This document shows, in pieces, positions 1-64,000 of a stretch of DNA of 64,000 nucleotides; positions within the stretch are counted from its first letter, which is position 1; each line of letters opens with the position of its first letter. Below the pieces are notes generated by a model that saw only the letters and a list, made by a program, of their open reading frames with translations, was not told where the DNA came from and did not search any database. The stretch spans positions 155,450-219,449 of the forward strand of contig JAPJBO010000342.1 of the NCBI GenBank assembly GCA_030068145.1, written 5' to 3'. This stretch comes from Diplonema papillatum. Lineage: Eukaryota; Euglenozoa; Diplonemea; Diplonemida; Diplonemidae. The position numbers were made by a program, and so were the translations under genes.

Positions 1-448
1 CACCCACCAGGATGTTCGCTGGTTTGATGTCTCTGTGCATGACCCGTCGCGACCTTAGGTACACCAGTGCACTGAGCAGCTGGCGGGCCGCATCGAGGAT
101 GACGTCGGATGGAATGCCCAAGACGGGGTCCTTTTGGCTCGCCTCGGTGTCGGAGATCAAGTTGCTGAGGTCGCCGCCCGGGGCGTATTCCATGACCAAG
201 CAGAGGAAGCCGTCGCCGTCGATGAAGTAGTCGAAGTACTTGACGATGTTGTCGTGGGTCAGGTTGCTCAGGATGCTAACTTCGCTCATCGCCTTCTCGA
301 CCTCCTTGTCGCTCTTGTTCCGGATGAACACCGTTTTCACGACAACAGGCTCGCCTCCATCCTTCTGGCTGCACAAATATGCAGCCCCCTGACTGCCTCT
401 GCCTAAGAGCTCCTCGACTACATATTGGTTCCAGTGGCCACCTTGCAT
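1..448 (-). CDS. NEK-like Ser/Thr protein kinase, N-terminal part (runs off window)
   Basis: Reading the minus strand from an ATG at 446-448 gives 149 residues of an open frame that leaves the window at base 1. Visible kinase parts: glycine loop GRGSQGAAYL (residues 16-25), ATP-binding Lys38 in VVVKT, a fitting alpha-C Glu56, a hinge-like LVMEYAPGGDL, and catalytic loop HRDIKPAN with Asp140. The kinase domain begins about eight residues from the N-terminus, as in NEK and related kinases; NEK is the closest style I recognise. The DFG motif and activation loop lie outside the window. An in-frame stop at 464-466 closes the frame upstream. AACAG just upstream of the ATG is a possible splice or trans-splice acceptor. 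VVVKT is a slightly unusual version of the usual VAIK. The kinase call is firm; the subfamily is not. Confidence 0.85.
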   Translation of the reverse strand, partial: MQGGHWNQYVVEELLGRGSQGAAYLCSQKDGGEPVVVKTVFIRNKSDKEVEKAMSEVSILSNLTHDNIVKYFDYFIDGDGFLCLVMEYAPGGDLSNLISDTEASQKDPVLGIPSDVILDAARQLLSALVYLRSRRVMHRDIKPANILVG

Positions 449-3273
449 TCTGCATTGTCCTGTTCACGTTAGTTTGGCTTGCCGACAACGGACCGGCACA
501 GTTGCTTGCCGACAACGGACCGGCACAGTTGCTTGCCGACTCGTGAATACTCCGGCATTCGGGTTGACGGTTGGAACAGGCCTGACGGGCCGAGCAAGGC
601 TGCAAGAGGCGTTCCTGGCTCGAACAAAGTGTAGACAATTGATTTCGACAACTGCGACTCCCAGACTGAGAATGTAAGAAAATTGTTTGGATGGTCCCCG
701 ATCGAGTCGGACCGCTGAGATCGCCGCCTCTGTAGGTGCTCGAAGCCGCAGGACTCCCCTTCGCAAAGCTGGCTCGTGCCAGTTCCCACTTCGCCAAAAG
801 TTCCAGTGGAGTTCCTTTGGTTGGTAGCCCTCGCGAGGCTGACCAGCTTACGCCGTGTTCCTTCCACGCGGCGAACCGAGACTGGAAGGGCGCGCAGGCA
901 GAGGGAGAATAGAGTTCGTCGACAGTTGCGTGCAGTTAGATCTTCTTTAGTGTGCGGGACCGGGCCCGCGGAATTGTGGCATACAAAGGGGGAGGGGAAA
1001 CAAAGAGAGAACAGTGCCGAGCCTTTGCAGCCCGACCAGTGTTGTCGGGGACCCACAAGTTGTAGTTAAGTGCACCCTCCCTCCACGCCACCTCATTAGA
1101 ACCGGGAACAGGGGCAGCAACGAAGGTCCTTCAAAAATAAGTAGGCGGCCGGCTGGCCAGGGCCAGACAACACTGGAATCGCTGCACGGCAAGCTCGGGG
1201 ACAGGATTTCCCTTCGTCGGCAATGAAAACAGGGCAAAAGCATGAGCGGCCAAAATGGCTTCACGGCGTGGCGACACGGGCAACAAGCGGTACCCCACAT
1301 CGGGTTGAATTAACTTGTTTTTTTCTCAGCTTTGATTTGCTGGCGCGTCGCACGGTTTCCGACCGTCGAGTCTTAGAGCATTAGAGCCTGGAGGCTAGTG
1401 CCCGGGCCGAGGTCGTTGCAGCATTGCCTTTCGGCAAGTTATTAGATTGCTTGTTTCGTTCGGTTTTCCGCAAGGGCGCGTATCCTGTAGCACAGGGTGT
1501 CTCGCTTCTTCGGACTGAGAGGGCGATGAGTGGCCACGTTCAGATATATCTCGGAGCAATAGTTCGCTTTGTTCACGCCAGAACGATGAAGCCCCCCTAA
1601 TTGCCTCTGGGGTACAAACGATGTTCTTTGCCCGAACTGTTTCTCGAGCAGATACGAACAGTTGCATGAAAGTCCGGAAGCTCGGAGTTTCCGAAAGGCA
1701 GATGGATTTCGTTTGTTGCTTGCTACTTGTTTCTGAGAGAGCGTCGCACCGCCTATGGGAGAGCGCGGCTACGGGGGCACCGAAGGTCGGAAGAGAAAGA
1801 AAGAGAGGCATGCCGCGCGTGCACACGCAAAATCGGGCCGCGTTTTCCGCGAGCCGAGGCGTGATGGGAGCCGACACCAACAGTTTGAACACGGGCACAA
1901 CAAAGCTTGTTTGGTTGGGATTAAATAACGAACGGGGTTTTCTTTTTGGTGCTCCTCTTCGTTTTGCAACTTGTACTCGGGGATTTTTTCTGGCCGCCAG
2001 CGCCAACCAGGGGGGTTACTCTTAACCCCACAACTCGGGTGAACAAATCTTCGCTACATTGTTCCCAGGTGCACACAAACCGCACATCGTAAAGCACCCC
2101 AAGGGAATGCGCACGTTGTGCGCCTGCTAGGTCGGCAGCCTTCTTCAGCCTGTGTCCTCGGCGATGTCTCGTAGTCGTGCATGATTCGTCGGGGCGCTGA
2201 GCAGAAGAAGATAAATGGCAGACACGTGATCGGTAAACCTTTTTGTGACGTGCCTGCAGGTGGCCACACGGAAAAATCCTTTCGGAAAAAAAAAATAGAA
2301 TTTCGCCGGCGCGATCTTCAGATTTTTATTAGTATTTTTTTTGGGGGGGGGGGGATCCCTTTTGCATTGGCTTGCGGCATCGGTTCTGTTGCAAAAATAC
2401 TCGGAGGCGCTGCCAGGGTGCTTATTTCGACGGAGGCGAGAAGGGGGAGAAACAATGCGACTAGACGATTGGTGGTACCCTTTCTTTCTTCAGTATCAGA
2501 ACAAATGGACTTCTGCCGGAGAGTGGTGTCACTTTCTATGATTCTTGGCGCGAGAACTTCTGTTGGGTAACACCAAAAATGAGTCTTCATTGTTGAACGT
2601 TTGCGCCAGCACCGTTGAGACCGTTCTGTCGAATTGCCTCAGCGTTTTCGTAGAATGCTTACTTGGGGTTTGTGTGCGGTGCGGCATGATTCCTCCTTAG
2701 CGATTTGCAATTGGCGGCCTCGAGTACTTCCCTACAAAGTCGGTGCTTTTCAAAAGAAGAGAAAAAAGAAGCTAGGAAAGTGATGACCCCGCCTTCGGGG
2801 GGGGAAATCTTAGTTTGATGCTTGGGCAGAAACGTTGCGGGGGGAAAGAATGCGGTAACGCGGTAACGGAACAAGGTGCGGTTTGCGCGATTCCAACTAA
2901 TTTCATTTAACTAATTACGTACTGCTACCGACGTCACTGAGCTGCAAGGGTCCGAGGGTAGCCAGTACTGTGTTCGCAAAATGATGGTTTGAGGTTTGAA
3001 TGCAGAGAACCTGCGGCAATAGCCTGCATAGGCACGCCAACCGGTGGAATTGACGTCGCATTCGGAGGCAGCGGGCGCCGGCGGCAATCTAGCTTCGCTG
3101 TTTGCCTGGCGTGCTGGCAGTCCCAACTGCCCAATCTCGTTCGATGTTGGCCAGGTCCCCCATCGTGCACAACGCGGCTACAACACACGGTGTAGTGCAG
3201 TCAGCCAGCACAGGGGTTCTCGCCACTCGCGGCCGGCGGCAGCAGCCCCGAAAAGGGCATCCTCGTAGATGCA
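449..3273. other. Intergenic region between kinase and surface-protein gene
   Basis: I see no supportable gene here. Open frames are short, lack ATG starts or have no recognisable composition. It holds a 27-bp tandem duplication at 478-540 (unit begins CTTGCCGACAACGG, two copies plus a partial third) and a G run near 2343-2353. It should contain the 5' flank of the kinase gene and the 3' flank of the surface-protein gene, but no promoter or polyadenylation signal can be named with confidence. Confidence 0.5.
478..540. repeat. 27-bp tandem repeat, 2.3 copies
   Basis: The 27-bp unit containing GACAACGGACCGGCACAG is repeated exactly twice, with a nine-base partial third copy. It lies just upstream of the kinase start, so it may be in the 5' untranslated or promoter region. 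Confidence 0.85.
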
Positions 3274-5136
3274 TCACGGAAACAGGGCGTCGGGGATCGG
3301 CAAGTCGGCCTTTGCGATACTGGCGGTTGAACTGCACCGCTGCATCTCGAGGGACCGGGGGCCCTGGATGCTCGACGCGGTGTTGTATTTGCGGTGCTTG
3401 ACGTGGGGCTGGCTCTTCCTGCTCTGCCGCCTGTAGACGACGAGGCCCGTGGCCGCGACAGCCACGGCGACGAGCGCCGCGCAGACGGCGATGGCCATCC
3501 ACCGGGTGTCGTAGGACGCGCCGCCGGTGCCTGCGGTGTCTCGCGCGTCGCCTCGCGCGACGCACACGGCCGCAGCGGCCGTCGCCTGCCCCCACTGCGG
3601 GGGCTCGCAGGTGCAGACGAAGTCGTTGGCGTCGGCTTCCGAGCATCCGCGGGTCGGGTCGAAGCAGGTTTGGTGCGCGCGTGCGCACACCGACGAGGAG
3701 CCGCACTCGTCGCACTCGCAGACGGCCGCTTTCCCCACCACCGCCCCCACGGACGGGGCAGGGCAAGAGCAGGTCCAGTCGCCGAGGGCCTGCGGCGAGG
3801 TGTCGGGGTCGCTGCAGGTCTGATTCTCCGAAGCGCACGCTCCGTTCGCGCAGGACGGGCAGCTGCCGGCGCACTCGTCGAGCGTGCACCCAGCGGGTTC
3901 TGCTCGGGAGACGCCCTTGATCTGCGGCGTCGTCATGAGCTGCGGACAGCCGACGAACACTTCCCGCGAGAACAAACTTGGCAAGGGGATGTCTTCGTTG
4001 GCGTAAACGACGGCCGCACCGAAGACGCCGCGGCTGGTGTCTGTCTCTCCACACCGGACCACCGCATCAACTGTCCAGCCCTGCTTTGCGTTGTCGACGC
4101 TGATGTTGAGTGTGTTGACCTCTGCGTCGGAGAGATCGCAGAACAGCTCCTTCCCAACCCCGTACGACGCGTGGTCACACGAGGCGACCCACGACATGGC
4201 TTTCAGCTTGCTCTTGTCAAGAAACACGCCGGCTGCCATTCCCGCGCTGCAGGCTTGCGTCACAAGCTCGAGGATCGTCGACTGCGCACCCAGCAGGGCG
4301 ACCGCCCCGCCTCTCTCGCCAGCCGTGCAGGCGTGGAACCCCGCGCGCACGATTTCGCACGTGCTCGCTGCGGCCAGCAGCCCGCCGCCGGCGCCGCCGG
4401 CCGCGCAGTTTTCGCAGGACAGGGACACGGCCGAAAACGTCGAGTTCGCCGCGAACACCCCGCCGCCGTTGCCGGACGCGGTGCAATTGGCCAGGTGGGC
4501 TTCTCCCAGCCGGACGGTGCTGTTGGACACGAACACGCCGCCGCCGCTCCCCTGGGTAGCGCAGGCTTGCACGGTCAACTCGTCCAACGACAGCGTCGAG
4601 TCCGTGATGCTCAGCCCCCCGCCGTTGTCTTCCGGCTGTGTGAACGTGTTGCAGTGGATCGAGACGCGGGGGCCTGTGACTGACCTGACGGCGACCACGT
4701 TGAGCGCCGGTTCGCGGGGGTTCGTGTTCGTGACAACCACATCGTCGAGTGTCACGGCTTCCCAACGGCTGATGTCCAGTGATCCTTGTACAGAGACATT
4801 GCGCAGAACCAGGTCCGTGGGGGTTGGCCTGCTGCGCAATGCCACCGAGCCTAAAAACCCGCAGCCGGTCACCTCCACCGGCGCGCTTGCGTGCACAAGG
4901 CACGGGCCCTCGCCCGGGCAAGGAATTGCTTCCGCGCATGCCGAACAAGTCAGCGTGACGGCTTGAGTGAGCTCGCAACTACTCGGGAACACACCGTCAC
5001 CTCCCCCAGTCCCCTCCCACGATGCGCAGCCCGTCTGCATCGCGGGACATAGGTCGCCGATCTTCGTGACCACCTGGCACCCGCCACTCTCGCGGATCGT
5101 CGACAACACGAGCGCCACTGCTAGGCTGGTGATCAT
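3274..5136 (-). CDS. Type I membrane surface protein with beta-helix repeats and Cys-rich modules
   Basis: 620 residues from the ATG at 5134-5136. I chose this start because it places a hydrophobic signal peptide (MITSLAVALVLS) at the N-terminus; the frame is open further upstream but that leader would bury the signal. Residues about 60-360 carry short repeats of the form GGGVFxxNSTxxxxxxxxxxC, as in right-handed parallel beta-helix proteins. Residues about 415-530 hold Cys-rich EGF-like modules (for example DECAGSCPSC and QTCSDPD). One TM follows at 546-568 (AIAVCAALVAVAVAATGLVV), then a basic YRRQSRKS stop-transfer and a ~50-residue cytoplasmic tail. It is probably a cell-surface adhesin or recognition protein; the ligand is unknown. 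The GC-rich DNA produces many long antisense frames that I do not regard as genes. Confidence 0.85.
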   Translation of the reverse strand: MITSLAVALVLSTIRESGGCQVVTKIGDLCPAMQTGCASWEGTGGGDGVFPSSCELTQAVTLTCSACAEAIPCPGEGPCLVHASAPVEVTGCGFLGSVALRSRPTPTDLVLRNVSVQGSLDISRWEAVTLDDVVVTNTNPREPALNVVAVRSVTGPRVSIHCNTFTQPEDNGGGLSITDSTLSLDELTVQACATQGSGGGVFVSNSTVRLGEAHLANCTASGNGGGVFAANSTFSAVSLSCENCAAGGAGGGLLAAASTCEIVRAGFHACTAGERGGAVALLGAQSTILELVTQACSAGMAAGVFLDKSKLKAMSWVASCDHASYGVGKELFCDLSDAEVNTLNISVDNAKQGWTVDAVVRCGETDTSRGVFGAAVVYANEDIPLPSLFSREVFVGCPQLMTTPQIKGVSRAEPAGCTLDECAGSCPSCANGACASENQTCSDPDTSPQALGDWTCSCPAPSVGAVVGKAAVCECDECGSSSVCARAHQTCFDPTRGCSEADANDFVCTCEPPQWGQATAAAAVCVARGDARDTAGTGGASYDTRWMAIAVCAALVAVAVAATGLVVYRRQSRKSQPHVKHRKYNTASSIQGPRSLEMQRCSSTASIAKADLPIPDALFP

Positions 5137-5427
5137 TTTGATTTTTGTTTTCCTCTCGCTTTTTTTTGTGTAGCTGCTTGTGGCGGTAGTAACTGTGGGT
5201 GTCGGACAGCAGTTCAAGGACAGCAGACCCAGAGGGGGGCGGGTCTTGTTTCGCCTTTACTGTGTGCGCTCACGAGGGGGAGAGCAAGAACATGCTCGGA
5301 ATGGACGTGTATTCAACACCGCACTGGTCCCATCTGCGCCGTGTTCGGACAAAACAGACCACCATCTGATTGTCTGCAGACAGGACAGCGGCGTGAGTGC
5401 GGTTCATTGGCAAGTCGGGGGTTGCGC

Positions 5428-5509
5428 TCACGGGGAGGGGGGACTCCCAATCCCATCGTCGCGAAGGGCTGAGGAAGTAGGGGCTTCTAACACAAGAGAG
5501 TTGAAGAGA
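5428..5509 (+). repeat. 82-bp direct repeat, copy 1
   Basis: Begins TCACGGGGAGGGGGGACT and ends GAGTTGAAGAGA. It matches 5680-5761 with only a few substitutions. The copies are 252 bp apart, with no coding sequence between them. Confidence 0.85.
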
Positions 5510-5679
5510 TGGTAATCGTGGTAAACTTTCTTTTTGTTCCTTTTACGGCTATTCTCTCCTTTTATGCGTCTTTTGCTCTCTATTGCTGGGAATACCGGTA
5601 TTCCTGGAATTTTGGTGCTGAAGGAAGGGATGAATCCGTTCACTTCACCCCCCACGTGGCGCTCGTTTAGCAGGGGCTA

Positions 5680-5761
5680 TCACGGGGAGGGGGGACTTCC
5701 AATCCCATCGTCGCGAAGGGCTGAGGAAGTAGGGGCTTCTCACACAATAGAGTTGAAGAGA
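5680..5761 (+). repeat. 82-bp direct repeat, copy 2
   Basis: Partner of 5428-5509. The spacing and near identity fit a local segmental duplication or the termini of a very small element, but no target-site duplication is evident. Confidence 0.85.
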
Positions 5762-7708
5762 AAAATAAGGATCTTCCCTTTACGTCTCTGCCTTACCTCG
5801 TCCACGTCGGCTCCGCCCCACTGCGTGATGCAGCACGTTGCCTCGGTTTGAGAGTCGCTGCTGTTGTTGCCACCCAAAATGTCAAACAGTGACTCAACTT
5901 CCAGAGCCCAGCATTCGTCTTGGCTTCCTCTGCCAGCTTCGGAGGCAGGCAAGGTGGTGCGAATGGACCTAGTGCAGGCAAGGAGTTCCAGTTCTTCCTT
6001 GTTGTTGGTGTTTGTGGTGTGTACAGGGCTGGTTTTTTGACTTGAATGTTTTGACTTTTGTTGCCTTCAAAAAAAAATCAAGGCCTCACAACACTGGTCG
6101 CGCCCCAAGGGCGACAACTGTTGCAAGCCCTCCTCGGCCCTCCGGTACCGCTGCCCCAAATCATTCGGCAGGGAATGCGAGAAGCGACAGAGCGCGACAA
6201 GAGGGAAACGAACAGACAACGCGAGTTTCCTTCACCCGCCTCTCTCGATACTGGGCAGAGCACACGGAGCGGCGCCGCGGTTTAGGTCTCGGAAGAGATG
6301 GCGGGTCCGCTTCCTTTTCAGACTCAAGTAGTCCTTAAGAAGAAAGGGAAAGCGCATGGCGCGCATGGGTTTCTAAACACGCCGGGGGGAGGTACAAACA
6401 GAGTCCGTCGAAGGTTCTTTGCGAAAAGCCGACCTGTACGGGCGCTGTGGTGCTGTGCATTGGAAGTGTGCACAAGACTGTTGGTATTCAGGCGAGATGC
6501 CGGAGGACCACAAGGTCAGTGGCAGTCCACGAAGGACTACCACACTAGCGACTCTTGGGTCCGTGGGCAGGTATGGGCCCGGAACGAGGCAAACTACAGT
6601 CGAGTCAACTATGGTGAACTTGTAGCCGGCCGACGTGTCAACGGACGCCGGGCTCAGCGGAAAACGGCTGCGAGAGGCCTCCTCCTGGGATTTTCCACAC
6701 ACACGGAACACACGGGATAGTTGACAGCTCTTGACACAAGACAGATGGAAAAAAGGTGGCATACTTCTCTCTCGCTCTTTGCTTTTTTCTCACGAAAGGG
6801 GGGTCGGTCCACAATCGTGGTTAGCACAAACTCAAGAGGTCAACTATTCCCTGCATTTTCAGTATACTTTCAAGAAGAAATGTGAAAACGGGTTTTTGCC
6901 TAAAGGCTTTAGAGGAAAAAATGAAAACAGGCCGTCCGCGCACCGAGGGCGATTACCACGCGGCAAGGGACCCTCAGCAAAGCCAGCCGCAGCCGCGGGC
7001 AAGGCTCGGGCTTGCTTGGGTGTTTCCAGGCGATGTGCAAAAGCTGTCGGGCGGGGGGTGGCTCTACTCTAGAGTTGAACGACGGAATCTAACTGTAGTG
7101 AACATGTGTGTGCCAACGGGAAAAAAAGGCAAGCATGCCAAGGTTGTTGTCTGTCGCCGCTACGTTGTAGAGGCCGGCGGGGTCTCGGTTTTAGCTGCAG
7201 GACTTCTATTTTGTGTTTTTGCTTGACATTTGCGCCGCAGCACAACGAAACGCGGCAAACCAACAAGGACGAGAAGGGTGCTTCGGAGCATTTCTGTGCT
7301 TCGTCTCGATGCTTTCGCTACTAGCCTTCGAGAAGTGTTGAGAAGAACTCTGAACCTGCCAAATACTTGGCAAAAACATTAGTGCGCAACTTGTTTAAGA
7401 TACGTGGCGGGCTGCCCGCGTTCTGGTTTCGCTTCGTCTGACCGCCGATGAGCGTTCAAGGGGAACTCAAGGCACGTGACTAAGCCATGTAAATCGCGTA
7501 AGCCGAAAAAGGCAAAAAGGGGAGAAAGACGAGAACGGGGGTTCTCCAGGTTTTCTTCGGGACACTTTCTCGCGTTCGCACGTGCTGCTCTCGCTGCGTT
7601 CGTCGGGAGTAATTTGCACGCAAGTGAGTACCGCAACTGTGCCAGATAACCTTCTCTCCTTCACTCGCGCGTTAGCCAGTCCCCTCCCCCTCCCTGCTGC
7701 CGGGCATA

Positions 7709-9598
7709 TCAGCCCGTCGCGTACTGCTGCTTGGGCGGCGAGACGTGGGAGAGGACGCGCGACGCCGCGCGCGCGTTGAAGAGCTCGAAAGAGTTGATCG
7801 ACGACGGCACCGGCGGCGTCGACGACCGCCGCGGCTCGGCGAGGTGTGTGGCGGGGACGCCGCCGGCGCCGGCGGCCGCGGTGCCGGGGCCGGTGCCGGC
7901 CGCCGCGAGCGGCAGCAGCTTGTCCGCCGCCGCGTGCGGCCGCGGCCGGGCGTCTTTGTGGTCCAAGCTCCTCGTCCTGTTCCCCGGCCGTCTCCCCGCA
8001 GCGGGCGCACCTGACGACAACAGGGAGTTGTACTGCGGGATCCCGCGGGCAACGTTGACCAGCGTCGTGGCGGCGCTCAGCGTGCTGCTGTCCCCGTGCT
8101 GCGAGTGTATCCGCGACTGAGACGCGGAGGAAAGCGTTGCAGACCGCGCACCTCGCGAGTGCGAGGGAGACGCGGGCTTTTTACGGGGCGTCAACGAAGC
8201 TCTGCGGCTGTTCGCACTTGCCCGCGAAGGGGCTTGAGGAGACGGTGCTGTACGGGAGTGGTGGAGGGGCTGCCCGGCTGAATGGCTTCTTTGCGGTTGT
8301 TGCGGGGTGTGCGCGGACGTGAAGGAGTTGCCTTGGGCGGAGCTGGTCCGAGATCCCCTGCGGCCGCCAGGCCGCGGGTGCCCGGCGGCCGGTTCGTCGG
8401 CCGCCGCGCTCAGCTGGTGCCGCAGGTCCTCGTTCCGCTGGTGCGACACTTTGAACTCGCGCGTCAGCCGGTCGGCACGCTCGCGCAGGGCGCCGTACTT
8501 CTCGCGCCACGCCTTCGTCTCCTCCCGCTGCTCCGCGATCGCTTTCCGCTGGTCGGCGATGATGCGGTTCCCGTTGCTGGTCTCTTGCGCCTTCCTCCTC
8601 AGCTCCACCTCGAACTGCACGTTCCGGGCCCTCGCCTCGGCGAGCAGCCGGTGCAGTTCCTCGACCTGCAACTCGAGCCTTTTTTCGTTCGAAATCTCGC
8701 CGACGCTGTCGAAATCGAGGACCGGGTCCGCGAACGTCGGCGGGCAGTACTCACCGTCCCTGCGAGACCCCCGGTGGTGCTGGGCGTGGCGCGCGGGTTG
8801 CTGGTGGTGGTTGGCTTGTCGGCGGGTGAACGACGCGTCGTCGGGGGCTCGCTTCGCGTGCCGTTGCGTAGCCGGATCCTGGCTGGGCGCGTGGGCGTAG
8901 TTGGGTGACGGCACAGTGGTTGGCGTGTGGCGGGCTGGGGTTTCCTCCATGGCGAGTTGCATGAGCGCGGTCGGCAGCCCCTGCCCCGACGGAGTTGCTG
9001 CGTGCTGGTCCCCCCGGTACCTGGCGCCGCCCCTCGGATCCGACGCGGGCGACGCCAGCAAGCTGTGGGGCCCCTGCCCGCCGCCCCGCTGCCCTGCCGC
9101 ACCCCCCGCGCCGCCCGGGGTCTGCGACCACCCCTGCGGCACCACGCCGGCCAGCGACCCGACGTCGCCGAGCCCCAGACGCTTGGCCCCTTGCAGCAGG
9201 TCCCGCAGCCTCCTCTCCTCGAACCCACCCCGCTGCGCCGCGACGCCGCCGCCGCCGCCGGGCAGGTGCTCCGGCTGGGACGCGGCGGCGGGAGGAGGAG
9301 TGGGCTGCTGCCTTTTTTTCATGCACGACCGGCCGCCCTCGGCGGGCGCTCCCCCGGAGCCCGCCGCGGCGTTCGTTATATTGTGCAGAGCGCCGCCGCT
9401 GGCGTGCGGCCGCGCCGCCGGTTGCCCGTGGGCCTGCGGCTGGGCGGCGCCGTCGTCGGCGTACGCGCCGCTGTCGTCGCTGGCGGGGTTCCCGGGCGAC
9501 TTCGACACGGACGCGACGGGGTCCACCCGCACTTGCTTCTTGCCGCCGGCGCTCCCGGCCAGCAAGCTGCCGCCTTCGCGCACTGGTGCCGAGTCCAA
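7709..9598 (-). CDS. GC-rich low-complexity protein with central coiled coil, function unknown
   Basis: A 629-codon open frame. Residues about 1-290 are Gly/Ala/Pro-rich and probably disordered. Residues about 300-405 form a charged heptad-like helix (ISNEKRLELQVEELHRLLAE, then QRKAIAEQREETKAWREKYG), which should be a coiled coil. The C-terminal third is Ser/Arg/Pro-rich, with SRRASLTPRKKP resembling a phosphorylation-rich basic region. The 5' end is unresolved: the frame opens with TTG after an in-frame stop, and the first in-frame ATG is at 9322. The composition looks coding throughout, so an upstream exon or spliced leader may supply the start. No catalytic motif is visible. A cytoskeletal or basal-body scaffold is possible but unproven. 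Confidence 0.65.
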   Translation of the reverse strand: MDSAPVREGGSLLAGSAGGKKQVRVDPVASVSKSPGNPASDDSGAYADDGAAQPQAHGQPAARPHASGGALHNITNAAAGSGGAPAEGGRSCMKKRQQPTPPPAAASQPEHLPGGGGGVAAQRGGFEERRLRDLLQGAKRLGLGDVGSLAGVVPQGWSQTPGGAGGAAGQRGGGQGPHSLLASPASDPRGGARYRGDQHAATPSGQGLPTALMQLAMEETPARHTPTTVPSPNYAHAPSQDPATQRHAKRAPDDASFTRRQANHHQQPARHAQHHRGSRRDGEYCPPTFADPVLDFDSVGEISNEKRLELQVEELHRLLAEARARNVQFEVELRRKAQETSNGNRIIADQRKAIAEQREETKAWREKYGALRERADRLTREFKVSHQRNEDLRHQLSAAADEPAAGHPRPGGRRGSRTSSAQGNSFTSAHTPQQPQRSHSAGQPLHHSRTAPSPQAPSRASANSRRASLTPRKKPASPSHSRGARSATLSSASQSRIHSQHGDSSTLSAATTLVNVARGIPQYNSLLSSGAPAAGRRPGNRTRSLDHKDARPRPHAAADKLLPLAAAGTGPGTAAAGAGGVPATHLAEPRRSSTPPVPSSINSFELFNARAASRVLSHVSPPKQQYATG

Positions 9599-9687
9599 CG
9601 ACTGAGTTTTTTAGAGTGAAACTCCGGGGGTTTAAAAGCCACCGGGTGCCTTTCGGCAATATGGGAAGGTATCCTTCATGCTTTGTG

Positions 9688-10153
9688 TGTACTTAAGGGT
9701 GGTATTACACGTGTTTCGGTGTGTACCTTCATTGTTGATTCCAGCCACCACTATACACATACCTTCCATACGGTGCCCCCTATTGCCAGTCAATCCCATG
9801 TGCAAGCACCTGCCTGGATTTCGGTATTGTGGCTCATCCACCCGGTTGTACTTAAGGGTGGTATTACAGGTACGTGTTTCGGTGTGTACCTTCATTGTTG
9901 ATTCCAGCCACCACTGGTGCCGCCTATTGCCAGTCAATCCCATGTGCAAGCACCTGCCTGGATATCGGTATTGTGGCTCATCCACCCGGTTGTACTTAAG
10001 GGTGGTATTACAGGTACGTGTTTCGGTGTGGACCTTCATTGTTGATTCCAGCCACCACTATACACATACCTTCCATACGGTGCCCCCTATTGCCAGTCAA
10101 TCCCCTGTGCAAGCACCTGCCTGGATTTCGGTATTGTGGCTCATCCACCCGGT
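9688..10153 (+). repeat. Three tandem copies of a ~160-bp direct repeat
   Basis: Copies begin TGTACTTAAGGGTGGTATTA at 9688, 9847 and 9991. Copies 1 and 3 are about 160 bp; copy 2 (144 bp) lacks an internal ACACATACCTTCCATAC stretch. Each ends GGCTCATCCACCCGG. The array is just upstream of the coiled-coil gene's open 5' end, so it may hide or interrupt a first exon. No coding content is apparent. Confidence 0.9.
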
Positions 10154-10423
10154 TTCGGTCCTTTACTATACGGACGCAAGAAGCGGACCTTCTTCGGTGC
10201 GGAATCTGAGTGTCTGCAGTCATGTCTGCAGCCAGCAACGTGAGGCTGGTTCGTCAGGTGGCTGTTCGCCGTCCATGCTAAAATACGAGAGCACGGGCAA
10301 CCCCTTTCAGAGAGGGCCCGCAAATGTGTCTAGAAAGTGTGTATGAAAGTGAACCTGTAAGTCCAATTGTGCATAATATTATGTAATAGAAGCAGATGGA
10401 TTTGAGTGCATGGAATATTGAAG

Positions 10424-10526
10424 TGTGGATAGCTCAGTGGATAACACAGTAGGTGACAAAGTGGATAGCTCAGTAGATAACACAGTGGGTGGCACAGTGG
10501 ATGGCGTGGCGCAGTGGGTAGAGCGC
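10424..10526 (+). repeat. Reiterated tRNA A-box-like motifs
   Basis: GTGGATAGCTCAGTGGATAA, a second copy with one change, and GTGGCGCAGTGGGTAGAGCG follow each other. Each resembles the D-arm/A-box of a tRNA gene. I find no convincing B box at the right distance, so I do not call a tRNA. The motifs lie in the intron or 3' flank of the LRR gene. Confidence 0.5.
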
Positions 10527-10585
10527 TCCACACCACCGCAAACCCGAGTGCTGGGGCGCAGCACTCGCTGGAGAAGGCGTCATAC

Positions 10586-12125
10586 CTGCAGAGACGGGAT
10601 CGAATTGACGACGGCGCGCTGGTACGCAGGGTACTTCTCAGCGAACGGGTTGCCCGCGAGAAGGAGCGAAGCAAGGCGGGGCAGCTGGGTGAGTGCTCGG
10701 AGCTCGCGCGCGTCTTTGATGCAATTATTGTCGAGGGCGAGAGAGCGGAGCGCCGACTTGTGCACCGCCCGCAGCGGCTGCAGGGAGCTGACGAAGTTGA
10801 ACGAGGCCGTCAGCACTCGGAGCGGTGCTTGGCTGTTGAGCCCAGCGAGAGACGTGAGGTTGTTGTGCGAGGCGTCGAGGGTCTGCAACGTGGGTATGAC
10901 CGACAGCGCCTCGAGGCTCGTCAGCCTGTTGTGGCTGACGTCGAGCTGCACAATTTGCAGGGGCAGCCCGCGCAGCGAGACGAGGTTGTTGCGTGACAGG
11001 TTCACATGAGAAACCGAGCTGTCCGTCGTGTTTCGGGTTTTACTCGATGCTACAACAGACAGTGTAAAACGAGTCAGTCACTAGGCAAACAAAAGCTCAG
11101 GCCAGCATTGATTCTCGCTGGGGGGCGAATATCTCAGTTTTATGCCACTCGCCTCACGCATGTTTGACACTGGCAGTAAGTCTTGTTCTCACGACATGCC
11201 AGTATCAGAAGTATTGTGTGGGGCCCGCGTTGTACTGATAAAAGAGATGTCGACACCGATCCTGGACAAGCATACCTCAGCGGCTGGAGCCCTGTAACCT
11301 TCGTCAGCTTGTTTCCACTTGCATCGAGCGTTTTTACGACCGCGAGCGCAGCAAGTTCCTGTTTGTGTGACGTGGAATCCGTTGCTCCTGGGGTAGTGGG
11401 CGTTGTTGCGAGTCTTTCCCTCGAAAGACTGAGCGCTCTGAACAATTTAAACGGCACAGCAGCCTCTTTCGTCCTTGGCCGACTTCGCTTAAAACACCAG
11501 GGTGGTGTTTGGTGCGGATGTGACCGCTCTCCTTGTTCGGTTCTGGTTTCGACCACAAAAAGGGCGGACACCACGCGCGGTTGGCCTTCTCGACCGGGAC
11601 TGTTGCTACACGATGAAGTCCAGCCTCAGAAGCTGGACTTAAAGCTGGAGTTAAAAAGCGGGTGTCACCCGCTTTTCGGGTGTGAAGCTACACGCGTTTT
11701 GGTTGCGGCACACCCGCTTTTTCGGGTGTGACTCGGGCACACCCTCTTTAACTCCAGCTTCTGAGGCTGGACCTCACCGTGATGACCGCACGCCCGGACC
11801 CGCTGAGGAGTTCCCCTGCTGTATGCTCCCTATTGGAGTACTCGGCTCGTGGATCGGGTACCGACATCCGGATGGAGGTCCTACCTCCTGTTGTGGTGTC
11901 GGAGCATCTTCGCAACTGGAGACGGTCAAAGCCCTTGGGTCAGCGTAGGAAAAGGCCAGAAATGCGCAAAGCCGTCTCGTGCAAACTTCTCTTTTTGCCC
12001 CACCTACGCCGCACACAAAGAATATGAACAGGCGGTAATTGAAAAATGCGGCGGACCTCCTTGCTTGTGACCAAGCTTCCGATGTCAAGGTCCAGCAGAC
12101 CTTGGCCCGCGAGAACGATGTTCAT
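10586..12125 (-). CDS. Leucine-rich-repeat protein, three exons resolved, 3' end unresolved
   Basis: Exons in transcript order: 12125-12057 (ATG at 12123-12125), 11358-11276 and 11018-10586. Phases agree at both joins. Donors are GTCCGC and GTATGC; both acceptors end ACAG. The joined protein (23 + 27 + 145 residues) reads as consecutive 20-24-residue LRRs, such as VKTLDASGNKLTKVTGLQPL, HVNLSRNNLVSLRGLP and LQTLDASHNNLTSLAGL, then an LRR-cap-like NPFAEKYPAYQRAVVNSIPS. The reading ends at another donor (CAG/GTATGA at 10585), so at least one 3' exon is missing. An acceptor TTACAG near 10350 would give a short tail, but this is a guess. It resembles SDS22-type or axonemal LRR proteins. The first exon is the least certain. 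Confidence 0.7.
11618..11772. repeat. Inverted-repeat fold-back sequence inside an LRR-gene intron
   Basis: The 20-bp arms are exact reverse complements: 11618-11637 (GTCCAGCCTCAGAAGCTGGA) and 11753-11772. A second, imperfect nested pair (AAGCTGGAGTTAAAAAGCGG and its partner) follows, and between them are repeated GGGTGT/ACACCC hairpins. It could be a small fold-back transposon. I see no target duplication. Confidence 0.8.
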
Positions 12126-13460
12126 GTTCCCGCCAGTGCCCGGATTTTGCGCGAGGCGACCCCCCACCCCCGCGTCGCAATCCCTTTCCTTTGTGGTGTT
12201 CTGTTGCGTCGTCATACCCGCTGTGCAACACGGCAAATGCCGACGTCGAGCTGGTCTGTGTGCCCTTCTCTCCCGTTGTGGGGGCACAGCAAAAGTTGCA
12301 CAGCCACCTGGCAGCCCTGTACGAACTTTCACTAGATTTTGAGTGCTTCGGCTCGGTGTTGATAGACATCCGATGACCAACTGCAAAACCCTTCCAAAAG
12401 GCAAAAGAACACGGGTTGCCAGACAGAGGCTGGGAGCTAAACGTCTCCGAGCCTGTTCATCTTCCGGCCTTTAGTTTTCTGTCTGCACCGGAAGGAGCAA
12501 GATGGCCGTATATGTCTCAGCTACCGCAGTTTCGACCTTGTCCTGTTGCTCTTTGACCTGAACGGGCTCGGTTGAAGCCACTATTGCTTAGAAGGTTCCG
12601 GCGGATTTCGTCACCAATAAGTACGCACAGTGTGCCCCTCGCGATCACGGCGTAACGAAAGAACGGAAACAACACGATTGTGTGGGTTGGGCTACGGTAA
12701 AACGGTTAGGGTTACGGGGTCGGAAAGGAGACGAAACGATGATTCGGTTCTGTGTAGACTGCGAGGGGGGAAGAGCTCGGACGAGTGACTTGAGAGGAAT
12801 AAAACCCCGAGCTCCGAGACCTTGGTAAAGGCAACAGGAACTCGGGTGCCTAAGGGAAAGTAGTTGCTGACAATTCGCCCATTTCTGGTTGGCCGCCGAT
12901 TGCCTCCCGAGGGACGGCCCACAGTTCCCGTTTTTTTGCAGCAGACTTGGGAGTGGAAACACACCGCCTGTGCGTGAGATCGAGTGTCGAGCGCGTGGCC
13001 CAGGAAGGCCAGTGGCCCTGTCAGACTTCCAGCCTGGATTCTGGGTCCTACTTTTGACTGGCCGTATATGGATAGATGATAAGAGCGTGATACACGCGCG
13101 ACAGCGCACATGCAAATGGGGCGTGGAAGACAGGCTGAGCTGATATCAGGTGGAAAGCAGTCGCACAAGTCTGCGGTACGGAAAGTGTCGGTAGTATCAG
13201 CAACCTGCGCCACATACCGGATACCCGTAGAAGACCGGTACAGACTTAGACTCTGCCCTGCTCGCTCGCCGTTGAATAATACTTTGCTCGTTTGATCGTC
13301 ATTCCGGTAATTCACCACGCAGAAACGCTTGACGCAAATCAATTGGTCGAACTAGGAGTCCATTTCTGGATTCCTTGTTGGCACCCCAACGTGCACACAC
13401 AGCGGATGTGTGCCGGTGGCAATGCATATTGTATGGAAACAAGTGAAGAAATGCGTAGGT
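12126..13460. other. Intergenic region, nothing firmly identifiable
   Basis: Upstream flank of the LRR gene. A ~216-codon minus-strand open frame (12692-13342) lacks an ATG start and has no recognisable domain or repeated composition; I do not call it. The region ends at the target duplication of the element that begins at 13470. Confidence 0.4.
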
Positions 13461-13616
13461 TCGTTCGAAGGTGTAATGCCCTTATATCCCACTCAAAACA
13501 AATTTGTGCCCTTATATCCCACTTCAAACAAATTTTGTGCCCTTATATCCCAAACTGGGATATAAGGGCACAAATTTGTTTTGACAAATTTGAATCGAGG
13601 AAAATGCTGGAAAACT

Positions 13617-13696
13617 TGCCGAGGAGGGGCTTGAACCCCCGACCACTCACCTTGAAACCCAAGGGTGGTTGGCTCGACCATCCGGATACCTACGGC
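13617..13696 (-). other. tRNA-like sequence within the TIR element
   Basis: The minus strand reads GGTATCCGGATGGTCGAGCC, an A-box-like start, followed after ~30 bases by the strong B box GGGGGTTCAAGCCCC with a good T-stem. The anticodon arm does not fold into a standard 5-bp stem with a 7-base loop, and the acceptor stem is only partly paired, so this is a tRNA-derived or decayed sequence rather than a functional tRNA. An identical copy is at 41312-41392. Confidence 0.55.
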
Positions 13697-14739
13697 GAAA
13701 AAAAAAGCTTTTCGTCCAGCCGGGTCCCGACGCTGGACTCCTGTTGCTGTTGCTATTGCCACGTGCATGCGTGCACACTGCAGCACAGCCCCTGTCACAG
13801 CAGCGAACGAAGGAGGAGAGCGGGCGCGTGCGCTTTGACTCAAAGTTTGAGTGCTCAGACAGACAGGAACAACAGCGAAAGGTGGCGTTTGAGTGCACTG
13901 CCATGCTCCTGACATTGGCAGTGACATGGAGACATCACGTGTCGCGAGTTGACGCCCATGCCTGGGCCCTGGCACGGCGAGCCAAACCCGAAATCGAACC
14001 CGAGCCCAGAAGTTCGGGTGAGGAGTGATGGTGGCAGAACCGAACCCGAAACCGAACCTCAACCCGAAACTGAACCAGTGCCCGATAGCCTCGGATAGGA
14101 AACCAAACTCGGAACTGAACCCAGATTACAAGACAGATGGCCAGAACCGCGGAGGACGGTGGGCTAACAACCCAAGGTGGCGACACAGTCGGACACTGTT
14201 GCCGACAGACGGAATCTGCAGCTCGCGCAAGAATGGCTGATTCCTTCCTGAAGTCATCAACTGTCGTTGTGCCCACGCCTGCACCGCAACTGGTTGCACA
14301 CACACCGGTTGCACGACGGTGGACACAGCTTCCTTCACTGCAGTAATCTTCGCTTACGGATCATGAGTCTGATGAGATCAGTTGTCTCGCCTGACTCTCG
14401 GCTGTAGCATCTGGCCAGCTACTACAGTTCTGTCACCGCGATTAGCCCCGAACGTCAGCGTGGCACGCCGTGACACGCCGCACGGTCAGACGGTGCAGCC
14501 AGGCACCTGGCTCTGATGCGGTTCTCTTGAGTACTTGCTTGAGCCTCCCAAGTTGAGGCACCCGATCGGGGATCGAGTGTGGCCGCGGTGGCCAGCTTGA
14601 AGTTGTGAAACGGTGCAACCAGTCGCTCTGAGGCACCCAGAACGTCTTGAGACGTCTCGGGTGGGGCATTGAAGCCAGCTTTATGCCTACGGACAAGGAA
14701 ACACCAAAAACGGATGGAAGGGGGTGGACTGGGTCAAAA

Positions 14740-15170
14740 AATTTGGTCAAATTTTAGGGGTCCAAATTTTTGGGGTCGAAAATTTTGGTCGAGATTTTTG
14801 GTCCAAATCTTTGGTCGAAATTTTGGGTCCAATTTTTGGTCGAAATTTTTGGGGTCCAACTTTTGGGGTCGAAATTTTGGGTCCGAAATTTTTGGTCGAA
14901 ATTTTGGGTCCAAATTTTGGGTCCAAATTTTTGGTCGAAATTTTTGGGTCCAATTTTTGGGGTCTAAATTTTGGGTCCAAAATTTTGGGTCGAAATTTTT
15001 GGTCGAAACTTTGGGTCCAAATTTTTGGTCGAGATTTTTGGTCCAAATTTTTGGTCCAATTTTTTGGCATCGAAATTTTTGGGTCCAGATTTTTGGTCAT
15101 AATCTAGTTGGCAAAATTTTGTGGGCAAAAATGTTGGGGCAAATTTTGGTCGAAAATTTTGCCCTGGAAT
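14740..15170 (+). repeat. AT-rich minisatellite
   Basis: Irregular 14-16-bp units alternate GGTCGAAATTTT and GGGTCCAAATTTT types. All frames stay open because of the repeat, giving artificial proteins rich in FGSKF or KISTKN; these are not genes. The inverted counterpart is at 39150-39600. Confidence 0.9.
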
Positions 15171-15725
15171 TTTTGAACGTTGTGGCCGAGTCAAAGCACA
15201 CATGCCACCGACACCATAGGTGGCCGGTTCGGTTCCCTCAAAAGACTTTTTACACGACCAAACAAATTTTGTGCCCTTATATCCCACTTCAAACAAATTT
15301 TGTGCCCTTATATCCCAGATTGGGATATAAGGGCACAAAATTTGTTTGAAGTGGGATATAAGGGCACAAAATTTGTTTGAAGTGGGATATAAGGGCACAA
15401 ATTTGTTTGGGGTGGGATATAAGGGAAATTTACCTCGTTCGAAACGTACCGACACCCACGAACACCCCATTTTCTGGTCTGAGGGCACACCAGAGAATTG
15501 GTCAAGGGGTTCCTCTTGACGAAGGCCCTCAACATGACGCGACACATGAATAGGGAGCAGGCTGGTCACCAGGTACTCTTGGTATGCCCAAATCATACAT
15601 CGGTTGCAGGTGTACTCGCAACCCTCGTTAGATCTAAGTGCGGAATATGCACGAAAGAACCCTGTTACCCTCAGGTGAAGCGTGGGCCATTAAACATCAG
15701 ATGCCGACTATACGACAGTACGGTG

Positions 15726-18700
15726 TCATGACACGTCTGTGTACGCTTCCAGGTCGAGAGAGGTGATGACCTGCAAAGTCCGCAACAGCTCGGAGGCAGT
15801 GTCCTTCAGGCGTTCTTTCCGCGTTCTGTAGTAGGAAGTGGCCGAGAGGTTGCAAAGGGCGTTGTTGTGCTCTTCTGCAAGCCGCTGGCGTGCCCGCTCT
15901 ACGGCTTCGCGCGTGAGGCTTCTTTCGGTGGCTTCTGCTAAGCTGCTTTGGAACTGCGTGAGGAAGTCGTTCATCGAGGACCACATGCTGAGCTCCCGCT
16001 CCCGTCTCGCAGCCGCTTCCTGCTGACCGAGGCTAACTTGCTGCGTCCACATGTCGTGCGCCACCTCGCGTTCAGCGACAACTGCCGCCTCCCGCTGCTG
16101 CCGTCGCTCTTCCGCCAGCCGAGCCGCGCGCTCAGAGGCCAGTCGGTCTTCCGCCGCTCTGTTTTCAGAATTGGTGTGAAAGGGGGAAGGCGACTAGGGT
16201 CGGTTCATCCCAGGCTGGGTTCACACGAACGGCGCTTTGAGGAAAATTTTGATCCCGTCTGAATTGGTCAAGCAAGCGCTTTGAAAAAAAAAAAAAAAAA
16301 AAAAAAAAAAGACAGGCGCTTCGGTTTGTCTGTGCGTGCCGGTTGATCGTTTTCCCGCTTGCATTTACCCTGTGTCACTTTCAGGCAAGGGTTCTGATCA
16401 ACCACCAAAACACGCTGCGCGATGCATTGAACTAAAGGAAAAGGCACAGCTCAGGTTGCAAGGTGGCCCAGTCTGGTGGGCATCAGCGTACTGCTGGTAT
16501 TCAGGGATAAATCAAGACCTGTGCTCTGTGAACGGTGGTAATGCCTTGCAAGTAATCTCTTCATCGGGATGAAGGCGCTTACGCGTACACCATAAGGAGT
16601 CCGGTTCCATCGGCCGCTCCTGTCGAAAGCGCCGCAGGCGGAGTGCATACCTTCGTTTCGCTTCCTCGAGCGCTTCTCTTTCGGTCCCGATGCGCAGCCT
16701 CTCGTTGTCGGCTTCACGGCGCGCCCGTTGCTCGGCCGCACGGGCGCACGCAGCCCGCTCGGCAAGAAGCCGTGTCTCTTCCAGCAGCTTCTGCTCGTCA
16801 TCGGCCTTCCTGCGAATATCCTCTGCCCTCTTGACTTCTTCTTCGCGCTGTCGGGTTCGGGTTAGACGTCACGGTTAAACCCAAAAGGGCCAGTTTCCCC
16901 TGCTAGAACCTACCAACCAGGAGGGCGTGCCCGGATTCAATGAAGGGCTCGCAGGTGTTCGTGCGGCAAGCATAAAACAAAACAAACAGTGCCACCACTT
17001 CGTGTCAGGTGTCCACTTGATTCCGTATGTTGAGGGTTGTAGCCTTGTACTTCTCGCAACAAGTAAAAAAAGCTGCATACTCTATAAGCAGTGCGGGCTG
17101 CCTCGAGAAGAAACTTCTCTTCTTCTACGCGGAGCCGCTCCTGGGCTACGTTTCTTTTGTCTTCCGCGACTCGCAACGAGAGTTCTTCGTGTTCCCTGTT
17201 TTCGAGAGTGGATCAATGGCGAAGAAAGCGAGCAAAAGTCACAGAGTCTGCGTGAACTTCGAGACGGCCGGAGAAGAAAAATGCAAACACGTTTGCGCCT
17301 GCACTCACCTTTGGTGCCTGTCCGGCATTCCGTGTCCGAAATAGTGCAGTAGGTGGCAGGTACATGTTTTCGGGTACTGGCTTCAGTGGTCGTTGTCCTT
17401 ACCCCACCCTGGTGACGTGCGATCACCGGCGCCGTAGTCGGCTGTCGAATCGCCAGCCTGATTCCAACCAAAGGTCCAACGAAATAAGCGCCTAATTATG
17501 GAGGTCCAGTCTTCTAAAACTGGGGGGTCGACCCGCAAAATGAGTCGACCCCCCTATACAAAGAAATAAGAAGACGAAAAAGAAGGGATGTGTACCTCTG
17601 TTGCATTTCCCGTTCTCGCCGGCGCTCGTCCTCGGCACGGTGCTGTTGTTGGAGGAGGCCGAGGATCTGTTCTCTCTTGACGGTTTCCAAGGCGAAGACA
17701 GCTACGATCTGCTCGAAGTCCATGCGCTCGGCGGCGTGTTCCTTGCGTCTCGCGTCTTCTTCGAACGACGATAACTCGTGGCGTTGCAGCTGTTCGCCTT
17801 GTTTGCGCTGGGTCATCTCATGCGTGATTCGACCGATAAGCTTTTCTAGCTGCTGAACCGCAGCGGCGTGAAGAGACGACAGTGCTGCAAATTGAAGAGT
17901 CTGGTCATTCGCGACGACCTCCCTAGCTGAGAGTTCTTCGGTCACAATTCGGCGAACGGCTGAGTACTCGTCGAGTCGTCGATACGACTCGCGTTCCTTG
18001 CATCGTAGATCACTGGCGATCACTTCGTCGCGTGCTTGCTGTGCCTCCCGCCGTTCTCTCAGTTCTGTATCACGGCATTGGGTCATTACAGACTCTTCTC
18101 GCTCTTTCTGTTCCTTTGCTTGTCGGAGCGACTCTCGTTCGGCCTCCTTCCTCGATCGCTCGTCGTCCGTTTCCCTACGTATCCGCTCCATCTTCCTAGC
18201 CTCCTTCTCGGCGTTCTCTCTCTGCGCCTGCAGGACCTCTGCCTGCCGCAGCGCGAGGGTCAGCTCTTTATTTGCGGCAGCTTCGGCCGCAGCGTTTTTC
18301 TTCCTGTTCACTTCGACCACCTGCAGCTCGTGCTCCAGCTCCCGTTCTATTGCATCGCGACCATTCGATTCGGCGTGCTCGAGCTCGCACCTCCAGCTGT
18401 CCTCGGCTGTTTCCACTTCTTTCCGTTCAGCGGTCATGATACCAGCCCAACGTCGAAGCAGTGCGTCTTCTTCGGCCAATCTTTGTCCGGATCGACCGAC
18501 GGGGTATCCTCCTGCGATTCCATCGGCGATGGACAAGATCGGACTTCGGCTCCGTGTGCGGCCGAAGCGTTCGGGCCCGTCGTGCTGCGGCAGCGACTGC
18601 ACCGAGAACGGGGAGGTCGGAAACGATCGCACCATCGGCGAAGGCGGAGGCGAGGCGGCTCCGTACGGGTTACTGCTGACACCCAGTGTGGGCGAGAACG

Positions 18701-21700
18701 TCAACCGGCCGGGCGCCAACGGATTGCCGAACGCCGGAGCGCCGCGCGCGGGCAGTGGCGACAGGGGTCGAGGTAGTGCTTCTGGTTGCGCTTGTGGCTG
18801 TGGTTGCTGTCGTGCTTGTGGCTGCGCTTGTAGTTGTGATTGTGGCGCTTGCGGTTGTGCTTGTAGTTGTGATTGTAGTGGCGCTTGTGGCGGCGCTTGT
18901 AGTTGTGATTGTAGTGGCGCTTGCGGTTGTGCTTGTAGTTGTGGCTGTCGTACCGCTTGTGACTGTGCTTGCATTTGTAATTGTGGCTGCGGCTGCGACA
19001 GTGCTTGTGGTGCTCGCTGTGGTGGTGCATCACCGGCTGCTCTTGTCAGCGGAGCAAGCCCGCGGTTGCCCTTGTTTGCTCCAGTTGTGTCTGCCGATCG
19101 CAGTGCCGGCATCGAAGGGCTGGCCTGAGCCTGTTCGTCGGTCAATTCCCGCTTTTGGTAGCCGCGTCCGCCATACGGATCGGGGTCCACAACACCTGTA
19201 TTCGTCGCCCGCAAGCCCACCGGCCCCGCGTCCAGGCTGGCTGCCGTCGAGGGCACACCACCCCGAACCTCCGAGCTTGCCGGATGCGGTGCCTGTTGGA
19301 ATGACGGATCGACCTTCGGTGCAGAATTACTGGAGCCGGCCGACGCGATGGTTGCGCCACCTCGGCCAGGATGCGGGTGGACGGGATACCCAGATTGTCC
19401 GCGTCCGAGGTCAGTTGCGGCCGCTGTCCATGACGGAGAAACGCCTCCGATACTATTGGCCGGGATAGAGGGACTGACGACGCGTCCTGTATTCGGATCT
19501 CCCGTCGAGACATGCTCACTGGTGCTGGCGGTCATACCTGTGCCAGTATTCGGGTGGACGGGATACGCTGATCCGAGGCCGCTTGCGGCCGCTGTCCAAG
19601 ACGGAGAAACGCCTCCGACACTATTGGCCGGGATGGAGGGACTCGCGACGCGTCCTGTATTCAGATCTCCCGTCGAAACATACTCACGGGCGCTGGCGTT
19701 CATACCTGTGCCAGTATTCGGGTGCGCGGGATACGCTGATCCGAGGCCGTTTGCGGCCGCCGCCGTAGTGTTGTTTAGCGACAAGCCACCTGTGCTATCG
19801 TCCGGGTTGAAGGGATGCGTTACCCGTCCTGTTGTGGGGTCCACCTTTGGTGCAGAACCGCTGGCAGTGGCGGCCGCTAAGGCCGCGCCACCTCTGCCAG
19901 TACTCGGGTGGACGGAATCCATTGATTGTCCCGGTCTGAAGTCATGCGTAACCGCTGAACCGGTGTTGTTCCGTGGCAAGATACCCGCGCTGAAGGGATG
20001 CGTTGCTTGTCCTGTGTTGTCCACCTTCAGCGCATTATTCGGTGTAGGGCCGTTCATCGACGCCAAGGTCCCTCCACCTCTCGGGTAATTAGACTCCTGC
20101 CCACCGGCTCCGTTTGCAGCTGCACCAGTGTTGATCGGCGACATGCCACCTGTGCTGTTTGCCGGGAAAGAATGCATTGCCTGTCCTGGACCTGAGGAAC
20201 TGAGGGCGGGGTCACCGGGTGACGCTAAGGTTGCGCCCCGCCCGACGCTATTCGGGCTCGTGACATGAGTCACGCGTCCTGTTAGTGGGTCCACCACTGG
20301 AGCAGCTCCGGTGCTGCCCGACAGGTTGGCGGGATTTGGATGCGCAGTTGCCGGGGCCACCTGAGAAGCAAGGTGACTTGGGTTGGCAGGCACCAGCCGG
20401 CCTGACCCGGAAACTGCGTTCGCAGAGTTGGACGCAGTGGTGTATGTCGACCCCAATGCCACGCCGCGTGTGCCATTCTCAAAATGGTGAGGACGGCCAG
20501 GCTCACCAGCAACCTGCGGTGGGCTGAAATGCGAACTCGCACGCGGAGAAGGCGTGAGGTCGCTGAACGTGATTTCGTCACAGCTGATGCCGGTGGCAGT
20601 GGTATTCGCCTGTGGCGCAGAGTTGAGAGCAGGGTGCGCCTCAGGCGCTGTCCGCACAGAGTTACGTGCCTGGAGCGGGTGCAAAGCCGGGTTTGCTAGT
20701 GGTGCAGCAAATGAAGTTTGCTTGCCGGACAGCTGACACCTTGGCGACACTGAAGCGGAACGGTGTGCACTAAACTTCGCGGTGCCGTCAAAACCATGCG
20801 GGCTCCCCGCCGTATCGGCCTGCAAAGGGTGAAACTCCTGCGAGCGGTTTTGCAAAAGCTCCGTCCTTCTGCTTGCCTGAGCGGGTTCTGTCACGTTGAC
20901 ACTCTGGTCAAAGGGAGGCGCAGTCCTGAAGGACCTTTGCGTTTGCAATTGGACTGCATCCATCGAAAGACTCTGGCTCGACGGCTGGAGCAAGTTGCTC
21001 TGCGGGCTCAGCCCGCCGACTCCGTATCGCTCGATCAGGTCGCTGTATGCGGAGGGTCTGTTGGGAGCAATGCCCTTGCTGGTCATCGACGTGAATATGC
21101 TTTCCTTTGGCACGTCTACGGGGCTCCCTTCCCAAGTAGGCGGCGGCGGGAGGACAGCAGCGGACAGCTGCGCTCTGCGAACTGCTTCGTTGCGGCAGCG
21201 CTCTTCTAAGTTCGACCGCAACAACAATGATCCGGGGCTGGTGGGATCGTGCTCAGTGGAAATGGCAGGCGCCGGGCTAGAGACCCCGTGTGTGCGGGAC
21301 TTGTGAGAGCTGACAGAGGTGAAGAAGGCGTTCGTGGGTTTTTGCAAAGGGGTACGTTTCGAAGAGAAGAGGTGGCTTGAGAAGCTAAACCGACGGCCGG
21401 TAGCCTTTGTCTCGGGGAAAGATGAAACCCCGTTGTGCATGGTGGGGGTATTGTAAGAGGTCGCCTGAGCGGGTGAGGTTGGGCTGAACGTGCGCCTGGG
21501 GAACTCGTTGTCGAGGTTGTGGCTCCTGTCCGGGATGCATGCTTTATCTTGAGGATAGTCCGCAGCAGATGACCCGTTTGCCACGCTGGAGAACACTGCG
21601 ACAGGTTCGTCGTTGCCGATCGATAACTTTCTCTCGTCGTTGTCAGTGCTATTCTGCCGGTACGCGCGCGTGCCCACGGCGAAAGAGTCGCCCCCCCTTG

Positions 21701-24700
21701 CCGGCTTGGTCTTCCCCACCTTCTTTTTCTCGCCGCAGCAGAACACCCGGCAGCAAACGAGCATGGCGACAAGCACAATAGCGACAGCGAGCACGATGAA
21801 GATCAATGCAGTCTGACTGACCTCCTCTGGATCTGTCGGGTCAAACGCGCCGCCTATCCGACGATCCTCTGCCGCCACGGTGGGCACCGGCGTATCACAC
21901 GCGTGATTATCCACTCCTTCTCGAAAGCTGGCGAGTTCAAAACAGACCGGCCCTGACTTCAGACAGAGGACAACCGAGTGACGAACGGGTATCTGCAAGA
22001 AAAAAACGCCTTGCAGCCCGGGGCCCACGGGAAGGGTGACGGTGGCGTTTGCGAAGAAAGCCTCGCGGTGGACAGGCAAAGGGAGCTCGAACCAAGGTGA
22101 AAGGCCGTAGCAGCAGTGGTCAGACGATGGGTCGCCGGTTTGTAGGGTGATCGCAGAGTTGTTCGGGAGAAGCCTCGGGAGGGTTGGGGGAGGCGAAACC
22201 ATGACTTCGATCGTTGTGCAGGCCGAGATGTTGGCGGGCACAATGCTGACCGCAAAGTCCTCAGAGGGTATCACGCCCCTTGCAGCGAAATACACGCCTG
22301 TCGCCTTTCCGACTTCCACGCAGGCGCGCCACATCCCAGGTGGGAGCGAGACGCGCACCAACGTGTCGCCTGAGACGCTACGGATAAGCGCTTCCCCATC
22401 GACCACCCATACAATCCCAGCCTCGCTGCTGTCACACGCCACTGCAGAGGTCGCCACAGGTGCCGCCACAGAGGCCGCCGAGACTTGCGGAGTGGTGCGC
22501 TGGAAGAACACCTTCGCACCACTCTGCATTCCTCCAGTGATGACCACCGGTGTAGGGTATCCAGCTACGAACACGTCTAAGGACGGGAGGACGGTGGCGA
22601 AAGCCCAATCATACGAGACAGACACAGTGCCTACATGGCTGTACAGCGGTGTCTCTGAAGACGCGCTTGACACACAAATGAGCACCGAAGGAGTGAACGT
22701 AGTATTGTCAAGGGAAAAGGTGAAAACACCGGCGGACGAGACGAGGGTCGGTCCAACTATGGACCCTGCACTGGTATTCTGATCGCAGGCATCCTTCTGC
22801 AAGGTGACGAGCCACTGATTCCCGGGAGCAGTGGGGAACACAATGGCGCCGGTGCTGCCCGCCGTGTAGTCCACAGAAAAGTCAGCGGCCGGCTTCTCGA
22901 AAAAAGATCCAAACTCCAAAATGGGACCTTCGGCGGCAACGCCGGCAAACCGTCCCGGCACTTCGATACATATCCGATACCGTCCTTCTTCCCTGGCCAT
23001 GAAATCGTACGGGTTCGCTACAAGCTCTTCTTCACGGTCTACGCAATCCGCATTCGTCGCATCCGCAACTACTGGGACGACCCTGAAATACACCTCACTA
23101 GGCAAGAGGTCTGCGTGTGACTCCGCGCTAATTGTGACACTGCCGAACACAACGGGATCTTCACTCGAAAGATTCACCACGGGAGGTGGCCACACGTAGA
23201 TCCTTCCGCTGGGCTGATCGGAAAGACACGTCCAGAGGATGTCAGCTGCTACGGGGATGCTGACGTGCGCTGTGGCGTTTACGATGGGTGCCGCGAAGAG
23301 TAAAGGACCGGTGCAGTTGGGTGTAGTTGAAAAGGCCAGGGTCCCCGAACTAACAGGAAGGCGGGAAACGGTGTGGGGTGACGCAGTGCAGCAGAGCAAC
23401 GCTGTAAAAGACTGGGATATCTCGAAGGCCAAACCAAGGACCGAAGCGATGCGAACCCAGTTCGACGCGTCCTTCGTCTCCGCGCAGACGAAAAACTCGC
23501 CTACCATCCCGGGTCCGAAAGAGAATGACGCGCTTCCGTCGGCATCGAGAACAACCGCGTCTTCGTCCTGATGAAGGTCGTTGCAGGATGGGTCCGTCGC
23601 AAGTCGAAGCCGTTCGCTGTAATTCTCTGGATCTGGTACCTTGACGAGCACGTCACCTCCCTCAACGGGTACTTCGTCAGGCGACACAACCGCCGGTAAC
23701 ACAACGACCGCACTTACCTTCCCCACCTCAGCCCATTCCTCGTCCTCCGTCTCGTTCCCCACACTCTCTGCGGTAACACACGCAACAAACACTCCCGCCC
23801 TCGGCAACACTACGTCCAGCTCTAAATTTCCCGTGCTCACTGGAACCGGTCCCCACTCAACTGCATCGTCCGCGCATGATGCTCCTTCAGCCATCAGTCT
23901 TAATAACCCAGCAGACTGGAGATGGCCCAAACGAACGCGATCTGGTGCGCCCACGGCAAAAGTTGACGCGGAAAGAAACTCCCCAACACGGTACCGCCCG
24001 AGCGGTAAAAAGGAATCGGCAGTCAGGCGATACGTGCCACACAGCACAACCTGCGTCCCCGAAGCGACATCCAACGTAAAAGCCACGCCGGTGGAGAAAA
24101 TGACAGATTGGAGCTGGCCTCCGGTGACCGTGTTGTTCCCTCCTCCGTTGCAGGACGGCGCGTCGGCCATGACAAAGAGCTTGCGGCCAACCCCATTGGC
24201 AGGCAGGGTCGGCAGTATAATAACCCAAGGAACTAAACGACGGGGGGCTGCTGAAGAACCTTGGACGGGAACTACTGCAGGTATGGGTAGCACGTGCATG
24301 GCCCCAATTGGAACAACCACGTTCGGTTGGATCGACGAAGATGCAATAAGACCGCACACTGTAACAAAGAGTGTATCAGTCGGCAAGTTGGAAGGCAGTT
24401 TTGCGGTGAAGATACCGTCCGCACCGAGAGACTCTTGGTTTGTGTACTCATCTGAGCACGTTGGTCCGGCCAGCCACACGACTTCCACCCCGACTGACAC
24501 AGCATTTTCCGTTTCGATTGTCGCCATATCCGGGGAATTCAAGAACATCTCCTCTGGTGCAACCACCGAGAGAGTCCGCACTGGGTAGTCAGCAAGAGGA
24601 ATCCACAATGCAGCTTGTCTGACGCAAACGAAGAGCCTCGCATTTTGTGGCAGGCTCGGCCCGAAACTTGGAGCCCTGCCCGGCACGATGAAACTCACAG

Positions 24701-27380
24701 TACGCATCGAAGGGATGGCCTGGTCGCTAGCGGAGTCCGGAACAGCTGCTTCGCACGACTCGTCAGCAGCGACGCGCACCTTCAAACCGACCTCGGCAGT
24801 GGCTCCAAAAGTGACGGTGAACGGGACCCACTCTGTGATCACGCGATTGTCAACCCCCGGGACCACTGTCATGCTGACTCCGTCCTCTCCGGGGGCGGGA
24901 ACCGGCGGCAAAATCACGATAGTCACCGGACGCAATGCTTTGAACACGCCTGCGCGGACCCAGCCGGCTAAGTTGCGAGACACGCCAAGCGATTGCAAAT
25001 AGGATGAAGTGGATACCTGCACACACAGTGTCACGTTCTCGTTCTGAACGGGAACAGAGAACGACGCTTGTTGATCCGTTGTTGTTTTTCCAGCGTGCAA
25101 GATCACTCCGGGATCTCGAGTGGAATTGAAGTAGAAGGAAGCGAGAGAAGAGCAATCGGGCGCTGCTGATTGACGCGCGACAAAAAAGGTGCGCTCTTGC
25201 GCGGTGTTGGCGGGCGGCGCATCCGACGTGAACGACAGGTCGTTGAATAACGGCCAGCTAACAAGGCTGAAGGATTTCGTTACATTTGTGACCAGCTCTC
25301 CGAAGTTGACTCCCGTTCGGTGCACAGTAATTGACCCATTGAGACCAATCCATTCAAACCTCGCAGACCCAAACGCCGTGCTGTCAACACACACCGAAAA
25401 GACTGAAGCGGCAGACGCCCGACGCGACAGCTCAACTGAATCTCGTGACAGTGACGCTTCGTCAAGCTGATCTTCTGAGGGCTGAAAAAGCACAACGCCT
25501 CCCTCGGCGACTGTACTACTAGGATACCCCCACGGATGTCCGCGGACATCGTCACCTGGGCAGGAACTGTTCACCCCAGGTACGAACACCACTTTGGCCC
25601 CTTTTGACACCCCGGAGCTCATCAACAAGGCTGTCGGAACGCCTTCGATGGCATGATACGGCAAAAACGAGTACCTTTCCGCCACGGTGATGGAAGCCAG
25701 CCGAACCGAGGGCGGGTATCCCGTGCATAAGTCCCATGATCCCAACTCGGAAAAAACCACGCTCTTGCCGGATGTGCCCTCTTCGGCCAGTGGCTTGGTT
25801 TCGACCGAGAAAAACTTCGACAGGTCCGTAGTGCGAATGAGGCAAGCATTGTCGACCACGGGACTGCGGTAAACGAACGTAAGATTCAGCCCCTGCTGAG
25901 GGGTCGCTGGGTCAAATTCGAAATGATAGTCGCGGTGCTGAATAACAGCGCCCCGCTGCGTGAGATCGTAACTGCGGACAGGAGCTGAACCGGCAGCAAT
26001 CCATCGACTTGCATCGGCGGACTGCACGCAGATCGTGTAGTTGCCAGGGGGAATGTACAAGTGGAAGGAGGCGACACCTCCTGTAGCTCGGACCTTGTCC
26101 GTCAGAAACTGATAGCACGCCGTCGTCGCAGCGATGGCCACCAACGCTTCCGAAGGAGCGCCGCCTCCTATGGCCACAGTTGCCGGAAGCCCAGTGACGG
26201 CTTCGTCGCCTGGCATCGATAGTGACGCTATGAAATGTTCAGAGACCGTCAGGACGCCTTCGGTCAGAACGAAACTGCCTGTCGGCTTCTGGACGCACAC
26301 GTAGTAGGGACCAGGGGAAATAAATGTGAACGAGGCGACATAGGAGGTCGTCGTAACCGGTCCGAGGACAACGGTGCTCTCGCAGGATGCCGACAAGTGG
26401 AAGGTAACGCGAGTCGAAGGCGTGCGCATTGCTCCACCAAAAAGAATCGTTTCGACGCTGCCATATAGGACGGTTGTCGGCGAGAACGAGTAAGACTGGA
26501 CGGTAAGAACGCCGTCGGCAGGGACAAAAAACCCGGAATAAGGCGGCACCTCGACGCAAACGGAATACTGTCCGCGGGGTATGTCGACGAGGGACGTCGA
26601 GGCGATGGAGCCGAATTCGCCAGTCATTGCGACCGGGTTAGCTAGAACGAAGCTCGCGGACGAGCGGCAGCTGCTTTGCGTGGAGAGCGTCGAGAAGGAA
26701 TACTCAGCGACGCCCTGCGTGTCGATTTCGATGTCGACTACGTCGTTCATCAGCGCCGACGCTGGGAAAAAGGAAAAGCTCTCGGACACCGTGATCACCC
26801 CCAGGTTCAACCACACGCCAGTTGCCCACTCCGCGCAGACATATCCGCCCCGGGAAGTGAACACGAACGAGACTGAGTTCGTTTCCTTGTCGAGCACCGC
26901 CGGGTCGACAACAAAGAACCCGGCGTCGCACGATAGCCGGCTGCAAATCGCGACTCTACCACTCTCAAACTCGCGGGACAGCTCCATGAGTGTGCGCTCG
27001 CCGAGAAAAGCGTGCTTCGGAATGAATGCGAGCTCTGCTACCTCAACCACACCCGCGCTTGTCAAGATCATGGCTCCATCGTTCACGCACACCTCAAACG
27101 TACCGAACTCGTTCAGCGTGAACGCGGCGCTCTGGACGGAGTCAGCAGAGCGGTACTCGCCACCTAGAACTTCAACGCCTTCTCCACAAGACCCCGCAAT
27201 TATCGCTATTTCGCCGACATCGCCTCCCGATACGACTACCTCGAACATCACGCCTTTTACAAGTTTTCCAGAGGATATCTGGTAGCTGTACCCTCTGACC
27301 GCTTCGCTGTGTGTGCATCCGCACAGGATCGCGCACACGGCCAGCCTCGTGAAGATAGCGCATCCCTTGTTCAAGGACAT
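15726..27380 (-). CDS. Giant single-pass membrane protein: repeat ectodomain, low-complexity tail, C-terminal coiled coil (4 exons, ~3,509 aa)
   Basis: Exons: 27380-17596, 17195-17081, 16847-16651 and 16158-15726. Phases match at all joins; donors are GTACAC, GTATGC and GTATGC, and every acceptor ends ACAG. Total 10,530 nt. A signal peptide (TRLAVCAILCGC) begins the protein. Residues ~30-1850 are about seventeen divergent ~105-110-residue beta-sandwich-like repeats with a GxYxVCV motif, followed by a GVLTVxxxxSFxP linker. The TM is at ~1855-1880 (TALIFIVLAVAIVLVAMLVC), then a Cys/Lys stop-transfer (CCGEKKKVGK). The ~1,080-residue cytoplasmic middle is Ser/Pro/Gly-rich, with a mucin-like repeat (SIPANSVGGVSPSWTAAA) and a Gln/Pro tract (LQAQPQAPLQSQLQ). 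Residues ~2965-3509 form a long charged coiled coil, completed by exons 2-4. Probably a surface receptor or adhesin tied to the cytoskeleton; ligand unknown. Confidence 0.88.
16159..16650 (-). other. Intron 3 of the giant membrane-protein gene, with 27-base A/T tract
   Basis: 492 bp with donor GAAG/GTATGC and acceptor GAAAACAG/AG. A 27-base homopolymer (A on plus, T on minus) lies at 16284-16310, upstream of the acceptor, and with CCCTTTTCCCCCTTTCACACC forms the pyrimidine-rich stretch. Splicing joins phase 2 to phase 1 without a stop. Confidence 0.8.
16848..17080 (-). other. Intron 2 of the giant membrane-protein gene
   Basis: 233 bp, phase 0. Donor TATAGA/GTATGC, acceptor CCCGACAG/CGC. The flanking exons both encode charged coiled-coil sequence, and read-through would stop shortly after the donor. 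Confidence 0.8.
17196..17595 (-). other. Intron 1 of the giant membrane-protein gene
   Basis: 400 bp. Donor CAGAG/GTACAC, acceptor CTCGAAAACAG/GG. Splicing replaces a non-helical 27-residue read-through tail ending at 17514 with EHEELSLRVAEDKRNVAQER, continuing the coiled coil. The interrupted codon is Arg. Confidence 0.82.
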
Positions 27381-29297
27381 AGTCTGCCTCTAACAACCGC
27401 GGAGAGAGGCATGCACCTAACCCAAACGGAATACCCCACGCACTGGCCCTCCCTGATGTGTACGTGTCCTGTTTTTACGCGTTGTGTGATTAAAGAGTAG
27501 AGAACCAACTCGCCGCGAGTGCCGCGACTCGAAGCCGGACTGCATATATTCACGCAGACGCTGATCGGGGTTTTCTTGCTGGAGTCAAGGTGCTTTTAAG
27601 CTTGCCATAATGGGAACGAGTTCTGATGGAAGAAGTGAGCAACGGGCTAGCTGGAAGAAGGATAAGGAGACCAGACCAGACAAAAAGAGCATCTTTTCTT
27701 GGGCGCGAAGCCGAAGTCGCCGCAGGAGACGTGCTGGCATGCCTCTGCGGCCAATCAAAACGATTTTACGCCTGGAGCAGTTCTGCATCTTTGCTGCATG
27801 GGTCAGCGAGAAACGCGGTTTCACGAGGAAGGTACAGGTGATATCGACACAACACCAGTCGACTCAACCACCCATTACTGCATACGTTCCGTCGCGGCAC
27901 GTAGCAGAGCACTCTGTACACAGCGCATTACTAAAGTATCGTGATTTTGTTGGCTGGTGAGTGCTACCCCAGTTTCATGTCAAGATCACGAGAAATGAAA
28001 TGCGGAAGTGTGTGACTCTGGGAGTGTCCTTGTGGTTGGGTGGTCCGAGGAACCGTTGTCTTCAACGTTCGGTCCATTGAGGGGCGACGGACACAGTTTC
28101 ACTTCTGCTTGGCGACCTTCCCGGCAACAAGATTAAAATTTCTTGACCGATAGTCAGGTCGCTAACAGGGTTTAAGTGGGGCGAGCTAGGGGCGAGCGGA
28201 CGAGTTGGCGCATCGGGAACCAGCCAGGCGGACGTGTGGACAAGCGTCAATATTGTCGGAAGACTTGGTTGAAATTGATTGCGACGGAGGCGAAAGTCTA
28301 TTGCTGGGGTGTGTTTCGAAGCGAACATGGCGCCCACAAGCTTGGAGCGTGGAGAGAAGTCAAAACGAACAGCAGCACCATACGTCTAGCTGAAAGCTGA
28401 GCCAGGATTATCCTGGAATTCGACCAGAACAATAAATCTTCGCAGGCCATCCTCGGAGAGTTTCTCCAAAGGATGCAGGAGTAGCCATGACATAATAATA
28501 AGCAGACTTGCAGGCACGGAAGACCGTATCTGAGGCAGCTCTGCAAAGCTATGCTGCACATTCTGTGCTGTAGCTACAAATCAGGGCGAGTGCTCTGATA
28601 AGAAACACGGAGCTATGTTTTGCTAGTTTACTTCTAGAACACTTGTTCTCTGGTGTCGAAAGGAAACAGTCTGGAAATTGAGTGGTTGGTAAATATATAC
28701 GTGGAGGTCAGACTAATACAGCATTGCTTGTCGGTGCACAGTTCCTTCTCGTCTCGTTTTGTCAGTTCTTAGAAGATGACCGCACTTTGAACGATCCCAT
28801 GCACGCAAGTGGCCGAGAGGCATGAAACTGCTAAGACTGCACATGACTGGCTTCGAGACTCGCTACCCGCATCTCACCTTCGATATCTGCAGTGGCAAGC
28901 CTCTAGTTCATGAGACAGGTACCCATCTGGTCAAAGCCTTGAAAGCTCGAAACTGCACGATCTGCTGAAGCTCCAAATAGACTAGTTGTTGTGAACCGCA
29001 AGGTTTGTGTCGAAGGCAACTGTGACGTGATCGCAGTACGAGGACAAGCCCGATCATGTGAGCCCAGGAACGTGTATTTTCGCTGAGCCGAGCCGAGGCA
29101 TGTAAAACAAGAAGATCAGAGCAGTTCCGGAAACGGGGCGTCCGGAGGTTTATCGCGCCGATTTCCGCAAGTTGGTATCGGCATAGGCCGCAATAGCGAC
29201 GAACACATGCTACAGACTGAACGCTGCGGCTAAGCTGTGAATCGTTCGCAAGCCGACGATGAGCTGGGCGGTGCCGACAAGACCACCGTGGCACGCC
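27381..29297. other. Intergenic region upstream of the giant gene
   Basis: The minus strand just before the ATG at 27380 reads CTCTCTCCGCGGTTGTTAG, a pyrimidine-rich run ending in AG that could be a trans-splice or cis acceptor. The rest shows only short frames without recognisable content; the ~128-codon minus-strand frame at 28908-29294 is probably 3' flank of the zinc-finger gene. Confidence 0.45.
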
Positions 29298-29753
29298 CTA
29301 CTGTATTGGACAGTCTTTCTTCATCCGGACGCGAGCGTTGCGGGGTTGTGGACCCTTTGGCTTCATCTCATGGGCAATATACACACGATCAAGCTTTTCA
29401 ATGAACTCCCGCGACATGTCGACAAATGCCTGATCAGATCGCAGGACCAAGCCGAGCCTGAGGCTCTTCTCCTCAGACCGTAGTTCTCGAAGCAAATCGT
29501 CTTGTATAATTGAGACAATGCATTGGCGTGTTTGTTCTTCAAGTCGCCGTTCCGCATTTTGTCGCCGATCAGCGTCACGTCTCAGTATCCGAGCAGCCAG
29601 TGCAGAATCGGTGATGCGCGCCTTCTTCGAACGGCACTTTATGCAATGTGAATCGTTGCACCCATTGACGGTCCCACATCCTCGTACGGCGCACTGCCAC
29701 GTGTACCCTTCGTCGTCAGATGAGCTGCTGTCATCGTCGAAAACGTTCGCCAT
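29298..29753 (-). CDS. Small RanBP2-type zinc-finger protein
   Basis: 151 residues from the ATG at 29751-29753 to TAG at 29298. I chose this ATG rather than an upstream non-ATG extension because MANVFDDDSSSSDDEGYTW is a plausible acidic N-terminus. Residues 19-40 match the RanBP2 finger as W-x-C-x4-C-x3-N-x6-C-x2-C (W19, C21, C26, N30, C37, C40); the usual first spacing is x2, here x4. Such fingers bind ubiquitin, RNA or Ran in other proteins. Residues ~50-120 are charged and probably helical (RRDADRRQNAERRLEEQTRQ). The tail is basic. The partner cannot be told. Confidence 0.75.
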   Translation of the reverse strand: MANVFDDDSSSSDDEGYTWQCAVRGCGTVNGCNDSHCIKCRSKKARITDSALAARILRRDADRRQNAERRLEEQTRQCIVSIIQDDLLRELRSEEKSLRLGLVLRSDQAFVDMSREFIEKLDRVYIAHEMKPKGPQPRNARVRMKKDCPIQ

Positions 29754-31439
29754 TTTGTAAGAGAAATCTTCTTTAGACCACCCGCTCCTTCCTAACGGCG
29801 GGGATCGACACACTACAGCTGGCGCTACGATTGCACTCACTCGCTTTGAAGATAGAAGTTGGACAGAGCCCAAGGCTTTGCCGGGTTTCTAGAGTCTGCA
29901 AATACCTGATCCGTACCCGTTCTTTCTTCGACTGTGCTGCTCAGGCAATCTGATGCAGTTCAACAACAAATTTTGGAGAAAGATAGATCCGCAGCTGTCT
30001 TACCGTGACATTGCTGTCTGTCCCTTCATGAAACAGTGGTTTGTCCTATGAGGGTCCAGGGCTCTCAAGGAATTCAAAACACGTTCCTCGCCCTGGCGTA
30101 TGCGCGTGGTTTTCCTCCATCAGGGTCACTGGTCTGGGAAGGCATCATTTGACTGCTGCCCCTCGGCGGTGACGTGATGGAGCACCTGAGTTTCGCCGGA
30201 TCGCGAGACTCTTCAATCCGCTACCCAGCCTCTTCAGTCGCTACGGAATCCCCCCATTGATCAGCCTGTGGGGTTGGTGTCGCTCTTTCCACTTAAGAGC
30301 TGGTCACTTGGCCTTTCTCATGAATAAAGTTGGAGAACAGGAAGGTGGACTTTCCGGATTGTTGTTGAATGCGGGACGAAACGGAGAATAACCAGGCAAG
30401 GTTGTTCGTGCTGTATTGCATCAACTGAACAGGCTAGTAGTAGGTCATGCCAAGACTGGAACCCGCGCGGGAAATGCGCGTTTCTTCAGTATGCGGCGAA
30501 CGAACGAACACAGATCAGATTTCAACTGGAACATAGCGAGCTCTAACGGAACGTCTTGGGGTTCCCCATGCTACTGGCGCACTGCCACAATTCGAGGATT
30601 GGCCAGGGGAATCCGAGTCAGCTCCGAATAACCTTGGCATTGCAACTAAGGAACTGCGGACATGGTGGCCGAAAGAGTCGACATTCCTGAACAATCCTTG
30701 ACAAGGAACAAAGGTCACGGCAACACCGTTCAGCCTGGAGGACAAACTGCTCACTAGCCCCGGTGCCAGTACGGACCCGGCCTACTTTTTGACGTCTTCA
30801 AAGTAGTAGGCGTACTTTTCACCCATCAGGTTAATGATCAAGTCGTATACCTGTGTATTATTAGATCGAAGCTACAGCAGGTAGAACCTTTTTAACGTTC
30901 ATGTATTTCAGCATGAGTCAGGGCCCCGGTCACCTCATCCCTCGCCACCCCACCCAATCCTCATCCACCCCCACCTCTGTACCACCCACTGTCCTACGGT
31001 ACGAGCATTCGAACCTTCAGAAAACTGCTTGACACGTTGGTGTCAAAACTGACTGAAAGGGGAGCAGTGATCTGCTCATTTTGTTCGAAACATTCCACCG
31101 TGAGAATAGCTAAAAGTGAAGCGCCCTGGCTCGCAGTCCACGCTCTAGTCATATTTTGGCAACAGCCTGCAAAAAGCTGCTGCTGTTCGATACCTCACGA
31201 GCACAGAGCGAGGAGACACTCTCAGCAGTGCTCCCGCTAAGAAAAGCTGGTGTGTTATGACACCAAAAACTATTTTTCAAAAAACACCCGGCAAAAAAGG
31301 CCCGAAAAAAGACCGGCTGCAACCGACCACCGTGGCATTGAGTAGGAGTGCAGGTGGGCTAATCGCAACAACAGTTCAGCAGGAAAGAGGGACTCTCGTG
31401 AACAAAATGCCCGGACAAAAGCGAAGCTGTCAGGATAAA
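29754..31439. other. Intergenic region, nothing identified
   Basis: No domain-bearing frame, structured RNA or clear repeat is seen on either strand. It ends where the SINE-like repeats begin. Confidence 0.4.
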
Positions 31440-31680
31440 GTGCGGGAGAAGCAAAGCAAAGTTCGGGTGACAGCAAAGTTCGGGCAAAGCCAAGTTCTGG
31501 CAAAGCAAAGTTCGGGCGTGGTAGACCGGGGTGAACAGCAAACCGCGAGATGTTGAGAAACTCTGCAAAAAACGCCAAATTTGGCACAATAGACCAACAA
31601 CCCCCGAATATCATTTCGACCTGAAAAGTGTCCTCGGCCGGGTTCGAACCCGGGAGAGTGAACAGTGCAAGCAGCCTTCA
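31440..31680 (-). mobile_element. SINE-like element copy A: tRNA-like head, body, minisatellite tail
   Basis: On the minus strand: a head with B box CCCGGGTTCGAACCCGG (about 31632-31648), then a body starting CCGAGGACACTTTTCAGGTC and containing GAGTTTCTCAACATCTCGCG, then a tail of GAACTTTGCTTYGCCC-type units (about 31440-31545). A second, plus-strand head with the same B box at about 31693 points the other way, so this may be two head-to-head copies. Confidence 0.65.
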
Positions 31681-31737
31681 GGGCTTGAGGTCCCGGGTTC
31701 GAACCCGGGCGAGGCACTTTTCCGGTCGGGTGAAGCT

Positions 31738-32330
31738 AAGCTCTGGCGAAGCAAAGTGGCGATGCAAAGTTCTAGCGAAGCAAAGTTTGGGCGATGCAAA
31801 GTTCTGGTGAAGCAAAGTTCGGGCGAAGCTAAGCAAAGTTCGGGTGAGGCTAAGTTCTGGTGAGGCTAAGTTCTGGTACGGGCAAAGCAAAGCAAAGTTC
31901 GGGCAATGCTAGCAAAGTTCTGGTTGGTGAAGCAAATTTCGGGCAAGTTCTGGTAGACTGGGTGACCAATAACCGCGATAATAAAGGCTACAAAAAGCTA
32001 CAGGAGGCGAAGCTAAGTTCTGGTGAAGCAAAGTTCGGGAGAAGCTAAGCTGAAGGTCGGGCGATGCTAAGTTCTGCCTGCACTTCTGGTGAAAGCAAAG
32101 TTCGGGAGAAGCAAAGTTCAGGCGATGCTAAGTTCTGGTAGACTGACTCAAATTACCCAAGGGGACCCAAAAACCGCGAGATACTGAGAAACTCGGCAAA
32201 AACGCAAATTTCGGGCACATTCGACCCCGAAAACCAACAAACCCCGAAATTCGTTTTGACCGGAAAAAGGTCCTCGGCCGGGTTCGAACCCGGGCCTCCA
32301 GGCCTGAAGTACTAAATACCCGGTGCCGAG
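31738..32330 (-). mobile_element. SINE-like element copy B
   Basis: The minus-strand head contains CTTCAGGCCTGGAGGCCCGG followed by GTTCGAACCCGGCCGAGGAC (about 32270-32320). The body (about 32158-32270) shares TTTTTCCGGTC, AATGTGCCCGAAATTTGCG and GAGTTTCTCAGTATCTCGCG with copies A and C. The tail array of 15-bp units (GAAGCAAAGTTCGGG on plus) covers about 31738-32150. Confidence 0.7.
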
Positions 32331-33639
32331 TCACGGGTCGAAAAACCCCTGGATCGAGGGAATTGACTAGATAATAGTTTTGACCCTAAAAAAGTGCCCC
32401 CGGGCTTCGCCCGCGGACCCCCCAAAAAGTGGGGTTGGCTCGATAGAGCTAATAGCATACCTCTAGTCTCGGAAAATCTGTAGCTAATATCCTGCCAGGG
32501 CTTACGCACATGGCTTCCGATGCTTTTGGGCTCAAATTTAATTTAATTCACATGCGGAACGTGCGGAAAAGATCCAAAAAGGTGGGGAAAAAAACTTTCC
32601 GAGTTTCAGGCAGGAGCCAGAAAAGGGTCCAGGTTGTAGTCTGGTAGGGAGAGGCTGCCCCCAACCTGCCATATTTGGGCCGCCAAGTCCACATCAGCAT
32701 TCCACCTACTATTTTCCAAGAAGCAATCATGTGCTTTGTTCCTCTTTTCCCCCTTTGAAACGTCCTGCCCACTCTTTACCTGAAAACAAGTATGCGTTGC
32801 AAACATTTACGCACTTTTTCCTTCGTGTTCTTGCAGGAGGTCCGCAACAAGCCGATAGATCCCGTGGCACCAAGCCAACTGCACAAAACCACGAAGTCCG
32901 CAAAGTGAGCGTTCTTGATTAGAGTGAAAGCTCGTAAGTAAGTTAATATACACTGCTCGATGGTCGCTTCACACTGCCGCACATCAACCTGCTCATCCTC
33001 CTTGGCTGTCAGCTGAGGCCTCTGCCCCTTGCTTCATTGAAGGCGTCCGCGGTCAGGCATATTAGTATTGCCTCACAGGTTGATTAGCCAGGCCAAAAGA
33101 CACATCCCAGGAGAAAAGAATCGGGGCAGGTTGACATTTACATGAGCCCTCTTCACAGTCCATGATCGCAAGCTGGGACCGGTGCCAGAGGAACAAACAC
33201 GTGTTGGTTTGGCGGGACACAGTTCGTGGTCTACAAGGCGAAATGAGAGCAAGACTTCGTACAAGAACCTCAAGAAAGCCCATTTTTGCTTATTGTGTGT
33301 GCTAATGGTCCACGCAATCAGTCGATGGATTGTTGCCCGACTCGGATGTAGGACGGACCCACCCTTCGGTCCAAGGTCTGGACGGAAATCCTGACTGTGA
33401 CAAAGCAATGATGGTAGGGGGCTGACCTTACACACATGTGAGTGCAAATTTTAATGCGGAAACACATGCGGAAAACACGTGCGGAATTCCACACGTACGG
33501 AAAATCACAATTGTATTCACGCGGAATTCCGTACGTTCCGCATGCGGAACGCAAGGCCTGAATTCGTAAATTAAGTACGTGCGCTCGGCTAAGGCCGGCG
33601 CGTGGCGAGACTGGAGGCAGCAGTTAAAGTTCGTGAGTT
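32331..33639. other. Region between SINE-like copies, no gene
   Basis: Contains a GC hairpin CGGGCTTCGCCCG at about 32402 and a cluster of GTGCGGAATTCC/CATGCGGAA motifs at about 33455-33550. No open frame is convincing. Confidence 0.4.
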
Positions 33640-34552
33640 CTGGTGAAGCTAAGATCGGGCGAAACAAAGTTCGGGCGAAACAAAGTTCGGGCTAAGCAAA
33701 GTTCGGGTGAAGCAAAGTTCGGGTGAAGCAAAGTTCTGGTGAAGCAAAGTTCGGATGAAGCAAAGTTCTGGTGAAGCAAAGTTCGGGCGAAGCTAAGTTC
33801 GGGCGAAACAAAGTTCGGACGAAGCTAAGTTCGTCGAACCTAAAGCAAAGTTCTGGTGAAGCTAAGTTCGGGCGAAACAAAGTTCGGGTGAAGCAAAGTT
33901 CGGGCGAAGCAAAGTTCGGGTGAAGCAAAGTTCGGGCGAAGCTAAGTTCGGGTGAAGCAAAGTTCGGGCGAAGCTAAGTTCGGGCGAAGCAAAGTTCGGG
34001 CGAAGCTAAGTTCGGGCGAAGCTAAGTTCGGGCGAAACAAAGTCCGGGCGAAGCTAAGTTCTGGGTGAAGCAAAGTTCTGGTGAAGCAAAGTTCGGATGA
34101 AGCAAAGTTCTGGTGAAGCAAAGTTCGGGCGAAGCTAAGTTCGGGTGAAGCAAAGTTCGGGCGAAAAGCAAAGTTCGGGTGAAGCAAAGTTCGGGTGAAG
34201 CAAAGTTCGGGTGAAGCAAAGTTCGGGCGAAGCAAAGTTCGGGTGAAGCAAAGTTCGGGCGAAGCTAAGTTCGGGCGAAGCAAAGTTCGGGTTCTGGTGG
34301 CAAGTTCGGCGCCAGTACCCCGGCCCCCCCCGACTCCGTTTCCCGTGGTGACCCAAATGCCGCGAGATACTGAAAAACTCCGCAAAAACGCAATTTTCGG
34401 GCACATTGGACCTGGAAACGCAACAAAACCTCGAAAACAATCTTCGACCGGAAAAATGTCATGGGCGGGGTTCGAGCCCGGACCCACCGGCCTGAAGGCC
34501 GACGCCCGGTCACTCTGCCACCCGCATACCTTTTGCGAGGGAAAAAAAAAGC
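33640..34552 (-). mobile_element. SINE-like element copy C, longest and best preserved
   Basis: Minus strand, 5' to 3': AAGCTTTTTTTTTCCCTCGC, the tRNA-like head starting GGTATGCGGGTGGCAGAGTG (A-box-like) with B box GGGCTCGAACCCC, body (about 34345-34460) with AATGTGCCCGAAAATTGCG and TCAGTATCTCGCGG, then a ~650-bp tail of about forty 15-16-bp units of GAACTTTGCTTCACCC type. The array keeps several frames open; the resulting NFASPEL-type proteins are artefacts. The head aligns with the tRNA-like sequence at 13617-13696, including the A/T run before it. Confidence 0.75.
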
Positions 34553-34789
34553 TTGCCCGGCTCTTTCCAAAAACAATACACTTTTTTCATGAAGAAAAGC
34601 CGGGTTGGCTCGAATAGAGGCTATTCACATTGCATGTTCATAGGACCTCCAGTCTCGAAAAATTGTATAAAACAAAGGCCTGTAAATCAGAGCGTGCTAC
34701 ACTGTACCTTGCAACCCGAACAGGCCCATCACCTGAGACAAATAATCAATGTCAATATCTAGTCACTTTCGAGGCCAGATCAGGAAAGA

Positions 34790-36274
34790 CGAAGAGGCGA
34801 AGGCGGAGGAAGAGGTGGTCCAACTGGGACAGTCTTCACAGAAAGAGATATCACAGAGCTGACAGATGCAGCACTGGCGGGCGGTGTGCAGATCGATGTG
34901 GTTAGACCGTGGAACAAGAACAACCCCAACCGCACAATCAGTGCTTGCACATTGAAGAAATACGTGGCCCACAAGAAGGAGACGGGTGAGTACTTCGCCA
35001 AGCAGCGCGGACCGACGCTCTTGCTGACTCTGAGGCAGAGGAGAGCTTGCTCAAGCTGACAGCACGGACTCGCATCACAAGCGGGAAGTTCTCTGCAATG
35101 GCGCGGGGTATAGTATGCAAACTGCGGAAGAAGACGTCGGCAGAACCGGAGGTTAGAGATGTTCTCGCACACTTGGGCCAAGACGACTATGGCCCGGCTG
35201 GGGTTCAAGGTCAGGGCAGCAACGACGTCGCGGGTGTGCTTGCTGATGACGTGGTGCAGGCCGGTACAGCTTGGTTCGAATTGCTGGGCAAGGAGCTGGT
35301 GGGGGGAGATCCTCGGCTCGTCTTTAACATGGACGACTTCTTTGTGCTGCTTGATGAGCAGCACAACTGGACGTGGGAGAGGGTGCAGCGAGGTGAGAAG
35401 CGGCACATTGCGGTGTCAGAGGGGCGGCTCGGTTTCACTGCTTCAGCGTTATCATCTATGGACGGCGCCTTCCACTTGCTGCAGATGATTTGGCAGGGAA
35501 AACAGCGGAGGTTCACACCCGGGTGCAGGATCCCCACCCAAAAATATTCCAGCAGCACAGGGAAGGGTCCCACTTCCAAAACGGTGAGACCTACAAGGCT
35601 TGGATGGAGAAGTTCGTGCAGATTGCATCTGCTGTACGGGACGAAGTGAAAGCGTCGACTCCCCCCAACCCTGCACCGACAAACCTTGCACCACCACCGC
35701 CGACGAACCCTGAACCAGCAGTTCTCTCACCCGCACTCGTCCTTGCAATGATGCGCGATCCGGAGGTGCAAGCTGGTAACATCGAAGCTATCCAGAACTA
35801 CATCTCGCAGAACCAAGCCGCACCACCTGTGCTTGTGCCCAATGATGACCCTGCTGTCACTGAAGAGGCTGAACCCGCCGAAGACGTTCACCCGTTGGTG
35901 CACCTCATCATCGACCAAGCACTGCTCTGTTTCGCTCCCGGCCTGGCTGAAGGTTCATGAAGTGCCGAAGAAAATGACGCACATTTTCCAGCCAGCGGAC
36001 CAATACGTCATATCGTGCATCAAGAAGCAGAGCGTGACTGGGTACGACGACTGGGTTGTTTCAGTTGCAGCTCAGTACGACGAGGCCCTTGCTGCCGAGA
36101 TACTGGCTGGAAAGAGTGCAACCAGGCCCCAACGGCGGTATAGCTGTTTGGGCAAAGCTTCCCTACAAGCGGCACAATCGCTGCATCGCAAAAGCTATTG
36201 ACAGCCTCTCGAAAGAGGCCATCGAACAGTCATGGGGGTTGTGCGGAATCCATCGTGCAATGGGGTTATCTTAA
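34790..36274 (+). pseudogene. pogo/Tigger-like (DDE_1) transposase, frameshifted remnant
   Basis: Pieces in three frames line up in family order: VFTERDITELTDAALAGGVQ (34840-35030, helix-turn-helix side), then after a shift LLKLTARTRITSGKFSAMAR and the first acidic motif LVFNMDDFFVLLD (~35320), GFTASALSSMDGAFHLLQM, a shift at ~35500, KTAEVHTRVQDPHPKIFQQH, the second motif HLIIDQALLCF (~35910), a shift at ~35940, the third motif KKMTHIFQPADQYVISCIKK, and a last shift before SLSKEAIEQSWGLCGI. A Pro-rich insert (35660-35860) separates two blocks. At least four frameshifts make it inactive. It is the only substantial coding relic on the plus strand apart from 42.0-42.8 kb. Confidence 0.75.
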
Positions 36275-36655
36275 CCAATCCGAAAGGACAACACACCTAC
36301 CGACGGGGGCCCCGGGCAAAAAAAAACTTCCTCGGACAATATAAACCATTCCTCGGGACTAAAAGGCTTTTTTTAGTCCTAGTAATAATAATAATAGTTA
36401 TTTCTGACGGGCGCTTCTGGGGGGTTTTAATTTGTTTTTGCTGGAGTCTGGTGGTGGGGCCCCGGTCCGGCAGGCCACAGTGCGGTTGCGCGGGTGTAAA
36501 GCCAGGTGAGGGAGGCAGAACAACCACGCAGCAATCGCATATACCCCAGCTGTGCGAGTACATGTGCAGCCCGGGAACACACGCCGCGCCACGCGCCTTC
36601 GTTGCTCTCCTCGCGAGAGCGGCAAGTCGATTGGCCGTTACCGACGGCGGGGGAG

Positions 36656-36916
36656 TCAGCAGCGGCTTCGGGCCGCGCTGCCTGGGAAAAAGTACTCGTT
36701 GTGCTCGCGCTTGTAGTTCACGCACCTGGACACCACAGCCACGCCCTCGGTTTTGTTGGGGTGCTCCGCATTCCACGAACACACGAGTCCGCTTGCGCGA
36801 TCGGTGATGACCTTGATATCAGCCACTGCGGGGGCTGTACTTTCGACGATCGCTTGATCCTGCTGCCGGACAGCTGCCAGCGCAAAGAGCGGGTTCAGGG
36901 GGTGCTTTTGGGGGTC
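36656..36916 (-). pseudogene. Unidentified coding-like fragment (possible exon or transposon relic)
   Basis: A TTTACAG acceptor at 36917 opens an 86-codon frame ending TGA at 36656-36658, with plausible protein composition (NPLFALAAVRQQDQAIVEST, then VADIKVITDRASGLVCSWNA). Coding-like sequence continues in another frame downstream (PKPLLTPPPSVTANRLAALA), suggesting a frameshift. I do not recognise the family. Confidence 0.3.
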
Positions 36917-37020
36917 CTGTAAATCATGAACATGTGTTTTGTGAATTTCTGTTTCGTGAAGGAATTAATTATTCTTTTAAGAATTTGGCGGTCTTGGAGT
37001 GTAATAATACGCACTATTTA

Positions 37021-37125
37021 ATACCGTACTTGGAAAAAAGACGTACCGGAACAATTATGTACCGGAAATAAGACGTACCGGAAAAAAGATGTACCCGCGG
37101 GCCTCAGGGAAAACTTTGTGACTTT
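37021..37125 (+). repeat. Dispersed repeat with GTACCGGAAAAAAGAC units, copy 1
   Basis: Three AAGACGTACCGGAA-type units precede GATGTACCCGCGGGC and GGGAAAACTTTGTGACTTTTTCCG. A second copy is at 41544-41630. Confidence 0.7.
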
Positions 37126-37391
37126 TTCCGCTTGGTTGGGTTCTGCTGGAATTTGTCGCAGAGTGCTTGCGCAACTGCCTGCAACAGCCACATCCAGGAT
37201 CAAATCAAGACGCAACGATACAACGCTGCGCTTTTCTTCGAGATTCCGCTGCTGCCCCAATCCTGCCAGCTCAGCAGATCGTGCCGGCTGAGCAGGCCAC
37301 GGCAGATGAAGTTGTGACAGATGCCTCCCCATGGGTCATGGGCTGCACCGACCTCCGCACCGGTGCGCCATCAATTCACTTCCTTAGTTGG

Positions 37392-37548
37392 AGATATTCT
37401 CGCTGGTCCACGTAGCAGACCGTTTTCGTTGAATTTATGCTCACGTTCTGCTCCGATGAAGAGATTCGCGGAAAATGGACCCAGGAAACAAATAGTATGT
37501 GCGTGGTTTGTGGGTCTTTCCAATGTTCAGGGCAGCGGGAATGGAACC
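37392..37548 (+). repeat. Dispersed repeat family (GAAGAGAAYCG...GTGGGTCTTT), copy 1
   Basis: Shares GCTCCGATGAAGAGA, an ATAGACCCGGGGACCAAA-like stretch and TGTGCGTGGTTYGTGGGTCT with 38418-38600 (inverted), 44870-45030 and 45040-45190. The 700-bp element that follows seems to be inserted in this copy. Confidence 0.65.
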
Positions 37549-38248
37549 TAAAGCCCCCCCCCTCGTACTATATAGGTGGAAATCATCAGATATTTCCTGA
37601 AAAAGCTAAAAGTACACCCTCCAAACTTTCAGGGTGACTCGTACTAGTTAGCCACTATTTAACCACTATTTAACCACTGTTTAACCACTATTGAACCACC
37701 ATAAAGAACCGAGAGAATCGGGGCTCGGCGTCATTTAGAGTGAGGTCTCACTCTAAGTGATGCTGATTGCTCTACTCTTTAGTGACACTGAAGTCGCTAA
37801 AGGTTACTGGGTTTCCGCCGAAATCTTCCGTTTTTTCTAATTCTTCTAAGTGACACTGAAACCGCATTTTTCAGTCACAGTGGACAAAAGTGCATGAGTG
37901 TCACTTAGAGTGCGCCTCACTCTACGTGCCCCAACTGTCTATGGGCTCAGAAGGACTAAACACGCACTGTTCGCGCATTGCTGATGCAGTAGAGGTGGTG
38001 AACCTTGACGAATCAGTGATGATGGACCTGGACGCGCTCTCTGTGCTGGATCTGCATGCTGATACCTGTCCTTCACCTGCATCAAAGAGAAAACGGGGAA
38101 GGGACGAGCGTGAACTCTTAGCCGGAATTAAAACTTAAAAGTCGTTGCAGCTGGGGGCACCACCTAAAACTTTTAAAAAACAACACTCGTACTATTTACC
38201 TAAATAGTACGACTGCCTAAATAGTACGAGGGGGGGGGGGGGGCTTTA
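37549..38248. mobile_element. 700-bp element with TAAAGCCCCC...TCGTACTATWTAGG inverted ends
   Basis: The left end is TAAAG, a C run and TCGTACTATATAGG; the right end is CCTAAATAGTACGA, a G run and CTTTA, its inverse. Inside are ACCACTATTTA tandem units (about 37655-37700), a hairpin TTAGAGTGAG-GT-CTCACTCTAA (about 37735) and a short plus-strand frame (37890-38138) with a basic SKRKRGRDERELL end. No transposase or clear target duplication. Probably non-autonomous. Confidence 0.6.
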
Positions 38249-38417
38249 CACCGCGGTTTGGCAAGACTTTGCACCCTAGATTCACGCCAAAAAGGTCAAA
38301 ACTACCAGCGCAATTATTTTGCCACGTCGGGGCAAGTGGTGAAACCCCCGGAACTCGGGGATTGAAGATGTCACCTGACAGGCAGTGCAACAAGAAAATC
38401 CGAAATGGATTTTGATT

Positions 38418-38600
38418 TCCACGATCACCATTCCACATGGATCCACATCTCGAACTCTGGCGGGACGAACCACGTACATGTATTTTGGTCCCCGGGTCTA
38501 TTTTCCCCAGATCTCTTCATCGGAGCTGATCTCGAGCAACATATCGTCGAAAAAGGTCTGCAACGTGGACCAGCGAGAAACACTCCAAAAAACGACAACT
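38418..38600 (-). repeat. Dispersed repeat family, inverted copy
   Basis: On the minus strand this reads the CTCCGATGAAGAGATC...ATAGACCCGGGGACCAAA...ACGTGGTTCGT order seen at 44870-45190. Confidence 0.6.
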
Positions 38601-39149
38601 CAGTGCATCGAACCAGCAAACCGCACCACCGGCCCGCCGCCCACACTCCCCAACAAAATGATGTGTGCACGAGGGAGCCATGTTCGACGGGTCACAGGCA
38701 AAACGGTTGAACCGCGTCCAGTACTAAATTCGATACTCGTCGTGTTCTCTTGTGCTGATGCGGATTGCCAGAGCGCCACGGCAGCACGGGGGGTGGCCGG
38801 CGCATCTAGAGAAGTGTAAGCGAGGCCCCGAAAGTGAAAGCGGAGAGGGCGTATGAATGGTAGGGGGAAATAGCCCCTCCGAGATCTTTCAGAATTATTA
38901 GGTAAATTTCCCTTATATCCCACCCCAAACAAATTTGTGCCCTTATATCCCACTTCAAACAAATTTTGTGCCCTTATATCCCACTTCAAACAAATTTTGT
39001 GCCCTTATATCCCAATCTGGTATATAAGGGCACAAATTTTGTTTGAAGTGGGATATAAGGGCACAAAATTTGTTTGGTCGTGTAAAAAGTCTTTTGAGGG
39101 AACCGAACCGGACACCTGTGGTGCCGGTGGCGTGCGTGCTTTGACTCGG

Positions 39150-39600
39150 CCACAACGTCCAAAAATTCGAGGGCAAAATTTTCGACCAAATTTTGCCCCA
39201 ACCTTTTGCCCAACTAGATTTTGACCAAAAATCTGGACCCAAAAAATTCGACCAAAAATCTCGACCAAAAATTTCGATGCCAAAAATTGGACCAAAAATT
39301 TGGACCAAAATTTCGACCAAAGATTTCGACCAAAAATTTTGGACCCAAAATTTCGACCAAAAATTTGGACCCAAAATTTCGACCAAAATTTTTGGACCCA
39401 AAAATTCGACCAAAAATTTTGACCAAAAATTTGGACCCAAAATTTCGACCAAAATTTTTGGACCCAAAATTTCGACCCCAAAAATTGGACCCCAAGAATT
39501 TCGACCAAAGATTTGGACCAAAAATCTCGACCAAAATTTTCGACCCCAAAAATTTGGACCCCTAAAATTTGACCAAAATTTTTGACCCAGTCCAGCCCGT
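39150..39600 (-). repeat. AT-rich minisatellite in element copy 2
   Basis: Reverse-complement counterpart of 14740-15170, with CCAAAAATTTCGACC and GGACCCAAAATTTCG units. Related sequence also occurs at 53520-53672. Confidence 0.9.
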
Positions 39601-41311
39601 TCCATTCGTTTTTGGTGTTTCCTTGTCCGTAGGCATAAAGCTGGCTTCAGTGCCCCACCCGAGACGTCTCAAGACGTTCTGGGTGCCTCAGAGCGACTGG
39701 TTGCACCGTTTCACAACTTCAAGCTGGCCACCGCGGCCACACTCGATCCCCGATCGGGTGCCTCAACTTGGGAGGCTCAAGCAAGTACTCAAGAGAACCG
39801 CATCAGAGCCAGGTGCCTGGCTGCACCGTCTGACCGTGCGGCGTGTCACGGCGTGCCACGCTGACGTTCGGGGCTATTCGCGGTGACAGAACTGTAGTAG
39901 CTGGCCAGATGCTACAGCCGAGAGTCAGGCGAGACAACTGATCTCATCAGACTCATGATCCGTTTCTTGGCCTGACATACCAGTGACCACGGTCATTCTC
40001 CACTGTCCTTGTTGAGGCTGTGTCACACTGTGACTGTCACAGTGTCAGTCACTGAGTGACCGGACAGTGTCGCGGCAGCCGTAAACTGCACACCCACCGC
40101 ACGTCTGCAGGATTCACCTCCAGATTCGGGGACCAGAACACAGGGTATCGCTATAGCTGTCCGACTCCGAGTGCCTGGAGTGGAGAGCCTGGTCCAGTTA
40201 CCTCTGGACAATGGAGCAGCAGCTGCAGCAAGGAACAGCAGCAGGACCGGGACTACTGGCTCAGTGGAGGGAAGGCGCCGCTGTCACGCGGCTGCGAGTC
40301 AGCCACAGTCACAGCTGATTTCACTTACGCAGTGAAGCCTGCAGTGAAGGAAGCTGTGTCCACCGTCGTGCAACCGGTGTGTGTGCAACCAGTTGCGGTG
40401 CAGGCGTGGGCACAACGACAGTTGATGACTTTAGGAAGGAATCAGCCATTCTTGCGTGAGCTGCAGATTCCGTCTGTCGGCAACAGTGTCCGACTGTGTC
40501 GCCACCTTGGGTTGTTAGCCCACCGTCCTCCGCGGTTCTGGCCATCTGTCTTGTAATCTGGGTTCAGTTCCGAGTTTGGTTTCCTATCCGAGGCTATCGG
40601 GCACTGGTTCGGTTTCGGGTTGAGGTTCGGTTTCGGGTTCGGTTCTGCCACCATCACTCCTCAGAACTTCTGGGTTCGGGTTCGATTTCGGCTTTGGCTC
40701 GCCGTGCCAGGCGTGGGCGTCAACTCGCGACACGTGATGTCTCCATGTCACTGCCAATGTCAGCGTGGACGCATGCAGTGGCAAAGCAACAGCAACAGGA
40801 GTCCAGCGTCCGGCTGGACGAAAAGTTTTTTTTTTTCGGGGGTGTGAACGGTGGCTCAGGTCTGCACTGTGACTTTCGACAACGGCCCTGCCGTTACTGC
40901 CATATTCTCGTACTTATGTGCAACGCGCATGCACGTATGCATCGAAGCATGTACACATTCAGCCGTGTACCATGTGTACATTCGCTCAGTCTCGCTAGTC
41001 AGTGCACAAGTCCCAGTGATAAGGGCTCGAACAGCAAGTTGTCAAGGCATTAGCGTAACAGGCTACAGAATAGGTCTAAGCCTACACTGTCTAGCTGCAT
41101 CTGTCAGTCACGGGCGCTCCACCTGACCTACCCGGCCGTCACTAGTAAGGCCTACATGGGGGGATCAGTTTGCAGGAAGCCCCGACAATCGAATTCCTCC
41201 CCGTTTCCATTTTTCTTTCAGTATCAGTTCAGTTTCTAACCCGACGTAAACCCGGCCCAGTGAAGCCGTTGCCTACGGGCGTCGACATGTTAAAAAAAAA
41301 AAATTTCGCCG

Positions 41312-41392
41312 TAGGTATCCGGATGGTCGAGCCAACCACCCTTGGGTTTCAAGGTGAGTGGTCGGGGGTTCAAGCCCCTCCTCGGCAAGTTT
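41312..41392 (+). other. tRNA-like sequence within TIR element copy 2
   Basis: Plus-strand copy of the 13617-13696 sequence, starting GGTATCCGGATGGTCGAGCC with B box GGGGGTTCAAGCCCC, preceded by an A run and TTTCGCCGTA. The same anticodon-arm defect makes a working tRNA unlikely. Confidence 0.55.
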
Positions 41393-41543
41393 TCCAGCAT
41401 TTTCCTCGATTCAAATTTGTCAAAACAAATTTGTGCCCTTATATCCCAGTTTGGGATATAAGGGCACAAAATTTGTTTGAAGTGGGATATAAGGGCACAA
41501 ATTTGTTTTGAGTGGGATATAAGGGCATTACACCGAATTATTA

Positions 41544-41630
41544 TGTACCGGAAAAAAGATGTACCCGCGGGCTCTGGGGGAAAGTTTTGTGACTTTTTCC
41601 GGTACGTCTTTTTACAAATACGGTAATACG
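41544..41630 (+). repeat. Dispersed GTACCGGAAAAAAGA repeat, copy 2
   Basis: Matches 37021-37125 and ends TTTTTCCGGTACGTCTTTTT, the inverse of its own start. It abuts the right-hand target duplication of element copy 2, so that element may have inserted into this repeat. Confidence 0.7.
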
Positions 41631-42010
41631 AGTTATTTAACACTATGCGAGGTTTACGTGCTGAGAACGTACTGATTTCGTAAATTTACGTGCAGCGTGC
41701 TGAACGTAAAGCCTGTATCCTGGGTCAGGCCAAAATGGACAAAAAAGTATAGATCCGGAAGGAAAAGGTTGAACAGGCTAGTAGCAGTAGTGGTTTGAAC
41801 TTGATATGCAGCAATAATCTGTGACGATAGACTGCGCAAGCCGCTACAGACTACCTCTTTGCACGCGTCGTGTCATCCGAATATCTCTTGCCAACGGTGT
41901 CCCTGGGTCTTGAGGCTGAACGTATTTAGGTGAAGCACAGGTGATGCGCTGTAACCTACATAAATTAGGAGCCAGACGGTATACTGGCGAAAGCGATCTA
42001 ATCTTGGTGG

Positions 42011-42829
42011 GTGACTGAGACCAAGGTGTTTCGACCCACCTCAACCTACCAGACACTCACGCAAACCGGTGAAGCTGTGAACGCCCCACTGAATTCCGCA
42101 ATTGGAAAGCTGACGAAGGTGCGCGAGGAACTTGTTGCGACCTGATCACAAGCAAGTTCGACAAGTGCAGCTTTTCTGCCGCGCAATGCCAGTCCTTGTT
42201 CTCCTGTTCGAACCGATTCACCATCTTTACGCTTCATGCGGCGAAATTGTGCGGAGTTCTTAGAGAGAAGTGTTCAGACGAGTTCTACTTGACATCTGCA
42301 ATGCAGCCAACTTCATGTCGGTGGCACCAGAATTCAAGAGTTACTTGTTCCAGAGTGAGTCGGGTGTGTGTGTCGTCGTTCTGCTTCGGCGTGCAAAGCC
42401 GGGAGTTTCGACGCTAAACTTGGCTATACTTCTTTACGGAGGTTTTGTGGGTGGTTGAGGGTCCCAAAAGACTCTGCACACCTTGGACCCCCCAACAACA
42501 GTCAGGATGAAAGGAATGGTCTGGACGTACCAACGCCCACCAAGACGATCACCCGGGGGCAAGGGGGTGGGAAATTGTTTTTACGTTTTACGCACCACGA
42601 CCAACCGACCCACCTCCTGTTGAAGTGGTCCGGTTTTGGTTACGAGCACTGATGACAATTCGATGTGCCAATTCCCTCAGTAAACTGCAAAATGTTCAAC
42701 ACTGCGGAAGGAAGAGTGGCAAAAGTAGAGAGTATTCGTGTCAAGTCGGGGGACGAGAAGGAGGCATGGTCAGATGACAGGGTTTTTGTGGCAGTGCGAG
42801 TTCCGGTCGGTTTGGAAGTAGCTTGGTAG
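42011..42829 (+). pseudogene. Fragmentary coding-like segments, unidentified
   Basis: Four open stretches with protein-like composition: 42011-42145 (YQTLTQTGEAVNAPLNSAIG), 42264-42354 (VFRRVLLDICNAANFMSVAP, then a GTGAGT donor-like site), 42503-42652 (ending LLLKWSGFGYEH) and 42656-42829 (KMFNTAEGRVAKVESIRVKS). The last two share one frame and are separated only by two consecutive TGA codons. I cannot name the family. It may be a decayed transposon ORF or a gene with unresolved introns. Confidence 0.3.
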
Positions 42830-44198
42830 CATGATTTTCATTGTCGTCCCAACTCCGCAGCAAGACCTTTGCAGCACATCTGGTGGAATACCTCGAGAAT
42901 TCTCGGTGGTGCTTGCAGCAACACACCCACAACCCCGCCTGGAATACCTGGAGATGCGGTGTGTCACAGGAAGCTTCGCATGTGCAACGAAAACGATGAG
43001 TATGCACAACCGACGCGCGGCAGGGGAGCAAGACTCCGCTGCCATCAAGGTGAGGGTCACGGATGCCGCTACGGCAAAGGCATTTCCGTCTTCAAGCAGT
43101 GGGCCGGAACATTCCTTCTTGCCAGATCTGGACTGTCAAGAAGTGGAAAGAAAAACTGTGTCTGAAGCAGCTAGCCAGTGCAGCCGAGCGGAGACTCAAA
43201 ATCCGCAAGAGGGCACGCCCACGCAACCCTCAATGCGCTCGCAGAACATGATGTGGGTTCAACCAAGACAACAATGGTGAGCGAATGAGCGGTTTGATAT
43301 TGCAGCGATGGTGAAAACACTGCGGGTTGGGAAAAGGAGTCAACGGCAAGAGCAGCTGCATCGGTCTGGGATCCAAATGAGACACAAGGGCGCATTTGCT
43401 CCACGTCGCGCCATAATGTGACTGCGCGGATGCAGTCAGCTGGGGCATGTCATCATCCTTCAAAACACGCGATCGGGTCTGGTATCGACCAAATGGAACA
43501 GGCGCTCTGCGGATGCGGATGTCAATCCATTCCCAGCCCCGGGAGAACCTCGGCCCCGCGGGGTTGTCGGGGTTTCCGGGGCACCGGCCCCCCACACTGT
43601 CACCAGCACAGTGCCTTTGTGCGACCCCAATTTCGGGAATCGCCAACTCGCGTCAACACCCGAATATTTCGACGGCATGCGCTGACCGCCTGGATGTCCT
43701 GACACCAAAGTCAGCAAGAAAAAGTAGTTGGGTTCTCGGGGTTGCTGGCTGGTGTTGTCTGTGTACCAGACGTGACGTGCATACATAGGCAGGACGGTAG
43801 CTTCATCTTACTTCAGCAACGATGATTGCAGTGTACGGGGAGTACAAAACGGCCTTGTCCGTGTAATGATCTTCACGACAATCAATAATTGGTCGTGGAC
43901 AGTGCGGCTTGTGCAGTTGAAGGCCTGAGCATAAAAAGAGGAGGTAATGCGATGACCACTCTACTCCGTGCTCTCCCCCTTGCTTCCGCTGTCTCGATTC
44001 ACACCCCCCTACGACCTGCCCTCACCCGCACTACCTCCCACCATTCCGACCCTCACCAACCCCCGACATTTACCCACGACTCGACCCTCACCACCAGCCC
44101 ATCTACACCACTGCTACATAGAGCCGGACGGTATGCCTGAGGTCGCCTGCTTACCTTCGGAGCTTTGCTTCGTTGCGCCTCCGTCTTCTAGCCTTGTT
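42830..44198. other. Region without supportable gene
   Basis: Several 90-150-codon frames exist on both strands but none has a recognisable domain, and they overlap each other. A Pro/Thr-rich stretch at 43968-44140 comes from CCAC-rich sequence. Confidence 0.35.
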
Positions 44199-44869
44199 GG
44201 TAATCACGGATTGGAAACGATCGTTTACGAGAATTCGTGATTTTGGCCTGAAAAAACGATCGTGAAAAATACTCGACGTTGCTGCTTCGACTCCGAATGG
44301 AAGGGAGGAAATATAGAGGTAAGGGGCAAATACAATACAAACACAATCGGATTTGTTCTGCGCTTACACCACCGTGTGTTGCTTTCTCACTCAGGACTTT
44401 GACCTGTTGTGTTTGTGTGATTTGTCGTGTCGGGGTAGACCCGCATGACCTCACGTCCGTTCAACACGTGGTTCGGTAAGTACAGCCTTGGGTTCCCTTC
44501 TGTTCTTTGTCGGGCAGCATCGTCGAGCATTTCCTTTCAAGCTGGCGCTTATGTAAAACAAAAACGATCGTTTTTTTTCCATAGGGGTTTGCTTCGGTGT
44601 GTCGAGTGACGAGTAGTTCGGGTAAGGTTTTGTGTATCACATTATTTCCACGACAGCGCTGTGGCACTGGAACGAGCAGACCGTCGAGGGTAGGCATCAG
44701 ATTTGTCTTTGAAGGAGCCCCTATCTCGCAACTCGTCGGGACGGTTCATCGGAGTTCGCCGGAGTCGAAGCATTGCCTTAGATGAAGGAGTCAAAACTCA
44801 AGTTCCTGGGGGGGGTTGAATACAGGAGGTACCTTGAATACAAGAGGTACCTTGCCCAAGAGGCATTTT

Positions 44870-45190
44870 GGAAATCTGGAAAAAGGTTGGATTTTTCTTG
44901 GTCCGCAAAACGGACCTTTTCGACGATTTTCTGAGGAAGAGAACCGTGAAAAATAGACCCGGGGACCAAAGAATATGTGCGTGGTTCGTGGGTCTTTACC
45001 AGATGCGGGGCACCGGGCGTGGAACCCACAGATTTTCAATGGAAAGGACCGGAATAGACCCACTGGTTGGTGACATTTCTTTGCTGGCCCAGATAGCAGA
45101 CCTTTTTCGGCAAATGTGCTCGCGTTCAGCTCCGATGAAGAGAACCGTGAAAAATAGACCCGGGGACCACAAATTACGTGCGTCTTCCAA
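44870..45190 (+). repeat. Dispersed repeat family, two tandem copies
   Basis: GAAGAGAACCGTGAAAAATA followed by GACCCGGGGACCA occurs at about 44935 and again at about 45138. Copies at 37392 and 38418 (inverted) belong to the same family. Confidence 0.7.
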
Positions 45191-45271
45191 GAAGAAGGGG
45201 GTTCCCGCGGGTTCCGGGTTTGCGGTGCTTTTTTCTATTCCTTTTTCGGGAAAATTGCAGGATCAGCACGC

Positions 45272-45299
45272 CGAATACAAGAGGTACCTCTTGTATTCG
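45272..45299. repeat. Perfect 28-bp palindrome
   Basis: CGAATACAAGAGGT followed by its exact reverse complement, with no loop. Half-site sequence also occurs twice at about 44816-44850 (GAATACAGGAGGTACC and GAATACAAGAGGTACC). Confidence 0.9.
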
Positions 45300-45948
45300 C
45301 CCCCCCCCAGTAGTCATGAAGAAGTACATAACGGACGAGCTGGACAAGAAGCTGGAAATAGCAGAAACTTGTTGGCTTGGTCAAGAGTTGCCACAAGCCG
45401 CCACAGCACAGGAGCGCGGCCGAGGGCATCCGGCGGGAGAAGCCACAGCTGGGAAGCGCAACTGCAGCTAGTGTTCGAGGATGAGTCCACAAATAAGTAG
45501 AAAAAGGCACTTCGATGAGCAGCAAAGCTTCAGTCTACGCCGCCAGCCTCAGAGTTGAGTTGGAAAGGATACATGTCGATAATCCTTGAGTGGGCTAGAA
45601 AGCGCACGATTGCGGAAAAGGACGAGAAAAAGAGCATGTGACTCACCATCCCTGCGAACAGCCTTTTTGAGGAGCGCAACACTTGACCTTTTTGCAGTTT
45701 CTGAGGATGAGAATTCCGCAGGCGACGTCAACAGCATCGTGCAAAAGAGGGAGAAGGCGTCGGCCGCAGCTGCGGTGGTGACGATAAAACGTCAACATCA
45801 GAGATTGCTGACATTGTTTAGCACGAAAGGCCATGAAACAGCTGAATCTGGCCGCCGAAGTCAATTTTGCACAAGAAATAGACGCGCCAAACATTGGTTG
45901 GTTCATAATTACAGCAGGAAAATTTGAGAAAACGATATATTTTGCCGA

Positions 45949-46047
45949 GGTGTCGGTTTTAGTCCCGAGGGAGGCCCGGGGGGCGGAGCGAGTGGCGAGG
46001 GGTTGCAAACCCCCCCGAGGGCCTCCCGAGGGACTAAAACCGACACC
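45949..46047. repeat. Long hairpin, ~29-bp arms
   Basis: GGTGTCGGTTTTAGTCCC, three unpaired bases and GGAGGCCC pair with the mirror sequence ending ACTAAAACCGACACC. G- and C-rich inner runs extend the stem. The loop is about 25-35 bases. Confidence 0.85.
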
Positions 46048-46619
46048 GAGGCAAAATTGGCGGAAATTATTGCCGAATAAATGATTTTATTGGGAAAACT
46101 AAATTCCCGAGGATGGAAAGAAAACCATACTGCTTTGCAGTTATGTTGGTGTCTAGCAGAACGTTGCGTAGCAAATGTGCACGGCAGAACGTTGTGTAAG
46201 ACGTTGAGCATATTGCTTTGCAGTTACGTTGGTGTTTAGCAGAACGTTGCGTAGTGTCTGAGACATTGCGTAGCAGAACGTTGTGTAGGAGTGGAGTTGT
46301 TGTAAGCAACTGGGGGAGTCCCGGCAGGTTGACGTTGTAGTTCACAACATACGATGCTGCTTGCATGGGCGCTTGCATGAAGGACTGCACAGGTGCTGTC
46401 GTGCTGGGTAGGACTGTTGGATGAGCGCTGCGGACAAGTGCTGCGGTTTTCTTTCTGCGAGGTCTTGATATGGATCAGAAAGGATGAATTAGACTCAAAA
46501 CGAGCTCAAAACACGCGATTTCACTCACCACAGGGAGAAAAAAAAATTTGCGAGGGGTCTCCCCTACAGATTTCTGCCTACAACCTTATTCTGCGCCGCC
46601 AGCTATTTTCAGTGGGAAA

Positions 46620-47025
46620 AATAAACGAATTTATTTCCCTAGGGACAATAAATTTCATTTATTTGTTTCGACTGAAAATAGCTGGCGGCGCAAAATAAAT
46701 TCCGAGATCGGAAAAAATATATTCGTTTATTTGTCCGGCCTGTGTAAACACAACGGAATCCTGTCAAAAAATAATAAGCATTTATTTGTTTCGACTGAAA
46801 ATAGCTGGTGGCGCAAAATAAATTCCGAGATCGGAAAAAAATAAATTCGTTTATTTGTCCGGCCTGTGTAAACACAACGGAATCCTGTCAAAAAATAAAC
46901 GAAATTTATCGTCACGCTCCGCAAGCCATTTCCACCAGAGGGAATTTATTTTTCCCAATAAACGAAATTTATCGTCACGCTCCTCAAGCCATTTCCACCA
47001 GAGGGAATTTATTTTTCCCAATAAA
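46620..47025. repeat. Two tandem duplications (about 125 bp and 62 bp units)
   Basis: The unit with GTTTCGACTGAAAATAGCTG and CGGCCTGTGTAAACACAACG occurs twice (about 46660-46775 and 46786-46900). AAACGAAATTTATCGTCACG with CATTTCCACCAGAGGGAATT occurs twice (about 46902-47025). Confidence 0.85.
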
Positions 47026-47203
47026 AAACGATGATATTTCACTTTCGAAAATGATCGTTTTATATGACTATCGTTTCCAATCCGTGGGTAATTGAGTCAA
47101 TTCTGAGTACATGAACGTGGAATGGCATCTGCAGGTAAGTTCTCGGGCACCAACGCAACAGCAGCTGCGTATCTTGCATTATAGTCATTTGGCCAAACAC
47201 AAT

Positions 47204-48055
47204 TCACTCCGGAATTTTACCAGAAACCCAGAAAACAGCAGCACTGACGACCAGCGCTCGACTTATAAGTGCTGAAACAGCTTGACGGATTGATGAAACT
47301 ACCCATACCGGCAACATTTCTTGAGGCTCGACGACTTTGAACTCCATGGCAAAGAGGCAGAAATGCTTGAAAGCCGTGTTCAGGTGCGCCTCCTCTTCCA
47401 ACCTTCGTATGTGGATGAAGTGCGAGAAATAGATGTGAGCATAGACACGAAACAGACGGCGCATAATGTTGCAGACGATGTTGAAGAAGTCCTTTGGATA
47501 CGGGTTCGTCTCTTCTGTAGGAAAGGTCGCCTCATCGTTGATCTGCTTCTCTATCCAACACATTAAAAGCTCTACGTATAATGGTGCGGACACTTTAGCT
47601 GCCTTCTTATAAGCGTCGCCATCCCGCCAACGATACTCGTACCGCTTCCCCGACGACATCACGGGGCACCTCTGTACCGTACAAAACTGTAGTGAGTTCG
47701 TTGGAATACCAATGATTAAAGTAGTTACTATAGCGGGCACAGTTGGGTTCTGGCACTGAAACGAGTGAGAACGTCGAATGCATACCTCAGTTATTGAGCC
47801 GTAGAGAACGTTTGTAATGTTGTAAAGGTCGACAGTGTGTACCGAAAGCCAGTGGAATGGCTCTACATCTGGCGGCAATTTCACTGCCTTTATGAGGTCC
47901 CCGCTTCGGACAAGGCTTTTAGCAAACTGAAGGAGATTGTATCGCGTTGTTCCTTTCCGAAAGTCCTTCTGAGGTCGAAAGGTCCGAAACTGCTGCTCAT
48001 TGTGGCTCGGCACTTTCTCATCCCCATGACTCTCATCGTCAGGGGGTGCACTCAT
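47204..48055 (-). CDS. mob1: MOB1/phocein-family kinase activator
   Basis: Start ATG at 48053-48055; exon 1 is 48055-47786 (90 codons), intron 47785-47687 (99 bp, GTATGC...ACTACAG), exon 2 from 47686. It matches MOB1 throughout: NTVDxxN-like HTVDLYNITNVLYGSITE, CPVMSSGKRYEYRW, SAPLYVELLMCWIEKQ, RLFRVYAHIYFSHF and EEEAHLNTAFKHF. I took the acceptor giving ITE-FCTVQRCPVM because it restores the zinc ligands C92 and C97, which pair with H174 and H179. MOB1 binds and activates NDR/LATS kinases in mitotic exit and cytokinesis. The 3' end is uncertain: after EMLP a GTATGG could be a donor (exon 2 ending 47309), or the frame reads through 34 more residues to 47204. No ACAG acceptor is seen before the adjacent transposon. 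Confidence 0.9.
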   Translation of the reverse strand: MSAPPDDESHGDEKVPSHNEQQFRTFRPQKDFRKGTTRYNLLQFAKSLVRSGDLIKAVKLPPDVEPFHWLSVHTVDLYNITNVLYGSITEVCIRRSHSFQCQNPTVPAIVTTLIIGIPTNSLQFCTVQRCPVMSSGKRYEYRWRDGDAYKKAAKVSAPLYVELLMCWIEKQINDEATFPTEETNPYPKDFFNIVCNIMRRLFRVYAHIYFSHFIHIRRLEEEAHLNTAFKHFCLFAMEFKVVEPQEMLPVWVVSSIRQAVSALISRALVVSAAVFWVSGKIPE

Positions 48056-48337
48056 AGTATTCTGCTTTCGACCTAGGTGATGGATATTGGGCACCGTTGC
48101 TGACCAGACAATCAGCAGACTTGAATTGAGCAGAAGGGAAAACGGGAAAACAAATTGTTTATGCACGTGCATGCAACGAGTAAGTGCACTGAGCGGCAAG
48201 AAGTATCAGGGCCGGAGGAAGGGATACAATGACCTTTCAGTCGCACAGGACAACAGATAGAGAGTGCACCGAACGGGCACGCATGTTTCGGCAATGAGCT
48301 GGAGTGTATTGGTTGCCTGGGAATACCATGCGCACCT

Positions 48338-49327
48338 TCATCGGACGTGCAATATCTCCAAATGGCTTTCCGGTAGAACTAACACGACACCCACGGTAAA
48401 CAAACTGGGCAGTGCAACCTTTGCAGAAGCAGTCCACATGCCATCGCGCGAAACAAGCAGGTCGTTGTGGGTCAGCATTAAAACGTTTGTTGGCAAGTCA
48501 ACAACTAGGGTAACCTCTGTGAGTGTCCCGTCTGGAGAGGGCAGGGTAACTCGTGCCGCTGCTTCATTGCCAGCATATAAAACAAGTGAATTCTTTAGGG
48601 CTTTTGAGAATACACCCTTGCCAGCAAAATACTTGAAAGAGACAACAGTTTCACCATCTTTGATTGGCAAGGACAGGTCAGCAGAAGCTCGCAATGGTAT
48701 TGTGCTGGTGTTTCGAGCAAGATACTGATGGGAAGCGATGTCTAGAACATTTTCTTCCTTTCCAACAAGTTTTCGTCGTCGGGGAGGGATCCAAATGGGT
48801 GTTCCAGTGTCCGGAAGAGACGTTGGTCGGTGCTTTGAAGATGACAGCTCGTGATTCATCTGGGTCAACTCGGTAGTTCTGTGCTGCACCGTCATCCCAC
48901 GGGCATCGTCAAAGTGCCGCCGAGCCACTTCGATTGTTTCCGCTTCGTGGGTCAGGTGTTGCTTTAGATCAGCCAAACGTGTTTTTTCCTCCAGCGCGGC
49001 ATTTACCATTTCATGACTTGCTCGCCATTGTGTATCGACAATTGTTTGTCGGGCGTCCAAGGCATCTTGGGTATCCTTCAACCATCGTCCTGTATGTTCA
49101 AGTTGCTGTTCACGTTTAGCAAGGCGCTCTTCCTGAGATTTGACTGCTGCCTCACGAGCATCTAACTCTCTTCGGAGGGAATCGAGTGCCTCTCTCTCAA
49201 GGCGGTGTTTTTCTTGAGTTTGTTCAAACGCAATTTCTTGCTTATTTTCTTCCTCGGTTGCGCGTTGCAGTTCACGTTCAATGCCTTCAACGGCGGCAAA
49301 CAGCTGGGCTCTCAATTTATTCATCAT
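48338..49327 (-). CDS. Coiled-coil protein, function unknown
   Basis: 329 residues from tandem ATGs at 49327/49324. Residues ~1-165 are an acidic/basic heptad-rich coiled coil (EKHRLEREALDSLRRELDAR, VKSQEERLAKREQQLEHTGR). After a basic hinge (PPRRRKLVGKEE, ~180) the C-terminal ~140 residues look like a compact beta-rich domain (VTLVVDLPTNVLMLTHNDLL) that I do not recognise. There is no TM or signal peptide. It lies 282 bp upstream of MOB1 on the same strand, so the two may share a transcription unit if the organism uses polycistrons; that is inference. Confidence 0.7.
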   Translation of the reverse strand: MMNKLRAQLFAAVEGIERELQRATEEENKQEIAFEQTQEKHRLEREALDSLRRELDAREAAVKSQEERLAKREQQLEHTGRWLKDTQDALDARQTIVDTQWRASHEMVNAALEEKTRLADLKQHLTHEAETIEVARRHFDDARGMTVQHRTTELTQMNHELSSSKHRPTSLPDTGTPIWIPPRRRKLVGKEENVLDIASHQYLARNTSTIPLRASADLSLPIKDGETVVSFKYFAGKGVFSKALKNSLVLYAGNEAAARVTLPSPDGTLTEVTLVVDLPTNVLMLTHNDLLVSRDGMWTASAKVALPSLFTVGVVLVLPESHLEILHVR

Positions 49328-49769
49328 ATTTGTTTCCCGGAACTCTTTTAGAGGGGGGAAAGGGTGGGGCGAGAGCGGAAGTTGATCTGTGGTAGTGTAT
49401 CAGTTTGAAGACACTGGAAATTTCACTCGAGTAATAGACGTGAACAGCCCTGCTAGCCTTGTAAGGGTAATCTGCAATAGTCGCTTTGATGTGATCGCTG
49501 AGTGTGTTTGGCACTTCTCCGCTCGCTTCGGTTCCGTTTTTGTAGGCTACCCTTCGCTCTTTCATGCCGTCCACCCCGTCTTCTGCTGCTTCGATAAGTA
49601 TAAGCCACTAAATATCATCTGTAATGCGCTGTTCTACCAAACGGACCTCGGCTCCTTCCTTGGCCGGACTCGTGACACTACGAGATCCTCGATTGTGCTC
49701 CCTAACTGGATTGCTAGCTCGGTGGGAAGAGCTAGCCGGCGTGTGGGAACGGGCGAATGTAGCCGCCTT

Positions 49770-50101
49770 GGCGGCGGTTGCGGCCGGGCCGAGCAGACAG
49801 GCTGCATGCGCGACCACCGTTAGCTACGACCGGTGTGGGCCCGATCGCGCCATTCACGCGGTCCATGGGATTGTCCCAATGGCTCCTATCCCAATGGTTC
49901 TTTGCCAGCAAGGAAGAACGCAGATTGGAACGGTCTCTTGGCGGCGGTTGCGGGCCGGGCCGGCGCGACCGCGAGCAGACAGACTGCATGCGCGACCCCC
50001 GTTAGCTATGACCGGCTGGTGGGCACGAGCTTCCGCTGCCGTGGGCCCGATCGCGCCATTCACGCGGTCCATGGGATTGTCCCAATGGCTCCTATCCCAA
50101 C
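49770..50101 (+). repeat. Two ~160-bp direct repeats
   Basis: GGCGGCGGTTGCGG at 49770 and 49940 each start a unit containing GACTGCATGCGCGACC-like sequence and CGCGGTCCATGGGATTGTCC. Copy 2 has extra bases (GCTGGTGGGCACGAGC). No gene is implied. Confidence 0.85.
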
Positions 50102-50148
50102 CCCTTCTTTCGCTGGCCAGACGCGCGGAAGCGCAGCTGGTGACCAAC

Positions 50149-50213
50149 TGAAGTTGGGACCCCACACACTGAAATCAAATGCTCCTAGCAGACGAAATTT
50201 GAGTGTTGCAAAC
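50149..50213 (+). repeat. Solitary fragment of the 365-bp satellite
   Basis: AACTGAAGTTGGGACCCCAC followed by ACACTGAAATCAAATGCTCC and a GTGTTGCAAACGAA-like end matches part of the right-end satellite unit, ~9.5 kb from the array. Confidence 0.8.
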
Positions 50214-52261
50214 GAAATTGTAACACCTGAAACTGGGACCATCATGGATATGCCGATATATCGATATGGTCAGATATCGATCGGTCAAAAAAAAAACTTC
50301 TATTTCTGGACGGCACTTTTCCTGTGGCAAGATTTTTCTGTCACCTCCGGCTTCATCCTTCGATATCACAAGGCATTCCCACGACCGTTCTTTTGCCGCC
50401 TGGCCGACGTTCATCCCCTGCACTGGATGCGGTAGAAGTCAAGGAAGAAGTGCCACAGAACAACCCACAGGTTGACATACCAGCCGTATCTGCACCAGTT
50501 GCACCTGCACCGGGTCCGACCAATGCTGAGTGCACTGAGACAACAGAAACTAGTCCACACCAGCCAGGAGGAGCGGCGCTTCAGCCGTCCTCTTCACAGC
50601 GCCAGCAAAGCAAAGCGCACCCACAGGGTGGCAGAGTGTGCTGGTTCACAAAACACTACACCAAACCGCGGCCTTGAGAACCATTGATCAGCCTCTTTTC
50701 CGTTTTAACAGCTCTTCTTTCTTGTTTTCACTCTCTTTTTTTGCTTGTTGGCAACATTTACATTCTACAGTACTGTTTCCACACTTCTTCTCACTTGGTG
50801 TGCTGCTGTTACACTCACAGCGGGTGGATAGGCTCACTTCCATAAAACTTTAACTCGCCGCTGAAAAATCAAAAGTTAATTTTATCTCAGGGCTTACGCT
50901 CCGTTTTCGGTCTCAGAGAAAATACGTGTGGTCCACATGTGGATGTGTAAAGTTCGGGGGGAAAAAAAACCTTTCCCTATGTGCGGCGGGCAAAAAAATA
51001 GCGCCACTACGGACTTGGCTGTGCAACACTTGGCGGCCTTGGTCGTTGGTGGCACTCCTCGGCCGACCGAAAGCAAGACTTTTCTGAGCGGCTTTGGCAG
51101 ATCGTGGTGTGACCTTGCGACAATGACTTCTGTGGCTTGAGCGCCAAGCCCCAAGGTGCGCCAAGACTTGATGCTTTAGTTTGGGAAACGGTAGCCACTT
51201 GACCCTGGCAGTACCACCGAACACGTGAAGCTTGGCTCCCGTGTAGCAGGCTTTCCCTGGTACCGTGGTCGTGGATGTCTCTGCATTGGGTGAGGTGCGG
51301 TCAAACAGGGGGGGTGTGGTGACACGGGAAGCGGAAGATGGGACAAGAGGAAGGGCAGCGGGTGGTGGATGAGGTTCAGAGGCGACGGCCGAGTATCGGG
51401 ACTCAGCAACCGCGAGACATACGCAATGAGGAGCGCGATGAGGCTGACGAGTATTGTGCAGACGCCGATTCACCCGGCACTTGAGATGCACGTCAACCTG
51501 ACGTCTCTCCGAGGCGGGAACATGGCCGGTCTCAACAAAAGCCGTAAATGGCGAGCCAGCAGGCTTGCCATTTTTGGCCGCGAGCCGGCGAAGAAGGCCG
51601 GCGACAAGGTGAGCCGTACCGCAGGCTGGGCTCCGCAAAGCTGCAACACCGAATGGCAGTTTTCATTCTCAGACGTATTACCCGTCGGGATGGGAGCGCA
51701 AGCAGGCCCAATGGAAGCACGAAGGCAGGAGAGACGAACTGCGCAGAATGAGCGCAAGACGAGCACCAAGGGCAGACCAGGACGTTGGGACCGTGCAAAG
51801 TCGAAGAAGGAAAGCGAAGCAACATCACCTCATCCGACCGCACACAATTCTATGCAGCTTTAGGATCGGGATGGACCGTATAGTGTGGTACTCATTGCGA
51901 ATGACTCCCTAATGCAACAAGACATGGGGCAGCATCGCTTGGGGTAGCATCGTGATTTCGCGTCGCCCCTGCTGGATCACGACAGGTGAGTGGTGACACC
52001 TCCCCCGGGCAGGTGGGCCTGTGACCTTTGAGATCCCTGGAGTCCGGCATGTGTGCCGTTACGGGATACATGTCGGCGTCCTACTCGTGAGGGACCAAGG
52101 TAGGCACTCTCACACCTCAAACACAGGGCAAACCACCAACACAACGAGACGTTCTATCAACGCGTCGAGTGTCTGAGTGGTGAAGTAGCTCATCCGAGTG
52201 TCTGATGAACCCCCTTCGATTCGATGGTCGGCTTAGCTGACACGCCACCACCTGCCTGGAG
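50214..52261. other. Region without supportable gene; possible downstream retroelement remains
   Basis: Lies downstream of the RT remnant on the minus strand, where RNase H and the 3' end would be expected. I find no RNase H motif. Frames of 160-240 codons at 50913-51863 overlap on both strands and show no domain. Confidence 0.35.
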
Positions 52262-53563
52262 TCACCTGCCTGAGTCTTCTCCTTTCGGTCGAGCGGGCCT
52301 TTCCTGGGCCCCGTGTCGGACTGACTGGATCACCGGTGAGCCCTTCCTGGGCCCCTGTCCAACGCTGGACTTCCCTGCATGTGGAGCTGCTGCAAGAGTA
52401 TGCATGATCTCCGGGGAGCAGGAATGCCCCATGGGCAGTCGCGTCAGCTCGAACCACTCTCCAGCATCTGTCACAAACCTGAACAAATGCCGTGACTCCG
52501 CGGGAATTTCTATCGCATAGAACCCCGTCCGGAAATCCCGTGCACTTCCGCACTCATTCAACACTGCCGGCAGGTAGCTCGACACATGTCCTAAGGGTAC
52601 TTCAGCCTTGTATCCCGCTTGCTCTGCTAGCTCGTTCGCTTGTTTTGTCCACAGGATAAAGCGCTGTCTCAACCCTGTTGGCTTTTCCTCTATCAGTGTA
52701 AAGGGTACATTTTGCAGCGGGCCAGGGCCCTTGGCCGGACATGCTACACCACAACTCACGAGTTCGTTTGCGTGTTTTAGCTGGAACCTGCTTTCTTTCT
52801 GGAGGGTCGCTTCCCCTTCTTGTGGGATAGACGGAAAAAACGTCGTTTTCCAGACTTTATCAAACCGTACTCTCTTTGAAAAACGCAACCTTGCGCGCAA
52901 CTTTTCAACTTTCATAGGTTTCACCGAGGCCACATGCAATGGAGCCTTCCGCTCGTCTTCTGTCTTTGGTATCCTCGAGCTGTGGGCTCGTCTTGTTATT
53001 GAGTGCACGATTTTCACTTTATTCAAAGGAATTGTGTCACTTCTTGTGTTCGCAACGCCCGGGCTAGACTTACCGGATCGCCTCCGTACCTGATCGTGAC
53101 TTGTGGCAGTCCCACCATCGTTGCATGTTTTGCCAAACGGGCGAGTAACTCTTCGGGAATCCTGGCCCCGGCTGCCACCTTCTTGAAAAGATGTGTTAGT
53201 GCTCCTCTCTTCACACTGTGAGCAGAGAACTCCTGCATAACAGGGTTCTCTTTCCATTTCCTTGTTACTTCCTCTGTTCCGAGCGCTGTCAGCCTTGTGA
53301 AAGGAGCCAGTTTCTCGTACAACTCCGCTATTTCTTTTGTCAAGTCGCCGACTGAAAGGATTCGCCCTTCTTCCCTTGGGGTTTGTGTGCCAATCCACAA
53401 TTACTTCTTGGCGGGTTACCACCAGAAACTGGTCGGACAATAGGTCGGCCGTTTCTCCCCACCTGGAAGCTGTTTTCCATGCAAGAAGTGCGGCAAACCT
53501 CCATCTGAGGTTGTTAGGAAATTTTTGACACCCAAAAGTTTCAACCCAAAATTTTCGACCCAA
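52262..53563 (-). pseudogene. Degraded retroelement: tyrosine recombinase followed by reverse transcriptase
   Basis: Upstream part: ALLAWKTASRWGETADLLSD gives the first catalytic Arg block of a tyrosine recombinase; after a frameshift at ~53390 the frame 53400-53023 gives TQTPREEGR, SAHSVKRGALTHLF (HxxR), RLAKHAT and TIRYGGD with the nucleophile Tyr. Downstream, in the frame ending at 52262, is an RT fragment: DFRTGFYAIEIP (motif A with Asp), GEWFELTRLPMGHSCSPEIM (motif B). The YxDD block, RNase H and any gag are missing. YR before RT is, as I recall, the order in trypanosomatid VIPER and TATE elements; DIRS elements have YR after RT. Truncated at both ends and frameshifted. Confidence 0.7.
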
Positions 53564-53672
53564 ATTTCAACATTTTGCAACCCAAATTTTAGAACCAAGA
53601 TTTTTGACCCAAAATTTTCAACCAAAATTTCAACCCAAAATTTTGACCAAATTTTTTGGACCTTGGCATTAC
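53520..53672. repeat. AT-rich minisatellite related to those at 14.7 and 39.2 kb
   Basis: CCCAAAATTTTCGACCC-type units, similar in sequence and length to the arrays inside the two MULE-like elements but without their other parts. Confidence 0.75.
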
Positions 53673-53681
53673 CCATTACCT

Positions 53682-53727
53682 ATACTTAACATTGAGCCGT
53701 GATTTTGGGTGGTTCAATGTTAAGTAT
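53682..53727. repeat. 17-bp inverted repeat (hairpin)
   Basis: ATACTTAACATTGAGCC at 53682-53698 pairs with GGTTCAATGTTAAGTAT at 53711-53727 with one mismatch; the loop is 12 bases. Confidence 0.85.
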
Positions 53728-53869
53728 TATGCAGGGTCAAAACCTTGTGTCTTTTTGAAAATGGCAAAAAAAAAAATTCTGGAAAAAAATGGGTTTTTTG
53801 AATTTTAAAAGTTTGGAACAAACTCTGCAGTAATTTTTGAGGAAGTTGAGCAAATTTTTTTCTCTCACT

Positions 53870-54046
53870 CTGAGAAGTTTTTTTCACTGGCAGTGGGCAA
53901 AAAACCAATTTTACCCACTGTGTTTTTTTCACTAGTGAAAAAAAAAATTTTTTTTTCACTAAAAAAACACCCAGTTTTTTTTTCACTAGTGAAAAAAAAA
54001 CTTTTTTTCTTCACTAGTGAAAAAAAAAATTTTTTTTTCACTGGTG
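53870..54046. repeat. Array of TTTTTTCACTAGTGAAAAAA palindromes
   Basis: At least four copies of a TCACTAGTGA palindrome flanked by T and A runs. The hAT element has inserted at the end of this array; its duplicated target CACTGGTG resembles the array motif CACTAGTG. Confidence 0.8.
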
Positions 54047-57000
54047 CAGGGGTTATTCTGCCCGCCAGCAAGGCCAAAAATGCTGGCGAAAAAATTTCTT
54101 CTGTCAGCGAGAAAATTTTTCTCGCCCTCACGTCGTACAGAGCCCGTCCACCCGCATCTGTCCTTCCATTCTGAGTCTTCGGCGGTTCGTGGTGCAAGGA
54201 GGAAGAGAGAGTCGGAGAATACGTGCGGTTGGTCTGGTGGAAGGGACGGGTACAAGTTAACAAAAGAAGAAGTCAAGACAGGACAAGGAGGTGCAGCAAG
54301 GTTTCAGGGTAGTGTCAAGTCAATTTTGCGCTTTTTCGCTACCTTCTCCACCGGCTCAGACTCTCCAGCAAACCATGCTGCCCTTAGGGCTTCGGCTGCG
54401 AAGCCAGAAGTAAAAAGGTCGATTACCTCCTCCGCAGTCGCGTCGTCCATCTCCTTCTCATCGGTGTCTTCGATGAAAAAGAGGGCGCGCAGTGTCGTGT
54501 TCAGCATGCGGTTGCGCAGTCGGGTCTTTACACGGGCCAGGGTACTGAACTGGCGTTCACTTTCTGCAGAGGAACTGACAATGGTCTGTGCCAGTTCGAC
54601 CAGTTGTCTCAATGGCTGCATGCGGGCACTCGCAGTGCCATCAGGGGCGAAGGCTTGATACACCGCGTGTGCATTTTTGGAGTATCTTGAGGCGCGTAGA
54701 ACCTCCTTAAGTAGGGTCCAGTCTCTCACCAGGTCTGCCTCGGTCATTCCGTGCAAAAGGGGAGTGCCGTGGTCTGTCTTCGTTTCCGAGCGAGTGGTGC
54801 TGTATGTGGGTCGAGGCATCGTGTCTGTTGCTGGCACGTCCACTTCATATTGTCGGTACGTGACCCGGCCGGGCTTGCTGTAGTATCTGTAGAGCTCCCG
54901 GATGTGTTCATCCCCCCAGTTTGTAAGGTGCGCGCCCTCTGGCCACGCAATGCGGTCAAAGACAACGAAGTGCCGAAGAACTTCCTTGGATTCAAACCGG
55001 ACCGTTGTGGACTTGAGGAGTGCAGCAATGTATGGGGAGGCGATAGTCTGATGGAATGTGCTGAACGCTGCAGGGGTAACGGCAACGTTGGTCGCTTCGA
55101 AGAACGAACGGCGCCAGCAAGTGTAGTATTTCGTGATCTTTTTGGCCCTTTCTTCCGAGCTTAGTGCCCTCAATTCTGCTTCGAGCGAGTCCACTTCTCT
55201 GCAAACATCCGAGATGGTGGTCGCGGTTCCTTGGAAAACAAGAGAGATTGCATGCAGCTTTTCCAGAACGTCACACGCAAGTGCAAGACATGCAAAAAAT
55301 TGCGGCTTACTCACCTCTTTGTACAGGTGCTCTGCGTGGGTGCTGTTCCGCTCGTTCCAGATGCGTCTAAGGGCTTCGCGTATTGCAGAATACTGCATAC
55401 GGATGACAGAGACACTTCTCCAGTAGGCCAGCCAGCGTGTATCGGACGGCTCCACCAGGGCACGATTCACCTTCTCACACATCGCTGCAAATGTCGGGTC
55501 TGCGAATACGCTGCTCAGAAGTAGCTTGTTGATGTCGGAGTCGGAGAAGATCAGCCAAAGGGCGCGGACGGTTCTGAAGAAGTCTCCCATGAACGCAACT
55601 GCTTTTATGCCATCCTGGGCAAGGAGGTTGAGGACGTGGGCACAACACCACATGAAGAGCGCAGTAGCATTGATCCCACCGCGAACCTTCTTCTCGGCAC
55701 CCTGAAACTTCCCAGACATCGCCGAAGCCCCATCAAACGAGCAGGATACGAACGAGCCCTTCGGGAGATAACACAGCATCTGCTTTATCTTCGTTGCGTA
55801 GCCGGTTGCAGTTTGATCGTGCAGGACTTCAAGGCCAATGAAGCGCTCTTGGACAGCATTTCTCCTGAGGTAACGAACGGTGGCCACAAGTTGGTGCTTT
55901 CCCGTCACGTCGGTTGTTGCATCTGCTGTGGCTGACCAAAACCGGGACTCCCTAATCTCGGTGTACAGCCGCTTCTCTAATACCAAGCCGATCAACTCCA
56001 GAAGCTCTCTCACCACAGTTGACGATGTATACGTCACATCCTGCTTCAGCCAAGCACAGAAATCGCGGTCCTGGTGCAAGCAAGAAAAGAAGGATAGCAA
56101 GTCGTGCACGTGCACCGTGTGGGGGATTTCCAGGCGTGCGATTTTAAAGATTGTTTTGACAATCTTGCGCAGTTGAGCCCGCATCTTACTGACACCTGAA
56201 CGAAGGTTTGTCATAATGTCAGAGACAGAAACATGCTCGGCGGACGTTTCGTGCTTCTTCATGCGGTTTCGGAGGTGCGTTTGGTCGGCGTAAGGCATGT
56301 TGATGAGGACTGCTCTTGTACGCGGAAACTTTTGGCTGCAAACCTTGCACTGGGCCCCCGCATCTGACACATCGAGCCATGGATACTCGGCAAGCCACCT
56401 GTCAACAGTGGATCGCAGAATTTTGCCACTGCCAAATGTACGAAACTTCGTGTTTTCTTCCGACTCAGGAGCGGGCTCGTCGTCAACAACAATCGGCTCA
56501 AATGCCACTGCTGAACCGGACAGGATCACGACCACGACAGCTACTAAAGCAAGAACGGAAAGTCCGACAAGACTGTCATCATCTGGGTCCGACTCATACT
56601 CGGCAACAACCTCGTAGCCTTCAAATGCGGGGGGTTCAACTGCAGCAGGTGGTGTTGGGATGGCAACTTCTGCTTGAGCGGGCAGGTCTTCGGCTGATGT
56701 GCGAGCAGTGAGAGCATTCTCGGCGGCGATCTTCTTTTGAGCAGCATCGTAGGCCTTCACCTTAGCCAGCAACTCGGCGTTCTTCAGCCTGTTGCTGCCT
56801 GTCCCCTGGTTGATGCGCCTGAGGCTTGCTTGCTTCTCAAGCTTCGGTCCTCTCCAGTTCGCGTAGTCGAACTGGATGGTTTCGTCTGAGGGGCCACGTG
56901 CAGCGGCCGCACGGAAACCGAAACTCGCAAGCGACATGTTACTTGGTTTGGGCCTGGCTGACTTTGTGTTAAACAAGAAACAAGACAGTGTGTTTGTTAA

Positions 57001-57305
57001 CCTCATCCTGAGTCCCTCTCACAGCCTCCGCGGGCCCGCCTCTGCACTCGACTGTGCTGTTGCCCGGGACCTCTCGTGCATCACCCAGCCTCGGCCTCTG
57101 GCCTCGCCTGCCCTGTCTCGGCCTTCTCGGGCATCACCCAGCCTCGGCCTCCGGCCTCGCCTGCTGTCTCGGCTCTTGTAGGTGACCCCCCTGACCCCCC
57201 ACGCAAAAATCCCTTTGGCGAAAAAAATATTTTCGCCAACCCCTTTTCAGATTTTTTTTTTTTTTTGGCGAAAAAATTTTTTTTTGCCAAAGGGAAAAAC
57301 CCCTG
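54047..57305 (-). mobile_element. Complete hAT transposon with 8-bp target duplication
   Basis: Termini are CAGGGGTTATTCTGCCCGCC (left) and, on the other strand, CAGGGGTTTTTCCCTTTGGC (right), typical of hAT CAGGG ends. The 8-bp sequence CACTGGTG is exactly duplicated at 54039-54046 and 57306-57313. Subterminal GGCGAAAAAATTT-type repeats occur at both ends. Length 3,259 bp with one intact transposase gene. A 53-bp GC-rich duplication (57079-57180) lies between the gene and the right end. Confidence 0.93.
54304..56937 (-). CDS. hAT-family transposase, intact
   Basis: 877 residues from ATG 56935-56937 (MSLASFGF); the frame is open 23 codons further up to 57006. Order: a low-complexity N-terminus, a hydrophobic run at ~126-148 (VGLSVLALVAVVVVILSGSA), a zinc-finger-like CKVCSQKF...HLRNRMKKH at ~195-240, the catalytic core with Asp in SATADATTDVTGKHQL (~337), Asp in SCSFDGASAM (~400) and CCAHVLNLLAQDG, an all-helical insert, and the C-terminal hAT dimerisation block with Glu in SSSAESERQFSTLARVKTRL (~790). 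It binds the element's ends and moves it by cut and paste. The finger and core style resemble the ZMYM6/C17orf113-type hAT branch. The hydrophobic run is odd for a nuclear enzyme. No stop or frameshift is present. Confidence 0.9.
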   Translation of the reverse strand: MSLASFGFRAAAARGPSDETIQFDYANWRGPKLEKQASLRRINQGTGSNRLKNAELLAKVKAYDAAQKKIAAENALTARTSAEDLPAQAEVAIPTPPAAVEPPAFEGYEVVAEYESDPDDDSLVGLSVLALVAVVVVILSGSAVAFEPIVVDDEPAPESEENTKFRTFGSGKILRSTVDRWLAEYPWLDVSDAGAQCKVCSQKFPRTRAVLINMPYADQTHLRNRMKKHETSAEHVSVSDIMTNLRSGVSKMRAQLRKIVKTIFKIARLEIPHTVHVHDLLSFFSCLHQDRDFCAWLKQDVTYTSSTVVRELLELIGLVLEKRLYTEIRESRFWSATADATTDVTGKHQLVATVRYLRRNAVQERFIGLEVLHDQTATGYATKIKQMLCYLPKGSFVSCSFDGASAMSGKFQGAEKKVRGGINATALFMWCCAHVLNLLAQDGIKAVAFMGDFFRTVRALWLIFSDSDINKLLLSSVFADPTFAAMCEKVNRALVEPSDTRWLAYWRSVSVIRMQYSAIREALRRIWNERNSTHAEHLYKEVSKPQFFACLALACDVLEKLHAISLVFQGTATTISDVCREVDSLEAELRALSSEERAKKITKYYTCWRRSFFEATNVAVTPAAFSTFHQTIASPYIAALLKSTTVRFESKEVLRHFVVFDRIAWPEGAHLTNWGDEHIRELYRYYSKPGRVTYRQYEVDVPATDTMPRPTYSTTRSETKTDHGTPLLHGMTEADLVRDWTLLKEVLRASRYSKNAHAVYQAFAPDGTASARMQPLRQLVELAQTIVSSSAESERQFSTLARVKTRLRNRMLNTTLRALFFIEDTDEKEMDDATAEEVIDLFTSGFAAEALRAAWFAGESEPVEKVAKKRKIDLTLP

Positions 57306-57489
57306 CACTGGTGCCAATTTTTTTTTTTCCCCCATTTTTTTGGCTGAAAGTGGTCAAGAACAGGTCAAAAGTGCAGTAGTATGCAGTTTTGGCTACCCCG
57401 GCTAAATCATGCTGAACCACGCCCCCCCCCACCCAAACACACTACCAAACCAGCACTATCTGGTGGTGTGGCAAACCTGGGCGGGTGTC

Positions 57490-57795
57490 AGATTTTGCAA
57501 ACGCGAAATCTCAGATTTTGCAAAATCGAAAATCTCAGATTTTGCAAAATCTGAGATTTGCAAAATCTGAGATTTTGGCAAAATACGCAAAATCTGAGAT
57601 TGGCCCATTTTGCAAAATCTGAGATTTGCAAAATCTGAGATTTGCAAAATCTGAGATTTCAGGTTTGCAAAATCTGAGATTTTCAGGTTTGCAAAATCTG
57701 AGATTTGGCCCAGCAAAAAAAAATTTCTGGGTTCGCCAATCTCAGATTTTGCAAAATCTGAGATTTCGCGTTTGCAAAATCTGAGATTTTCTGAG
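57490..57795. repeat. Short tandem array of GCAAAATCTGAGATTT
   Basis: About fifteen units of a 14-16-bp motif in both orientations (GAAATCTCAGATTTTGC and its inverse). Not a CRISPR array: there are no unique spacers. Confidence 0.9.
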
Positions 57796-58265
57796 ATGAG
57801 TGATGGGGTGGATTGGTGTGGGTGGGTGTGAGTGAGTGGGTTGGGTTGGTGTGAGAGAGGTGGGTGAGAGTGGTGGGTGGATTGGTGTGAGTGGTGGGGT
57901 GGATTGGTGTGAGTGGGTGTGAGTGAGTGGGGTGGGTTGGTGTGAGTGAGGTGGGGGTGGTGGTGTAGTGTGTGGTGTGAGGTGTGTGAGTGTGGGGGGT
58001 TAGTGGGTGGTGAGTGGAGTGGATTGGTGTGAGTGGGTGTGAGTGAGTGGGGTGGGTTGGTGTGAGTGAGGTGGGGGTGTGTGGTGTGAGGTGTGTGAGT
58101 GTGTGAGTGTGGGGGGTTAGTGGGTGTGAGTGAGTGGGGTGGGTTGGTGTGAGTGAGGTGGGGTGGTGAGTGGAGTGGATTGGTGTGAGTGTGTGAGTGA
58201 GTGGGGGTTGGTGAGTGAGTGGGTGAGATGGTGGGTTAGTGTGAGTGAGTGGGGTGGGTTGAGTG
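57796..58265. repeat. TG-rich minisatellite (GTGTGAGTGAGTGGG)
   Basis: Irregular units such as TGGATTGGTGTGAGTGGG. Not a known telomere repeat; the period is variable and the array is internal. Confidence 0.88.
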
Positions 58266-58276
58266 TGGTGCCAATA

Positions 58277-58440
58277 CAGGTCAAACTGGATTTCTGTCTT
58301 GATCTTCCCTTTTGGAAGAGACACAGGCTAAAATAGGTTTCTGTCTTGAGGCACTTGCCAACACAGGTCAAACTGGATTTCTGTCTTGATCTTCCCTTGG
58401 AAGAGACACAGGCTAAACCAGGTTTCTGTCTTGAGGCCAC
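58277..58440. repeat. 87-bp tandem repeat, two copies
   Basis: CAGGTCAAACTGGATTTCTG starts copies at 58277 and 58364; each contains GGAAGAGACACAGGCTAAA. Confidence 0.85.
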
Positions 58441-58445
58441 ACTTG

Positions 58446-59940
58446 GCGGCGGTCCCGATACCGTCTCATGAGACCTTATCGATACCTTTTTTGCCCATTT
58501 CTGGGTTGCGCCCTTATCTCGACCTTTTTGGCCCGTTTTTGGGTTGCGCCCTTATCTCGACCTTTTTGAGATGCGCCCTTATCTCTACCTTTTTGAGCTG
58601 CGCCCTTATCTCTACCTTTTTGGCCCGTTTTTGGCTTGTTCCCTTATCTCGACCTTTTTTGGGGGTTGTTCCCTTATCTCGACCTTTTTTGAGGGTTGCG
58701 CCCTTATCTCGACCTTTTTTGGGGGTTGCGCCCTTATCTCGACCTTTTTTGGGGGTTGCGCCCTTATCTCTACCTTTTTTGGGATTGTGACCAAATTTTC
58801 CCGAAATATTTTCAGGCCAAAAAAAAAATCCGAAAATTTTCCAAAAAAAAATTTCGAAAAAAATTCCGAAAATTTTTTGGGCCGAAAAAAAAAATCCGAA
58901 AAATTTCCGAAAAATTTTGGGCCAAAAAAAAAATCCGAAAATTTTCCAAAAAATTTTTGGGCCAAAAAAAAAAAACCGAAAATTTCCGAAAATTTTTTGG
59001 GCCAAAAAAAAAACTCCGAAAAATTTCCGAAAATTTTTGGGCCAAAAAAAAACCGAAACCACCCAATCCAACTATGTACACATGAAACAGAGATCTTACG
59101 ATTCAGCGAAAAAGCGAGCAAAAAAGAGTGTTTACAAACCCTGGAGGAAGTCGGGAAAAACAGTCGGCGAAAAACTTGGAAAAAAGACGGGAAAAAGACC
59201 TTCAAGTGCTCCAAGGCCAGACGATTGGCGGCGGTCCCGATACCGTCTCATGAGACCTTATCGATACCTTTTTTGCCCATTTCTGGGTTGCGCCCTTATC
59301 TCGACCTTTTTGGCCCGTTTTTGGGTTGCGCCCTTATCTCGACCTTTTTGAGATGCGCCCTTATCTCTACCTTTTTGAGCTGCGCCCTTATCTCTACCTT
59401 TTTGGCCCGTTTTTGGCTTGTTCCCTTATCTCGACCTTTTTTGGGGGTTGTTCCCTTATCTCGACCTTTTTTGAGGGTTGCGCCCTTATCTCGACCTTTT
59501 TTGGGGGTTGCGCCCTTATCTCGACCTTTTTTGGGAATGTGACCAAATTTTCCCGAAAATATTTTCAGGCCAAAAAAAAAAATCCGAAAAAAATTCCGAA
59601 AAATTTTTGGGCCAAAAAAAAAAATCCGAAAAAAATTCCAAAAATTTTTTGGGCCAAAAAAAAAATCCGAAAATTTCCCGAAAATTTTTGGGCCAAAAAA
59701 AAAAAATCCGAAAAAAATTCCAAAAATTTTTTGGGCCAAAAAAAAAAAAAAGCGAAACCACCCAATCCAACTATGTACACACGAAACAGAGATCTTACGA
59801 ATCAGCGAAAAGCGAGCAAAAAAGAGTGTTTACAAACCCTGGAGGAAGTCTGAAAAAACAGTCGGCGAAAAACTTGGAAAAAAGACGGGAAAAAGACCTT
59901 CAAGTGCTCCAAGGCCAGACGATTGTAGTGTTGCAAACGA
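58446..59940. repeat. 781-bp compound repeat, two copies
   Basis: GGCGGTCCCGATACCGTCTC starts copies at 58446 and 59227. Each has CCCTTATCTCGACCTTTTT-type 25-27-bp units, then GGGCCAAAAAAAAAATCCG-type units, then ACCACCCAATCCAACTATGT leading into a segment (CAGAGATCTTACG...GAAAAACTTGGAAAAAAGAC) that is also the core of the 365-bp satellite. The second copy runs into that satellite. Long open frames here are repeat artefacts. Confidence 0.85.
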
Positions 59941-62240
59941 ATCGCAAACACGCTGAAGTTGGGACTCCCACACACTGAAATCAAGTGCTCCTAGGCAGAC
60001 GAACTGTTAGTGTTGCGAACGAATCGCAAAAACGCTGAGATCGGGACCCTACACACTGAAATCGACTGAGAACAACCTGAGCGATCTCTCTTGATAAAAG
60101 ATTCAAGCGCCGAAGGCGCAAGCACCCAATCTGACTTTGTACACACGAAACAGAGATCTTATGAATCAACGAAAAGCGAGCGAAAAAGAGCGTGAAAAGC
60201 CCGGGAAAAGTCGGAAAGACAGTCGGCGAAAAACTTGGAAAAAAGACGGGAAAATACGACCTTGAAGTGCTCCAAGATCAGACGACTGTATAGTGTTGCA
60301 AACGAATCGCAAACACACTGAAGTTGGGACTCCCACACACTGAAATCAAGTGCTCCTAGGCAGACGAACTGTTAGTGTTGCGAACGAATCGCAAAAACGC
60401 TGAGATCGGGACCCTACACACTGAAATCGACTGAGAACAACCTGAGCGATCTCTCTTGATAAAAGATTCAAGCGCCGAAGGCGCAAGCACCCAATCTGAC
60501 TTTGTACACACGAAACAGAGATCTTATGAATCAACGAAAAGCGAGCGAAAAAGAGCGTGAAAAGCCCGGGAAAAGTCGGAAAGACAGTCGGCGAAAAACT
60601 TGGAAAAAAGACGGGAAAATACGACCTTGAAGTGCTCCAAGATCAGACGACTGTATAGTGTTGCAAACGAATCGCAAACACACTGAAGTTGGGACTCCCA
60701 CACACTGAAATCAAGTGCTCCTAGGCAGACGAACTGTTAGTGTTGCGAACGAATCGCAAACACACTGAGATTGGGACCCCACACACTGAAATCGACTGAG
60801 AACAACCTGAGCGATCTCTCTTAATAAAAGATTCAAGCGCCGAAGGCGCAACCACCGAAACCGACTTGGTACACATGAAACCGAGATCTTGTGAATCAAC
60901 GAAAAGCGAGCGAAAAAGAGCGTGTAAAACCCGGGAATAGTCGGAAAGACAGTCGGCGAAAAACTTGGAAAAAAGACGGGAAAATACGACCTTCAAGTAC
61001 TCCAAGGCCAGACGACTGTTTAGTGTTGCAAACGAATCACGAACACGCTGGGACCCCACACACTGAAATAACGCTTGAAATCGACTGAGAACAACCTGAG
61101 CGATCTCTCTCAATAAAAGATTCAAGCGCCGAAGGCGCAACCACCGAAACCGACTTGGTACACATGAAACCGAGATCTTATGAATCAACGAAAAGCGAGC
61201 GAAAAAGAGCGTGTAAAACCCGGGAAAAGTCGGAAAGACAGTCGGCGAAAAACTTGGAAAAAAGACGGGAAAATACGACCTTCAAGTGCTCCAAGACCAG
61301 ACGACTGTATAGTGTTGCAAACGAATCGCAAACACGCTGAGGTTGGGTCTCCCACACACTGAAGTCCAGTGCTCCTAGGCAGACGAACTGTTAGTGTTGC
61401 GAACGAATCGCAAACACGCTGAGATCGGGACCCCACACACTGAAATCGACTGAGAACAACCTGAGCGATCTCTCTTGATAAAAGATTCAAGCGCCGAAGG
61501 TGCAACCACCCAATCCGACTTTGTACACACGAAACAGAGATCTTATGAATCAACGAAAAGCGAGCGAAAAAGAGCGTGTAAACCCCGGGAAAGGTCGGAA
61601 AGACAGTCGGCGAAAAACTTGGAAAAAAGACGGGAAAATACGACCTTCAAGTGCTCCAAGGCCAGACGACTGTATAGTGTTGCAAACGAATCGCAAACAC
61701 GCTGAAGTTGGGTCTCCCACACACTGAAGTCCAGTGCTCCTAGGCAGACGAACTGTTAGTGTTGCGAACGAATCGCAAACACGCTGAGATCGGGACCCCA
61801 CACACTGAAATCGACTGAGAACAACCTGAGCGATCTCTTGATAAAAGATTCGCGCCGAAGGCGCAACCACCCAATCCGACTTGGTACACACGAAACAGAG
61901 ATCTTATGAATCAACGAAAAGCGAGCGAAAAAGAGCGTGTAAACCCCGGGAAAAGTCGGAAAGACAGTCGGCGAAAAACTAGGAACAAAGACGGGAAAAT
62001 ACGACCTTCAAGTGCTCCAAGACCAGACGACTGTATAGTGTTGCAAACGAATCGCAAGCACACTGAAGTTGGGACCCCAACACACTGAAATCAAGTGCTC
62101 CTAGGCAGACGAACTGTTAGTGTTGGGAACGAATCGCAAACACGCTGAGATCGGGACCCCACACTGAAATCGACTGAGAACAACCTGAGCGATCTCTCTT
62201 GATAAAATATTCAAGCGCCGAAGGCGCAACCACCCAATCC
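59760..62240 (+). repeat. ~365-bp satellite array, seven units
   Basis: Units recur at 365-bp spacing (MNQRKASEKE-encoding point at 60161, 60526, 60891, 61180, 61545, 61906), except one 289-bp unit. Each unit has a hairpin AGCGCCGAAGGCGC, the block CAGAGATCTTATGAATCAAC, GAAAAACTTGGAAAAAAGAC and an internal ~95-bp duplication (GTGTTGCAAACGAATCGCAA and GTGTTGCGAACGAATCGCAA). Short open frames repeat with the unit and are not genes. Confidence 0.92.
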
Positions 62241-62244
62241 GACC

Positions 62245-62840
62245 TCCACACTGAACAGCGATCTCACAAGTGCTTTGCTACTGGAGACCGAATGGATGTT
62301 GGGCAAGCAATGATGCGGTGCCCGAGTATCCGCAAGACGTATTGTTCAGCGGGAGTTGAGAGTCTCTGCCAAGGTGCTAGCTGCCGCCGTGGGCCAAGCG
62401 ATCAAAAGAACCAGCGACACAACCTGTTAACACTCGCAGGCGGTCGCACCCACCAGCCAGAACGCCCCCGGCTGCGCCATCATCGACGCAATCATCATCG
62501 TTTACGACAAGGCCGCGTCGTTGTAGGCGCACGGCACCAACAACGTAATTATTCTCTCTCTGATGACAGCCACACATATAGGTGGATGGGGAGACAAATA
62601 AATACATAGTTACTTACTTTCCACACTTTTGTTCTTGTTGCGCAGCCAGCTACGATGAAGCAGGACAAACCGGATTTGTAGGCTACAAGTGCTGTTCCAA
62701 TCCATTCGCTTGGAGGATGGTAAACCAACCCCAACTCCACCACACAGGAATGTTAACAGAGAAAACACCTCCACATCGCAAACAGCGCTGGCGAAGGAGT
62801 CTTGTGGCAGCTACAGGTACTATTTTGACTTCTTCCGGGT
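62245..62840. other. Unique spacer between opposed satellite arrays
   Basis: Contains no satellite units. The 62670-62820 part (CATTCGCTTGGAGGATG...CACCACACAGGAATGTT) is repeated in the same orientation at about 63775-63910. No gene recognised. Confidence 0.6.
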
Positions 62841-63745
62841 TTTCACACTCTTTTTCGCTCGCTTTTCGTTGATTCATAAAATCTCTGTTTCGTGTGTACA
62901 AAGTCGGATTGGGTGGTTGCGCCTTCGGCGCTTCAATGTTTTATTAAGAGAGATCGCTCAGGTTGCTCCCAGTCGATTTCAGTGTGTGGGGTCTCAATTT
63001 CAGTGAGTTTGCGATTCGTCTGGCCTTGGAGCACTTGAAGGTCGTACTTTCCCCCGACGGGGTTTCCGACTTGTTCCGGTTTTACAGGCTACTTTTTGCT
63101 CGCTTTTCGTTGATTCATAAGATCTCTGTTTCGATCCGACTTTGTACACAAAGTCGGATTGGGTGCTTGCGCCTTCGGCGCTAGAATCTTTTATTAAGAG
63201 AGATCGGTCAGGCTGTTCTCAGTCGATTTCAGTGTGTGGGGTCCCAATCTCAGCGTGTTTGTGATTCGTTCGCAACACTAACAGTTCGTCTGCCTAGGAG
63301 CACTTGATTTCAGTGTGTGGGAGTCCCAACTTCAGCGTGTTCGTGATTCGTTTGCAACACTATACAGTCGTCTGGCCTTGGAGCACCTGCATCTCGTACT
63401 TTCCCTCGATGGGGTTTCCGACTTGTTCCGGGTTTACAGGCTCCTTTTTGCTCGCTTTTCGCTGATTCATAAGATGTCTGTTTCGTGTGTACAAATCGGT
63501 TTCGGTGGTTGCGCCTTCGGCGCTTGAATCTTTTATCAAGAGAGATCGCTCAGGTTGTTCTCAGTCGATTTCAGTGTGTGGGGTCCCAATATCAGTTAGT
63601 TTGCGATTCGTTTGCAACACTAACAATTCGTCTGCCTAGGAGCACTTGATTTCAGTGTGTGGGGTGCCAACTTCAGCGTGTTTGTGATTCGTTTGCAACA
63701 TTAAACTGTCGTCTGGCCTTGAAGCACTTGAAGGTCGTTTGAGTG
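62841..63745 (-). repeat. Satellite units in inverted orientation
   Basis: Reverse-oriented, more diverged units with GCGCCTTCGGCGCTTGAAT-type hairpins at about 62920, 63168 and 63510. The array therefore switches strand across the spacer at 62245-62840. Confidence 0.88.
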
Positions 63746-64000
63746 TCGGGGCAGCACAACCCTGATTCGTGGGCTACAAGCGGGGTTCGCATCCACTCGC
63801 TTGGAGGATGAAACCCAACCCCCCTACATCACCACACAGGAATGTTGGAAGCAGAGAAGCCGCACCAGAAGCGGTATGGGAGTCATTGCCGATCTGTGGA
63901 AGGTTCAGGTACTTTTTGAAGTGCACTTTTCGCTGATACAATATGCAAGCACCATACAGGACATTGAAACAGCCTCGGAACCGTGCCGGCCTTAGTTCTT
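63746..64000. other. Window end: second copy of the spacer motif
   Basis: CACTCGCTTGGAGGATGAAA and CACCACACAGGAATGTTGGA match 62670-62760, suggesting a larger (~1.1 kb) repeating unit that includes both the spacer piece and the inverted satellite. No gene seen. Confidence 0.55.

Follow-up and report, generated by a model that had tools for sequence, protein, structure and literature searches.

A young foldback family of the Mutator superfamily in Diplonema papillatum, with non-autonomous copies that carry a tRNA-like unit

Two related features of a 64,000-nt stretch of Diplonema papillatum DNA (the window, our name for the whole stretch analysed) are almost certainly separate insertions of a non-autonomous, foldback-type cut-and-paste DNA transposon of the Mutator superfamily. 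Target site duplications (TSDs), shared termini and a MULE frame that recurs at 99-100% identity identify the family as young, of the Mutator superfamily and of foldback build. It was probably active recently.

Two insertions and the ends of the family

The first-pass annotation described two inverted copies, each within its own exact 9-bp duplication. The coordinates proved exact, and the duplications abut both copies (Table 1). Inverted-repeat search matched 13470-13700 to 41304-41534 (100%) and 15112-15435 to 38900-39223 (95%). The ends, the terminal 31-bp arrays, the minisatellite and the tRNA-like unit are common to the two. Since the duplications differ, the copies represent two separate insertions, as had been proposed. 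The target of copy 2 also exists uninterrupted elsewhere: in 34 places, matches span the left flank and the junction (query position 160) and reach at least query position 216, but most of them exceed the query by 16-17 bp. Uninterrupted matches were likewise found for the targets of three further copies (L042, L039 and L033).

Table 1. Coordinates of the two copies and their parts within the window
Feature	Position	Strand	Remarks
Target site duplication, copy 1 left	13461..13469	.	TCGTTCGAA; abuts copy 1
Copy 1, non-autonomous element	13470..15434	+	1,965 bp
Copy 1 left end	13470..13595	+	Terminus GGTGTAATGCCC; 31-bp array, 3 units one way and 1 inverted
Copy 1 tRNA-like unit	13617..13697	-	Reads toward the left end
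Copy 1 minisatellite	14742..15161	+	AT-rich, period 13 bp, TTTGGTCGAAATT
Copy 1 right end	15259..15434	+	31-bp units, 2 inverted and 4 direct; terminus GGGAAATTTACC
Target site duplication, copy 1 right	15435..15443	.	TCGTTCGAA; abuts copy 1
Target site duplication, copy 2	38892..38900	.	GAATTATTA; abuts copy 2
Copy 2 of the element	38901..41534	-	2,634 bp; orientation opposite to copy 1
Copy 2 minisatellite	39218..39589	-	
Copy 2 tRNA-like unit	41307..41387	+	
Target site duplication, copy 2, second side	41535..41543	.	GAATTATTA; abuts copy 2

Both ends are TIRs built of tandem subrepeats, and both snap back. Single-strand DNA folding gave z = -8.65 for the left end and z = -18.89 for the right, with 0 of 200 shuffles equally stable in either case. 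The first-pass annotation knew no named family that combines such ends with a tRNA-like cargo. A name does exist, the foldback type (TIRs from tandem subrepeats), and the anatomy of the nematode element Tm1 is near-identical. The number of 31-bp subrepeats was the same in 21 of 22 copies longer than 1 kb, a sample biased by its selection for a perfect right end; the left array is broken in one copy (L031), and the array of a 191-bp copy differs.

The spliced-leader sequence is that of a diplonemid, a single-celled marine flagellate, and the DNA is most likely part of its nuclear genome. Across this 271-Mb genome, the exact 21-base termini occur 349 times (left) and 324 times (right), versus 0 for reversed-pattern controls. 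The matches listed on contigs 1-179 include 60 left-right pairs, between 138 and 7,746 bp long. To the window we added 20 further stretches, giving 23 elements with both ends. An exact TSD lay at both termini in 21 of them, 9 bp long in 13 and 10 bp in 8, which suits the Mutator pattern of 8-11 bp, mostly 9. Mismatched flank pairs, used as control, shared 8 bp or more in 0 of 506 cases and 7 bp in one. In the remaining two elements, 9 of 10 positions matched (L043) or no duplication was present (L035). The TSDs are richer in AT (77%) than the flanks (53%). Thus, the expectation that further copies would carry duplications held, but their length is 9 or 10 bp, not always 9.

A tRNA-like unit as cargo

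Just inside the left end lies the 81-nt unit that the first-pass annotation called tRNA-like. In copy 1 it comprises a B box (13627-13637, 11/11 positions), an A box (13670-13680, 10/11) and, after a 2-nt gap, TTTT on the minus strand (13611-13614). In its boxes and terminator it resembles a tRNA gene. However, ARAGORN in ordinary settings did not accept it (an 80% threshold gives tRNA-???), and the Rfam tRNA model did not match it up to E 10. The description is therefore sustained only in part, by the B box, most of the A box and the terminator but by neither of these programs. At gathering score, Rfam found no family anywhere in the window. With a loose threshold, Rfam matched the unit only to part of a tmRNA model, at chance level (E 0.56). 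A pattern search for the unit's parent, an intact tRNA that would share its acceptor stem and both boxes, returned 0 places, and the sole ARAGORN prediction in 53 sequences (364 kb) was the window's doubtful tRNA-Ala. The unit is presumably a captured, decayed tRNA gene carried as cargo, whose RNA polymerase III promoter may still be live.

We consider it improbable that the unit works as an RNA polymerase III gene that benefits element or host, whether as a small RNA, promoter or chromatin boundary. Within the window, its combination of boxes and terminator is confined to the two copies, against 0.03 occurrences expected per window (30 first-order Markov sequences; criteria fixed after the sighting). 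In addition, only 8 of 500 shuffles matched its cloverleaf-like topology, and an exact 45-mer of it occurs in 123 places in the genome. Against function stand the rejections by both programs, an ordinary fold energy (z -1.08) and the absence of an exact 24-mer of the unit among the matches listed in six transposase-bearing pairs. Moreover, pairwise differences were 0-0.3% in the unit's two bins versus 0-0.9% in nine of ten nearby interior bins, which, in a family this young, is no clear sign of extra conservation. The tenth bin reached 4.8% (L031 left out), and the minisatellite was more variable. We also dropped the idea, drawn from near-identity, of special selection on the ends and the unit, because much of the interior is nearly as uniform and the copies had been chosen for a perfect right end.

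It is likewise improbable that a MULE scatters working RNA polymerase III units, that is, more than 100 near-identical tRNA-like promoters with terminators, across the genome. Were this true, each insertion could serve as a small-RNA source or a transcription boundary, in a host that presumably transcribes its genes as long polycistrons. In the related kinetoplastids, tRNA genes are regarded as such boundaries.

The transposase-bearing relative

The first-pass annotation suggested looking for an autonomous partner that shares these ends and encodes a MULE transposase, and one was found on contig C177. This element (214686-219750) measures 5,065 bp, has the same termini and was read over 3,101 bp. 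Its open frame, 945 aa or longer, matched Pfam MULE (PF10551, E 1e-12) and Transposase_mut (PF00872, E 4.7e-8), both above cut-off. Picked by eye without alignment, residues D360, D418 and E516 and the CVNH at 439-442 presumably correspond to the DDE triad and C-x2-H motifs of Mutator transposases. The protein also contains CCHC-like, OTU-like and SWIM-like (CTC...CVH at 613) segments. Pfam found no FLYWCH domain in it and placed the OTU tail below cut-off (E 0.011, 16.6 versus 23.3 bits), the C-terminus being truncated where the sequence read stops. An NCBIfam IS256 match was likewise below cut-off, and the nearest solved Mutator transposase gave E 0.062.

With 40 of 106 candidates scored, the DNA of the 2.8-kb frame matched at full length and 99-100% identity in at least 15 places, C177 included. 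On C177, C151, C110, C55 and C174, and as fragments on C106, such DNA is enclosed by exact left-right pairs. Four of the ten matching places on contigs up to 179 fall outside any exact pair (C90, C106:340821, C156 and C60). Besides the termini, the 3,101 bp read share only 63 bp with the non-autonomous copies. On viral contigs, no relative of the MULE frame or of the window's hAT frame was confirmed.

TSDs of 9-10 bp and a MULE transposase in an element with the same termini bear out the Mutator-like reading of the first-pass annotation, and the enzyme that moves the non-autonomous copies is probably this transposase. It is predicted to be made by the relatives of about 5 kb, to bind the element at either end through the repeated 31-bp units and to mobilise it; integration into AT-rich DNA by staggered cuts 9 or 10 bp apart would then produce the duplications. 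Its gene is absent from the non-autonomous copies, which presumably derive from transposase-bearing ones and have instead the tRNA-like unit, the minisatellite and assorted inserts.

The duplication length suits a MULE, not P or hAT elements, whose TSDs measure 7-8 bp (8 bp in hAT). It is very unlikely that another class of transposase (compare Galileo with its P-type enzyme) moves the element and that the MULE copies are similar only at their ends: the MULE DNA sits within exact left-right pairs of the foldback family itself, and the sole transposase in eight window frames scanned with Pfam is a hAT, although foldback-type ends are known in unrelated transposons (PMC3169594). A tRNA-headed retroelement such as a SINE, with incidental arrays, might be suggested by A and B boxes next to a homopolymer run. 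For the whole element this is refuted: the duplicated target is found beyond the terminal arrays and does not flank the unit, and the distance from the left end to the unit varies by no more than 1 bp among 21 of the 22 copies above 1 kb. A SINE origin could apply only to the cargo. Draft assemblies can duplicate repeats, but segmental duplication or an assembly artefact is refuted by the private TSDs of copies with unlike flanks, spread over many contigs.

Comparison with known systems

One genome thus contains a matched set that shares its exact termini: near-identical transposase copies, a non-autonomous group of about 2 kb and MITE-like copies as short as 138 bp. The family offers a marker for transposition in Diplonema, whose mobile DNA is little described.

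Among the matches listed in a literature search of titles and abstract openings (supplements and most subscription journals lie outside its coverage), there was no tRNA-bearing MITE or MULE and no OTU-bearing MULE. Cassandra TRIMs and tRNA-headed SINEs are also non-autonomous and have a Pol III promoter, which the Diplonema element may share, but they are retroelements, unlike the DNA transposon of Diplonema.

The FB foldback element of Drosophila makes 9-bp TSDs, and its NOF transposase groups with Mutator. Passages of a published account instead describe FB as P-element-related, with repeat blocks of 27-31 bp in opposed directions flanking the middle (PMC7642927). Compared by description, these blocks resemble those of the Diplonema element; however, repeat number varies among FB copies, whereas it was constant in 21 of the 22 Diplonema copies above 1 kb, which had been chosen for a perfect right end. 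For Diplonema papillatum itself, more than 60 ORFs like DNA-transposon proteins, including TATE, MULE and Helitron, have been reported, and main-text passages of that report describe neither the ends of elements, nor a foldback structure, nor a cargo like a tRNA (PMC10161547).

The closest published likeness we found is Tm1 of root-knot nematodes (Meloidogyne), as passages of its description present it (PMC3169594). Tm1 has composite TIRs with tandem subrepeats and short motifs that differ between the extremities. Of 53 elements, 45 have TSDs of 8-10 bp, most often 9 bp, and there are three classes: with a MULE-type transposase, MITE-like, and non-autonomous with an RNA-structure motif, the histone hairpin. 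Tm1 shares with the Diplonema element the subrepeat TIRs, unlike end motifs, a similar TSD length, the MULE-type and MITE-like classes and a non-autonomous class with an RNA-like motif. The Diplonema element differs in its subrepeat (31 bp versus about 14 bp), an inverted unit in each end, its family size (hundreds of termini versus 61 Tm1 elements), its tRNA-like cargo and a transposase with SWIM-like, CCHC-like and OTU-like segments but no Pfam FLYWCH. With foldback ends and a MULE partner in a diplonemid, the link between Mutator and foldback structure known from Tm1 reaches a distant group of eukaryotes. The parallel between tRNA-like cargo and histone hairpin suggests, by analogy, that foldback MULEs have repeatedly acquired small genes for structured RNAs.

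Element ends and target sites

Both element copies were confirmed at the ends and boundaries proposed for them in the first-pass annotation. By inverted-repeat search, their left ends pair over 231 bp with 100% identity and their right ends over 324 bp with 95% identity. The left end comprises 31-bp units, three in one direction and one inverted, and the right end two inverted and four direct units. As had also been proposed, these repeat-built ends form hairpins: the single-strand DNA folds have z values of -8.65 (left) and -18.89 (right), and none of 200 shuffles was equally stable in either case.

Features of the window, with strand where applicable
Feature	Position	Description
tRNA-Ala (GGC), ARAGORN	4320-4410 (-)	Enclosed by a 660-aa frame of the same strand; probably spurious
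Element copy 1	13470-15434 (+)	Starts GGTGTAATGCCCTTATATCCC, terminates GGGATATAAGGGAAATTTACC; target site duplication TCGTTCGAA on both sides
3,291-aa uninterrupted frame	17514-27389 (-)	Lies between the element copies; Pfam gave nothing up to E 0.01; resembles a secreted or membrane protein of repetitive make-up
16-bp array	33636-34291	Unit AGTTCGGGCGAAGCAA x 40; related shorter arrays from 31.4 kb
Element copy 2	38901-41534 (-)	Reverse orientation to copy 1; target site duplication GAATTATTA on both sides
333-aa open frame	47204-48205 (-)	Mob1/phocein domain (Pfam 4.3e-60); matched part without apparent intron
904-aa open frame	54304-57018 (-)	Pfam hAT dimerisation domain at 1.8e-6; the window thus holds a second class of transposon
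Two duplicated arrays	58484-59535	27-30 bp units GCGCCCTTATCTCGACC..., similar to, not identical with, element unit GTGCCCTTATATCCCA; possibly another array-ended family
Long tandem array	59752-63738	~365-bp units; orientation flips at about 62.8 kb, which creates many inverted pairs

Target site duplications (TSDs) were analysed in 23 elements with both ends, namely the window copies and those in 10-kb stretches around 20 full-length places; a right end in stretch L039, with no left end within reach, was dropped. An exact duplication abuts both termini in 21 of the 23. The 9 bp first described hold exactly for 13 of the 23 family copies, both window copies among them (counting stretch L033, where a run of A makes the length uncertain), but eight have 10 bp. 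Since both lengths are anchored at the termini, the two cases are mutually exclusive, and the insertion stagger therefore truly varies. The TSD of L043 is inexact (9/10 positions matching), and L035 has none at its termini. When left flanks were combined with right flanks of other copies, matches of at least 8 bp occurred in 0 of 506 combinations and 7 bp in one. A+T content is 77% in the TSDs versus 53% in the flanks. A 9-bp TSD, again exact, flanks a 191-bp relative in L032 whose termini are slightly different.

With the flanks of copy 2 joined (junction at query position 160), 38 other places match through the junction; 34 of them extend to query 216 or further at 80-92% identity and four end at 182. 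Copy 2 was therefore inserted within another repeat family. Most of these matches exceed the query length by 16-17 bp or more, and 16-bp units of the target repeat adjoin the insertion; we infer that the extra length represents one additional unit. Two relatives of this target, C125:95760-96403 and C676:46414-46724, gave two-piece matches split near the same point and may carry other insertions there. For the L042 element, paralogues of the target in L044 and L043 are continuous through the junction, with a single, partly diverged target copy; the L039 and L033 targets likewise have continuous paralogues, within repetitive sequence.

A transposase-bearing relative

Autonomous candidates were long exact pairs (left and right 21-base termini in the same orientation) without an exact 45-base piece (45-mer) of the tRNA-like unit. 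One of them, a 5,065-bp element on contig C177 of which 3,101 bp were read, encodes on the minus strand an open frame of at least 945 aa that runs to the stretch edge. Pfam assigned it MULE (1e-12) and Transposase_mut (4.7e-8), both over cut-off; with the termini of the window copies, this element is the kind of autonomous MULE partner the first-pass annotation had suggested looking for. Below the respective cut-offs were a Pfam zinc knuckle (0.026), NCBIfam IS256 (1.1e-11) and, for the C-terminal piece, Pfam OTU (E 0.011). Pfam found no SWIM, and the best PDB sequence match, a Mutator family transposase, was not significant (E 0.062). By eye, the frame contains D360, D418, C-V-N-H at 439-442 and E516. 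Three further motifs were picked out beyond these: at 613 a SWIM-like CTC...CVH, at 715 one of CCHC-like type, and at 828 GDGDC.

The frame DNA has at least 15 full-length matches at 99-100%, itself included (40 of 106 candidates scored), as well as fragments and copies that have diverged to as little as 75% identity. The near-identical copies suggest recent activity. Ten transposase-matching places lie on contigs up to 179 among the matches listed. Six are within exact pairs (C177, C151, C110, C55, C174 and fragments at C106:344035-346233) and four outside (C90, with an exact left end 0.75 kb off, C106:340821, C156 and C60). The transposase reads toward the left end in C177, C151, C110, C174 and C106; in C55 it is in two parts of opposite orientation. 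Six other pairs above 4 kb without the 45-mer (C1, C35, C37, C128, C162, C179) had no transposase match among those listed, and length alone is therefore no marker of an autonomous copy. Outside the element ends, a 63-bp segment immediately upstream of the C177 frame is ~90% identical to window 14626-14688, a likeness that hints at common descent of transposase-bearing and non-autonomous copies.

The standard Mutator account would be the simplest: a transposase supplied in trans would recognise both element ends and insert the copy at AT-rich sites, staggering its cuts by 9-10 bp. Arrays of like 31-bp units would give several binding sites per end, and the snap-back ends might have some role.

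The tRNA-like unit and copy number

In 21 of 22 copies above 1 kb (exception L031), the 81-nt tRNA-like unit keeps the same distance to the left terminus, give or take 1 bp, and reads toward it. The description as tRNA-like holds only in part. The unit has a B box (11/11), an A box (10/11) and TTTT after a 2-nt gap; within the window the two copies are the sole sites with this combination, against an expectation of 0.03 derived from 30 first-order Markov sequences, under criteria selected after the sequence had been seen. Its minimum-energy fold is cloverleaf-like, a topology shared by 8 of 500 shuffles, yet the energy is ordinary (z -1.08; matched or surpassed in stability by 29 of 200 shuffles). 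However, ARAGORN at ordinary settings and Rfam reject the unit; at an 80% threshold ARAGORN called it tRNA-???.

Genome-wide, exact occurrences of the 45-mer number 123, and those of a 24-mer, when as many as 3 mismatches are allowed, 206. Among the 100 exact 24-mer matches listed (contig order to C749), none falls in the six transposase-bearing pairs, although mismatched versions may be present there. The unit therefore appears to mark a non-autonomous branch. Across 21 copies (L031 left out), pairwise differences were 0-0.3% in the unit's two bins; of the ten interior bins (521-1170), one stood at 4.8% and the other nine at 0-0.9%. The unit is thus about as uniform as most of the nearby interior, and these differences give no demonstration of selection on it.

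The genome searched comprised 271 Mb in 2,910 contigs, with the window at C342:155450-219449. A 20-base piece of the Diplonema spliced leader occurred 624 times exactly (reversed control, 0). The Diplonema papillatum genome described in PMC10161547, with ~280 Mb and 52% repeats, agrees in size and repeat content, and the host is taken to be Diplonema, probably D. papillatum. Exact 21-base termini number 349 (left) and 324 (right), with no occurrences of the controls, and a search with the final 182 bp of copy 1 yielded at least 82 matches (40 of 1,038 candidates scored), about half being its palindromic part in reverse reading. Pairing on contigs 1-179, with 100/100 left and 93/100 right termini of the listed places, yielded at least 60 same-orientation pairs below 9 kb (138-7,746 bp), the smallest of which are MITE-like. 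The 45-mer lies inside 23 of the 60 (1,751-4,241 bp), and the exact 24-mer inside four more among the matches listed (C20 twice, C35, C151:204902). For 29 of the 31 45-mers listed on these contigs, an exact left terminus is no more than 260 bp away; eight of the 31 lie outside any exact pair. The 449 bp of C10:127434-127882 hold two left ends face to face (108 bp) together with two right ends, likely nested or rearranged MITEs. In the L042 element (4,978 bp, 4545-9522), inserts at ~1713-4452 of the element include a 382-aa frame, hAT-like by eye only, and probably represent a nested transposon.

Likeness to known foldback elements

FB elements of Drosophila have blocks of 27-31 bp repeats, according to PMC7642927. 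PMC3169594 cautions that foldback build is no clade; Mutator membership of the window element rests on transposase and TSD, not on that build. Tm1 of Meloidogyne, described in the same paper, is alike in most points: its TIRs are composites of tandem subrepeats, short motifs at the two extremities differ from each other as in the window element, and TSDs are 8-10 bp in 45 of 53 elements, like those of the present family. Its classes, with transposase, MITE-like, and non-autonomous with a small RNA structure (PMC3169594), likewise have counterparts here.
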